A program made the translations under genes and the position numbers. A stretch of DNA of 64,000 nt from Gracilaria domingensis (Eukaryota > Rhodophyta > Florideophyceae > Gracilariales > Gracilariaceae). Below, piece after piece: positions 1 to 64,000 of the stretch. Each line of letters opens with the position of its first letter. Position 1 is the first letter of the stretch. The notes beneath the pieces are model-generated. The model was not told where the DNA came from. It searched no databases and saw only the letters and a program-made list of their open reading frames with translations. The DNA is taken from positions 151,561-215,560 of the forward strand of contig VCMS01000042.1 in assembly GCA_022539475.1 (NCBI GenBank). The letters run 5' to 3'.

Positions 1-806
1 TATGTGTCGTACTCTCCTTAGTGTTGTGATTATTCAAACCATGGCTTGAAGTGGTATCAGCACATCAAAGTCTGATAGATCTGCCACAAGCTTCTGACAT
101 CTAAACACCAATCGGGGTAGCCCAATCCCATTCAACTAACAAAAATTTACCTTTGCCACGTCCCGTCGGCCATGCGTCTTTTCCTCGCCTTGCCCATCGC
201 CTTTGAATATCCCACTTTCTCGAAGCCTTTTCTTTTCTCGGCTGTTCGTATTAAGATACCCCTGAAGCCATTGTTTTTCTCGAGGAATGGGCGAAGCGAG
301 ACGACAATAGAGTAATTGTAAGGGAAAGAGGATCATTCTGCGTCTCCGATGCCATTTAAGAATGACACATTTCTTAAACATTGCCCTGAAGTAGTGCACC
401 ATGTTGTTACCATCCGTACGCACTTCAGCGCCAGAGAAGTTCACTCCTGCCATTAACCCCTCCCACCACCTACCGTAGCAGCTTGCGAACATTTGTCATC
501 TCGCACTAAACTCCTTACTCTTCTGGAGAGTTTCATCCATTAGATTTGTCTTAAGCAAAAACGACTGCACTGCCCGTCACCCCAAGACATGTATGACATT
601 TCACTGTCTCGCATACATTTGAAGCGAGCGCTAAAAATTATTGTGTCGACATCCGTATCTTCTCGGAAGACCAGGAACACATCCGCTTTCCCGGCGATTC
701 CGTGGAGATCAGACTCATTAAATGACGGAGTAGCCAAACGGAATCATTGTGTTTTGAAGCAGCCACAAACCTGGCTCACAGACTTCCCATTTGCGTCGAA
801 TAACTG
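1..806. other. No gene recognised upstream of the split-gene terminus
   Basis: Only short overlapping open frames on both strands occur here, none with a recognisable domain. It is the 3' flank of the minus-strand gene ending at 807. Confidence 0.5.
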
Positions 807-1808
807 TCATTTATGTGCAGTCCAATGAGCAGAGGGAAAACACTTAACTGGCCTATTTCGCTGTACTTGAAGCAGTACATCTTCAAATTCGACTGCCTCT
901 TGTCCTAGATGGGTTACGTTCGTCATTTGCTCTTTTGATTTCGAGTGTAGAGTAGTCTCATAGGTATGGTCGTTGACATGGGGGTCGGTCGAAGTACCGT
1001 TATCTTTGTGGTGATCAAGCTTGGCCTCAACATTCTGCACTAGAGCCTTCGGCATCAGCAACACCTCACCTCCTCGTGGATGTTCAACTGTCTCATCTTT
1101 TGCTGCAAGCTCTGGAATCAATTCACTGGCAATCTTTCCAATGCAAGCTGGGCGTATACTGAAACAACCACCGTTCAGATATATGTCAATGTTGCGATTA
1201 TATTCGTCTGCATGCTCCAGTCCAGCAACAGCCCCACAAAACAAATGTAATGAACTGATAGCATCTCTGCTAATTCTGGAGCTCAATAGTGTTCCCCATG
1301 GAACAGTAATGGGGAGCAAAAATCCCAATTTGTAGAGTTCTTCTTCTCCCTTTAGCTTCGAGTCCTGGCACATATCTCGCGCATAGTCGAGACGACCTTG
1401 CTCTCCAGACTTCTGTTTGATGACGTTGGATGGGTCATCGATATGGAGATGGAGTTGTTTAAGACATTCGGCCCGTTTCCCACTGAACCATGGTCGCAAC
1501 AACTGTTTCATCTTCAGAACTGTAACAGCGTGCATACTGTTTCCTCGTGACCCGTCAGTACCTCTGCTTCAAATATGATTCATGACATCAATCATGATCG
1601 AGATATACTGAGGCATTTGGTAGTCGTAGTAGTAGTAAACGTTCTTTCTACTGGATGTCGGACGTCTTATGGAACTCAGAACCGAATTTCCATCTTGTCT
1701 GAGGAATTCAAGATTCAAAGCGGATATTAGCTGACTTTTGTTGGCATGCCTCACGGTATTTCCCAACGAAAGATATGCATCTGCGTGTGGTGATAACATA
1801 TATCTGGC
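807..1808 (-). pseudogene. C-terminal part of large gene split by the 25-kb retrotransposon
   Basis: This is the distal third of the minus-strand gene whose proximal part lies at 26946-30962. Reading minus-strand codons across the insertion, the upstream half ends in codons for His-Ser at the GCTGT duplication and continues without frame change into Ala-Arg-Tyr at 1808. The frame then stays open to a TGA at 807 except for one in-frame TGA at 1569-1571. It gives about 80 residues, including a run of four tyrosines followed by Asp-Tyr, and then about 242 residues with an acidic, His-rich tail. No catalytic motif was recognised in this part. The single stop, without any frameshift, suggests recent decay. 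I am sure of the split and unsure of the protein's identity. Confidence 0.8.
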
Positions 1809-1813
1809 GCTGT
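1809..1813. repeat. Target-site duplication GCTGT, left copy
   Basis: GCTGT directly precedes the TGTAG terminus of the LTR and is repeated exactly at 26946-26950, directly after the other LTR. A 5-bp duplication is the usual size for Gypsy integrases. Removing one copy plus the element restores the reading frame of the host gene. Confidence 0.95.
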
Positions 1814-2279
1814 TGTAGTATAGTGGCACGGGTCACTAACCACGGGGAGGAATGCTCCAAAGGATGAGGGCCAACGGCGAGACCACTGGTAAGGAGGTGC
1901 AATGGGCGAGCGCTACCTGTCGTGCCTGCAGGAAAGGGCGAGCGACGTAGCGATGGCTTGAAAACCTGAATGGTGTTGGTACTTACTAACCTGAGGGTCA
2001 AGTAGTTGCCAAGAGGGTCTCTGACTTTACCACAGGAGGGAGGCGCAGCTCGAGCGGCCCAAATATCGGCTGCGAGGCGCCTCAACCTCTGGAGTGGTGC
2101 ACTGTAACGCAGTGCAACACGTGTACTAACTATACTACCTATGGTACAAATAATACAAGTAAAAATAAATAGGCATATGGGGGCCGGCAAGGGCCCACGT
2201 GCACCACTGATGGGCCACTCCTGCACACACCAGCGATGACTGACCATCCGGAAACCAACTTAAGGCTCATAATACTACA
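1814..2279 (-). repeat. 3' LTR of the giant element
   Basis: This 466-bp LTR begins TGTAGTATAG and ends ATACTACA on the plus strand, so its ends are short inverted repeats. It matches 26479-26945 except at about three positions. On the element strand it is preceded by a G-run polypurine tract (2280-2293), which makes it the 3' LTR. Confidence 0.95.
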
Positions 2280-2293
2280 CAGCCCCCCCCTAG
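2280..2293 (-). other. Polypurine tract next to the 3' LTR
   Basis: The minus strand reads TAGGGGGGGGCTG directly before the LTR terminus. Position and composition fit the primer for plus-strand DNA synthesis. Confidence 0.75.
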
Positions 2294-2328
2294 ACGCTGA
2301 CGTCCCGGCAGTACCAACACTGGAGAAG

Positions 2329-4113
2329 ATGGCTTCCATTGGTGGCGATCTATTCACTCCTGGCCAGTACGACGATGTACCGGTGCCTCGCCTTCCGTCG
2401 AACGTACCCTTCGCACCAGATTCTAGTGGCGTTTCTACGGCAACTGGGATGTATACCGGCCAACCTACGGGGAGTGGCGTTCGTCCCGGCAATGCGTTTG
2501 ATCACACCGTAGGCAGAGGTCCGATGTGTAGCCGAACCGCCAACATGCCCTACACCGTTCAACATTATATGAGCCAAGAGGCTGACTTCTTCGACGCCCG
2601 CCGCTTCGCCGCCATCCCTGAGGTCACCCGCGGTCCTAAAAAGTCGCGCCAGGTCGCCTGGCTCCAGCGCTGGGTGCATATGCCCGTGAACGCCCGAACG
2701 GTTCCGACCTGTAACGGTGGTGTGTTCACCGATATGGAGTATGTCCGAACCCTGGCCGAGGAGGACTACCAGCGCCGCGTCAACTCTATACTCTGGGGGT
2801 TGTACGGCGAGTTCTCAGATCCGTCGGTGCCTTTTCCTCCACCGCAACACAATCTCTTAGGCTTGATGGCCTTTCTACCTCCGTATGATAAAATGTATTG
2901 GATGGTAGACCGTGTCTACTGGAACGACATGGCTGAGCCAGATAGTAGAATGCGGACCAATCTTCAGTACCTATTTTGTTGGCACCAAGTTGAGTTCCAT
3001 GACATGGAAGCGCCTGACAGGATCGGACTGTACCCACGGCTGCCTCTATTTGATGATCCAGAATGGGAGGAGTTCTGGAGGGTTTCCAACCTCCTGGTAG
3101 TCCCTACCCCACCGCTAGTCGCTTATCACTCGCGACAATTAATTCTGCAACCAACCGATCGACGGAACTGGCTTACCTGGCAGGTCCTTACCGTGGAGTG
3201 GGCAGTTTTTGTCCTTATGGCCTTCTTGGACACCTGCCAGTACGGTGTCCGTTGCAACGTGCGCACCAAAGACTGGAGAGTGTGGAGCCACACGAACGAC
3301 TTTTTCAGCCCTTGCGGTCGCCTCGTTCCGCTTCCACGGATGTTGATAAAGTATCTGCGCGGTCTGGGGATACAAGATATCGTTCGTGGCACGGAATATC
3401 CACCTATTCGCGTAGAGGAGCTGCTAGATTACGTATGCCGTGTTCAATGATCGTCCACGCCTGGTTTCCTTTGGTATAGCTACGAACAAGACCGCTTCGA
3501 GAGAATCCCGCGCCACCCAGCTGGAGAAGATGACGGCAGAGCGTACTCCGCATTTCCCGTTAGGACAGCGCCAGTAATGGTACGTCGAATAGTCGTACCT
3601 GACTATTTTCCACGAGGCAGGGGGTTTGTGGGCGCATGTCTCATGTCCGATAGTCCTCTAAAACCACTTCCAGCTATGCCCTTCGGAGTCGGAAGCGCAA
3701 CAAACGTAGAACCAGCGCGATCATGCCTACAGAGAGTCTCTGACACTGCCGACACTGTTACAATGGTCGTCTCAGAAGAGGAACCAGCTCATATGGAGAA
3801 CGCGGGGGATATGCCGGTTGAATCATCTCAAATCATTCCTGTGGCAAATGCGGCCGCGGTGCACGATCGCTCTCTCGTAGTACTTCCACGGGGCTTGCCT
3901 CGCAACGAGTCAGCGGGGAGAATCTGTGCTTTCGAGAGGGAGGTATCGTCTGTGTTCTGCAAAGTGGAATATAGTCTGTTCGCTTTGGAAACTAAGCTAG
4001 TTTTGGGGCTATTTGGGGCGCGCGAGGGATTGGCAGAGGCTGACACTCAAAAAATTAAGAAATTTTGGAATATTAAATTCCATCTTGCGCAGTTTAATTC
4101 TTGGGTCCTCTAG
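2329..4113 (+). CDS. Antisense ORF beside the 3' LTR, unknown function
   Basis: The frame runs opposite to gag-pol and is open from within the LTR (2236) through 3450. After one in-frame TGA (3448-3450) it stays open in the same frame to 4113. I chose the ATG at 2329 as the first start outside the LTR. The product would be about 595 residues: a Pro/Ser-rich N-terminus, a Trp/Tyr-rich middle (about 170-375) and a variable acidic tail. No known domain or membrane segment was recognised. The middle and the part after the TGA are colinear with the broken ORF at 58374-60360. Shared features include a Pro-Pro/Ser-Arg-Leu-Leu segment followed by Trp-x-Val-x5-Glu-Trp-Ala, an Asp-x2-Gln-Tyr motif, and a later Pro-x-Tyr-x-Pro-x-Gly block. 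Conservation in two diverged elements argues for a real gene of the element. Whether the TGA is read through or a lesion is unknown. Confidence 0.75.
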
Positions 4114-6333
4114 TTTTTGTAGAGGTTCTACTTCGTCGCACCACCCCATTCACTCTTTTCCGCGACCCTCTCTCAAAACTGCGCTCGTGCTAGTTTGCGT
4201 TTCCATTTTCTCCCATGTTGCAATGCCAATCGCAACTCATCCCACCTCAATCATCTCATCACTTCTTCCCAGTCCACACCACCCCCACTCTTTACCCATT
4301 TATGGCCCATCACGCGTTCGCATCCTCCCTCTCTGTCTCCGCAAACGTCATTTTTTAGAAGTCAGGTAGGCAACCCTTCCCCTTCTCGTATACCCGTCTC
4401 GCCCCAAAACGGCTTCCAATCCCTCCCCATCCTTCTCTCCTCTCGCACTTTGAAATCTGGGCCGCCATTCGCATTGCCATGCCCTACTCCGAAATCCAGT
4501 CAATACCGGAGCCTCGATTGCATCCTGCAACACCTTTTCCAGCACCTTCCTTTTCTCCTTGCGCTTTTTCTCCAAAAGACTCTTCTAGTCCCTAAACCTA
4601 CCACATATCGCCTTCGTTGTCAAACATGGCCTCTTCTGTGCCACAAATCTTCCGGCACTTGCTATATATTCCCTTCTGTGTTCGCTGGGCGTAATTGAAA
4701 TATGGTGCTCTCACTAGATCGAAGAAGTCAATACGATACACTGCAAGCAAAGAGTGCTGAGCTGTTCGAACTTCTAATCTTGTCGCACGCGCTTTTGTTC
4801 ACCTACGGTCATCCTCTTGCTCTTATTCTAGTTCTCCTGGGACGCTCTTCCGTGAAACTTCCCATCTTTTACTAGTTTGTTCTCACTAATTATCCTCCTT
4901 ATTATCATTAAATAGTGTTTTTAACTACGTTGCCTCGACCTGGAGTACTCTTGACATTTACTACTTCTTTCTTGTATGTATTTAAAAAAGTATATCCTTA
5001 GTAGCGTCATGCTTTTTAACAGTAGCCATAATGGTGTCCCAAGCTCTCGCTCACCGGCTTGCGCGGAGAGCACAGAAAGAATGCATTCAGCAACGGCGTG
5101 TTCTTGCTCAGAAAGTGTTTGAGCAATTCCGAGAGTAGCTTTGGCGTGGAACTCAGCAGCATGTCAAACACAACATTTACTGAGAAAGCCTCTTGCGAGA
5201 AAAGCTGCACAAGCGCGCTTGAGAGTGCGCGCCCCGCCTGCATCGGCGCCATCTGCCTGCATCGCGTGCCGCCTAACTCGGCGAAAAGACAGCGCAGAAG
5301 CGCACGCGGTATGGATTACATGCTATGGAAGACTCAACGAAGACGCCGCCGCGAAGTGGGACGTGACGTCTTTATTTGCGCAGGCATATACAGCAGTAGC
5401 GGCCCCAGCATTTCTAGCATTGGAAGAATGATTCCTTGACTGCATTCAAACAACGAATACTATGAACAGCACATCATTAAAATGGTCTTCTCCATTTGAA
5501 TAACGCTCTTTCAGAACCATTGGAATGGTCCATACTGAACAAGGGATGAGCGCTACAATACAATCGACTGGATTCCTTACATTGAATAGTATGGCCCGCA
5601 AACTATTTGAATGCATTCTTCATCTGAATGATATATCCTTATAATGCAAAATCATTTCAATGCCTCGAATGCCCATACTAATAATACCGCCGTCGCGCGT
5701 CATCAGAATAACCACAATCCGCGGGGCGCGGCGCACACGGCACGGCGGTGGGGCGCTCACATTTAAGCTGCGTGCGCTGCTCCGTGGAGGGATTGAACGA
5801 AGCGCACGAGCGCATACTTGCTTCAATTCAGTGCCGTGCACTACATAGGGGCCACCCCGTAAGGCAGCACGTCTCGCCTTCGCTACACATACGGGCCGCC
5901 TCAACGGCGCACCGCGTCCGGCGCGACCACTGCCGGCTTGTGGCTGCGGTGATGGCAGTGCTATCAACGCAGCCACAAGCCGCTGCCAAAAAAATGGTTT
6001 CTATTTGAATGCTTTGAATGGTTTGACTGATAATCCAATATGTTTATTCAAATGGTTTCGCAAGTATGAATGGTGAAGCACCATTTCCATTGGAATGCAT
6101 CCACTGCTTTGACCGGTGTAAGCATTTTTTTATTTTAAACGCATTTGAATATACTGTAAGATGTACTACGAATGGCAAAACATTCGAATTGCAGTTGGTC
6201 AACCATTCTTCCAATCCTAGCAAATGCTGGCATTTGGACCGCATACCGCGGAGGCGTCTCGCCACGCCTCCTCTGGCTGACTATTGGCGGTGATCGCCGC
6301 TGCCGACTCAGGTGCTGATCTCCGCAGTCCTTC
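4114..6333. other. Cargo region without recognised gene
   Basis: The first 600 bp are pyrimidine-rich on the plus strand, hence purine-rich on the element strand. At 5440-6240, AT-rich stretches hold many copies of a short motif ATTTGAATG or its complement. They flank a GC-rich core (about 5690-5960) that contains an inverted repeat of CGGCTTGTGGCTGCG at about 5936 and 5968. This may be a small non-autonomous element. No protein family was recognised in any frame. Confidence 0.5.
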
Positions 6334-9300
6334 ATGATCTGCCGACGCCGCGCCGCTCTTGCTCGCCGCGTCGGCAATGTCAGTCAGAACAAGGCCAAGC
6401 GTCAGAAGCGCATCAAGTGGACCCCGCAGGAAGTCGAGGCGCTTCGCTGTGGCGTGCAGAAATTTGGTGAGGGCCGCTGGGCCGTCATACTGCGAGAGAA
6501 TGCCAACCTTTTCAACCCGGTACGAATCAGCGTAGACCTCAAGGATAAATGGCGCATTCTGTCGAAATCACACAAGACTTCAGATAAGCCGGACAACCGT
6601 GTTCCTTCTTCGCCTGCATTGCAATCTACTCCGACGCCTTCCACTCCTTTAGCCTCACCTCCGCGCGTGCGTTCACAACCACCTCATCCAATCGCCTTGC
6701 GTAATACCCCTCGTGTTTCTGAGAAACTCGCTTTTCCCAGTTTGCCGGCCCTTCATGTTCACCGCCCTCAGGTGCACAGGTCTCTGTTGAATCCGAAGCG
6801 AGTTACCCCTGAGCTTGTGTCCCCAATGGGTGACGTAAGGAGGAACCATAGCCTTCCACAAACTCACCCTTCCGACAATCTCCCAGTGTTTGGCTATCAC
6901 CAGATGCTTCGATCTAGGCCTGTTCAAGAGCCGAGCGAAGCTATCCGCGGTTGAAACCTGTCCGGCTTTTATTTGCACCCGTCTCCCGCAATGACCAAGC
7001 ACATCCCTTCGGAATCAAGACCTATGTTTATGCCGCTTCGGTTGGAACATAGATCTTTGGTCACTCCTAGCAATGCTTCGTTGCTTGTTGGCAATGGTGC
7101 TGCACCACAAGACACCGCGTTTGCCAGATCTCTCGAAGAAAGGACTTTACCCCATGTCCACCACACCCTAGGCCCTCGAGCGGATCATCGAGCTTCAGAA
7201 GTCATGCATCATGGAAGCGCGGTACATCCTGTACCAATGTCAAGCCCGCAGCATTTCAATACCGTTTCTCAGGCATACTCATCCTCCGCACTGCATATAT
7301 CTCGCGAACCACCGGTTACAACGGCAGGAGGTCATCGCTCCTACGCTATGCATGGTGAAGAAAGACCGCCGCCAGTAAGGATTCTTGGAGCGCCGATTCA
7401 TCCGGCACATGCGTACCGTCATCAGCCCGTGGCACAACATGTTGTCACCGATTCCAACCATTTTCGTTCTCTCCATGGCTTGAAGGAGCGCAGTGTCAGT
7501 GAACCTACAAATGAGGTGTATCCTGTTCCAAATGAGAAAAGCGCTGCACAGGATATGAATTCTCGCTACTCTCGCTTTGTCTCAAGGGAAAGCGGTTCAG
7601 AGAGCCAGCGAGAATTTCATGTCCCAAGGCCTAATCGTCATTCACTGGAAGAGGTGGTTCGAAACCACAGAGGTAACGCCAATCAACCACAGCAGTCCGA
7701 ACAACGCAATTTGCGAGAGAGTGAATTAGGTTCTCGCGGGAACCCGCGAAATGGTATGGGTCAATCTCTTGATGACGAAATGAATCTGCGGTCGTCAAAC
7801 TCAGAAAACCGTTTTACCCATCATCAGACTGAGGATGACCAGGATCATTATTTGCGCGCACCTGGAAATGATGGGCAATTTAGTTCAAGACAGGGCGATA
7901 GTGATGTGCATCAGCGCACCAGTTCTCCTCCGCATAGCCGTTTTAGCCAGGAAGAAGAAGAAGAAGAAGTAGAAGTAGAGGATATGAATCGCAACAGTGT
8001 GGAACACGGTCACATTGGCATGGGAGATCAACAATCGGCCCTTGTTCACACACGGGAGTGCATCCATAATGAAGACTCAATGCACCAAGTAGAAGTGCCT
8101 CGTGAGGTGTTGGACAATGATGGAGATGACGCGGATGACGAACATATCAGTCATCCCCACACTGACCCCAACCCGTCAAATTTGTATCATGGAAATGATG
8201 TTGACGATGATCAGTTGGCTTCACATCATCCTTTCGGCCTGGTCAATCCCGATGTCGGTCATTCGGACGATGGCGAAGCACGTGACGATAATCATACGTT
8301 GGCACTTTCAGAGCCTCAGCAGGGAATTGAGTTGCAAGTTCGACTGGAGGAAGAATCACAGGATTGTTACGCGCCGGAGCGCCCCCGATCACCCTCAACG
8401 GATCAGGAACATCAGCATCAAGGACAGCATTTCGGTACCTTTTCTACGCGCGATAAAAAGATTAAGAGCGGTCAGCTTGGCGATATTATAGAAAGCGAGA
8501 GAGGGGGACATTTACTGGGTGCGAGTGGAGACCGTGAGGCACCTAGTGGTATGCAACGCACGAAGGAAGAGAATCAACATACCACCAATTTGAAAAGGTC
8601 AGTAGAAAACTTCACTGAGCATCAGAGTCCTGAAAATAGCACAGGGCATGGTGCGGTTTATGGCGGTCGTGACGATGACAGTGGACACCCGGAACGCCGG
8701 GTGCTTACTGGTCTATATGAGAAAGATTCTGATGTTCAACAGCTTGACTCAAATAGTCGTGTGCGAAGTATTGTAGGAGAGATTAACGAAATGTCTGCAG
8801 GCGGTATGCACTCAAATGAAAGCGAGTTTACGCGAAAGGGCGATTTCAAAGAGGAGAACGACGAGGACCGAAGCGAAGCGCATCAAGCAAAGGATACTCG
8901 GGGAATGCTCGAAACTGGAACTATTGTGAATGACAGAGACGGGGTGAGAAGAGGTTCACCGATATTACAACCCTCCAGTGCTGTTTCGAGAGCACACAGT
9001 GGCAACGAGAAGGATCCCACGTTGGACATGCCCAATCGGGCATCATTTGAAGGGCAAAACGATCCAGTGAACACGTCCAGCAGTGACAGCTCAAGAGAGA
9101 TGATCCCTCTTGTACATTCAGCGAATAGCTTTAAGGTGATGAGAATCAAATCATCCACACAGAGACAGGAGAAAATGGTCATCGAGAGTCAAGGCGCGAC
9201 TGAATGCAAGTTACAAGCTTCCATGAGAAATGGTCATAGTGTTCCGATTGGATGCGATAAAGGAGTAATGCGGAATAGGAAGCCAGAAATTCATCAGGAG

Positions 9301-9483
9301 AGTTATGAAGATAAATCGACCACAGGAGGAGGAGGGCGACATCGCGTTGAGGCAGTTGCAAGTTTGGCAAATCTTCTAAACCCGACGTCGTTTGACAGCG
9401 GTCCTCGAAGAAGTGCTTACAATCGAAGACAGGAAGGAGAAGGAGAAGAAGGGGGAAAAGAAGCACATGTCCGGGAAAAATGA
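6334..9483 (+). CDS. Telobox Myb protein with long disordered tail
   Basis: A single Myb/SANT-type repeat lies at residues 26-78 with tryptophans at 29, 49 and 73. It contains the telobox signature VDLKDKWR (67-74), the motif of telomere-repeat-binding proteins such as TRF and plant TRB/TRFL, which bind double-stranded TTAGGG-type repeats. A Pro/Ser-rich linker follows. After an in-frame TGA (6952-6954) the same frame is open for another 836 residues up to 9483. That part is rich in Ser, His, Glu, Asp and Arg, has an acidic run near residue 540, and shows no fold. The two halves share one frame, and no splice pair preserving frame was found around the TGA. The start ATG follows a CAG-rich leader. 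The gene sits inside the retrotransposon cargo, antisense to gag-pol. DNA binding is a family inference. Confidence 0.75.
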
Positions 9484-9764
9484 AGTGCCTGCTGATGGCG
9501 TTGAACTCGATCCCATATGTGTTCTTTCGAATCTTGGCAAAGGATTACCGGCAGCATGGAAGTCGATTGTATCCAACTGCACTGGAGCTTCGCAGCCGCC
9601 AGTATGAGTTCTTTTGGTACAATAGAAGTACACAGTCGATCTGGGAATTGCACACTGTTGCGGCGTACGACTGCTTGTGAGTTGCCGTTTTATAGCTCAC
9701 GAATGAGTGGGACAACGTTGACCTATCGCTGATGTCGCAGGTACCTGCATCCTGGACAGAGTGA
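9484..9764 (+). other. Spacer with a WW-domain-like remnant
   Basis: Plus-strand codons at about 9588-9660 read YEFFWYNRSTQSIWE, which resembles the second half of a WW domain (Tyr-Tyr-x-Asn-x2-Thr-x-x-Ser-x-Trp-Glu). The N-terminal tryptophan and surrounding gene are not apparent. It may be another captured fragment, but the match is short. Confidence 0.3.
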
Positions 9765-10241
<477 letters not shown>

Positions 10242-11114
10242 CGCCCTCCTCTTGTCAACTACTGGGCATATGGAGGTAAGGACGGGATGGAACAGCGTGA
10301 ATGCTGCAACAACCAGAGAGCCTAACCGAGATTCGTATCTGGGTTTGTTCAATGTTTTCGTTATCGGCAGATCCCAAATGAAAAAATGCCTTTATCAGCA
10401 TTTTGTGACACGCAGCCGCTGCCAAACGTTATCTACAAAGGTAGATATCCAACCCCAGTATATACTGTATATTGTCAGCGTTCCTCATAAACTCTAGGCC
10501 CTCCAATATTGTTAATGCAGACGTTAGCCCCTAGAAAAGCCCGCATTCGTACTACGAATGCGCGGTTTTCTATTTCGTAGTAGCCTGCTATATAACCTAT
10601 ATGCCAAGCAGCAAAGTTCGTAGTTAATTTGGCTCAAACTTGGCTTGTCGATGAAAGTCAATTCTGGACATTCCATAGTTCGCTCTCTCTGTTATCGGAT
10701 ATACAACGCGTAGCTTAATTAGGAGGGAGAGCAGAACTTTTCTGTTCCGCTCGCGAGGAAAGCCAGCCCGCCCTCTGAAAACTGCTGGCCACCGTCGAAG
10801 ATTGGAATGTCGATATGTGTCGCTTCGCCAAGAAAGGCAGACCGCAGGAAGGCGGATCGCAGGTGTGTTAACATAGTTCTTCATTCTGAGACTGATGATC
10901 AAGATGACTCCGTTCGGACATGTAGGCCTCACGAAAGAATAGAAGGATACCAACCAACGAACGAACGGGACCATAAGGATACCTCTGCAGGCAATTGGAA
11001 CCCACGCGCAGAGCTCGGAAAGCGCATGACAATGTCAGCAGACAGTGGACGTACAGCGACACGCTTTCTGTCTCGTGGTTTCGCGACATGGTGGGAACAT
11101 GGCGACTGGTCATG
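10242..11114. other. Cargo spacer without recognised gene
   Basis: No domain was recognised on either strand. A perfect 21-bp palindrome (CGCATTCGTACTACGAATGCG) lies at 10542-10562. Confidence 0.45.
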
Positions 11115-11625
11115 ATTGAAGCCAACTGTTGGGCAGCTAGTGCTGGCTGTGGAGTGGCCATAATTGCCGAAATGACTGCAACGCCATCAGCCCCAGCCCG
11201 TTTGCAAAAGACAGCGTTGTCTACTTTGATGCCGCAAATGGCGACTAGCGGAATTCTCGAGCTGGTGCAGCGTACCAATTGTCGTAGCCGGTGTTCACCG
11301 AGCGGCTCTCCTGCATAGACTTGGAGGAGGTTGGAAACACGGATCCCACACCTATTTAATCCGCACCATCAGCTATCGCAGCGTCTATTTCTTGTTCGGT
11401 TGCAGCAGAGACACCAACGATAGCGTTGTTGCCCAGCCGCTGTCTGGCAACAGAAACAGACTGATCATCCTGACCCAGATGCACGCCATCTGCACCCAAA
11501 AGGGCGGCGAGTTGGATATCGTCGTTCACCACGAACGCTACGTCGGCGAGCTCTGTGATTCTGCGCAGTTGCGTAGCGAGCTCGATAAACTGTGCGCGAG
11601 GAACGTTCTTGTCTCGAAGTCTAGG
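11115..11625 (-). pseudogene. thiE: Thiamine-phosphate synthase fragment
   Basis: The minus strand reads RLRDKN, then VNDD, LGADGVHLGQDD, IVGVSAAT, GVGSVFPTSSK, PLGEHRL, IPLVAICGI and AGADGVAVISAI. This is the ordered set of phosphate- and pyrophosphate-binding motifs of ThiE, the TIM-barrel enzyme that joins the pyrimidine and thiazole halves of thiamine. An in-frame TAA near 11355 replaces the residue after GAD, and a frameshift separates the SMQE and PLGEH segments. The N-terminal first strand is absent. An AG just before the first recognised codons could be an old intron boundary. The fragment runs opposite to the phytoene desaturase piece 0.9 kb away. Confidence 0.9.
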
Positions 11626-12470
11626 CGTTGGTCAGTGGGAGTTCGGACAGGGGGCAGCAAAACCGGGGGTTGAAAAAGTACTCCACAAAGGTGACTTGGC
11701 GCGCGTTCTGTGCAGTGGTCACCACTTGTGCAACGACGTGCTGCACGCTGCGGCCTCACGCGGTTCTACGATCCTTGACCCGGTACACCGATGCATCGAA
11801 GCTGCGGCGCGAGACGCGCATGCGCACGGCAGCCGCAGCGCATCTCGGGGGGCTTGCAGGCGGCGCGGGGGCAGGCAGGGACGAGAGCGCGACGAAGGCG
11901 GACATGGGGAGGGGAACCACCACCGAAGCGCGCAGCTGCGGATCGCGAGGTGGGCGGCGCGCGCAATGAGCGCGCACATTTGCAGGGCGGTTCACACGCA
12001 GCGCTTATGCCGCTGCGCGACGCGGGTATGAAGACGCGCGCACCTTCGCGCTGGCGAGTGCATCAAAGACACATGGCAGCAGCACCTCGTGGGTCTTTCT
12101 TCGCTCGTGCGCCCTCGTAACATGCATCTACCGCCTACCGTGCCCTCCACGCGTCCGCGTTGCGCCGCGCGTCCGTCCTTCTGTACGCCTCCGTGCGCCG
12201 ATCCTACCATCCTCCTTCTCCTCCGCCCATGGCCAACCTGACCAAGCCGCAACGTCTGTTGCGCCGCTCGCACTTCTGGCAGGTTTTTCTGCGCGATAAC
12301 GTCGTCGTCACGTGCCACGGAAAGGGCGTCAGCCTCACTGGCGGTGGCGGACGGGGTTTGCGGCGGCGTCGCGGCGGGAACGCGAACGCGTGGATGGAGG
12401 TTCGCTGGCGTCGGGTTGTTGCAGAAGGACATCGTCAGACATGTCATAATATCATTCTGTCGTACTGGCT
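11626..12470. other. GC-rich cargo segment without recognised gene
   Basis: Long GC-rich frames overlap on both strands, as expected from composition alone. None showed a domain or matched the missing N-terminus of the neighbouring thiamine-phosphate synthase piece. Confidence 0.45.
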
Positions 12471-12911
12471 GCGGGCGAGGACAAGTTGTGTTACGGTCGC
12501 TACCTTAACACAACTTGACTACCCTGCCCGCGGGCACGTTACGTTTTGGCTGGCGTTGCCTGCGTTGCGTGTTTTGGGAGGTCTGTGGACGCTACCAGAA
12601 CGAGGCAAAAACGTGCCCGCGGGCGGGGGGGTCCGGTTGTGTTAGGGTCGCTACCCTAACACGACCGGACCCCCCCGCCCGCGGGCATAAAATCGCACAT
12701 TTTTCAAAAAATCGGCCGAAATGTGCCCGCGGGTGGGGGGGTCCGGTCGTGTTAGGGTAGCTACCCTAACACAACCTGACCCCCCCGTCCGCGGGCATAA
12801 AAAAGCACATTTTTTAAAAAACCGGCCAAAACGTGGCCGCGGACAGGGGGGTCCGGTTGTGTTAGGGTAGCCACCCTAACACAACCGACCCCCCCCCCCG
12901 CGCCCGTGGGC
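12471..12911. repeat. Tandem array of four long palindromes with TTAGGG-like core
   Basis: Palindromes lie at 12471-12535, 12615-12686, 12725-12796 and about 12835-12911. The last three recur every 110 bp with an AT-rich 38-bp linker. In the second copy, 34-bp arms pair at 33 positions around a 4-bp centre. Each arm carries a G/C block (GCCCGCGGG and a G7 run) and GTGTTAGGGT, so the centre reads as two facing TTAGGG sites. The first copy is degenerate. Weaker inverted similarity continues outwards (about 12570 against 12945). Such DNA can extrude cruciforms or form stable RNA hairpins. Confidence 0.9.
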
Positions 12912-14548
12912 ACGTTGTGGTCACATTTTGGCACCATGCCGAGACCTCCCAGAACACCTTCTTCGACACTTCCCGCACTCAGTACGATGCCCCCGCCCGC
13001 CAACACGTTGCGCCGCTGTCCACGTGGATTGGCGGGAGGGCAGAAAGCTGTACGTTCATCAGGGTGTATCTTGAGTATTAGGAGCGCTTCAAAACGCACG
13101 ACTGAAGAGCGCTACGATTGCTCGCATAAGTCTACTTCCACTAAAACCCCTCTCCAACAGAAACATTTTGAGGCATGTTGTAGCGTTCCCACACCTCCCG
13201 AAACACAATCGGCTGCATTTCTCGCAAATAATTTGTTGCGAGCTCAGTATAAATCTATCAGAGAAGAATCAACTAGTTTTTGCATCCAATTGATCCTCAA
13301 CTATTAACACAATACGCGACCTTGGTACAATTTGTGTAGTTATTGACAGACTACACTGTTTAAACTGCTGAAAGCGGCGAAGAGACGTACCATGGAAGCC
13401 CGTCAACACCCGCACGCACGAAAGTGGTAATGCGCCGGGTTGAAATACAGAGACACAGAGTGACGGCAGTATGTAGCTACGTAAATACAGGCCACCATTT
13501 TTTCCGGTGAAGATACAAATTCTATCGATCATCGGTTTGGATGATGAAGGTAAGGTATTACCTAATAGCATGAGCGCTCTCGCTCTGGCGTTCAATGTAT
13601 ATATCTGAATTTAATTCGTTCGTTGTGACGGTCTGGCAAACAACGATGGAGGCCGGCAACGACCATAGAATACCGTATTTATAGGGGTAAGAGAGCTCTC
13701 TGCGGAATACTATAAATAACTATATGGAGTTCTGATAGGCTAACTACTACATGAGTCTCACAGGATTAGAGAAAGGGGGCTGTAGCAGCTCGTATGTGCT
13801 ACATTCATTCATTACAAAAGTGTATGAAACAAGGGGGCGACGAGAGTCGTAGCGGAAAGCAAAACAGATGGTAGGCATGAAAATCCTTCAGCCCGGCGTG
13901 CTTGAGCTGGTACCACATGACAATAGTTCCAATGTTGAAATCGTATCGCTCTACCTCCCGTTAACAAGGCCTGTCACCAACAATACACAAGAAGATATTA
14001 ATCGACGTGTTGTGGAGATACCGTAAAATGCTGCCATTGGTGTTCGTTTTTCTTCCGTTAAGAGCCGTGATAAAACTTCAGAGTCCCACTTCCAGAGCTA
14101 TGAATTGCTGCCAACGACTTTGTCGAGGAGCGTTTAAAGGCTCCAATCTGCCACCGAAGAGACGAAATAGAACTTTTATTACATCATGCGCCACGATTGC
14201 ACCTATAATTAGTCAAAGCGACGTCCGAGTACTGAGAGAAAATTGTTCTGATTGGGGCCCTGTCGTGCGCTCCCCGTCAGATTTCAAAGAATTCCTTCAT
14301 GAAAGGAAAACCATGTCAAGGTCTTTGTATGCTTTGGCCTCCATCATTCAAAGGCGATCTGCCTCGGTGATGGTTTCATTCAGTGACCTGCCTTTCTTCG
14401 GCGTGGAAAAATCTATATGTAAACCTCTGGGAGAAAAGTTGCAATGCATGGGGGACAGATTAGCGTTTGTAAAGTTGCGGATTTGAGTACGTATCGTTTG
14501 AGATGAACGTGACGCGGATGATTCTATTGCAGGGATTAGAGTCTCTGA
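12912..14548. other. Spacer with decayed continuation of the transposase
   Basis: No intact gene was recognised. On the minus strand at about 14375-14500 a stop-free piece of some 40 residues continues in the direction of the transposase ending at 14549 and may be its decayed C-terminal region. The plus-strand open frame at 14007-14486 looks like its shadow. Confidence 0.35.
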
Positions 14549-16285
14549 CTACAGGTTCTCGATTACTGGAGTATTAATCAGCTTCAATATGCCGAGATGC
14601 AAGTTACGTAACTTTTCGAATAGAGGTCTCGGTGTTTCCAACAGACTGCATAAAAACAACCTCTGGATCAATCCTACGGTCAAGAGGGTTTCGAAAGAGG
14701 GTTTCGATGAACGACAGAATATGAGATATGTAATCAGAACGCTTGAGAGTATCCGCCTGAGATATCCTTTCGCACGACGGGGACGTCTTTCCGCCTCGTC
14801 TTTTTGTGCATGTTGTAGGATAGCTGTGTGTGCCTTTCGGATACTTTTCGTTTGCTTTTGAGAACGTCCGTTGAATGAGGTGGGAATAGGACTGCATAAA
14901 GATGAGCGAGGGGCTTTGCATCTATGACACGGGCTTTCCGTTTTGGTCCCATGAAGAATGGACAGAATGTCCTTAGCCTCAGGAATATCCGCACAATAAC
15001 TTGCAAGCAGGGGATGGCACACTCGACTTAGTTTGTCTTCGCCGATGAACTGAAAACCTTTCTGCGTGAGATTTAGAATGGGCTCCAGGACTTGACGAAG
15101 AGATTCTTGAAGGATTTGCATCCTGGACTCGCGTAGAGACTTGCTAGAAACGAATGGCATTGCGTCTGCTTCAGATGCGGAAACCTCGATCAGTGTGGTA
15201 AGGAAGTATGCCACTACTGTGAGGTCATCACGGATACACTTACGGCGAAGCTCGTCGGAGAAGTTGAGAAATATGAGGTGAAGAGGATAGGCGGTAACCG
15301 ATGTTTGCTTTAGAGTTGTTGAAGACTTATCGGTGTATACCTGCAGAAGACCTACGAAAGATTCACTGTAACTTATTTCTTGGGAGTACCACACTATTAT
15401 ACTATCCAAAGAGCCCATGACCATTTCCTTAAGTTTTGAGGTGGCGTCTCTTGCGAGAGAGCCGGACATGGGGTGAGATATTTTCGTGGAGTGGGTCTGA
15501 GGTATAGGGTGGAAGAATGTGTTTTCGTTGTTAGCCAACTGGAGCTGTTTCACAAGTGTCTGAACGGGGTCTCTCGTGTAGAGGGTGGCGCTCAACTTAC
15601 ATCCTTCTGGCGAGACAGTTCTGCGATTGAAACCGTCCTTTGAGGCGTATCGTTCGAAAATGGCGTTCTTCAGTTCTGTACAGCGCTTGGAACTTGTTAT
15701 GGTCTCGTGGAATCGCTTTTGCGAGAATCGCGGGTCCCGAAGTAGCCCAATTAGCTCGTCCGCCTCACGATGACCAAGGTTGGAAGCTACTGAAGCCAGA
15801 CAAACCGTGAGATAATCCATATGCAAATCACCAAGGGCCTCCTCAGAAGGCACTGGGCGGGAACTGCTTCCGTGTTCTCGCTCTAATGACGCGGGACCCG
15901 GGGAAGGAGAAACACAATGCGAAGTGTCCGGAATGGGAGGGGCGCACGGAGTGGGGTCGACGATGTCCTCGGACACTGGAGGCTCGGGAAGGCGACAAGG
16001 GGCAGTGACCGTTTCGGAAGATGCGGGCGCGGGCGCGGAAAGCTTGAGACGCTTGCTTCTCCGAATGGCCCGGCTATTGTCGTCTTCCAGTGCTGCTTTC
16101 AGACGAAACGGGCAATGGTTGACATGCTGTTGAAGAGATAAGACTCCTCGGCGAGTAACGAAGGGGCACCCACGCTTCTTATGTGTACAGTAGTAGACCA
16201 TGGGAAGAAGAACTGAACGAGAAACGACGACAAAGACTGCAAGGGAAGGGCGTCCGAAGGGAGAAGGAGGTCGAGCGACAGTCAA
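14549..16285 (-). pseudogene. Plavaka-like (CACTA-type) transposase, broken
   Basis: The N-terminal region (about 28-62) has a C2H2-like finger (Cys-x7-Cys ... His-x3-His-x-Cys-Pro). A polar linker follows, then a region with VYTDKSS, YPLHLIFLNFSDELRRK and HPLLASYCADIPEAKDIL ending in PCHRCKAP, and near the end LHLGILKL. This order (finger, acidic strand, Asp-x-Pro-Glu-x2-x-Leu, Pro-Cys-x2-Cys, Leu-His-x-Gly) is the pattern I associate with Plavaka-group transposases, large CACTA-related DNA transposons. The open frame stops before the last catalytic region, and frames switch near 14850, so it is inactive. No flanking CACTA termini were identified. It lies inside the retrotransposon cargo, either nested or captured. 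Confidence 0.65.
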
Positions 16286-16898
16286 TATCGACGTCTTGCT
16301 CAGAACGGAGAATATATTTTGAGTTTAAATCACGTGCTTTCGTTCAAAAAGGAACGTAGGTACACGTCGACCTCAACACAAGGGTGTACTTCTCGTATTA
16401 TCTACCACTGGTTATAAACCTGTGGTTTCCCAACTTTGTACGCTGTACACTTGTCCAATCTCGCACAGAAAAATAAATCTCTTCCCTTCGCCGCCGCCGC
16501 CGCGCCTCCGACGTCCGACCTTCCGTTACCGTCGTGAGCCATGCCATCGATATCATCGCGTTATACTCCGCTCCGTCGTACTTTTTCCCGCCCTCCACTT
16601 TATGGAGGCTCCATAAAGTAGAATGCGGAAGAAAGTAGGACGGAGTCATCCGTATCTCAGGGATGTATTCCGTGCAGTCTTTTCGTACGTTCTCCCATAT
16701 CCTTCCACGTATCTTTGCTCTAAACTAACCAGTCCTCACCGCGTTTCTTCGCGCTCTGCGACATGGAAACGGCAGGAAATAAGCTAATCACCCTCAACTT
16801 CTTCTATTTGTTCAAGATATAGAACGAGTTGAAGGGTGAAAACGGGAACCCGGTAACCCAAACCGACGACTGTAAGTACGCGACCAATAGTTCATTTC
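16286..16898. other. Spacer without recognised gene
   Basis: Nothing beyond short frames was seen. A short run of CCGCCGCCG lies near 16495. Confidence 0.4.
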
Positions 16899-16983
16899 GT
16901 TGCGCCATAGGCTCTAGCTTCGCGTCTTGCGCTGCTTTTCAAAAGTAGCGCAAGACTCGAGAAGCTAAAGCCTATGGCGCAAC
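16899..16983. repeat. Hairpin 1 of the hairpin array
   Basis: An imperfect inverted repeat with arms of about 41 bp starts GTTGCGCCATAGGC and ends with its complement. A few mismatches lie mid-arm and the loop is only a few bases. Confidence 0.85.
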
Positions 16984-17021
16984 AAACCAAGTTGGTTTCT
17001 CGGCGATCTTGGATCTCTGCC

Positions 17022-17347
17022 TGTTCGGGATAGGCGATTCTGGTACTTGGTTGAGACATAGGTTTCTGTCTCGTTTATCGCATCTTGCGGTATGTTTGCT
17101 GCATGGGCATTCTCGGTGTCGTTGCTTGTGAGTTCTTGCTTCGAGACCTTTCGCGTTTTACGATGAATGGATTGCTGGTAATCTAACCGATCACTTTCCT
17201 TCTTCTTCTTCCTTTTGCGAGTTACTAGGTCCCTCGACTTTTCTAGCGCAACGTTTCTGTTTTGCTTTATCAATAGTACGTTCCATCGCAATTCAAATGT
17301 TTCCAACGGAGCATTGACTAACTTATGGATACTTTCTGCTTGCGTAT
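17022..17347. repeat. Scaffold unit 1 of the hairpin array
   Basis: This roughly 326-bp segment starts TGTTCGGGATAGGCGATTC and ends GGATACTTTCTGCTTGCG. It recurs at 17436-17766 with scattered differences. It separates hairpin 1 from hairpin 2. Both copies hold a Lys/Arg-rich minus-strand frame, but it is not conserved as one open frame. Confidence 0.9.
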
Positions 17348-17430
17348 ACAGGTAAACGACCAATTTTATTTCATCTCTCCAGATCCATCATCGATCTTGA
17401 GAGACAAAATGAAATTGGTCGTTTACCTGT
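17348..17430. repeat. Hairpin 2 of the hairpin array
   Basis: Arms of about 33 bp begin ACAGGTAAACGACCAATTT and end in the complement at 17430. The sequence is unrelated to hairpin 1 although both sit at equivalent positions in the array. Confidence 0.88.
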
Positions 17431-17435
17431 CCGAC

Positions 17436-17766
17436 TGTTCGGGATAGGCGATTCTGGTTCTTGTTTGGGATATAGGCTAGATTCTCGTTTATCGCGTCTT
17501 GCGGTATGTTTGCTGCATGGGCATTCTCGGTGTCCTTGCTTGTGAGTTCTCGCTTCGACACCTTTCGCGGTTTACGATGATATGGTGGGCTGGTAATCTA
17601 ACCGATCCCTTTCCTGCTTCTTCTTCCGTTTGCGAGTTACCAGGTCCCTCGACTTTTCTAGCGCAACGTTTCTGTTTTGTTTTATCAATGGTACGTTCCA
17701 TCGCATTTCAAATGTATCTAACGGATCATTGACTAACTTATGGATACTTTCTGCTTGCGAATAAAG
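17436..17766. repeat. Scaffold unit 2 of the hairpin array
   Basis: Diverged direct repeat of 17022-17347, lying between hairpin 2 and the third hairpin cluster. Confidence 0.9.
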
Positions 17767-17812
17767 GTAAATGACTTTTGATGCGGACGTAGCTCACGAG
17801 TAGCAGGTGCAG

Positions 17813-17972
17813 GTTCCTCAAGTAGGGAACCATGCATCTGGGCATGGTTCCCTACATGAGGAACGGAGAGGATGAGGCGCTTCGCGCCTCATCCTCTCGG
17901 AGTGCGTATGTGTTCTACCGATCCAGCACTATGGTGGAGGTGCAGTCTGCGGCATCTGCCGCAGATTGCGCC
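17813..17972. repeat. Hairpin cluster 3 of the array
   Basis: Three successive inverted repeats lie here. The first, 17813-17864, has arms of GTTCCTCAAGTAGGGAACC type. The second, 17866-17898, has perfect 15-bp arms of GAGAGGATGAGGCGC around TTC. The third, 17939-17972, has 16-bp arms with two mismatches. None matches hairpins 1 or 2. Confidence 0.85.
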
Positions 17973-18397
17973 TACACCCGCTCCATTATGGGAAAGTGGT
18001 ACATGTAATATAGCGAAGTAGTGGTTAGCAAAAGCGGTCGATAGAAGAATAGATACGAATAAAACGGTATGAGTTCATAATGGGCATCATCTGTACTAGC
18101 ACTAGTATTCCATGCGTTGCAGGGTATCATTCCGCAGAAGGTATCGTGTAATGTGCACCTTAATGGAAACTGAACCTAGACTTCGCGAAATACGGTTCAG
18201 GTAGCCCTCGACTAAAGAACTAGCACGAGTGGAAAACCCACCAGTATTTACTGCACAGAGATTCTGGACGACCCAAGCAATTATCTGCAGATTTTGAAAT
18301 AATTGATCTCGATATTTTTTCAAAAAATTTACTGGACGACCCTTGCCAATTTCTGGACGACCCTCGCCAAAAACTAGCATCTGCAAGAGACAGACGA
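17973..18397. other. Spacer without recognised gene
   Basis: A short direct repeat of CTGGACGACCCT(T/C)GCCA occurs at about 18333 and 18353. Nothing else was recognised. Confidence 0.4.
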
Positions 18398-19009
18398 TTG
18401 GTATTCGCTTCTGTTCCTGCTCTTGACATAGTCCCCAGTACCTCGACCTTCCTGGAGGAGCACAACTTCGCCGCATTCAAAACGCTCAGTGCTGAGATGT
18501 TAAACCAAGGTTATAGTGGGCACTGGAGGCTAGGGGACGTCGCCCTGTCCGCGCGTTCATGGCTGCGTCGGTCCAAGAGGTACGAAGCGCTCGTCGGAGA
18601 GACGCAAGAGCTAGGGAAGGATCTAGCAAAAGTCGCTCGCGAGAACGCGCAGCGACTCAAGCAAAACATTGAAAGAGTTTTGGAGCAGAACGAAGCTCAG
18701 CTCAACAAAACCATCATGACTGGTTTCGACCGTCGAGTTCAGGAAGTCGTTACGACGATGTCCGATTCCGAAGGCTCCGATGCGCCAGATACAATGCCCG
18801 ATAATGTTGCTGTACCACCACGGGGTGGTCCGTTCAAACGCCTTCGGCAGTCTGATGGCGCTCCACAACGGGCTAAGGCGCCTTCAGTTGGCGGTGCCCT
18901 GCCACCCGCAGCGCACAGAATCCGTCGTCGGGGGCGTCCTGAATCAGGTCAACGGGTTGCTGAAGACAATCCCACCGACGGCGATAGGCACGAAACAGAC
19001 AATGTTTGA
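18398..19009 (+). CDS. Hypothetical coiled-coil protein
   Basis: A 203-residue frame opposite to pol. Residues about 70-120 are a heptad-like stretch rich in Glu, Lys, Gln and Leu (EALVGETQELGKDLAKVARE, then AQRLKQNIERVLEQNEAQL), suggesting a coiled coil. The C-terminal third is basic and Pro/Gly-rich with an Arg-Arg-Arg-Gly patch. No family was recognised. A second frame overlaps from 18780, so the coding end is uncertain. It is cargo of the giant element, between the hairpin array and pol. Confidence 0.4.
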   Translation: MVFASVPALDIVPSTSTFLEEHNFAAFKTLSAEMLNQGYSGHWRLGDVALSARSWLRRSKRYEALVGETQELGKDLAKVARENAQRLKQNIERVLEQNEAQLNKTIMTGFDRRVQEVVTTMSDSEGSDAPDTMPDNVAVPPRGGPFKRLRQSDGAPQRAKAPSVGGALPPAAHRIRRRGRPESGQRVAEDNPTDGDRHETDNV

Positions 19010-19665
19010 GGTTGTAGTTTGCACTGAAGAAGTGCGCACGCGTCAGCACGTTGCTACAATTCCCTGGTGTCCCTCGCAGGACTGCGGTACGTTCCCTTCT
19101 TGGGAATTACAACGACGCATATATGAGCCAGCAGAGGGCGAAGAAATACCGGCGGTGGCCAATGTGGCACTGTCAAGCCGGCAACCAGGCTCGACGCGTT
19201 GTACAAGTTTGTCAAGTGATCACCAGCGTCGTGGGTTCATCAAATAAAGTAAATGCTTGATTTTTTAGAATGCGCCACAGGCTTCCCCGCGCGCCGCCGC
19301 ACGACCACCGTGCGTCTTTCGAAAACGTGCGAAATCAGGCGGTTGCAGCCACATTCCAGACATTCCGAATCTGATATTGGCTTGCCGCTGCGCTGTCTAG
19401 AAGCCGAGATACGGCCAAATCTTTGTTTTCGGCCCAGAAACCGAGTGGCAAGCCATTTCAAAAAATTGTCGCAATAACCAGTGGATTTTTTGGCTCGCCT
19501 CGCGCCGTTGCAGGCGGGACGCGCGCAGTAAGCATGCCAATGGTTTAGCGCGTTAGGCTGGTTAGCCAGTTAAGTCGATGGTTAAGATTGCGGATAGCGA
19601 AAACATCCGCTGAAAATGTTAGCCGGTGGCAATCGTTTCCATTCTGGACAGTGTAGCGTAGTGTC
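19010..19665. other. Region downstream of pol, no gene recognised
   Basis: Non-coding as far as can be seen. It shares a short TTTTTTAGA(A/G)TGC motif with 55882-55895 in the second element, also downstream of pol. Confidence 0.4.
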
Positions 19666-22600
19666 CTACGGGTCATACGCTCCCTCCTTAAAGGCGCGCT
19701 CCGTGCGCCCCTGTTTCTTCCAAAACCTTCGGATAAAGTTCTCAGGGATGTGCTCCCTTGGCTCCCACTGATCAAACTCCGGTGGATAACCGTACCATCG
19801 GGCCTCGTAGATGACATTACCGTCGTCATCGATACCAGCGGAGACAATGTGGTCGACGACATACTCCTTCGGTAAGACCTCTTCTGGCAAATCCATTGTA
19901 TCCAATGGACCAAAGCCAGACGGATCCGGTTGGACTTCCGGCGCAGAGCGCTCTGTTCCCATGGCGAGACTGTCATCCAAAGGTGTGAACTCCTCCTCTG
20001 GGAGGTCTATCTCATTCAAAGGGGCACGACCACTGGCGTTTTCGCTATCGTTGGCAGTTGCCAACGGCATGGTATGACCCACGGAGGGGTCCGCGCTTAC
20101 CACCTTTGGCGTAGATCCTGGAATAGAACCGGCGGTTATGAAGCCACTGGGAGGGACGCTTGGAGCGTTCTTAGCAGGAGCGTAGGGGGAACCGTTGGAA
20201 GTCTCTGTGCCTGATGGGCAGTCACCTATTGGAGAGCACGCCTCGTCAGTCGGAGGCTTGGCCGCTGGCTGTAGCTGGTTACCGCTGTTGGGGGACGTTT
20301 CCACAGTGGGTGTCGTTCCTTCTTCGGGTACCATCGGGGCAGCGGAAACACGGTCAACTGTTACCGTGTCCTCTAGGCCATCTCGCTCGATCACAACCGT
20401 GTGGGAGGTAGAACGCAAGACCTTGTAAGGTCCTGTAGACTTCGGAAGTAGTTTCCTCGAGGCTTGTTCTATTTCATCCAATTGCTTCTCCGAGGGAGCC
20501 CTGTCCAGGTAGACCATCGTTCCAGCCTTGAAGGAAGGAGTGTAGCGAACGGCTTTATCGAAGTTTGCCTTGTACCTGAGCTGGGCTCGCGTAAGCGTGG
20601 TGCGAGCTGTGTGGAGTATATCATCAATCCTTCGGCGTGCATATCGTTTAGCCTGCGTCGGAGTCATGCCTTCGGTGATGTCCTGAGGGAACCAAGAAAA
20701 CTTCACATCCACTGCCAATGGTAATGGCTGCCGAGTCAAAGTGAGATCAAATGGAGTGGTACCAGTGGATTTGTGCACCTGATTGTTGTAAGCATAAACC
20801 AATGGTTCAACATAGTCGTCCCAATCTAATTGGTGCTCAGCGGTGTAGTGTACCAAACGGTTAACCAGCGTTTTATTGAACCGCTCGGCCTGTCCATTGG
20901 TCTGCGGATGATAAGCTGTCGTCGTGACATGCTTGATACCTAAGGTAGCACAGACGTGCGAAAAGAACTTCGACACGAACTGACTACCATTATCCGTCAG
21001 GAGATAGAGGGGCAATCCATAAGGATAAACCCAGTGCGTAAGGAACGCCATTGCCACATCCGTTGCGGTAGTGTTCTTGAGCGGGATAGCCCTTGTGGTT
21101 TTGGTAAACCTGTCGGTGACAACCAGGATGAACTGGTTCCCATGTACTGACTTCGGGAGTGGCCCGAGGATATCCATCGCGATAAATTCCAATGGTCCAG
21201 CAGCTGGGAACAATTTGAGCTTAGCCTGATGGCGCGCTCGAGTTCCACGAACCTTTGCGCACGAAGCACAGGTCTTCGCCGTGTTCCAAAGGTCATTAGC
21301 CATAAACGGATAGTAGAAATGCTTCCTAAGGGTTTGATACATCCGACTACCTCCAGGATGACCAGCAAACCGTGGATAGTGTGCCAAATAGAGGAATCGA
21401 GCCTGAAGGGACTTGGGAATAACCTTTTGGATAGAACCATCTAGTGGAGACCTTCGGCAAAGTAGTCCGAATCGGTCGACGTCAAAGAGGCATCCCTTGG
21501 TTCCGACGAGCTCTGCCTTTTCTTTACAGAACTCATCATTCTTCTGAGCCTGTAGGAGGTCTTCCAGCGTGATGGGAAGTAGCTCTTTTTCCTCAGGCAC
21601 AATTGCATTAACCTCCAGGTCCAGTTCTTCATGTTCACATTCCGTTGGCCAATCAACTAAGTAAACTTCCGTTGGGTCTACCTCTCCATCGGTACACTGT
21701 ACCGTCGCCAGCAGGAAGTCATCCTCAGGATCTGTTTCGTATCCTTCGAGATCTGGTGTTGGTATTTCGTCATCCAAAGAAGTATCATCATCTCCGTCGG
21801 TAAGGATGCGACTCAGTGCATCCGCCGATTGGTGCTTCACTCCAGGTCTATAGGTTACATCATATTCGAACTCAGAGAGCCGTAGCCTCCACCTGGCTAG
21901 CCTGCTGGACGCGTCCGTCATATTCAACAGCCAGCGGAGAGAGTGGTGATCTGTCCTGATGGTGAAGCGAACTCCTTCGAGGTAAGGCCTCAAGGTCAGC
22001 ACTGCCCAAACGATGGCAAGGCATTCCTTTTCGGTAGTGCTGTAGTTCCGTTCGGCGCTGTTCAGAGTCCTACTCCAGTAACCAATAGGTCGATAGTCCT
22101 TCGGAGATTCCTGTTCCTGTAGGAGAACACATCCAATCTGTCCATCGGAAGCGTCAGTGTCCAAAATGTATGGTTTATCCGGCTTCGGTAATGCCAGTAC
22201 GGGAGGATTCAATAGCTTATCCTTCAAGGTTTGGAATGATTCGTACTGTTCGTCCGTCAGGCAGTCAAATTCCGACGGCGTACCCTTCTTCAGCATGTCG
22301 TTCAGAGGTGCCGCGATCCTTGAGAATCCTTGGACAAACCTACGGTATACATTGCAAAGCCCAAGGAATGAGCGCAACTCCGTGTGGGTCCTCGGTGGCT
22401 TCGCCAGTCGGATAGCGTCCGTAGTCCTTTTGGCGACCTGAAGCTTTTCAGGACGAACCACATGGCCAAGATAATCTACTGAGGCCTGGAAAAAGAAGCA
22501 CTTCGGCAGCTTCAATGTAATTCCAGCCTCACGGAGAATCCTCAGGATTGACCTCACGTGGGTGAAATGTTCCCGAACGGTTTTCGAAAATATAATTACG

Positions 22601-24084
22601 TCGTCCAGATAAACCAAGGCAAACTTCCATTTCACTCTGGATAGTATTATATCCATTGCCCGTTGGAAGGTAGCCGGTGCGTTCATCAAACCAAATGGCA
22701 TCCGTGTAAAACGGAACAATCCTTCGTGGGTTGTGAACGTCGTGAGGGGATTCGCGTCGTCGTCCAGTGGTATCTGCCAATAGCCCCAATTGGCATCCAG
22801 CGTGGTGAATACCGTTGCTTCACCTAAGGAATCGAGACAATCGTCCATTCTAGGAATTGGATAACTGTCCCGTTTGGTCATCGCGTTCAACCTTCGGTAG
22901 TCAATGCAAAACCTTACGGACCCGTCCTTCTTCGCCGCGAGAACGAAAGGACTAGCCCATTGGGATTCGTGCGGTGGCGCTGGCTCGATGACGTTAGCGT
23001 TACGCATCTTCGCCAGTTGCTCCGCTACGATCTCGCGTCCCTTAAGGCCTGTACGGTATGGGTGTTGGTACACCGGCTTAGCGTCATCCTTAAGGTCTAT
23101 TCGGTGTTTCGTAGCCCGAATCTCTCCCAATTGGCCAGACCACATGCATTTGAATTCTCGGAGAAGCTCGATAACCTGTGGACGGTACGATTCGAATTCC
23201 TCTCCAAGGTTTACCTCCCCCTCCCAAGTCTCGACGTCCTCGTCGTCATTGGGGGTGAGTTCATCCCATGAGGTTTCCATGATAGCCATTGGAGCTGGTA
23301 GTGCAATACCGATGACAGTACCTTTTGGTAAGCGTACCGGGCGGTCCCGGAAGTTGCTCATATTAACCAAAAAGGGAACCTTCGGTCTGCAATCCATGAT
23401 TCCATTGGCCATCAAAGAAAGGTGACGCTGAATCGTCTTCGGGTGATTCTGAATCGTCACCAGACCAGAGGTTTCGCAGTGAGCCAAAGCGGCGACCTGC
23501 GTCATGGGCGGTATCGTTATCGCCCGGGATAACCGAACCTTATTGGAAACGGTATTCTTCGCCAGCGGAGGGCGACGTGGGTTGGCGTCGGGACCAGATT
23601 TGGAACCGATAATCGCCACTGGACGGGTGCGGTAGAAGGAAACTTTCCGGAGGCCGGGGTAGATTGCCTTCACGTATCGGTCGATGAAGGACGTCCCAAG
23701 GAGACATTCTGCACCTAAGGTAGGACACACAAGGAACCAAGTACGGACCCGAAGGTCACCAATCTGGAGGCAGAGAGGAATGATTCCTTTAATATCCATC
23801 GGTCGTTTTGATGCATCTGTCACCCTTGGAGTCTTTCTAACCTTCACCACACCCTCCCAAACAGCCGGTAAAACCTTCGGATGAACCAAGTTTGGTCCTG
23901 CCCCAGTGTCCAGGACGCTGGTCACGACCCGTGTCCTCGAGGCAGTTATTCCAATGGTGTGTCTAACTTTATAGTTCTCCTTCCGCAGGATACAAACTGG
24001 CGTATCCCCTTCGGCTTCCATTTCGTCACACCACTGGTCCAAACTTCTGTCTTCTTCCTGTGGCTTCGGCGGTTGAGTATCCAA
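19666..24084 (-). CDS. pol: Pol polyprotein with chromodomain
   Basis: An uninterrupted 1,472-residue frame. Aspartic protease has LDTGAG at 58-63. Reverse transcriptase spans about 340-545 with FCIDYRRLN and the catalytic YLDD at 492-495. RNase H starts with LDTDAS (641-646), followed by TDHHSLRWLL. Integrase has an HHCC finger (about 902-943), a D-D-E triad at about D971, D1031 and E1067, and a TAYHPQTNGQAERFN motif. A chromodomain lies at about 1407-1456 (VIYEARWYGYPPEFDQWEP). This order and the chromodomain place it among Gypsy chromoviruses, whose chromodomain guides integration to particular chromatin. The annotated start is a TTG. The frame is open upstream and overlaps the end of the preceding ORF near 24180, so it is probably reached by a -1 shift at an A-run rather than by its own start. 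It appears functional. Confidence 0.93.
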   Translation of the reverse strand: MDTQPPKPQEEDRSLDQWCDEMEAEGDTPVCILRKENYKVRHTIGITASRTRVVTSVLDTGAGPNLVHPKVLPAVWEGVVKVRKTPRVTDASKRPMDIKGIIPLCLQIGDLRVRTWFLVCPTLGAECLLGTSFIDRYVKAIYPGLRKVSFYRTRPVAIIGSKSGPDANPRRPPLAKNTVSNKVRLSRAITIPPMTQVAALAHCETSGLVTIQNHPKTIQRHLSLMANGIMDCRPKVPFLVNMSNFRDRPVRLPKGTVIGIALPAPMAIMETSWDELTPNDDEDVETWEGEVNLGEEFESYRPQVIELLREFKCMWSGQLGEIRATKHRIDLKDDAKPVYQHPYRTGLKGREIVAEQLAKMRNANVIEPAPPHESQWASPFVLAAKKDGSVRFCIDYRRLNAMTKRDSYPIPRMDDCLDSLGEATVFTTLDANWGYWQIPLDDDANPLTTFTTHEGLFRFTRMPFGLMNAPATFQRAMDIILSRVKWKFALVYLDDVIIFSKTVREHFTHVRSILRILREAGITLKLPKCFFFQASVDYLGHVVRPEKLQVAKRTTDAIRLAKPPRTHTELRSFLGLCNVYRRFVQGFSRIAAPLNDMLKKGTPSEFDCLTDEQYESFQTLKDKLLNPPVLALPKPDKPYILDTDASDGQIGCVLLQEQESPKDYRPIGYWSRTLNSAERNYSTTEKECLAIVWAVLTLRPYLEGVRFTIRTDHHSLRWLLNMTDASSRLARWRLRLSEFEYDVTYRPGVKHQSADALSRILTDGDDDTSLDDEIPTPDLEGYETDPEDDFLLATVQCTDGEVDPTEVYLVDWPTECEHEELDLEVNAIVPEEKELLPITLEDLLQAQKNDEFCKEKAELVGTKGCLFDVDRFGLLCRRSPLDGSIQKVIPKSLQARFLYLAHYPRFAGHPGGSRMYQTLRKHFYYPFMANDLWNTAKTCASCAKVRGTRARHQAKLKLFPAAGPLEFIAMDILGPLPKSVHGNQFILVVTDRFTKTTRAIPLKNTTATDVAMAFLTHWVYPYGLPLYLLTDNGSQFVSKFFSHVCATLGIKHVTTTAYHPQTNGQAERFNKTLVNRLVHYTAEHQLDWDDYVEPLVYAYNNQVHKSTGTTPFDLTLTRQPLPLAVDVKFSWFPQDITEGMTPTQAKRYARRRIDDILHTARTTLTRAQLRYKANFDKAVRYTPSFKAGTMVYLDRAPSEKQLDEIEQASRKLLPKSTGPYKVLRSTSHTVVIERDGLEDTVTVDRVSAAPMVPEEGTTPTVETSPNSGNQLQPAAKPPTDEACSPIGDCPSGTETSNGSPYAPAKNAPSVPPSGFITAGSIPGSTPKVVSADPSVGHTMPLATANDSENASGRAPLNEIDLPEEEFTPLDDSLAMGTERSAPEVQPDPSGFGPLDTMDLPEEVLPKEYVVDHIVSAGIDDDGNVIYEARWYGYPPEFDQWEPREHIPENFIRRFWKKQGRTERAFKEGAYDP

Positions 24085-24173
24085 AGGCTTCTCAAATTCC
24101 CTTGGGAGAACTTGTTCACCTTTGGCGGTGAGGCTAGTATCCTCAGAGGGGCGGCTCGCCTCAAGCCGCTCCT

Positions 24174-24707
24174 CTATGCTTTTTCCGACTTTGTTTCTCC
24201 ACCAATGGCATACGCCTGACCGCTGGTCTGTAAATCTTCTGGAATATCCGTCGGTGGTTCCTGGGTAACTTCATCCACCGGAGTCGAGACGTTGTTAACC
24301 TGTGGAGCCTTGGCCGGCGTTTCCAACGGGGTAGCGTATCTCGAGGTACCTGGGGACGATGTGTAGCGTGGAGCCTGACGGTTGAACATTCCTTCGGACC
24401 TCCGTGCCTGGTAGTTCTCGTTCCTTAAGGCCATGAGTTTGTCCTTCGTTTCCTTCGGCAAGAACTTCATGCAATCGCATGGAGTAACCGTTGACAGGCA
24501 TATGTAGCAGGCCTGACGGGAACGTTGAAAGACATCCCTACGTGGTTGAACCGGAGAATATTTCGGCGTAGGCTGCCCGGAAGGGGTAGTTGTTCCAGTT
24601 GACGGTATGGAAGGTGCACCAGAAGGAGCAGAACCAAAGGAAACTGCGAGGACATTTCCGTCGTCCCCGTATAAACCTGAGGCATTGCTTTCAGAACTCT
24701 CAACCAT
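24174..24707 (-). CDS. Zinc-motif nucleocapsid-like ORF between gag and pol
   Basis: A 177-residue frame beginning ATG in a different frame from both neighbours. Residues about 64-80 contain CYICLSTVTPCDC, a Cys-x2-Cys-x6-Cys-x-Cys arrangement instead of the CCHC knuckle. A conserved stretch follows (RNENYQARRSEGMFNR) and then a Pro/Thr-rich tail. The second element has the equivalent at 50120-50411 with CRICLS and REKNYYLRREEGYYNR, so the ORF is real. It probably supplies the RNA-binding part of Gag. The frame is -1 relative to gag and is open upstream into the end of gag. Confidence 0.7.
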   Translation of the reverse strand: MVESSESNASGLYGDDGNVLAVSFGSAPSGAPSIPSTGTTTPSGQPTPKYSPVQPRRDVFQRSRQACYICLSTVTPCDCMKFLPKETKDKLMALRNENYQARRSEGMFNRQAPRYTSSPGTSRYATPLETPAKAPQVNNVSTPVDEVTQEPPTDIPEDLQTSGQAYAIGGETKSEKA

Positions 24708-24727
24708 ATGGGCTTGAGAACTCTTCC

Positions 24728-26353
24728 TTAATATGGTTGCCTTCCTCTGGCATCATGATCGGCGGCCCTACGAGAAGTTCTATAGGTCTTCCCGTAACCT
24801 TCGGCGTAATTCACCAACTGCCTGTAGGAGAGGTTGGAATGGTCCATATGGTGATTTCGAACGTGCGTCCTGATGGCAGGCAGCAATCCAGCGATGAAAT
24901 GCTGCTTCAGCCGGTTCTCGGAGAACACATTCCCACACCTATAGGCCTTTCTCCAAAGCTGGTCGGCGTAATCTTTCTCGGTTACGTTCGAACCTTGCCT
25001 GTAGGATATGACTTCCTGATGGGCGTCCATAATGACGTCATCCGTCGCGTATGTTTCCAAAAGGTAATGCACGACCTCCGGATAGGACCTAAGGAGTTCC
25101 CGATCGGTTGCGTCGACGGGGTCCGTAGTTCCAGAGATCTTAGAAACCACATGGTCGTGCGCTTGCCCATGGAGAAAAAACTGAAAAAGATACAGAGCGG
25201 CACCCTCATGGACACCGTTCTGATCACAGGCCGTACGGAACAGGCTGAGAAACCAAAGGATAGAAATGGGGTCGGATCCCGAGAACTTCTCCGTTACGGT
25301 TAGCTGCATCCGTTTAGCCCATCTGGCGACCTTTTTGGCCACCGAGCTGGAGTACCGCGCCGACTGGTCAGCCAGGCGATACGTGCGGTAATTCAATACT
25401 CTCTTGAAGAGTTCATTGGTTGTTACCAACGGCTTGAGGCGTCGAACAGCCGCCTCGTCCGTCTCTGAGCCACTGGAACTCGACGAATCCGAATCGGATT
25501 CGCTACCGCTGGAGTTCCTACAGCTTTTCCTATGGTTCTTCGACTTCTTCCTTCTGCTGCTTCTCTTCTTCCTTCGGTCAGAACTTCTGGCTTCCACTGG
25601 CAGCTCTTCATCTTCAGCTTCAACACCAATGGTTGCTCGGGGGTTCTGGACCCCGGGGTACCTCACGGGTGGCACGGCCATTAGGCCTTCTTGCCGAGGG
25701 GCGTCTCTATTGCCCCCTGGACGTACGCCCGATTGGTCTACCTGTGGTTGAACCCGGCGAGGGGCTGGCAACGCAGCTGCTCTCGGTGGTTCGTAACGGG
25801 GTTGCCATACGGATACCAGTGGATTACTTTGGATTCCACCCACGGAGGGCGGCGGGCCTACCTGGCGAGTCACCTCACGGCGGATACCTAAGGCAAGCGA
25901 GTCGACGAAAGAGTCGGACTCGAGAACCTTTGGGAGGACACGTTCAGCCAGTTGGTCGGCGTGCTCTGCGAGAGCGACAGAGACTCGGAGATCCACAAGG
26001 GTTTCGAGTCGAGCGTCGAGCATCTCTCGAACCTTCGGCCATAAGACATCAGCAAGTCCATCGGTAGTTACTGAACCAACGGTTTCTTGCGGTGGTGCCT
26101 GTGGTGTGTTGAGTTGCGAGCGGTACTCGTCGAGCCGTTCTCGGAGTCTTCCAGCCAAAGAGGCGTCACGATTAATCCTCTCGGGATTATCCACGGGTGT
26201 GAGGAGATTAACCTGTGGCTGCGAGCGGGTACTCCGACGGTCACTCACGTTGTCACCAGAGGGTCCGGCAACATCAGCGGGCGGTGGAGGAGTTCCGATG
26301 GCTTGAGCCACTGGTGTACGAGGGTCTTCTTGAATAGGTTGATTGTTATCCAT
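24728..26353 (-). CDS. gag: Gag protein
   Basis: 541 residues. The N-terminal 250 are Pro/Arg-rich and predicted flexible. Residues about 255-305 form an SR/DS-rich tract (RRKKRSSRRKKSKNHRK, then serine/aspartate repeats). Residues about 315-525 form the capsid-like core, with WFLSLFRTACD, LYLFQFFLHGQA, and a YRQGSNVTEKDYADQLWRKA segment typical of Gypsy retrotransposon Gag. It is colinear with the plus-strand gag at 48163-49850. It is the first gene after the primer-binding site and is intact. Confidence 0.88.
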   Translation of the reverse strand: MDNNQPIQEDPRTPVAQAIGTPPPPADVAGPSGDNVSDRRSTRSQPQVNLLTPVDNPERINRDASLAGRLRERLDEYRSQLNTPQAPPQETVGSVTTDGLADVLWPKVREMLDARLETLVDLRVSVALAEHADQLAERVLPKVLESDSFVDSLALGIRREVTRQVGPPPSVGGIQSNPLVSVWQPRYEPPRAAALPAPRRVQPQVDQSGVRPGGNRDAPRQEGLMAVPPVRYPGVQNPRATIGVEAEDEELPVEARSSDRRKKRSSRRKKSKNHRKSCRNSSGSESDSDSSSSSGSETDEAAVRRLKPLVTTNELFKRVLNYRTYRLADQSARYSSSVAKKVARWAKRMQLTVTEKFSGSDPISILWFLSLFRTACDQNGVHEGAALYLFQFFLHGQAHDHVVSKISGTTDPVDATDRELLRSYPEVVHYLLETYATDDVIMDAHQEVISYRQGSNVTEKDYADQLWRKAYRCGNVFSENRLKQHFIAGLLPAIRTHVRNHHMDHSNLSYRQLVNYAEGYGKTYRTSRRAADHDARGRQPY

Positions 26354-26456
26354 AATGGCGGTTGCTTATATTACCAGTCCGTCGGTAGTCCAGATCCAAT
26401 GGTAGAATTCCGGTAGTTCGTCTTTCCTAGAGGTCGTTCTTCACTTCCGTGCGGAA

Positions 26457-26474
26457 TTCTAGGTCGGGAGACCA
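26457..26474 (-). promoter_or_regulatory. Primer-binding site of the giant element
   Basis: On the element strand, four bases after the 5' LTR, the sequence TGGTCTCCCGACCTAGAA begins with TGG, complementary to a tRNA CCA end. The same 18 bases occur at 48092-48109, one base after the 5' LTR of the second element. The tRNA was not identified. Confidence 0.8.
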
Positions 26475-26478
26475 GAAA

Positions 26479-26945
26479 TGTAGTATAGTGGCACGGGTCA
26501 CTAACCACGGGGAGGAATGGTCCAAAGGATGAGGGCCAACGGCGAGACCACTGGTAAGGAGGTGCAATGGGCGAGCGCTACCTGTCGTGCCTGCAGGAAA
26601 GGGCGAGCGACGTAGCGATGGCTTGAAAACCTGAATGGTGTTGGTACTTACTAACCTGAGGGTCAAGTAGTTGCCAAGAGGGTCTCTGACTTTACCACAG
26701 GAGGGAGGCGCAGCTCGAGCGGCCCAAAATATCGGCTGCGAGGCGCCTCAACCTCTGGAGTGGTGCACTGTAACGCGGTGCAACACGTGTACTAACTATA
26801 CTACCTATGGTACAAATAATACAAGTAAAAATAAATAGGCATATGGGGGCCGGCAAGGGCCCACGTGCACCACTGATGGGCCACTCCTGCACACACCAGC
26901 GATGACTGACCATCCGGAAACCAACTTAAGGCTCATAATACTACA
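26479..26945 (-). repeat. 5' LTR of the giant element
   Basis: 467 bp, matching 1814-2279 apart from two substitutions and one extra A. It is expected to hold the promoter and polyadenylation signal. It is followed by the GCTGT duplication at 26946-26950. Confidence 0.95.
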
Positions 26946-26950
26946 GCTGT
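26946..26950. repeat. Target-site duplication GCTGT, right copy
   Basis: Exact copy of 1809-1813. These bases form the last codons of the upstream half of the split gene. Confidence 0.95.
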
Positions 26951-29900
26951 GCAAAATGTTCCACCTATGTCTGGCATGTCCAGCCCCATTTGGGTCACCA
27001 GATTCTATAGACTTATGCTCTGCCAAAGTCAGCGAGGTCATTAACTTTGTAAAGGCGTGACGCCGTTCCGATAATGCCACCCTAGAATCCTTTGCCTTCT
27101 TGGTCTTCGGGCTTGGACCATCCTGCTTTTGGGCTAATATTGTGTTGCCAATCGTAGGAATGCGCCGTGTTGTCGTCCACTCACCCTTCGGTCGCTTCTT
27201 GTTGAGATGAATACGGACATCTTCGCCCGATAAAGGGCCGAAAACGTCCGGGAACATCGATGAGGCGTGCAACTCGACACTTTTTCGACCGTATTGGTCG
27301 ATGTTCAGGACCAATTTCTGGGCTTCGTCGTCCGTCAACTCGCGTTCACGAACTCCTAGCACATTCTTGAGTCTGTCGCAGCTGCGGTGCTCACTTGATA
27401 AAAATCTTTTGCGTCGCATCAGGTTCACTATTTCTCGAACTGTTGATGTCTGAGCAGCAGCTCTGTCGTAATTGTCAAGTGATGTGATATGCTCATCAGC
27501 GTCTCCGTTCTCTCTCACTCGCTTATACGCCCTTGATGCGGCACAGATTGTTCGAATCTGCATTCGAGCCATTGAGACAGGCAGAAGCCAGGCCCCCGCA
27601 CTTTCGAGGTACGGTAGCAATGTGACGTTAAGGGACTTCAACATCCTTACAAACATCGTCTCAAGAGCCTCGTCAAGATGAACATAAGTCCATCCTCTAG
27701 AATCATAGATACTCCCATTACCCGCAGTGTATGAAGGTACTCGCGCCAGCATCCTGCCGGGTTTATCGGTGTACAGATCTCGAAAGACAATCCTGGGCAT
27801 CATTCCCTTTAAGAGACCATAAAACATGTAAAGTTGCTGGTAGTGTATATGACCGGAAGCATGCAAGATATTGTTCAGGCGCAGCCAGAAACTGTCCAAC
27901 ACATTGGAGTGCCCAGTTCTGGACAATACATGGAAACCTACAACAGGTAAGAGGCACGTGAAGAGTCCTGTCGTGACGAAATGTCTACCGTTAGGACCCG
28001 AGCTGGAAAAGAAGGAGGACACTTTCTAGCGTAGAATTCTCCCAATTGAAATAGTAACGGATGTGACGCTCTCCGTTGTACAAGTCCTAAGCTCTGACGT
28101 CATCTTCGAGGTCTCAACAGAATCATGCTCTTTTCCTTCTCTCATGATGTTCTCAATGTCATCCTTCACGTCAGGGTTCTCAGACAGAACGATATCGGTT
28201 GTGTGAATTAGTAGAGCAGCACAAATGCTGAAGACTAACGCGCGATTATTCCGGGCATGACCATGATGCAAGATGTTCTGTACTTGTGAATTTGATAAGC
28301 CGCAGCATTTAGCCAGTTCTTGAAGTCCCAAACCATGAAAGATTTCCTTACAAAGCGGATAGAGACTTTGTTTCTCTATGTGAAAGAAACCAGGAAATGG
28401 TATTAACCATTCATATGTTCTTAACCCGACCATATTCCCAGAGCCAAGCATGTCCCTCTTTGCCTCCAGATAAGAAGTCCTCCATATCTTAACCAGCATC
28501 CTATATGTTGGTTGGTCACCCGCAACAACGATATGGCGTGGACATCCAGGTTCTCCAGGTGTAAGGAGCTGCTTCAGAAGACCCAGTTTTTCATGGATGG
28601 TGAGGATGTCCGCGGCGCTCATTCTACTAACGTCAACAAATAAAACGTCCTGATCAATCACGGCCGCATCGTCTGACCTTTCCCCACCGTGTTGTCGAAA
28701 ACAGGACAACAAAAGAGACCTGAAGTTGACTCCCTGATGCTTGTACTGAAGCACCGTCTTGCCTCTGTTAAACATCTTTCTGTCATTAGGTATGTCCAAA
28801 AGCTTGTCTCTATTCTCGTATACAATACCGAAAGCGATATCAGAAAATTCTTCCAGTATGTTTGCATCTTCATTTGAGTTGAATGAAGCCGCAAAAAGCT
28901 CACGACTTTTGAAGACCTCGCGGGGGTTCAACCATTCATGGTTCTCCTGTTCACTACGATTAGATCCCAAAGTCCTCTCGTCGCCTTCTTCAATTCTCGC
29001 ACGTTTTCTTGCTCGCACAATGCTCTGAGTTACGGTACCGCTGATCATGGGCAAGGCTTTTCCGGCAGCCTTGACAGTATGTAACGGAAGAATATCGAAG
29101 TTGTCCAGTTGTACCGTGACAACTCGGTCGCTAACATTGATATTATCGAATGCTCCAGATTGAGCGCTTTCTCTCTTCATTATTAAACGTTTTCGAAACA
29201 GCATACTGCTGTCTAGTGAGGTCATCAGGCCCAAAGAGTGAAGAACGCTTCGCCACGATGCGCTGCACTCCATTATCCCGGCTATAGAAAGCGATGCCGT
29301 TAACCGGCCCACGCAACATTTGGAACGTAAAAGCGCGATTTGTTCAATAACTTTGAGAACACGAATAGAAAGCAAGTACTCAACACGCGGCATGCGACCA
29401 TTACCAGTTTCCACAGGAAATGGAGCTAATGCCGATTCGCCACTGCTCTCCGGCCGAAATGAAGGGTTTTTGTTGCAGATGGGAAACAAATCAGACAGTG
29501 GAACTCTGCCTGCCGCCGAAGCAACCTTCCAGGAAGCGAGTTGGCTGTTAGATGCCATATCCATCATCAGGGTTGCCCACAGCTTGGCGGGAATTGCGGT
29601 AATTTCATCCCAAAGCCTCCATCTTCCATGCCTGTAATTTTCGGCCTGCTTAAAGAATCTTTGGCACACATCCGTCAGCATCTTCCTTCTGTCTCTAGGT
29701 GAGAGGTAATCCTCATTGTCTCCGCAAATGCTCATGAAGTTGTTCAATGTATCCGAAAGAGAGTCTTGCAGGGCGTAACAGCGACACTTTCTCGATAGGG
29801 CATATAAATGAACACGTCTTGCAGCCAATACTGGCCCTATTCTTGACTTTACAGTTCGGTCGCATATATGCTTCGTCCCACTGATGGACATAGCATGCAA

Positions 29901-30962
29901 GAATCTTTTCAGCTTTCGAACTTTGCTTACAGGCAAGAAACAAGCATTGGGTGCTCCTGAAAATGGCGTAACAACTGCATCTTTTAGAGACCTTGCCTTA
30001 TCAAAAACAGCTTCATTTCCGCGCATATAAGTCGACTGAGGGCCTTTGTCCACATTGTTATCCAGAGCATAGAAGATGCAGTCAATGAGACATCGATCGG
30101 TAGCACAGCGTAGCGATGCAGTGTCCACAGTGGGAACCGTCCCGGTTCTTCCTTTGGGAATAATATACCTACAAGACCCACAAGCTTGCTTTCCCATAAT
30201 TTCTCCAGCTATGAGGGCAAAGCCCGAATGGCTCTCAATCGCCTCATCAAGCTCAACAAACTCTTCCAATTCTTCCAAGGAATCCAATGACGGTCGCAAG
30301 ATAGGTCTAAAAATCAGGCTTGTATCGGGGCATCCATGACCTCTAAAGACGCAGTACCCACACTTGACTCCCCTGCGACTTGGCTCAATGCGGGCTGCCG
30401 AATCTTTTGAATATCGAGTGTGGTTATAGTGTAATGAGCAAAATCGAGATTCTGCCAATTATTTGAGGAGATCACGGGAATTTTGCTCAGATATTTTAGA
30501 CCTTTGGCTCATTTCTGAACAGAAATGGGCGCGAGCATGTTCATCATATAACAAAAGTTCGAGAAAAAAAAGATTAGATCGAAGGCTCTTTCCGGGAGTA
30601 TACAAAGGTATAAGATCTTCTCTCCCACATTTTGCAAGCCTTGCGCGAATACAACATTCGCTTGACTTCCGAACGCTTGCAGCTGTATAACTTCTTTTCC
30701 AGGGTACCAATGCTGCCTGGGATTTGGCCCCGTATTTACGAGGATTGCAAATCACTGACCCTCCTTTTGTAGAACACCTGCAATCAGTGCAGAGCTTCAC
30801 CAGTTCAGGACATCCGGATGCAAATGGGTTCAGAAGAGGTGATGTGTCCACATTCGCTCGTTTCTTTAGTTGAGCAGTGGTTAGGTAGATCAGTACTGTA
30901 GGACGTTTTTTTGAGTTCTGTCCACATGCATAACACGGATCATTCTTTGGGGTTAATAACAA
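26946..30962 (-). pseudogene. N-terminal part of large split gene, DUF6589/transposon-like
   Basis: One minus-strand frame of about 1,340 codons is broken only by an in-frame TAA (near 30460) and TAG (near 28027). It then continues across the retrotransposon into 1808-807. The first segment has paired cysteines (CYACG, then CTDCRC). The second has CGYCVFRGHGC and CGSCRYIIP, then VVTVQLDNFDILPLHTVKAA and, about 200 residues later, VAGDQPTYRML followed by PFPGFFHIEKQ. A DN motif, a later GDQ and Pro-x-Phe-His are what I know from DUF6589-type proteins of eukaryotic transposons, so I suggest such an origin. This rests on memory of the family and is not certain. The first codon is not obvious: the frame opens with TTG and is open further upstream. 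All three stops of the gene fit single C-to-T or G-to-A changes. Confidence 0.7.
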
Positions 30963-32919
30963 ATTAGGTCTGATTATAGGGTCGGACGTTACTTCATTGG
31001 TTCTAGTTGCATGTTCCGCAAAATACTCTGGACCGTATCAGGTTGTGCAACTCAAAAGAGGCTATGGAAATGGGACAAGCCAACGGATGAGTTGGGTGGA
31101 ATACCGGACGCAGGGAAAAAATCAGTAGAAACCTTGAGGAGAAGGCAGCCTGCGATGGGAGATGGTGAAAACTGCCAGATGAGGGCGATGGGAAAGGCAA
31201 CAGGAGAGCAAAAACGAAGGCTTCAACTGGATTACTGATGAGTGCCGCTGCCCAAATTTCCAAATTTTTGGGGCCTCACGGACTGATATAGAATGACGTG
31301 TTTTTTTTCAAACGCGGTACAAAATGCAAGTAAAAGTTTTTAAAAAAAATGCACCGTGAAACACGGCGCATTGTTGCTTCTTTTTGGAAATTCAATCTAC
31401 TTCAGATCAGTGACATGCCAACAAATTAAAATTTGCCAAAACAAAATTCTTGGAAACAAAAAGTAAACGACGAAAAGGTGAGGTGTCGGGTGGAAAAAAT
31501 ATATTTCAATTATTCCGCACTGTCCACTTCAGAACAGTTCTTGCATGTAGTACAACAGTTCTTGCATGTAGTACATTTCAGAACCGAGTAATTCGTTTAC
31601 TCATTTTTGGAAAACCTGCACTTTTGGCAGGCCTAACGTTTCGTCTTGGACTGGGAGGTCAAAGCCGTTTCGGTAGACTTTTAACTCGAAACCTCCCAGC
31701 TCGTGGCAGTTGCTCGCCACAGTAGACGCAATAGGCATTAAACGTAAATTGAAAGCAATAAAGCCTTATCAACGATACAGTAAGGGATGTTTGGGTGGGT
31801 GGGAAAAGACGAAGATGAAACGCTCCACGAGAGAATTTTTGGCTGAGATAGAAAAGCAGAGACGTGCAGAGCTGTCGACGGCTTTGCTCGTAGCAGTGAA
31901 ATAAACCCGTTGCTCATATACCAGTCCAACAAACAGTTCATCTCGCAGTGGGGACACCAAGAAAAAGAAGCGACCCACGCAAATCTGCACGCGAAGATGG
32001 CTGTCGATTGACACCTACGCAGATTCAAGAGTGCGGCAGCCTGATTTGAGCCCCTGCATTTGCGTCTCGTTCCCAGATGCTCCAATAAAATATCATCTTC
32101 GATTTGTCCACTGCAGCTACATAGTTCGGGTCCTTCTGGGAAACATCCGATGCTTTGACAGAGACAGGCTGTCCACCGCCGTCGCAGCTACCTTTGGAAG
32201 CCCCTTAAGTAAGCTTTGGGCGCTCGGCAGCGCCAACAAAATTCCAAGACTTGTCCCATACTATGGGGACAGTTTTAGTTCTTTCAGTATCATTTGTCTG
32301 TACACGAAATTACTACCTTCGCATTTAGATAATCAGCCTCTGATTATATACAGATTTGACTTCCTTCACTTTGTCTCGTTCGCTCTAAAACAATTGAACG
32401 AATGAAAGAAAAGTGAAAGCCATTTTTTAACATTTTATGACGAAAGAAAAGTTTGGTGATGAAATAACGTTTCTCTGTGTTACATACACAAATATAAAGA
32501 CTCAGTTGAGTTTAGAGTGGACAAAAAATATAACCTCGTACACTAGATACTCGCTGTCGTACAGTCGCATATCAAACAAATGCACAAAAAGGTCTTGGAC
32601 CAATGTTTGAAAGCAGATAACGGTTCCAGGGAATTATATTGTATTGTACAACCGCTGTACTTTGGAGTTTTGCGTCTTTTTCTTTGAGAAGTCAGCTTCT
32701 CTTCAGAGACAAGCGGTCGATAAGAAGCTCTGCGACAACATCTCCAGAGAAAATTTGCTTCACGCCAATCATTCCATTCGCCAATAATTTGCTTGTACGA
32801 CAAGGACACCGAAAAGTAGCTCGAAAAGTACAACAGGACCTGTTCTATGGACGAAAAAGCTGACCGAATCGATCGGATTCGAAGAATAGAATATTATTTA
32901 CGGAATGTACTCGTCATCA
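30963..32919. other. Intergenic, AT-rich, no gene recognised
   Basis: A 24-bp direct duplication around ACAGTTCTTGCATGTAGTAC lies at about 31535-31582. A short inverted repeat involving GGGAGGT lies at about 31652-31699. The plus frame at 32031-32405 shows no recognised domain. Confidence 0.45.
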
Positions 32920-33945
32920 TCAGCGCGCCAGCCATTCATCGTCGACAGAATCTCCCACACGCTGCGCCGCAGCCGTCTCCGCCATCCGCCTCTCTGCCAT
33001 TTCAAACAGCCCCTCCAACGTCTCGCTCTTGCCGCGCACGTCTCCGCCCGCCGCGTGCATGATGAACGCGTCCTCTGCGTCGTCAAAGCCAGCACCGGCG
33101 TCGAAGAACTCCGTCAAGCTGGTCGCTCGCTTGGGGTGTCGGTTGATCCAGCAGCGCGGCACGGTGGACACGGACTGCCGTCGTGCTCGATACTGGCTGT
33201 GAATCGGCGCCATTAGCGCGTCGATGCGTCGCATACCAAAGCACGTGGGCCAGCGGTTGAGCAGAAACAGAAACGCGCGGTTTTCGTACTTGAGCGGGAT
33301 GAGTTTGTTTGGCTGTGACAGAAAAGCGCTGGACAGTAACGCGTCTTCGAGGAAGCGTGTGGTCCACTCGGATCGCCGGAGCATGAATATGCCGGAGTTG
33401 GGGCCATTGATATCGTCCGAGATTAACAACGAATGGTTGTGGCGCTTCATATGCTCCGTGGCTTCGTGCCAGCCCACGTCGGGGCGCATGAACACAGCGT
33501 CGGCATCCACCATCAGCACGAACTCGAAACGAGTGAGCAGCTGCTGTGCCAGAGTGAACTTCTTCCATGCTACTGGCAGCGAGACGGGTTCAAGGCTGCT
33601 CAACGCGGAGCGACTGGGAATGACGGCAGAGTAGTTCCACACCTCAGCATACTGTCGTTTATTGCGAATGGAGGCGCGACGAATGTGCGTAGGTAGAAAA
33701 TCATCGATTATGGACGCAATCACGATATCGGGCCCCGTGGCAGGCGGAGGCACTGACTGCCACGGATGCGGGTTTGAGGAGCTGTGGCATCGGTGCGTGA
33801 AATGCCAAATCCAGCCAGAGTATGACACTGCGATGTGTCCGATCACAATTGCGGCGGCGAACGTGCGGAAAAGTGGGTGCGCCCAAAGGCGACGAGGCGA
33901 TCGGAGGGGGAGAGGAAGTAGCAACCATGTACGAAATGCGCCCAT
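32920..33945 (-). CDS. GT34-like (GMA12/MNN10) glycosyltransferase
   Basis: 341 residues with a type II membrane layout: a short N-terminus, one hydrophobic segment (about 28-47), then a lumenal domain. This fits a Golgi enzyme. The catalytic part has AWKKFTLAQQLLTRFEFVLM followed by the DxD-type DADA (147-150), which binds the metal and nucleotide sugar. GPNSGIFMLRRSEWTTRFLE (181-200) matches the Asn-x-Gly-x-Phe-x-Leu-Arg segment of family GT34, which transfers galactose, mannose or xylose from nucleotide sugars. The donor and acceptor cannot be told from sequence, though matrix polysaccharide or N-glycan extension is likely. The gene has no intron and stands alone. Confidence 0.8.
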   Translation of the reverse strand: MGAFRTWLLLPLPLRSPRRLWAHPLFRTFAAAIVIGHIAVSYSGWIWHFTHRCHSSSNPHPWQSVPPPATGPDIVIASIIDDFLPTHIRRASIRNKRQYAEVWNYSAVIPSRSALSSLEPVSLPVAWKKFTLAQQLLTRFEFVLMVDADAVFMRPDVGWHEATEHMKRHNHSLLISDDINGPNSGIFMLRRSEWTTRFLEDALLSSAFLSQPNKLIPLKYENRAFLFLLNRWPTCFGMRRIDALMAPIHSQYRARRQSVSTVPRCWINRHPKRATSLTEFFDAGAGFDDAEDAFIMHAAGGDVRGKSETLEGLFEMAERRMAETAAAQRVGDSVDDEWLAR

Positions 33946-34932
33946 GACGATAAACTACATGTCATTCAGCGACAAGATATGCTTGCTCAGTGGCAGTGCC
34001 ATAAGCAAGGCAGTGCGCGCTTGCGTCGGCATGAGGATGACGCCCTGCCTCTGCAGAATCCGCAGTGCTCTGGAGTGGCGTCGCGAGCATATGGGCCAGC
34101 GAATATTCGTCGGAGACGCATCTATATTCCCGCATCTGATCTCGAGATGCGAGGATGAATGATTCTGGTATCAAATAATGCGCGGTAGGATCGCGACGCG
34201 GTGAATAACCAGTGCCCAACCGAGATGGCGGGTCTATGCGGTTATGACTTTGTCCATTTGGTTTATTCAGTCCGCGCAGTTGGACAATGCTATGCTGTGC
34301 GTCTTCCCCGTTCGCTTGGGCAGGGGCTGAGGGCGGAGCCGATGGCAATTGAACGCGCTTTTTCAATGCAAGTGTTATCGATTCAGATGTTCATCGCAAA
34401 CATTAGATCTCGCTTCGCTTGAGATGGTCATCATGCGGGCGACTTAAAGCGTAGCCGTATGTCCTTTCGGTTGTTGATCTTGTCGTACCGTTGGCTCGGC
34501 CAAGAGCTGTTCTCTTTCTGAGCTCTATTCCCATGTTAACGACAGAACAAAAGAACGGTGAACCTTCCCTGTTATGCTGCTTGACGATTGGCCGAAAGAT
34601 AAAAAGTTCTCCCATGCGGAACACTGTCAGAAAGAGAACTTCACAGCAGTACACTTGAAACACAAGTGACACTTGTACACGTATACGTTACTCAAGATAT
34701 TCAGCGATTTGCCGACAACTGCGAAAGCTTGGCAACGGTTCAATTCCGTAGATTCTAGTCGTTGGTCCCGCTGGTAACGGAATCCTTACCAGCTGGTACC
34801 GTCGTACCCAACGCCCTCGACATCCCCGTTCTTCTGCCAGTCAACAACGTTTACCGCCGTCGGCTGCGACCGCGTCACCACCACCGCACCTTGCTCGCGC
34901 AGCCACGGCAGCAACAGCACGACCGCGTACTC
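33946..34932. other. Upstream region of the glycosyltransferase, no gene recognised
   Basis: Small frames on both strands overlap (for example 33962-34366 and 34403-34672 on the minus strand), without domains or supporting features. Confidence 0.4.
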
Positions 34933-36072
34933 TCATCCCATGGTGCGTCCACGACGTCGCTGCCATAACCCTGAAACTAATTCCCGTGCGTGAGCGCATA
35001 ATCTCTGCGACAGGCTTGGCCCATAATCATCGCGCCGCCCTTGGTCTCGCCGCGATCGAGAGGCCGCTACAATTAGATCGCGCGCAAACTCCATCTCGGC
35101 CTTCGTGACGGCCGGCGGTGGTGGCGGGAGTCGTATACCTTGCGCTGAGAACGACGTACCGGAATGGTGGTGCGGGCTGGTTGGCCATGCCAGGTTGCGC
35201 GCCGGAGGCTCGAGCGGTGCTTCCGTACTGGCAGCCACCCGATTACGGTGAACGTTCACTGCCATCGCATGCGTTCGGCATCGACTCGAGCTCTCTCGCG
35301 TCTGCCGTCCGAAGGACTTGATGACACGCATCGTTCGTGGTTGGCAGCACATCAGCACGCCCCGCTTGCAGAGGCGAAGGGCGCGTGGATGACTGGGTTG
35401 TGTCCACCACGTTCGCAGTGCGTGTGGGTGGCGGCGGTGACGAGCTCGGATGCAACTGCTCGTAGCGCGGCTGCGCGCTCGGTTCGTCGCGAAAACGCAC
35501 ACATAAAGACGTCAGCGCTTCGGCGACTGTAGCCGCGATCGAGACAGACGGTGCGTATTGGAAGTTCTGGCAATGGAGGTCATCTACGCGATGGAGGCTA
35601 TCTTCGCGATCGACACCGTCACCATGTACCATGGTCGCGAACCCCCTCTCGTTGATACGTCGCAGCAGGCGTGAAGAAACGTGGGTGCGGCTACCGCACA
35701 ACTGAAGACCGCGTCGCGATTCGTAAGACCAGGCGTCAGTGGCAGGGACAGCGGTGTGCGCGCCACAGGGTGAGATGCGGTCAAAGCGCGCGGCTGCTCG
35801 ACGGCACGGGCAGCGAATGCGGTGGACGACAAAGGAGCTTGACGGGGTGGTGTCAGTTGGTGTGCGTCGACGGTCGGTGTGTTGACGATGCTCGGTGGGT
35901 GGCTCGCATGCCGAGGAGGAGACGGCGCAGTTTGATCGGGTGCCTGCGGGGCGGTTCATGGCGGCTGAACAAAGGCGGATGAAACAGGAGACGAAGGCGG
36001 TGGTGTTAGCGCAGGAAAACGGCTGAGCCGGAGAGCGGCGGGCGGCGGAGCGGTGAGGCGAGCGCGCTTCAT
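34933..36072 (-). pseudogene. Possible broken Pro/Ala-rich gene
   Basis: From an ATG at 36072 the same minus-strand frame gives a Pro/Ala-rich N-terminus, an in-frame TGA near 35959, about 125 more residues to a TAG at 35584, another TGA near 35530, and then 190 residues to 34933. The last part contains AEMEFARDLIVAASRSRRDQ. The composition resembles the neighbouring genes at 36747 and 38448, which supports coding origin. A longer open frame in another phase (35243-36229) competes and may be the shadow. Introns could also explain the breaks. No family was recognised. Confidence 0.3.
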
Positions 36073-36746
36073 TGTCGCGGCGACGCGCGTCGGCGCGCTC
36101 GTCGACTCGTGCGAGAACAGAGAAGCAAAGCACTGCGCGTCGAAAACCTTGACTCGAGTCGAGAGGTATCAACGATTCGGCCGTGTGACACGTTTGCAAT
36201 TTGTAAACTGAAGTCCAGTTCGAACCCACACCGCGGTGCGGTGCTCTCGCCGCGCCGTTTCATGTCCGCCGAAGCCTGGTATCTATCCTACCCTTGGTAG
36301 GATAGAGAGGCAGGCGGCGCAATATTCCAAAGCGCTCCAGCATCGCGTGTAGCCTGGAGCCAGGGTGTTCGGTATTCTATCGCGCACGAATTGCAATTTG
36401 CCACAACTGCCCCGCAACTACAGATCTCCCGTCGCATCCTTCCCGTCGGCGCCAATCCGCCTTGCCATCACATCGCCATGTCGCAGCTCAGCCCAAATCG
36501 CTCCTCCGTCTCTCAGACGTATCGCTGCACGCCTCCAACACGTAAAACCAACCGCCCCGCGGCGAAAGCCCGCCCGCCGCCGCGCACGCCTTGTCGGCGT
36601 GTGCCCCACACCCCGCTCCCCTTGCCGCCGCCGCGCGCGGCGCAAAGCGCCTGCTGTGCTCGGCACCGGCCGCCGCCGCCTCACCCAGCCCTGCGTAGTG
36701 CGCCAGGCTCAGGCCACTGTCCCTGCCCATGGCGCAGCGGCGCTCT

Positions 36747-37238
36747 TCAAAGCGCTGTCTCCTCCACGCGCGGCACTGCGAGCGGGACGGGAACGGCCAC
36801 TTGAGTGCGCCGACGCTTCGGCGAGCGCGGGCAGGGCGGCGACGAGCGTAGTGCGGCCGGCGCCGTGAACGGTGTGATCAGGGAAGAGGAAGGTGAAGCG
36901 CGTTGCACGATTTCGCTGTCTGTGCTCTCACCAGACAGCTCGTCCGCGTCTCTCTTCCTTCCCCGACGCTGCGGCAGCGGTGTCTCCGCGGCACTTGGCG
37001 GTGGTGGCGGCGTGGGCGAGGTTTTGCCCCGGACATAGGCGGTGCGACGGCGAGGGCGGCGCTGTCGGAAGGCCTGGCGATTGCGGCGTTTAACAATGTT
37101 TGCTCGCGATCGAAGGCGCGACGCGATCGGCCCGTCGAGCGTCGCCGCTTGTGGGGTGGGCGGGGCGGTTGCATCTGACGACGATAGGTTGGCGGCAGCG
37201 CGATCCTTGGAACCGCTGGGGGTAGCGCTGGTCATGGT
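36747..37238 (-). CDS. Hypothetical basic, proline-rich nuclear-type protein
   Basis: About 163 residues from the internal ATG at 37238, chosen because the upstream part has a different composition. It is rich in Ala, Pro, Arg and Ser with basic clusters (RQRRPRRRTAYVRG, PKRRRTQ) that could be nuclear localisation signals, and an acidic SGESTDSE patch. No domain was recognised. GC content is high, and an antisense frame also exists. Confidence 0.4.
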   Translation of the reverse strand, partial: TMTSATPSGSKDRAAANLSSSDATAPPTPQAATLDGPIASRLRSRANIVKRRNRQAFRQRRPRRRTAYVRGKTSPTPPPPPSAAETPLPQRRGRKRDADELSGESTDSEIVQRASPSSSLITPFTAPAALRSSPPCPRSPKRRRTQVAVPVPLAVPRVEETAL

Positions 37239-38447
37239 GCGATGATGAGGAAGAATATGAAAAGGATGAGATGGACAGCGGAAGAGTGAAGTGTTTGGAA
37301 CTAGGGAGAAGAAAGGTTGCATGAGGACTCGAATTATGTCAGCAGCAGAAGCAAGCGCCGCTTGTATACGCGCGTGGTTCTGACTGCATCCGCCGTCTGC
37401 TCCCGTCACACGGCGCGGATCATTACGAAATGACTCTCCCGCCGCGCGAGAGGCGGCGGGAGAGGCGATGCGGTGGCGGTTTGAGAGAAGTTCTGTTGGG
37501 GAGGGGAGATGTGCTTTCTGCTTCAGGGGTGGTGGCCACGGCGACGTCGCTTCCGAGGTATTGCCTCAACAGTTTTGTGGAGAATCATGCACTACAGTAC
37601 TAATGCAACACCCGCTGCCGACACGTAGTATTTGTCTGTACCTTCTCACCTTCTGCATTCGTGAATCATGCGTCCACATTGAGCTGTCTTTCCATTGCAT
37701 TCACATTTGCGTCATCTGCGTTGTCCTTTACAGTTGCATTAGATTTTCAAGGATGACAAGTGATACGAAGATAATGCTTCATGTCATCGCGAAATCTACC
37801 ACTGTCATTTTGATCATTGTCTCTTCAGCGGAGCAAGCTGAGCTCAACTGCAACAACAACTGTCAGTAGCAATGGATCAGAACCAAAGTACCTGTCAAGC
37901 CCGGAAAGACTGTCAAAGTTTACTGTGTGCTGTTTCAAATTGTGCGGCTGACTTCGCTCGTTGGCGTTCTCTATTGTCGAACCACGGCAATCGTGAACGC
38001 TTTGTCATGTAGCAAAACACACTCTCACCTTCGACTCGAGCTGTTAAGTGTCATAAAGATAGTAAACGCTGGATTACAACTCTTGGAAATTTCTCGTTGG
38101 CGTCGCTCGTCGCTAAACGAGAGATGTTCGTTGGGCTATCTTCCATTTGAGCCAGCAGTTCCTTTTTCCCAATTCTGATTCAAAGTCTTCCTGTATGAGA
38201 AGACGTGTGGGACAAAAACTTTTAGCCAGCCCTTTCCAATAAGCGTTAACTTTCTTACGTTCTTCCCCATCTGTTCTGGCACGGTATCAAGCGAAGCGAT
38301 TGACAAACTCTGGTTCCACATTAAAGAAGAAGAAGACAAACTCTGGTATATTGAAAGTTAAATGCTTTATTGTGTACTACATAGATAGTGCCACATCTAC
38401 ATTGCTACATTCCTGCAACGATCCAAAAGAACGTAGCAAAAGCCTCT
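37239..38447. other. Intergenic, no gene recognised
   Basis: Short frames only. An 18-bp direct repeat GACAAACTCTGGT(T/A)(C/T) lies at about 38300 and 38335. Confidence 0.4.
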
Positions 38448-39158
38448 TCACCAGCTCCCGCGAAGGTGACCACCTATGTAATGCGTGCGTCCAACGTACA
38501 CACCCGCCCCAAATTCATAGCCCAACGCCTCAGTAGAATGAGGACACCATACGTTCGCAATGTAAACTTCCGGTTCTCCGACGAGTGGAGCCTGAACCGC
38601 TTGCATCGACGGAGGGGCGAAAACGTGCGACTGATGATGTCTCTCGGCTGTGAATCTGTCCTCGTATCCCACGAATCTCCAACGCGCCGGCGTTGGCGGC
38701 GACGGCAACCTCGGTTTAAGATAAGTGCGATGCGTCGGGAATCGGTTGGTCTGGAGGTAGCGGCGGGGACGATGTGCTTTCGTAATTTCGTTGCGAGGAG
38801 GGAGTGGGAATGCAGTGTTTTCCGTCGGGGCTTCAGGAGAAGCTGGGTCAGTCGCTGACAAACTTTGACGACCGGACGAAGATACCTCCTTCAGCGCTTC
38901 TGCAAGCGGATTGCAACCCGCCCCGTTGGGAGCTTTCATGTTATTGTGATGTCGATCGCCGCAACTAGAATCCGGCGGTTCTGCCAAGGACTTCTGAGAT
39001 TGCGAGGACGATGAAGAGGGAACGGAGCGAATCTCGATTGCGTCGTATGTAGTCTGGTGTGGGGTGGCTGCGTCGGCACGCTCGCTGGACAGCGGGCAGG
39101 GCGGTGGGGATGAGGCGCCGCAGTTGGAGTGAGCGGCGATTGGGGCGGGTGAAGACAT
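38448..39158 (-). CDS. Hypothetical serine/proline-rich protein
   Basis: About 236 residues from the ATG at 39158. The first 150 are Ser/Pro-rich and look disordered. The C-terminal 80 look more ordered (RWRFVGYEDRF, then GEPEVYIANVWCPHS and GAGVYVGRTHYIGGHL), with regular Tyr, Val and Gly. No family was recognised. It lies on the same strand as the two preceding low-complexity genes. Confidence 0.45.
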   Translation of the reverse strand: MSSPAPIAAHSNCGASSPPPCPLSSERADAATPHQTTYDAIEIRSVPSSSSSQSQKSLAEPPDSSCGDRHHNNMKAPNGAGCNPLAEALKEVSSSGRQSLSATDPASPEAPTENTAFPLPPRNEITKAHRPRRYLQTNRFPTHRTYLKPRLPSPPTPARWRFVGYEDRFTAERHHQSHVFAPPSMQAVQAPLVGEPEVYIANVWCPHSTEALGYEFGAGVYVGRTHYIGGHLRGSW

Positions 39159-40498
39159 ATTGGATGAGCGGGTAAGAAAAGAGGAGGATGGCACTGCTGA
39201 CAGAGATGGAGAGAAGAAGAAAGGGTGGGGGAGAATGGCAGGGTGTGGCGATGGTAAGCGACGGGCGCGTCGCGTTCACTAGGCTTGCAGCCGCCATACT
39301 GCGGGGGCGCCCTCTCCCAAAGTGCGCGCGCCATTCTCACGGCGGCGCGGGAGAGGTGTTCCGGTTTCGGCACTTGCGGACGGCGACGGCGCTTTCGTGG
39401 GCGCGGCGGCAGTGGGCGGCGGCGACGTGGCTTGGCATGACTGTCGTGAGCGGAGCTGCGCTCCTTTTCCGAGACGCGAAAGGTCGATCTCCTGTCAAGA
39501 ATCTTGACTCAAGGTGAGTCCTAGCCACGGCAATGACTGCCCCACGTGGCATCGTTGAACAGCAATACATGAAAACTTTCCTAACTTTGGTCAGAATGCT
39601 TGAAAACAGGAAGAGTTCTCGCCCGAGCTCTTGGCGCGCTTTGGTGCTGAAGGAAAGAAGGATACCCTTGGGACTTGAGGCTACTACGACGGGTACCGAC
39701 GGTATGGTGTACACTGCATGCACGTGTCGAGAGGGCCTAACAGGCCGAATGCAGAAATTGCCATCCGGTCAGATGGTCAAATACCAGCCAATAAAATCGC
39801 TTGATTTCGGATTGAATCTGGTCGCTGCGAAACCAAATCCGGCGTTCTGAAAGGACCCTCAAGGGCTCCATTTACCTAGCCAAACCGTGCACCAGATGTC
39901 GGAAATGCAAAAATGCACTCTCGATAAGCAATAGGAGCTCTGAACCCTTGGTAGGGACCGTTGCCGCGTATCTACGACGGATTTTGTGATGCACAGCATC
40001 AAAACGAAGCTAAAGGCTTGACACAGACGACAAAAGTTGTCCAGTACCACAGGAACAGCCTACTGAACCATTACAACTCAATTTTACGATACGTCGTGGC
40101 GCTTTGTACTTGTAGAGCACAAAAGCAGTGGCAACGACTTATCGTCGTCACAGACTTCACAAGAGAACCTTTCTGTGAAACGTTTATTGCGTCGAACCCA
40201 GAACCCCACTATGTTTTTCGCAGCCCGTGCGGGACTAGCAATAGCCGCAAGATACGGAAGGCTTTTCTCAGCTTAAGGTGTCCGATACAAACACTCTCAA
40301 CGCGACTCAGTCTGCCTCCTCTGAGCGATCGAAGAGTTTTGTCTTTTAGCGAAATCATCTTAGAGTGGCCCTGAAAAGTTTTGGCCATTTTAGTGCGAGA
40401 GCAATTCTTTCAGAATCGCTCGGCAGCTAGCTAGTTCTAGTTGAGCTAGTCCGCTCATAAATGAGAGAGAGAGAGCTCTAGATTTTCTTTGAGTTGCT
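39159..40498. other. Intergenic, no gene recognised
   Basis: A plus-strand frame at 39961-40374 has no recognised domain. A (GA)6 run lies at about 40465. Confidence 0.4.
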
Positions 40499-41075
40499 TC
40501 AGACTACCTTACGATCAACAATAGCACAAAGCTTATTTGAGGCAGCCGAATTTGGCTCACTGGCGAGCCAGCGAATCTCTGAACAAACCCAAATTTCTGG
40601 TATTCTGGCGGGCTTGCTAGTCCTGCATTCACCCAATGAGAACGTCAGAGCTCCCCTTCTGCTGTGACTGAAGTTATCGTTACCCTTGTAAGTTCCTGCA
40701 GTTCCTTGGTTCACAAACATCGAACAGCCATTACACCTCCGAAACACCCAAGCCCAGGAACCACACATCGTAAAGCTTTCTTGCGATGGGTTTCTTTGTT
40801 TATCGTGCTCGAGCGATAACAAAATTTGGGCCCAAGCCTTCGAGGCGAGGGAGCAATTCAGTTGTCGAGTGACCCTTTATCTGCACCCGGCAGCACCCGG
40901 TAGCTTGATATAACCCAGCAAAGCAGATGTCATAATAGTGCAGGCCCTTGACAACTAATCTGTACCAGTTGGAACCACGGGATCCTTCCATCCAATGGAT
41001 CTGACGCGGAGTTTCACTGGGATACACACTGTTTCTCCCTAAATACATTGCTACCATACTGATGCCACAACACAT
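40499..41075 (-). pseudogene. Two adjacent small ORFs, possibly one broken Cys-containing gene
   Basis: Minus-strand frames 40800-41075 and 40499-40822 overlap in different phases. The first contains GSRGSNWYRLVVKG and YDICFAGLYQATGCCRVQ, and the second SWAWVFRRCNGCSMF. The regular aromatic and Cys spacing looks protein-like, but no family was recognised. A frameshift or intron would be needed to join them. Confidence 0.25.
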
Positions 41076-41465
41076 GACGGTATAGTAATATTGCGTGTAC
41101 GACCTTTTGTCTTTTGACGCACGTGTATGTGAGCGTGTGGAAACAACGTAACGTCAGGGTAGAAAGGACTGCAACTTGACTTCATGTCATGCAGACACAT
41201 ACAAGCGTAGCTCTTACGAAGCTAGATCTGTAGTCAATGGCTGCTGTTTTAGAATAAGCATTCTTTAGCAAACCCCACGCGATACGAGGAAAGGAGCGTA
41301 ACGTGTCTCAAGAAGGGAAGAAGAAGAAGGAGCGTAGGAATACTAGAGAATAACCTTGTCCAAAGGAATAGTGTAACCCTTGGTGGTTAGAATGTCGGAA
41401 TCTTTCCCAAACAACACTTCAGCTCGAGCTAAAACGAACGTTTACCCGTTTCGGCGGCAAAGCAT

Positions 41466-42320
41466 CTATCGACAGCACATCGTGGGCTTTCCGTTAATAG
41501 TAACCCATCGCGCTTTGCATGACTGCAGTCCTCCACCAATACCAGAACCACCTTGCCCTCCATTACCCTGAAGGAAACCATTCCCACCAAAACCACCATC
41601 CCCACCCCCCAAAAAACCCCCACCATTCCCACCATTCCCACCAACAGCACCAAAACCACCAAAAACAAAACCCCCAACATTCTCCCCACCACCCCCAAAT
41701 CCATTTCCGATCAAGGAGCCACCATCCCCAACCTTCCCACCATTACCCGCACTTCCGAAACCGAAAGAACCATCACTTCCAGTTAAACCAACACCGTCAT
41801 TGCCGCCATTACTTCCAAAGTCATCCCCGAGAAGAGCTCCACTGCCGCCAACTTCGCCCCCGACTCCTCCGATGCCTATGCTGCCAACTATCAGTCCTGA
41901 GTTGCCATGACTACCACTTTCGCCAGTCCCCACATGGCCGCCATTCCCGGGACTCGTGCCACTGATGCTCTGGACCGATTCAGAGCCATGATTTCCACCA
42001 TCTCCTTCGTTTGGCTCCCACACTAACAATTCTTCAGCTTTACAAACAAGTTCAACTTGCCCATATTCCACTTCCAGAAATGAAACGTTTGCTGAACCAC
42101 TTTTCTCGATGACTTTCCATACCTTTCGTACTGCACGGCGTCCGTCTTCTGAGGACTCACTGTGTAGAATATGCGTTGCACTATTATCAACAAAGGGACA
42201 CTCCACTACATCGCCGTTTTCTGAGATGCAGATGCCGCTTTTCACACATATGAGCACTTCACTCGATGAGAGGCAAAACAGAACCAAAAGAATGGTTAGA
42301 ACCAAAGGAAAACGTCCCAT
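41466..42320 (-). CDS. Secreted glycine-rich protein
   Basis: 284 residues. Residues 1-20 are a clear signal peptide (MGRFPLVLTILLVLFCLSSS). Residues 21-100 hold four cysteines and look folded. Residues about 105-262 are a glycine-rich tract of GGxGG, GGN and GFGG units. The end, CKARWVTINGKPTMCCR, brings back cysteines. This layout suits an extracellular matrix or cell-wall structural protein, by analogy only. It is transcribed divergently from the membrane protein at 43042, with about 720 bp between the starts. Confidence 0.7.
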   Translation of the reverse strand: MGRFPLVLTILLVLFCLSSSEVLICVKSGICISENGDVVECPFVDNSATHILHSESSEDGRRAVRKVWKVIEKSGSANVSFLEVEYGQVELVCKAEELLVWEPNEGDGGNHGSESVQSISGTSPGNGGHVGTGESGSHGNSGLIVGSIGIGGVGGEVGGSGALLGDDFGSNGGNDGVGLTGSDGSFGFGSAGNGGKVGDGGSLIGNGFGGGGENVGGFVFGGFGAVGGNGGNGGGFLGGGDGGFGGNGFLQGNGGQGGSGIGGGLQSCKARWVTINGKPTMCCR

Positions 42321-43041
42321 TCTTGAATAGAGCAGACGACGCGAAGGTGGCCAAAAGCGAGCCGCACAACATACATTCAGTGTCTGACGTTTTGAAATCC
42401 TGTTTGCAGCTGTATCATCTGCTCATATCCTTGTCTTAAATCTTCAGCGGTTCCCGTCATCAATGCCAGAGAACAAATCACATTCTACCACTTTTGAGTG
42501 ATAACCTACTCCAGTCGGTTTGTGGGCTTCCCATCGCACGTTCTTTCTCTGTCGAATTTGCTGGCTGAAGTACAAGGCTCTTATGATGCTGCAAGCCATG
42601 CAATGTGTTGTAGAATTGCTGGCCTTAACAAAATCTCTGTAATGAAGACTGCTTTGTATCGAAGAGCAACAACGGAGGACCTGACTATCTAGTAGTTAAC
42701 GGGTACACCACTACTCCCTTTACCATTTACGGATCAAATTCTGTCATACTTTAGACACGATGTTTGCTGACTGGCTTGCTCGTAGAAGCGCAAATTAGCG
42801 AGTATCGCGCCCCCTCGAACCATACGGGTCGCATGTTGATACAAATTAAGTTCTTTCGGGAATGCCTCAAAGGATACAACAGGGAGTCTTTGTTGCTATG
42901 GGTCTCACTGATGTTTACGGGCTAATCAGGATCAGCCGACCTTATCAGAGCCTTGAACTTACTTGGAGGTATGCAATGGACGCATAGGAATGAAATGCTT
43001 GTAGACTTCCTCACGGAGTCGACTCTTGTAGAGTATCTAAC
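42321..43041. promoter_or_regulatory. Divergent intergenic region
   Basis: It separates the starts of the secreted glycine-rich gene and the membrane-protein gene. An in-frame upstream ATG for the latter exists at 42862, but TAG and TGA codons intervene. A 36-bp GT-AG segment (42969-43004) would remove them in frame, so a longer N-terminus is possible but unproven. Confidence 0.35.
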
Positions 43042-44109
43042 ATGTTCATACCTGTTCGAGCACAAATCGTGAGCCTTGCAATCACTTTCACTTTCGTTGC
43101 AGCTGAGATTGGGGCGATCTTCGTGATCAGGACTCTTAATCGCATATTCGAGACTTCTGTCTTGCGAAGCAGCAGAAGGGTATTCGTCTACCGACACTGC
43201 CATCGTCTAAAGCTTATATCAGCGGGAATTCTCTTTTCTTTCGTTGCGCTGGAATCGTTTACATCTTCGCTGACCTCTACCGCCTTCAGAGATGAAAAGA
43301 TTGAAGAGAATTGTTTCAGCATGGTGCTCACTGATGGGAATATCTCACAAAGTGAGGAAGAAGCATTACAGGCAGATATCATCTCGTTCAAATGTCTCCA
43401 AAACAACGGCGCGTTGTTCGAACAACGAGCCGGAAACGTGAGTCTGGATTCAACTGGATCTTCCTGCGACGAGGAGCCACTGTTTGAATTCAACAGATCT
43501 TCGCTCGTTACGAGGTCACTGTCAGAGACTCGGAGTCGTTGCGGTGTGCAGAATCTCACTGAAATTTGCCCTACTGATGAAACGAGTGAAACCATCGAGA
43601 TTGAGTTATGTTTGCACTACATGCTTGATGACAGGGAACTGTTCCTGGGCACCGGTTTGCTACTGAATGAAAGCAATGTCGAATCCGTAGAGATGTTCGT
43701 GTCGAGAATACGAAGAAATCCCACTTCTGATCTAATATCAAATATCGTAGACAACGCGTTGAGTCTCCAGCTCAACATGAATACAATGGACCCAGTGGAA
43801 TTTATGAGAAGGTCCTTCACGAGACTAGTGAAAACAAAGTGTGAGTTCACGCAAAGCACAACAGAAGGAACTGATGTGCCTGTTTACGTTTTGGCCACTA
43901 TTACATCTGTGTGGGCTGGGTTCGCTCTAGCTGCTTTGATAGTTTTCCTCGTAACTCGAAAAAGGGCACTGGTTGACCTTAGCGATCCATTCTGGTGGGC
44001 CAACAACGGCGAGATGTATAAGATGACTTCGAGAAAGAATGTGAATGTTATGATTGTGGATAGAATTCCAAATGTTTACCATTCAGACTCAATGACCGAG
44101 AGCGTTTGA
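43042..44109 (+). CDS. Predicted membrane protein with cysteine-containing ectodomain
   Basis: 355 residues. Hydrophobic segments lie at about 8-29, 56-77 and 281-305. Between the second and third is a 200-residue acidic region with several cysteines and N-glycosylation sequons (NIS, NVS, NRS, NLT, NES), so it is probably outside the cell or in the lumen. The C-terminal tail of about 50 residues has WWANNGEMYKM and is probably cytosolic. No family was recognised; such single-ectodomain proteins are often lineage-specific. The start at 43042 is the first ATG after upstream stops. Confidence 0.6.
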   Translation: MFIPVRAQIVSLAITFTFVAAEIGAIFVIRTLNRIFETSVLRSSRRVFVYRHCHRLKLISAGILFSFVALESFTSSLTSTAFRDEKIEENCFSMVLTDGNISQSEEEALQADIISFKCLQNNGALFEQRAGNVSLDSTGSSCDEEPLFEFNRSSLVTRSLSETRSRCGVQNLTEICPTDETSETIEIELCLHYMLDDRELFLGTGLLLNESNVESVEMFVSRIRRNPTSDLISNIVDNALSLQLNMNTMDPVEFMRRSFTRLVKTKCEFTQSTTEGTDVPVYVLATITSVWAGFALAALIVFLVTRKRALVDLSDPFWWANNGEMYKMTSRKNVNVMIVDRIPNVYHSDSMTESV

Positions 44110-47100
44110 CGTCTTTAGGCATTTTCTACAAACCAAGCATTCCCGTCGCTAATGAAGCACTTCGCCAATATGGTGGAATACTCTTGTTGCCCTTCTTGCC
44201 ACACTGGGTTTAGCACACAGCAAAGAGGGCCTTTGGTAAGCAGTTCACCGTCTTCGTGACTTCGTATCAGCGCTTAGTTTTTGGGAGTAATAGCAACGAT
44301 CTTAGTGCATTTACGGAATACGAGCGTTTCCGTTCAGCAAACTCGAAATGAAAGGAGCAAATCATGCGTGAGATTGCGGAAAACGAGCAAAATCTTGCAG
44401 TTGTTTCCAAAAGTACAACAATGTTCGTCCAAGAGATCCGTCTTATTTTTTATTAAAAATGTGAACCATTGTAAGTTGACAGGTTGTTCCTGGAGCATGC
44501 GGGAAACGAAATCATGAGATTTGAGCAAACCAAGGTTTGCAGAAGAAGTCGCAAGGCTTCTTTGAAAATTTGCAAAATAAGCAAATTTCTGCTTCTAAAG
44601 AGTTTACTCAATAGTGGGAGTCTCCTGAAAACACAAATGGCAAACGCTCATTTCCAGAAAAACGCGCGTTTGCGTCCGGCAGACAATCTGAAAATCGCAA
44701 GCGCGCGTACGGCAGCACCAAAGCGCAAAAGCCCGACAGAGAGAATCCCTGCATTTTCTTCCTTCCTATCAACCTCAGCAACTCATTTGCATATGGCACT
44801 TTAGCCATCTTGTAAAGCCTTTTTGACGGCTATTGCTTTTCATCGCTATGATGATGCTAGGAAAAGTTCCAGAGCAAGCACGATGTAAGACGATTAATGA
44901 ACACTACTAGTGCGTTGGGACTGTTTCTTGGTCATCGAGACTGCTTTTTGCTCAGTAAGCATGGCTTACAGGCACCGCAATGATAGATTCTCTTGTTAAA
45001 TAGACGGAGCTATAGTGCTAGGTTCAAGCCGAAACGCATTGAGCTTCTCGGGCGCGCTGCATTTTTCCTTTGCGCGGTGAAAGGAAAGGCGAAACTTCCT
45101 TTTTTTCCGCGGGATATGCGGTTGTGGAAGGACATGCAAGAACAAATGAGACTTTGCGTGGTACGCACAAGATCTTTGCACGTCTCTGTGCGTCGAGCGA
45201 ATTCGATGACACATGTGACGGAAAGTGCACGAATCCTGACGGTTTGCGTGCACACAAGAAACGCTTTTGTATTTTCAGGAGATGCCCAGTATCATACATA
45301 AAGTAAGAAAGCTAGAAAGCTAAATAGTTCTCTTTTGAACTTTATGCTCCACAATCATTACGTTTTTGCTGAAATATTTACAAATCTGAATTTTTGTCAA
45401 ATTTCTAAAACATTTTATGATAGTCAAAAAAAGGAAAAATAAAAAAATAAGTTCCAAATTGTTGGCATGTCTTCTTAACATGTCTGCAAAAAGCTTAGAA
45501 ACTTAAATTAGTTTTAATTCTCAAAGAATATGTCCTCCTAATTTGGACCAACATGAACCTTTTCTTCTTTTCGTTTTTTGGTTGGTAGTCTATCTGTCTA
45601 ATTGCATCCTATGTCCAAAAACGAAACAAAACGTTTTGTGTGACACGGCCCATGTTTTTGATACAAAATCCTAGCGTTTACTACATTGTTTGAAGAAAGT
45701 ACCTACGTTCTAATTATAAACGATGAAAAGGAGAATGGTACCATAAATGACTTAATGCGCTAAAAAGATACAGTTAGCAAGGTTTTTTAGAGAATTTAGC
45801 TTAAATTAGATCAACGTTATTTTTGTTTAGGATGACGCTGCCAACAGTAAGATTTCTGCGACAAATTGTAATTCTTGCAACTTGCAACTCGCTAGTTAAC
45901 AGAAATATAACTTATTGTTCTCTTGCGAAGTGGAAATACTTGACCAGAACTTCACAACAGGTTACGGCTATTTTAATAAACATTTGAGCACTAGTAAGAA
46001 GAACTTTTGTTTTGCAACCACAATTTCAGACAAGATACGTGTGAAATGTTTTGCTAAATGCCCGATAACTTGAATACATGTTCAAATTACCAAAATCAAA
46101 AATTCTTCAAATCGCTTTTACTCTTGATTTCTGACCCCGCATTGCCAGCAACATTTTGACAACCATACGCAACCACAAAAATTTATGTACCGAGCATGTT
46201 GCACTTAAGAGAGGTCGGAAATGTTATTTTAATTTTCGGCGTGAGTCAAAAACGCAAAAACGTGACCAGACGTTCTTTGACTTACTTGCCTTGACTTCAT
46301 CATAACTAAAAAATGGGGACCTCAAATTATAACATTTTCTTCCAAAAAATATTCACTATTTTGCAAATATATCGACTAAAAAGTAGCTAGTTTTGCATAA
46401 ATCAGCCTTCAATCCAAAAATTAGTTGCTGTGTTATAATCTACTCTAGATCTTCTCTGTAGCATTTGGTGAAAAGCTGTTTTGTTTCGGCTTTCGTTTGG
46501 TGCAAACCATATGTAGAGGATATAATAAACCACTCTAATCTTATTTCAAGTTTCTAATTGGGAGCTTTTCGAGTCCAAAATTATAATGTCGTGTAAGACG
46601 TTTTTCACTTTTCATATCCTCTCTTATTTTGTAGTCATTGTCCATTTTTTCAATCACGTATTGGCTTCTACTAACAGAAGGCTAAGACACTTGAAGATCA
46701 AACCACACTGCACTGCGGCTAATTTTGTCAGGCTTATTTATCAATTTCAGTGCTGCTTGGAGGTCAGTCCACGCGCCTTCAGCAATGTCAGACCTCTTAT
46801 ATAAAACCTTAGCCTGCTAGCCCTCTTCTAAATGCTTAGAGAGCATTCGTGCTACATAACATAGTTCTTCTCTTACCTAATGCGTTAAAGGGCACATTTC
46901 TCTGCGAAATAGTGCAGATCGTCACATATTGATGCCCCAGTCCAAATTCACAATGCAATCGATATCACGAGTCACACGGAATTCTCTTTACAATGCCTTC
47001 TTGTTATAAATCACATCAAATGCAATTAATATTACATCCTTCTCCTGCATTTTATACTAATTCCTCTGTGGAAACCGGTTACTTGTGGTGCAAAACCCTG

Positions 47101-47504
47101 CAAAGAAGAAGACACAAAAAACCTTTTAAACGTTCCCTTTAAAAGGTGATCACAGCAAATATAGCGCTCCCAGAAATGGTGCAACAATTTGGGTGTAACC
47201 CAAAACGAAAAAGTTACGACAGTCAGAATGAGGTCAAAAGAGTTGTGCTAGAGGTCAGGAATGATATATAGAAAACGGCCGTGCCGGGCGAGGGATGTTA
47301 CGAGACAGACACAAACACGCAGATGTAGCAAGAGCCGCAACGAGAGGAGCTAGCCACCAGATCAACAAGAAGAGGCAAAATAACACGGGCACACGTGTTT
47401 TGCGTACCTGTTAAATAATGACAAAAAAAATAAACAAGCAAAAGAATACACACAATAGTGGCAGAAAGCTCTACAAGGTAGATAACTATTCCCTCACCAG
47501 AGAG
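44110..47504. other. AT-rich gene desert
   Basis: About 3.4 kb without a credible coding frame, distinctly richer in A and T than the flanks from 45.3 kb on. Small overlapping frames at 44.3-45.3 kb have no domain. It ends exactly at the duplication flanking the second retrotransposon. Confidence 0.55.
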
Positions 47505-47509
47505 ACTCT
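47505..47509. repeat. Target-site duplication ACTCT, left copy
   Basis: ACTCT precedes the TGTAG end of the 5' LTR and recurs at 57903-57907 directly after the 3' LTR. Confidence 0.85.
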
Positions 47510-48090
47510 TGTAGTATAGTGAAGTCAGCGCTGTTATGTGGTTCAACCAATCGGTGTGGCAGGTAAGAAGGGGTGTGTCAGAGGCTGGCAGGACATGCGA
47601 GGTGTCCCACGTGTACGGAGATGGCACTCCGTGCGGACTTGTACGATAGGAACTACACGTAGCATAGTTGTAGATAGATGGCACCCGCTCCACCTCTGGA
47701 TATTTTCGCCAAGTGGGCAGGGTGCCGATTCGAACTGTACGCCGTGAGTTGCAGCGTCGAGGTGCTACTTATGCACCTCCGCTCGTCCCGTACACTCAAC
47801 TAGTAAAGGGTAAGCACCACCGTCCCAAACTACTAGTTTGCGAAAGCAGACCTGCGATACTATACTGTGCGGGACAATTACTAGGTTTACAAGCCGTTCA
47901 GACTCAACGCGCGTATCTCGACCGTGTCTGAGGCTCCCAACCGCCCAGTCTCCCTACGATCGCCGGTTGCTGGCGTTCGTTTCCACGCCTTACACTTGTA
48001 CCCAACAGGATCACGGGACTACACGCCCCGCTTACGAACTTACTGGGATCGCGCCTCTAGGACTCTTTCGCGTGACGGCGCTATCTCATA
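47510..48090 (+). repeat. 5' LTR of the second element
   Basis: 581 bp, TGTAGTATAG to CTATCTCATA. It is the same length as 57322-57902, which ends CTATCTCACA. Confidence 0.9.
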
Positions 48091-48091
48091 T

Positions 48092-48109
48092 TGGTCTCCC
48101 GACCTAGAA
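48092..48109 (+). promoter_or_regulatory. Primer-binding site of the second element
   Basis: TGGTCTCCCGACCTAGAA, one base after the 5' LTR and identical to the site of the giant element. Confidence 0.8.
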
Positions 48110-48162
48110 GTGGGATTCGAGTTTTCCGTACAGAGTACCAAAAGATCTGAAGAAGATATCTC

Positions 48163-49850
48163 GTGATGAACACACATGACGCAAATGTGGAACCGACCGT
48201 AAGGGTTGATGTCGAAAAAGAACTGGCCCAGTCCGTCGAGCCTCCCCCGCAGACCGCTTCGGATACCGCTTCGGTTGGCCGCCGAAATGCCCGTGGCACT
48301 GCACTTGCCCCCGACTTCCGCCTGGAGAACCCTGAGATACTTTTGCGCAAGTCCTCGAGGCCCTCCAGGGCCGCCGCCGCTTCTTCCGACCGGAATAATG
48401 AAGCTCCAGTGAGTTTGGAGGGAGCAGAGTCGCTTCCGCAACTCTCTGCTCCGACCGTACAGAACACTTCGGAACGTACGCCGAAGACGCTTCCAGAACT
48501 GGGGAAACAGCTTGAGCCTTACTGGCATTACAAGCTGAAGAATGAGATTGAAGCTCGTGTTCCCGTTCGGGTTGAGCCTTATCTTCATGAGCGCCTTCCG
48601 GAGTTGTTGACCGAAGTAATCACCCCGACAGTCCACGAGACTGCCGAGGCGATTATACAACAGTTGATACCGATCGGATTTGGTGAAGGTGAACAGGAAG
48701 GCCGACCGGCAGTTTACACGGCAACGGGAATGTTTCCACCCCTTTCCAAGTCTCTAGTTGTCCGACCGGACTTAGCCGCTGGCTATTTACCCGCCGAACG
48801 AAACAATGAGCCGCACCCAGAAGGGGGCCAGCAGAGTGCCCCCATGGCTTCTGTCCTCCCGGTGGTTCCTCATCGAGATGACCCAAACGGAGATTCAGAC
48901 GACTCTTCTGAAGACAAGAGAAGAGGCCGTCGCAGGAAGGGCGGTAGGGCTGATGATTCCTCCGGTTCGGATCATCCCCGCGCTCGGAAGGACCGACGTC
49001 GTCGTAGACAGAAACGACGCTCTTCTGATTCGGATACTGATTCTGACCGCTCGGATAGTTCTGATACCGTTTCCAGAACTGACAGTGACGAGGACTCAGA
49101 CCGTTCTGATCGCAGACGCCGCTCCGATCGGCATCGTTCCCGTTCGAAGAAGGCAGCGCCCAGGCGCATCAGACCGCTGAACGAACTGTTCACTAAGGTG
49201 GTGGACTACCGCACGTATCGCTTGGACAACCGCAGTCACCGATATAATGCAAGGGTAGCGCGCAAGATTGGGCGCTACCAGAAGAAGTTGAATGTCCAGA
49301 TGAAAGGACATTCCTTCTCCGGTGCGGTTTCTATATCAGTCTTGAACTTTCTGCAACGGTTCAAGACCGCTTGCAACCACAACGGACTGTCCGAGGCAGC
49401 ACTATTTTGGTGCTTCCAATTCTACCTTACCGGACCGGCCCATGCTTTGATCCAGTCCAGGCTCCTGGGAGAAACGGGCGCCGTTGATGTACGTTGGGGT
49501 GAGATGCTCCGTACGTACTCGGAGGTTATCAACTTTTTGTTGACTACGTACGCTACGGATGAAGTCATTGCTGACGCCTATGCGGATGTCACTCTCTACC
49601 GCCAGTCTTCTGGGATGTCCGAGACGGAATACTCTCAGAAACTGTTTTGACGAAGGCCCTTCGCTGCGGCAATGTCTTCTCCGATCGGAGATTGAAGTCC
49701 CTCTTTGTGGAGGGTTTACTGCCTTCGATACGGGCGAAGGTGCGTACCCACCTCACGACGCATCCGTCTATCGGCTACGATGCGCTCGCGAGGTAGGCCG
49801 AGTCATATGGCGACACGCACCGCTCGGCGAAATGTCAATCCGTTCGGGTT
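48163..49850 (+). pseudogene. gag: Gag, frameshifted
   Basis: The open frame from ATG 48163 reaches 49650 and shows the same plan as the other gag: Pro-rich N-terminus, RS/DS-rich tract (about 245-330) and capsid core with FLQRFKTACNHNG and CFQFYLTGPAHALI. At 49650 a one-base shift brings in a TGA. The homologous frame continues with ALRCGNVFSDRRLK and EGLLPSIRAKVRTH to about 49790, where a TAG interrupts before AESYGDT. Confidence 0.85.
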
Positions 49851-50119
49851 GACACGCAAACGCTGCGTCCTTCTGGAACTAAGGCAGTAACAAGCCGCTC
49901 CACGGGAAGGAAGATCTTGAGCTTGCAGAGCACCGAAACGGAATCTTTCGCCACCAACTCGGACGATGGTGAAGCAATACTTGCATTCTGGCAACGTAGC
50001 TCCACTCCGTCGGTGCCGACGACGCCGTCGTCACCTTCGAATTATTGCCGCTCAGACTCTTACCGCACGGCGACTGCCATTACGCCTCAAACAGCTGCGT
50101 AGCCAGCGCAGTCTCAAGG

Positions 50120-50411
50120 ACGACTGAGGGATCGCCCGTGTCGGATCTGCCTTTCCAGGGAACCAGATCATTTCAAGATGATCCCGCCCGGTGTTCGAGA
50201 ATCTCTTCTTGCCGCACGGGAGAAGAACTACTATCTCCGCCGAGAGGAGGGGTATTACAACCGCGACGGCTCCGCTCGGATTTCTAGTGGTGTACATTCG
50301 CCCACGCCTGTCCACGCTGCTCCTGTGGTACGCTGTGTTGCTTCCCAACCGGTCATGGTTGTCGAGGAGAACGCAGCAGTGGAGCAGGAAAACGGAACAG
50401 AGGACGCGTAG
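50120..50411 (+). pseudogene. Zinc-motif nucleocapsid-like ORF
   Basis: Contains RPCRICLSREPDHFKMI and then REKNYYLRREEGYYNR, aligning with the ORF at 24174-24707. It keeps Cys-x2-Cys but has Asp-His where the giant element has Cys-x-Cys. A stop precedes the conserved part. Confidence 0.65.
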
Positions 50412-50502
50412 AGGTGCACCGTCCTCCAGGGCCGAAGCGCCTCACCAAAGTGGACTGTACTGATCCTGCCTCCGATCCGGACGAACAGTCGCTTTACATG
50501 CT

Positions 50503-53500
50503 TTGGATGAGTATGAGTTGGCCACGCCAGTTATGTTGATGAGCAGCGTCTACTGTAAAGTGAATTTCTCCGTCGGCTTTTCCCGATCGGTAATGTATCC
50601 ACTTACGGGCGTTCTCGACACTGGCGCCGGCCCAAATCTCATCCATGAGCGGCACCTCCCACCGCACTGGAAGACGCATCTACAACCACGAAAGGTCCAG
50701 AACATTACGGATGCTGCCAGTAATCAGATGGACATCCTCGGTGTTGTACCTCTTCTGGTACGACGTGGAGCTCTGCACGTACGAGTACCGTTCTTGGTAG
50801 CCAGCAACCTTGCAGTCAGCTGCCTTCTCGGTACCTCTTTTATCGACAGATATGTTTTGGCGATTCTACCTCCGAAACGGACTGTCGTGCTACGGCACTC
50901 ACACCCCGTTGCTTTTCAATCCGCATCTGGGCGAAGCACAACTCCGCCCGGATACCCTCAGAACCCTTCTCCTACTACGGACCGGACGACGCCGTCAAAT
51001 AAGATTCGCGTTGCCCGCCCGGTTACGATACCTCCGATGTCGGAATCTCACGTTCTGGTAACCACTAAGGCCGCTGTTCTGATGTTTATTCAAAGACACC
51101 ACCGTACGGCTCATAGAGAAGAGCTCACTCTTCTTGCTAACGGTGTAATGGAACCCCGACCGGATATCCCTTTCTATGTTCAGGTGGCTGGCTTTTCTGA
51201 CCGTTCGGTACGCCTTCACAAAGGCACATTCGTTGGTCTAGCCCTATCATCTGCTATCGCTCTGATAAGCCCGCAATTTTCGTCTCGGAGCGACGAAACT
51301 ACGGAGGGGGGCCCCAAGTCCGAGTCTCTTTCCATTACCGACACGGATACACCAAACGAGCACGAGCCACCGTCGGACCCGGAAGATGACTGGATCTCTA
51401 AGGTACAGTTGTCATCTGAGTTTGGCTCCGAGCGGGATAATGTTATCGAGCTACTCAGACCTTTTCGGGACATGTGGGACGGCCATCTAGTCCGTATCGC
51501 TGCCGCGAAGCACCGGATCCAATTGGAACCTGGTACGAAACCTATCTACCAGATGCTATACCGAGCGGGTCCTGCGCGTCGGGAACTTGAACGCAAGGAG
51601 GTCAGCAAGCAGCTGGAGATGGGTGTAATTGAGCCTTCATCGGCTGAGTGGGCGAGCCCGTTCGTGTTCGCTCAGAAGAAGGACGGCAATCTACGCTTTT
51701 GTGTAGACTACCGCCGTCTTAACGCAGTTACCGTTCGGGATACTTATTCATTACCGAGAATGGAGGAGTGTATCGATTCACTCGGGAGGCGAAGATATTT
51801 TCCACCCTGGACGCCAACAGCGGATATTGGCAGACCGAAGTGGATGAAGCCGACCGGGATAAGACCACGTTTACTTCCCACATGGGACTGTATCGGTATA
51901 TTCGAATGCCGTTCGGATTGAAGAACGCACCAGCGACCTTCCAGAGAGCGCTGGATATCATACTGTCTCGTGTGAAATGACAGTACGCGTTAGTCTACCT
52001 TGATGACGTCATAATCTAATCCCGCACGGTTGCTGAACATTACGACCATGTTCGGACTATCTTATCACTCCTCCGATCGTCTGGAATAGTTCTACGTCTG
52101 GATAAGTGCTACTTCTTTAGTCGTACTGTGGATTACTTGGGCCACGTTATCCGTCCTGGAGAGCAACAGGTCTCTACGGAGACTCAAGATGCTATCCGAG
52201 CGGCTAAACCACTCACCAACCAGACGGAGCTTCGGTCGTTCTTGGGACTCTGCAACGTCTTCCGACGCTTCGTGCAGAGCTTTGCCCGAATTGCGGCTCC
52301 TCTGAACCGCAAACTCGAGAAAGGCCAACCGGTCAACTTCGAGACACTGAACGATACGAAATATGAAGCATTTGACGAGATCTGTCAACGGTTAATACGG
52401 CCTCCCATCCTGGCTATTCCACGTCAGGATATGCCGTACATTCTGGACACTGACGCCTGTGACAAACAAGTCGGGTCCGTCTTGTTACAGAAGCAACCAG
52501 ACATTGATCTTCTCCCTATCGGATACTGGAGTCGCTCTTTGACGAAAGCCGAACGGGCTTATTCCACAACCGAACGGGAATGCCTCGCGGTAGTATGGGC
52601 AATATTGCACCTCCGCCCGTATCTAGAGATGGGAAGGTCTACCCTCCGAACGGATCACCACGCGCTGAAGCGGATACTCAATCTGGCGGATGCCTCCGGA
52701 CGGCTCGCTCGATGGCGACTTCGTCTCATGAAGTACGAGTTTGATATCGTACACCGACCGGGCATTAAACACCGGGCCTCTGATGCGCTCTCACGAATTC
52801 AAACGGACGGTGAAGACGAGACTCATCTTGACGAGGAGATCCTTTGTCTCTTGTTAGCAGACCAAACGGAAGATGATGGAGGCCTCATAGCGGATGTCAT
52901 TATCGACGGCGAAGTCATTAAGGATGTCGCAGTGGACTGGTGCGACGAGAATGCACCGATTAGATGCCCTGAGGTTATGGCTATCGTGGTGGAGGAAACT
53001 GAAGTCCAACCGGTCACCTTGGAAGAGCTTATTCGAGCTCAGGCCGAGGACGAGTACTGCAAGTCCGTGCGGAAGGACGTGGTAACGGCATTACCCTCTT
53101 CGACGTTAACCGCCACGGAGTACTCATTTGCCGCTCGCCCCTGGACGGAGCACTGCAGAAGGTGGTGCCCCGCACAATTGTTCCGCGCGTGCTCTATCTA
53201 TCGCACTACCGGCGCTTGGAAGGACACCCGGGCGGAACTCGTATGTACAACACTCTCTGCAGAGACTTTCACTGGCCGCAGATGGCCAATGATGTATACC
53301 AAACCGTTCGGGATTGCCGCTCGTGCGCAGCCATCCGTTGCACACGACACCGTTTTCAGAAACGGCTGAAGCTCTTTCTCGCAACGGGCCCACTCTACTT
53401 TGTGGCTATGGACATTGTCGGTCCTTTTCCGAAGTCCGTGAACGGGGTGGAGTACATCTTGGTGATCACCGACCGGTTCACGAAGCTCTGCAGGGCTATC

Positions 53501-54589
53501 CGGCTACGGTCTACCACTGCTCCAGTTTTGACCAAAACATTTCTGGAGAACTGGGTCTATCCGTACGGGATCCCTAACTACTTACTCACCGATAACGGAC
53601 CTCAATTCGTCGCGAAGTTCTGCGAGGAAGTTTGTCGCTCGCTGGGTACGAAACACGTCACCACAACGGCATATCACCCTCAGACGAATGGCCAGGCCGA
53701 ACGGTTCAATCGTACGCTGGTACAGTGCTTTCGGCACTACGTTGCCGATCACCAGTAGAACTGGCACGCATACGTACAGCCACTTACGTACGGATACAAT
53801 CTACAAGTTCAACGAAGCACGGGCACCAAACCATTCGACTTGGCGTTAACCCGTGTTCCGCCGAACGTTGTCCTTGATGAGCCGAGCTCCGCTACGGATC
53901 CTGCTACGCCAACACAACCTACGTCGGCTCAGATGAGACGTTACACCCTACGTCTCCTGAAGGCTACGCTTCAATCCGCGCGGAACCGTCTGACGAACGC
54001 ACAACGCCGGTATAAGGAGTACTTCGACACATCCGTCGGGGCAACTCCACGCTTCACTGCCGGAGAAGAGGTATTCCTTAATCGCCCGAAGACCATTCCG
54101 ACCGGTGGTGTTCTCGAGGAACATGACCGCAGGTCGCGGAAGCTGTTGCCGAACACGACGGTACCCTACAAGGTCGTCTCCGTAACGGAATCTACTGTCA
54201 CAATCGATTTTGACGGTATGCACGATACTGTCAGCATTGACCGCGTCACACGCGCTCCTGCTCGGAATCGGTCATAACCGGTGACAGTTGAACGGCAGCG
54301 TAGCGTAGAAGCCGACCGGGAAGGTCCTCTTACTCAGGAACCCGTTTCGGAACCTACTAACAATCTAACTGAACCGTCTGCGTCTGCAGCAGACCAAGCG
54401 GACACCACCGGAGTCGTGGAAAAGATCATGGCTCACGGAGTCTCTGATGACCCTCCGCACGAAATGGTTTACCGTGTACGGTGGTACGGATAGGGTGCTG
54501 CCGGTGACTCCTGGGAACCCCCGGAGAACATCCCGTAGCACTTTCTCGCCCGCTACTGGAAGCGCGTAAGCCATTTGGAGTCGTCTTAA
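50503..54589 (+). pseudogene. pol: Pol with chromodomain, multiply broken
   Basis: Protease LDTGAGPNLIH lies near 50620. Reverse transcriptase FCVDYRRLNAV is near 51700, then a frameshift at about 51785, a TGA where the homologue has Trp, and a TAA two codons after YLDDVI. RNase H ILDTDACD lies near 52440. The integrase finger and FVAMDIVG ... DNGPQFV ... QAERFNR are at about 53200-53710, with a TAG near 53757. A chromodomain-like YRVRWYG ... SWEPPENIP near 54470-54540 carries two TAG codons. The order is identical to the intact pol at 19666-24084. The breaks rule out function. Confidence 0.9.
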
Positions 54590-57321
54590 TCTAGGAGGGG
54601 GGGATCACTCCCCATTTTCCCTTCAATGACTCCGACCGGTTTCCGAATGGTCCAATGCACGAAGAGTGTCTACTCTAACTGCTTATCAACTAACAGAACT
54701 GACACAGTACCTACACTAACTTACGCACGAGTGGTATTTCTGCTATGGTATACGAGAACTTCGAATGGGAAAGGTTAGTCACCGGCTGAAGCTCCCGCAT
54801 GGACTCTCTATATTGGCTTCTACACCGCGCGGAAATCGTGCATAATCTCCCCCTACCCTTGGAGGGCTTCGTACTCCAATCAGCATTTAGTGCTCCCCTC
54901 GAAGGCTCCTTTGCCTGCCGCTATCGTTTGCGCAACTCCGAGCGAAAGTCTCTCAGAGCTCCCGTTGTGGCTTAGAAGATGTTTACCGAACGGAAAACGG
55001 TCGTGGCTCCGCCCCGCCCTTTCCGGGCCCCTGGTAATCATTTGGGTGGTACATGTACTATCTGTGCCTCACAAAAGGGGTCAAGTGTCCACTATGTGGC
55101 TGTTCTGGCCAAAAAACTGATGTATGCCGTATGTGAGTCGTATCTATGGCGTGCGCATGGTTGGTTTATGGATGGTATTCGCACACAACAGGCACAGTGC
55201 CAATCTCAAAAAATTACGTTTTTTTATTCCGTTACATCTGCCATCATCCGTCATGCACCAGGCACTCATACGGCACATATGCGACGCAGATACGACTTTT
55301 ACACGACATTGTGCCAAACATGGCACAGAGTAGGCACCTGAACCCCCATATCAGACATGAAGCGTACATGCACCACCCAAATGTTTCCCTGGGGGCTTCA
55401 TACTCCGAGCGGCCTTAGACGCGCCGCGGGACTGCGCCTTGGCCTCTACAAAATCACCAGAGCGACACCAAACGGTTTAGCCTATCTATATTGTACGTTG
55501 CACGTACGCGCGGCCGACTCTATCGACACCGCGCGCACGGTAACCGAGGCAGACGTGCGACACCGGAGAAGCCCAACTGAAAGATTCAAGTACCGCACGG
55601 GACAGACAGCGCGACACAGACGCCAGTGCGAGCATGTACAGCGAGTACAGCGCAGCGCCAGAGAGCCACACTGCATGACCTCAACCAGCCTATACGGCGT
55701 CGGAGCGCCGGCGCGCCGCACGGTTACTTGCAAAGCGAATCAAAAAATCCGTCGCGGAAACTGCCTGCCCGTACGCGGTCAAAAACGCCGATTCATTGTC
55801 TGGTCTGTATCTCCGAAACCGTGGCGTTTCAGGCGCTGAAAATGGCCGATTTGGACTCCGCGCACGGTCAAAATACTTTGTGATTTTTTAGAGTGCACGC
55901 TCATGCCGCTACGTGCAATACGGTGTACCGAATCGGTTACCGAAGCGCCCGCCGCACGCATGCACTCTGGCCGGGATTAATTCGTAATTTTTTGAGCGCC
56001 ACTCGCGCCGCCGCTCGCATACTGCCAGAATGACACCGCACATGCTTGACCCGTGTACCGCCAGGATGCAGTGTTGTCGCGCACCTTCTACAGCACTGCC
56101 GCAATGCCGCGCGATGACCACTTCCGATCGGTTTGAGACGTCTTGTACCGCGCTGGAGCATCCCTGGAGAGGTGCTTTAGCGAGCCCGGCCCTACCGAAA
56201 CGAAGTGTACACGGGAGCAAACTGGTCATAACCTTTCCGAAAGGTGATCAGCCCAGTTGTTGGTGGAGTAAGAGAGGCGACGGCAGCGCTCTGTCCAAAC
56301 GGTATCAATGTCTACCAGGAGGTCAGTACGCCGTATTCTCGGACGCTCCCAGAGTGTCCGCAGCGTTCGCTTTCCATCAGGATACGTGACGGGAGCACCC
56401 GTTACCATGTGTTTTGACGAAGTTCCGAACGGTGGCTATGGTACAACGATCTACCTTCAATGCTGTTTCGTCAAACATACCGGGGCGGGTCTGCAGTGTA
56501 GCAAGCACCGTTCGGAGGCATGTACTCAGTGCTTCAACTACGGGCAATTGCTGCTCCGAAGACAGTTCTGAGGGACATTAAGCACCGCCAGGAGGTACTG
56601 TGGGCATCAGTAATGACCCGTTCGGGTACTTCTCAGCAACTGATCTGCGCATCGCCGGGGACGCAAAAGGCGTCGTGGAAAGCCCCTTTGGCCCTTCCCG
56701 ATCTGGTTGTGACATGTCTGCAACCAGGATGTGTTACCGAGACACACGATTTTTCACACATGGATCTACACTGTGCAATGGCGAGCATTATAGCGTGGTC
56801 AGCTCACCGAACGGTGCTACGCAAAGCATCCGCACGGGTGAAGTGCACGAAAGACGATTTATTTTCGGGTTAACTTACGCAAGAACTCAATAACTGAACT
56901 AACTTTGAGTATCGCTAACTGGAGTGCTCTGTCCACTCCGCTCGTTATATTGGGATACAACTTCACCGTTCGGGATCATTCAACCTCCGCATTGAACCCG
57001 TTACGGACTCTTTTCTCGCATTAGAGGAGCAGTATTCCAATCGGTGACAGGAACAGTGCCGGCAGACGTCTGCTGCTTCTAGCCTCGCCTTCCCGGTTCA
57101 GAACTGAGGTGCCCCGCTTCACTTCTTTCGTGTGTCAACGGTTCGGAACGAAACTCTGTATGCTTCTGAAGACGTTTTGGTCAGTGATCCCCGTTCCGGA
57201 AAAGCCAATGAAGGACTCGCCGACCGGATGCATCGATCATACCGCCGCTGTTGTTGCAGCAAATCGTAAGGTTAGAAGACTTTGGCGCGTCGTGGACGTC
57301 GCGCAAACTAGGAGAAGGGTC
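54590..57321. other. 2.7 kb between pol and 3' LTR, no gene recognised
   Basis: It begins with a purine tract (about 54593-54604, AGGAGGGGGGGA) directly after pol and ends with AGGAGAAGGG before the 3' LTR. Plus-strand segments at 56400-56880 contain paired cysteines (CFVKHTGAGLQCSKHRSEAC) but are broken. The minus strand was checked for the antisense ORF of the other two elements and no similarity was seen. Confidence 0.5.
57311..57320 (+). other. Polypurine tract of the second element
   Basis: GGAGAAGGG lies directly before the TGTAG end of the 3' LTR. Confidence 0.65.
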
Positions 57322-57902
57322 TGTAGTATAGTAAGGTCAGCGCCGTGGTGTGGTTGAACCGATCGGTGTGGCAGGTAAGAAGGGGTGTGTCAGAGGCTGG
57401 CAGAACATGCAAGGTGTCCCATGTACTCGGAGATGGCACTCCGTGCGGACTTGTACGATAGGAACTACACGTAGCATAGTTGTAGATAGATGGCACCCGC
57501 TTCACCTCTGGATATTTTCGCCACGTGGGCAGGGTGCCGATTCGGACTGTACGCCGTGAGTTGCAGCGTCGAGGTGCCACTTATGCACCTTCGCTCCTCC
57601 AGTACACCCAACTAGTAAAGGGTAAGCGCCACCGTCCCAAACTACTAGTTCGCGAAAGCAGACCTGCGATACTATACCGTGCGCGACAATTACTAGGTTT
57701 ACAAGCCGTTCGGACTCAACGCGCGTATCTCGACCGCGCCTGACGCTCCCAACCGCCCAGTCTCCCTACGACCGCCCGGTGCTGGTGTTCGTTTCCACGC
57801 CTTACACTTATACCCGACAGGATCACGGGACTACACGCCCCGCTTACGAACTTACTGGGATCGCGCCTCTAGGACTCTTTCGCCTGACGGCGCTATCTCA
57901 CA
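57322..57902 (+). repeat. 3' LTR of the second element
   Basis: 581 bp, colinear with 47510-48090 with scattered substitutions. It is followed by ACTCT (57903-57907). Confidence 0.9.
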
Positions 57903-57907
57903 ACTCT
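57903..57907. repeat. Target-site duplication ACTCT, right copy
   Basis: Matches 47505-47509. Confidence 0.85.
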
Positions 57908-57916
57908 CTACAAAAA

Positions 57917-58295
57917 TGTTATTACGGACCAAAGGTTCCTGAGTCAGAGCAAACACTTGCTTGGTGCGTTTATTTGCCGAGTGAAGGTCAAGCTCACCGA
58001 TCTCAGTAGGGTGGCTGACTCCACTGTCAGGTTGAAAATTAGTAAAATTTTCGAACTATCTAGAATACTAGAAATAATACTAAGTTTCCCTATGAATTGG
58101 TGTGGCAAGCACTACACCTGTGTGAAGAATACAGCAAGGCTGTGTGCACGACCGTGATCAATTGCCATTGTGGCCATTCCCAAGTAATTGGCAAATCCAC
58201 GTGGAACTCATAAAGAGCTATATCTCACCTCCGTACCCGAGCGATTAGTATGAATCGCGCAAGCGACAAAGTTCCGCGAAACGCGTTGCTCTACA
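57917..58295 (-). repeat. Probable 3' LTR of the third element
   Basis: On the minus strand a terminus TGTAGAGCAACG follows a purine tract, exactly as at the 3' LTRs of the other elements. The far end is placed at TGTTATTACGG (57917) only because it begins TG; the partner LTR lies outside the window, so this edge is a guess. Confidence 0.4.
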
Positions 58296-58310
58296 TATCC
58301 CCCTCCTTAG
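58296..58310 (-). other. Polypurine tract of the third element
   Basis: The minus strand reads CTAAGGAGGGGGATA directly before the LTR terminus, resembling CTAGGAGGGGGGGAT after pol in the second element. Confidence 0.6.
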
Positions 58311-58373
58311 GGCGCGAACCGACCGCGGGAGCCATCCTTCACCTCGGTCCGCGAGAGTATAAAGACCACCACG

Positions 58374-60360
58374 ATGAGCGGGACGAATCTGACTTCTCGT
58401 GTTCGTACACCACATGCGCACAACTCTCTCTCGCCTGCAGTGATACATCGAGTCTTCTCGCCTGCGAGCCCAGAAAGCGCTAACGCGAGTCGTTCTTCTC
58501 CTCCGATAACTCGGGTTATATCTGCACCTGCGTTGCCAACTCCGTCCGCCGACGCGATGAGCAACCAGTACAACTAGCAGCACCAAACCAACCAGGGTGC
58601 TGGGCCTAGTCAACCGAACGTCGGGAACGCACCTCCACAGGCTGCGGGCGCCAATGCACCTGCGCCGCAGGGTTACTTTTCAGGCTTTCCCTCCGCGCCT
58701 CTTCCCCAAGCTTGGTATGTCCAACTAACACAGTACCGCCAGCCGCCAATGCAGCCGTGGAACTGAGGCGTTCCGGCCATGCCGGCTCCGCCGATGTTCA
58801 ATCGGAGTCCCGGTAACTGGGCCTCCTATGAGAGGCTAGAAGCTGTTGATCTTCGGAGGAATCCGTCTCCGTATCTCCAGGCACCGTGGTTTCACCCTCA
58901 GGGGGCTAGTCAATCCAACATCGTTGAGGCGTATGCCGACGGCAGTGGCCTGTTATCAGGAGAAGTTCACGTCTTCATGACGATGACGTTCGACTGGCAA
59001 CGCCAGATTACCGTTCCTAACCCGGCTATCGTCTACAGTCGTGGGGACTCCGATGCGGGCGCTCGAGCGGGGCTAATTCGCCTGGCTCACCAGCCTCTTC
59101 ACCGAACATACTCGCAAAACCCGGTGCCGGGAGAATACCATTTTGATGTGGCCTTCTACTGCACGATGGGCGAGATTCCCAACGGGGATAGCTTGTCTCG
59201 GATTGCGAGTTCGATTGGACAATACCAAGGTGTTGGTGTTCACCAGAATCTTCTGTTGTGGACCCGTCCAGCTTCTGCGCGCTGAATTTCGGTACCCACC
59301 GCATCGTTCGCGGTCTGACTATTTGCAGAATATGATCCGCTTTGAGCGTCGTAGCCGCTCCCGATGGGGATATTTGATTCCGTTTCAGAACTCGGAGGCG
59401 AACCGACTTCGTCCAAACCACATGTGTAGAAGGTATGTACCACTCCCATTCATCTGGAGATCTCTGAAAGTATGCCGTGGATGTTACGTGGAGCAACCTC
59501 CGTGTATCCCGTACGTGCGGAGCCGACTCCTAGCTGACCACTTCTCGGGATTCTGGGAAGTGGCTATCTCGGAGTGGGCTGCCTGCAAGGCGGTTTACAT
59601 CCTACAAGAGGCGTACGACCAGTATTAACTGTAGTTCGTTCCTCCGCGTCTGCTTGGCAACATCCGGTCCCTAGACCTTTCTGTTCCGCTTGGCGGTAAT
59701 GGAAACTTTTCCGAACTTCTATCGCTGCTGCGAGTCATCGAGAATGTCGACTGGACCCAGGTTTCTGTGCAACAGAGCCATCGTGAGGACGGGGATAGCC
59801 TCACAGACAGGTCTCCGGGGCGTCGCGTTCCCTTCGCGGGTGACTACGTCTTCTGCGACCCGTGGACACGGACGATTAGCAGCTCAGCTGAGGCAGATGT
59901 GCTCCGGCATCCCGAGAGATACGTCCCTGTTGGGCATACAATCGGTTTCATCATCACCGATGAGCCCTTCCACCCCGTCAGGGACGAGAATCCAATGCTG
60001 GATGACGCACCCGAGGGGGTAGTCGTAGACGACGAGGTCGAGGCCAACGAGACTGCTCCTATTCCAGATCCTTCAAACACGGTACCAGCGGTCACTCCGA
60101 TTACGAGCGCTCCTGCGAACACAGCCGCTGCTGCAAGCGGGCCTACCGTGGGAACCATCTCCGATACGGAGCGTACTGCAATTATCGCCCACTTTTTCAA
60201 TGATTCGAACGTGCAGACGCCCGGTTCGGGGAATGTCACGCAGTTGCGGGATGCCTTACAGAGCCACGTCGGCAAACAGGGTAACCCTTTCGGGGCCCGA
60301 TGGTGCTGGGGGTTTATCCTCGTAAGATTGAACCGTAGTAATACTCGCTTGGCGATCTAA
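58374..60360 (+). pseudogene. Antisense ORF of the third element, broken
   Basis: It runs opposite to the pol at 60.8-64 kb and starts just inside the 3' LTR. A TATA-like TATAAAG lies at 58358. The frame from ATG 58374 has TAG (58575) and TGA (near 58766), then is open at 58779-59285. It shifts by one base and continues through a TAA and TAG near 59626-59634 to 60360. Blocks shared with the ORF at 2329-4113 are PPCIPYVRSRLL with WEVAISEWA and YDQY, then FVPPRLL, and ERYVPVGHTIGFIITDEP. The acidic tail DDAPEGVVVDDEVEANE is specific to this copy. Function is unknown. Confidence 0.75.
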
Positions 60361-60822
60361 GTACCGAGTAGCGGGTTAGATCATAAATAGTATACCAGTA
60401 AAACTGTGCTTTTCCTTAAACCAGATTCTGTATGCTTCCTTCACTTCATCTTCCTTTCCAAGGATTCCTAAATTCTCCCTTCCAGGGGTTTCCAAATTCT
60501 ACATCTATCTTCTTCTTCTTCTCTTTCTCTCTCTCGAGTTTCTTCTTCCTCACCAGAGTGTTTATCTCTACGGAGAGTTCCCTGGTCTCGTTCAAGACAT
60601 TCATTCTTTTTCTCGAGTATTCATTTTGATCCCTCTAAAAGGAGCTGATGGCGTACACAGTACAGTTCTGCTTTAGGGCGGTCGTCCCTCGCTAGACGCG
60701 ACGCTGCTCATTGGCGGGAGCTTCCCATCCCTCCATCGACGTGTACGCTACTCTACAAGGGCCATGTCGACGTTGCGTGGCAAACCCGTTTTGATACGGT
60801 GATGATAACGCACGATTTGAGA
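60361..60822. other. Short spacer between antisense ORF and pol, pyrimidine-rich
   Basis: About 60440-60630 is a T/C-rich run (CTTCTTCTTCTCTTTCTCTC), which is purine-rich on the element strand. A pyrimidine-rich stretch also follows the antisense ORF of the giant element (4130-4600). Confidence 0.55.
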
Positions 60823-63800
60823 TCAAAAAAGGAGTCGAACCGACTCTTCCGTGTCTCTAAACGGCGGCCAGGCATAGTGGTGGGCGCAGTAGAGTGTTTC
60901 TACTCTTTGGTTGTGCCTTTGTCTCACAATGTGGTCCATCACGAACTCCTTTTGATTTATTTCCCGAACTGTGTCGTCGTTCTCGGCCTGTTCCTCACTG
61001 GAGTGTAGCGAGGTGTCAGGCGCTTCCGCGAGCTTCGCCAAAGATTCCCACGCCTTTGGTAGTCTAGCTACACTCGTCCGAGACAGACCAGCGGGAGTTA
61101 AGCTGCGTGTCCCAGTACATTGGGCGGAATCCACGAATACACGTGAACGAGCTCGCTCTTTCCCTGACGACAAACTCGGTTGGGGAGGCGGATCTGTTGC
61201 CACGGCGCGTGCTGCTTCACGTGATCTGACACAACGGTTGGCCGGAGAAACACTGTCTTACAGTTGAGATGGACTACTAAGTGGTGTGCATTGTGCGCCA
61301 AATGCCACGTTGCGAAACGGCTCTCTTGCAGGAGTAGTGTTTGAACTCCCCTCCGTGTGGCTCGGATCTGCCTCTTTTGATGATCTGGAGGCCCCATCAC
61401 GGGGGCTTACGCCATCGCGACCGGTCGAGGGTGAACTTCCCGCGAGCGGGTCAGTATCGATACCAACTGAACCCGTCTCGGGCTGAGAAATTCCACTTCA
61501 ATGTGTGTTCCACCGTTCTGAGAAGGAGTGTTAACTGTATCGGAATGTACCGTGACTGGCTTGCCTCGGGCAACACTGCGTGGAGCATTGCGAACGTCAA
61601 CGACGGTAGACGACGACGGAGTATCCGGTGCGCTTTCAGATTGCGTTATTAGGTGTCCTGTGTCATTACTCAGGCGAGGCGGCGGTTTGTACAAGTTCTT
61701 TGCCGGCTGTGCCGAAGGAGCTTCGCGAGAGCGATCGTCTGACGACTCCTGCCTGTCAGGCAATTGAACGGAGTGTTCCGGAGATACTTCCTTGATACGG
61801 GGAGTATACCAGGTTGCTGTGGGGGAACCTCATCCAAGAACGTGCGAGTGCGAGCGCTGACGCAACTCCTGTTCTCTGCAGAGGTGTGGGCGGCTTTCGC
61901 AACATCAGCACGCCACTGCGGATCTACCGACCTGAAAATCGGTGTACCCTGAACGTAGCCGTCCTGGAAGGAGCCAGAAGGCGATTCCACTTCATTATTC
62001 GGTGTGCCACGTGCGTTTGAAAACGCTTGGGACACCGGAATTACACTTTTCACGCCAAGGCGGGCATTATCCTCCGCCTCCTTACGTGGAGCGACGGGAT
62101 TAGAAAGCACGTCAGTAGGCGGTATAACCTTCGCAGTAAAGCAAGAATGAATTAAACGGTGGGAGTCCGAGGACTCGGGAACGTGCGACGACAACATCAG
62201 AAGGCCTGATAGCTCTCTCGAGAGTTGTGGAACACCACGATCATGAGGGCCATCAGCCTCTGGTGAGTGTGCTGTAGTATGACAGTCTTCTGAGACAGTA
62301 CGGGGCGCGACAACCTCCGTAACAGCGGTAGGACCTTGTATCACGTGATCGCGGGAGAACCCCTCATGTTGACCACCAACTTCCAGTACAACTGTGTTTG
62401 GCGCTACGAAAGCAATCTTGTAGGATCCATCCACAATTGGGGATAGTTTGTGACGTTTCTCCGTCTCAAGATTATAGTATTCTTTCCTTACAAAGGCGGA
62501 TTGCTCCTTCTTCAAGGATGGTAGTGGCCGACGAATTCGGGCATCGAAGTTTCGCTTGTATGCGAGTTGTGCCTTCGCCATCGAGGATTTCGCAAAGGGT
62601 ACAATTGTAGCGAGCCACGTTTTCCAACGGAGATAGTGATCGACCGTAGACGGGTACCTGTCCAGCGTCGGCTGGGGTTCGACGGCCACTGGCGGGGGAG
62701 GACGCGAGAGTACCATCTCAATCGGGGAGAGACCAGTTACTCTGCGTACCTGCGTATTATACACGTAAGTTACGGTATCGGTGTACAAGTCCCATGTCTT
62801 GAAGTGATCGGCAGTATACGCACGCAATGCGGACAACAAGGTACGGTTGAACCGTTCCACCTGCTCATTGCATTGAGAATGGTACGTCGTAGTGAACAAA
62901 TTGTTCACATCGAGTATCCGAAAGTCATCCGGGAAGAAACGCGCAACAAACTGCGCGCCATTATCCGAGAGGAGATTGACCGGTGGACCGTAGTCGAAAG
63001 CCCGATGCTTGACGAAAGCTTCCGCGACAGTTTGTGCTTCAATTTTCTTCAACGGAACAGTCTGAACAAGTTTAGATAACCTATTCGTAATGATAAGCAA
63101 GTAACGGTTTCCAAGGAGCGTCCGGAGGAACTCGCCGAGTACATCGACAGCAACAAATTCAAGAGCCGCCCGTGCGGGGATCAGAGTGATTTTTTTCGCA
63201 TGGCGACAAAGTTTCACTCGTTCTCGAGCACAATGCGTACACGTCTTGAAGGTAGAATAACAGTCAAGCGCTAGAATGGGCCAATAGAAGTCCCGACAAA
63301 GTGTCGTGTAAAGCTTCTTGGCACCAGGGTGAGCAGCAATCTTCGAGTAGTGCCAGAGAGGCAAGACTCTCAACTGAAAAGAATGGGGAACCACGATTTG
63401 TGGGTTAGATCGCACCAGCCTAACCAAGTAACTTTGTGAGTTAACTCCGAAGGAGATATTTGCACCATCATTTAGCTGGGCGCGCACCTTCGTACAAAAC
63501 GGATCTCCGTGCTGTTCAAGAATTAACTCCTCAGGAGCGATAGAGGCAAACGTGCCCGGATCGGGATCGATACAGTTTGCAAGGAGTATATCATCGCATA
63601 AATCATCCGAGATGACCTCGTAGTCCTCGTCATCCTCATGGAGTAAAAAACATGGAATATACTCATCGTCTTCGTCGACGGGAAGTGCTTTACCATCCGT
63701 TCCTAAACGAGAGAGGGCGTCCGCTTGGTTATTCAAAGTTCCCTTCTTGTAGGTGACGTCATAATCGAATTCGGCTAGCCGAAGTCGCCAGCGCATTAGT

Positions 63801-64000
63801 CGACCGGAAGGTTTCTTAATAGACATCAGCCAACGCAACGCGGAATGATCCGTGTTGACGGAAAAAAGGTGTACCCATAAGATATGGACGTAGTGTCTGA
63901 AGAGCCCATACCATGGCGAGACATTCCTTCTCGGATATAGAATAGTTCCGTTCATGAACGTTGAGTGTCCTAGACCAGTAACCAATTGGTTTGCGTTACC
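60823..64000 (-). pseudogene. pol: Pol of the third element, broken and cut by window end
   Basis: From the window edge inward: RNase H remnants (GYWSRTLN in one frame, then a shift near 63868 to [10 protein letters not shown]), an HHCC finger (HYSKIAAHPGAKKLY ... CTHCARER), and integrase VAVDVLG, DNGAQFV and EQVERFNR, so the D-D-E residues remain. The open frame ends at 61670. A separate frame (60823-61203) holds KEFVMDHIV and YAWPPFRDTEE, a damaged chromodomain-like end. Protease and reverse transcriptase lie beyond 64000. The sequence is clearly diverged from the other two pols. Confidence 0.85.

Follow-up and report, generated by a model that had tools for sequence, protein, structure and literature searches.

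The 64-kb window analyzed here (contig C42, positions 151561-215560) is part of a 77.9-Mb assembly in 680 contigs, which was the genome searched throughout. Matches of its mobile-element proteins point to red algae, with the host near the Gracilariales, and a fungal host was rejected on these matches. The window carries an insertion of 25,132 bp between two copies of GCTGT. Two independent insertions add up to this length; it is not that of one element with cargo moved by reverse transcription. We consider it very probable that a 10.68-kb Ty3-type retrotransposon lies in a long reading frame and was later entered by a 14.45-kb Plavaka transposon in its antisense gene, a conserved coding part of the retrotransposon that would be transcribed from the element's 3' end, opposite to gag-pol, and would encode an accessory protein regulating or helping retrotransposition.

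Boundaries and coding content of the outer retrotransposon

Identical target-site duplications (TSDs) of GCTGT are found at 1809-1813 and 26946-26950, directly outside the LTRs. The coding strand of the retrotransposon is the minus strand, with a 3' LTR of 466 bp at 1814-2279 and a 5' LTR of 467 bp at 26479-26945. The LTRs begin and end with TG..CA and are separated by 2 substitutions and 1 single-base indel, which fits the young age proposed for the insertion in an earlier note on this DNA. A G-rich tract at 2280-2293 (minus strand) adjoins the 3' LTR and is likely to be the polypurine tract that the note had named.

Contigs C25 and C153 both retain the empty host site, with one GCTGT. It is spanned by an open frame longer than 1,000 codons; in C153 the frame has at least 1,161 codons (1018-4500 of the piece read) and continues past the end of that piece. 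When the flanks in the window are joined at one TSD, the frame stays open as well. Because of these empty sites and the open frame across them, the outer boundaries and the broken reading frame are as the earlier note described them: the boundaries are certain, and removal of the insertion restores the frame. C25 and C153 have the right flank at 99% identity, and C166 has part of it; the left flank is about 90% identical in C25 and C153. The interrupted frame has close copies in several contigs and matches DUF6589 only weakly (E = 0.02), and it may be a repeat itself. Contig C169 has the left flank, left TSD, and LTR found in the window, at 98% identity over the first 9.5 kb. Since it carries the insertion with the same left flank and TSD, some copies of the locus have the insertion and others lack it.

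Pol is open over 1,472 aa (19666-24084, minus strand), a length equal to that in the sister copy C69. Its domains have the order RT, RNase H, integrase (PF00078 at 385-542, PF17917 at 635-739, PF17921 at 889-946, and PF00665 at 964-1060), followed at the integrase C-terminus by a chromodomain (PF00385, residues 1408-1457 of 1472, E = 7.9e-07, above the cut-off). An aspartic protease is suggested by a weak PF13975 match (E = 0.077), which is below the cut-off. The intactness claimed for gag and pol holds for pol only: gag in the window lies in two frames, with the first 541 aa at 24728-26353 (minus strand) corresponding to residues 1-538 of the single 726-aa gag ORF in C69, and the remaining 177 aa at 24174-24707 (minus strand, different frame) corresponding to residues 550-726. 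Gag and pol are both split in another sister copy, C132. This domain content supports the assignment, also made in the earlier note, to the chromodomain Ty3-type (chromovirus-type) LTR retrotransposons. The element shares with the chromoviruses (chromodomain Ty3/Metaviridae) the RT-RNase H-integrase order, C-terminal chromodomain, TG..CA LTRs, and 5-bp TSD, and differs from them in its 10.68-kb length with an added antisense gene.

A second transposon lies inside the retrotransposon

The stretch at 3947-18396 (14,450 bp) is a separate DNA transposon with its own ends and its own 2-bp duplication, AT, at 3945-3946 and 18397-18398. The retrotransposon has sister copies in C132 and C69 (both about 99% identical) and in C130 (about 95%), which are colinear with the window on either side of this stretch and lack it. 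In all three sisters read at the junction, the sequence is a clean empty site, GGTATTGG, while the window reads GGTAT, 14,450 bp, ATTGG. Without the nested transposon and its TSD, the retrotransposon is 10,680 bp long. Of the single 25,132-bp element described earlier, the total length stands; the size of three to four times that of a usual chromovirus does not apply to the element proper. The note had proposed that sister copies be compared for the cargo, and had named its absence from them as the outcome that would count against a moving cargo. It is absent exactly from the three sisters read, and its ends occur alone at many unrelated places.

Two of the sisters have TSDs of their own, GAGGA for C132 and CTAAG for C69; besides the window, matching TSDs were seen only for the LTR pairs of C132, C69, and C16. 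Among 12 LTR pairs, defined as hits on one strand within 30 kb in a search that scored 40 of 82 candidates, 10 are spaced by 9.3-11.8 kb, one by 5.4 kb, and that of the window by 24.67 kb. The C130 pair is 11.8 kb apart.

A true 25-kb chromovirus whose cargo travels by reverse transcription would find some support in C169, where the LTR and the leftmost 11 kb of cargo are 97-98% identical to those of the window. The left flank and left 5-bp TSD of C169 are, however, the same as those of the window, so that it represents this very insertion, carried by a different copy of the locus, and not a second transposition. With the segment absent exactly in all three sisters read, and with ends and a duplication of its own, this explanation retains only a negligible probability; movement of the cargo by the chromovirus is ruled out by the empty sites in the sisters, the separate ends and TSD, and the LTR spacing. 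Beyond the spot matching window position 14914, C169 is a transposon nest or an assembly problem. More Plavaka left ends, in both orientations, follow the shared insertion there (C169:388001-428000).

We therefore return to two insertions, the order of which follows from the position of the DNA transposon inside the retrotransposon. The chromodomain Ty3-type element first entered the long reading frame, producing the 5-bp TSD, and the Plavaka-type transposon later entered the retrotransposon in the middle of its antisense gene, producing the 2-bp TSD AT.

The nested element is a Plavaka transposon with unusual ends

The nested transposon (plus strand as oriented here) has the ends CGTCTGT..ACAGACG. 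All 14 left ends and all 6 right ends that were read have these termini; they had been selected from matches extending to the end of the query, and the 14 left ends have 10 distinct flanks. The genome held 651 and 632 candidates for the two ends at first look, 40 of which were scored for each. In the copies read at both ends, 2-bp duplications were found in 3 of 4 (AT in the window, CA in C377, and AT in C65; none in C270). The C377 copy is 13,215 bp long. A related left end occurs at another place within a copy of the same retrotransposon family in C13. Two direct repeats with a period of about 414 bp lie at 17016-17775, and a tract at 9752-12413 is 98.8% identical in C169 and has no match in the C377 copy.

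The transposase ORF (14549-16285, minus strand) encodes 578 aa and matches PF18759 with E = 1.8e-17 (64 bits against a cut-off of 26.3, covering positions 41-273 of the 325 in the profile). The ORF is also 578 aa in C377 and reaches 1,011 aa in C16, and, as regards a complete DDE catalytic core, the final part of the profile is unmatched in both versions. In other copies the transposase frame is open for as much as about 1,100 codons or slightly more, and the long form of the transposase may depend on such copies. Next to the C16 transposase is a 472-aa ORF (6414-7829 of the piece read) with no Pfam match above the cut-off, located in DNA that has no match to the transposon in the window.

The PF18759 domain and the 2-bp TSD are shared with Plavaka transposons of the CMCT group, for which one study gives TSDs of 2 bp in PlavakaA and 2-3 bp in PlavakaB (Kojima 2025, PMC12730594). 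The ends differ from those of both types, being CGTCTGT..ACAGACG and neither TGT..ACA (A) nor CATCA..TGATG (B), and copies here are 13.2-14.5 kb long, encode a Myb protein, and reside in a red algal host. The nested element, present in many copies, is a Plavaka transposon, a type already known, with unusual ends. Giant Plavaka elements have reportedly been described in the genome paper on the red alga Bostrychia.

The Myb protein is encoded on the plus strand by a Myb-domain ORF of 206 aa (6334-6954) and its continuation of 836 aa (6973-9483), which in C377 form a single 1,048-aa ORF with the Myb domain at its N-terminus. The first 206 aa have 44 matches in the genome, at seven of which there is a stop-free open frame of 1,053 codons. 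The Myb protein is 51% identical to an Agarophyton chilense protein over 98% of its length and 62% identical to a transcriptome protein. The Myb helix in C377 reads VDLKDKWRN, which may resemble the telobox motif known from telomere-binding proteins. At 12604-12899 lie three palindromes that contain GTTAGGGT...ACCCTAAC; each of the two motifs occurs three times in the 64-kb window, always within these palindromes, while C377 has three of each and C16 has six of each. Our guess is that the Myb protein binds these TTAGGG palindromes. Harbinger and Nuwa elements likewise encode a transposase and, as a second protein, a Myb-type DNA-binding factor, as described for Nuwa in PMC12730594; the transposase family and the TSD differ, and the likeness of the Myb proteins is one of description.

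A conserved gene antisense to gag-pol

The ORF into which the Plavaka transposon was inserted runs opposite to gag-pol and lies in the interval separating pol from the 3' LTR. Its first part in the window (2329-3946, plus strand) contains one TGA, and its last part (18397-19009, plus strand) is cut off by the nested transposon; both are homologous to an intact ORF in C132. From its first ATG, the intact ORF encodes 742 aa in C132 and C69 and 728 aa in C16. The C132 and C16 proteins are 55% identical, with pS of 0.75 and pN of 0.31 overall, and pN of 0.15-0.32 versus pS of 0.72-0.84 across the first 450 codons. The closely related C132 and C69 copies are separated by 9 synonymous and 6 nonsynonymous changes (pN/pS 0.21). 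These substitution patterns indicate that the antisense ORF is under purifying selection.

Matches to the antisense protein were found at 61 places in the genome, with 60 of 336 candidates scored, and include families at 33-43% identity. Many of these matches lie in open frames of 600-825 codons and contain no stop. Stops are present in C130, C9, C398, C205, and C179, among others, as well as in the window. A family LTR on the same strand, at most 2.5 kb from the start of the ORF, was found at 16 of the 29 places compared among the 61; the 13 without a nearby family LTR include distant families, whose LTRs this search would miss.

A Pfam search of the antisense protein gave no family above the cut-off (DUF883 appeared below it, E = 0.28), and the TRP28 domain (PF04195) was not found in that search. 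The one homolog in protein databases comes from Gracilariopsis chorda, itself a member of the Gracilariales (63% of the query aligned at 44% identity, E = 5.5e-107); no other was present among the best 7,994 and 7,995 candidates scored, and a protein search with a three-sequence profile found nothing beyond the Gracilariopsis protein. Solved structures searched with three antisense proteins gave three weak matches only (best E = 0.01), and a fold prediction from the first 373 aa and one homolog, at pLDDT 31.7, gave no useful model.

Placement of the antisense gene in distant families

If the antisense gene belongs to the retrotransposons in the distant families too, the geometry of C132 predicts pol on the opposite strand about 1.8 kb past the end of the antisense ORF. 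Six places in families at 33-43% identity were chosen, of which four were read (C48 and C135 were left out), with 0.8-1.1 kb of sequence at each. All four contain RNase H/integrase sequence of pol, oriented as predicted: at 57.5% identity in C204, at 52% and 63% in two stretches in C185, at 61% with a short additional stretch at 54% in C27, and at 58% in C352. Since pol-like sequence covers roughly one-sixth of the bases in the window over both strands, by a rough estimate, agreement of both place and strand four times by chance is unlikely. Together with the selection pattern, these comparisons show that the antisense gene, which encodes about 740 aa, is a coding component conserved in this group of retrotransposons. 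It is not universal in the group, since at E = 1e-4 no antisense match was present in a related chromodomain element nested in C315 or in a second window element at about 47.5-57.9 kb.

This second Ty3-type element (47510-57900, plus strand) has direct repeats at 47510 and 57322 (300 nt, 93% identical), the right one of which begins with TGTAGTATAG, like the LTRs of the first element; its gag and pol are 40-59% identical to those of the first. A partial third Ty3-type pol with integrase and RNase H matches occupies 61670-64000 on the minus strand and runs off the window.

Origin and possible role of the antisense gene

We expect the antisense gene to have its promoter at the element's 3' end and to be transcribed in the direction opposite to gag-pol. 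Its product would be an accessory protein that regulates or helps retrotransposition, by analogy with Grande/Retand and HTLV; a role of this kind has been proposed for the antisense gene of HTLV. Retand, Grande, and RIRE2 are plant elements known to carry antisense ORFs in the interval separating pol from the 3' LTR; the function of these ORFs is given as unknown, with a nuclear location reported for Grande and a regulatory role proposed (PMC11963269, PMC7264820). The elements of this aORF-3R type are also Ty3-type with a conserved antisense ORF in the same position, and the region from pol to the 3' LTR, about 2.9 kb here without the nested transposon, compares with 2.9-6.6 kb in Retand (PMC11963269). 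Retand differs in belonging to a non-chromovirus lineage of flowering plants with antisense ORFs that mostly have TRP28 (PF04195), according to the same source, while the element here has a chromodomain, a red algal host, and an antisense protein without a Pfam family above the cut-off. A search of titles and abstract beginnings in one open-access library found no report of antisense ORFs in red algal LTR elements.

The lack of a Pfam family above the cut-off, the single outside protein among the best 7,994 and 7,995 candidates scored, and the stops in several copies would also be expected of a chance open frame, or of a host gene recently captured by one family. Neither would account for purifying selection accompanied by near-saturated synonymous change between subfamilies, nor for homologs at 33-43% identity in other retrotransposon families with a convergent pol at all four places read, and we regard a chance or captured frame as very improbable. 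Slightly less remote, but still unlikely, is that the gene yields no working protein and acts through a transcript that pairs with the genomic RNA. PMC7264820 discusses antisense RNAs of retrotransposons that may have regulatory roles; pairing of this kind is at odds with the amino-acid constraint across the first 450 codons, where pN is 0.15-0.32 against pS of 0.72-0.84. A protein-coding antisense gene that belongs to the retrotransposon is the reading we prefer.

The antisense gene also appears to have a history different from that of the rest of the element. When the window is compared with C16, gag has a pS of 0.19 and pol one of 0.27, below the value of 0.75 for the antisense gene between C132 and C16. 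Along pol, pS in the comparison of the window with C16 is 0.000 over codons 1-150, 0.66 over codons 1201-1350, and 0.30 over the final 122. The simplest reading is recombination that swaps gag and most of pol among lineages and leaves the antisense gene in place; a single crossover does not fit the renewed fall to 0.30 in the last codons of pol.

On balance, we lean toward a history in which a red algal clade of chromodomain elements has kept an antisense accessory gene of about 740 aa since before the split of its families, whose antisense proteins are now 33-43% identical. This gene, with no relative found outside the Gracilariales, would be a regulator acquired independently of the Retand-type and HTLV genes, and would remain tied to its lineage as gag and most of pol pass from one lineage to another.

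Implications for retrotransposon biology

With the nesting resolved, the size record falls away and a false claim is avoided. Within one mobile element, the nested transposon combines a Myb protein with TTAGGG palindromes, a pairing that can be tested. Additional antisense ORFs, as described for plant LTR elements, now appear as a conserved gene in red algal chromodomain elements, which provides a second setting for asking what the antisense genes of retrotransposons do.
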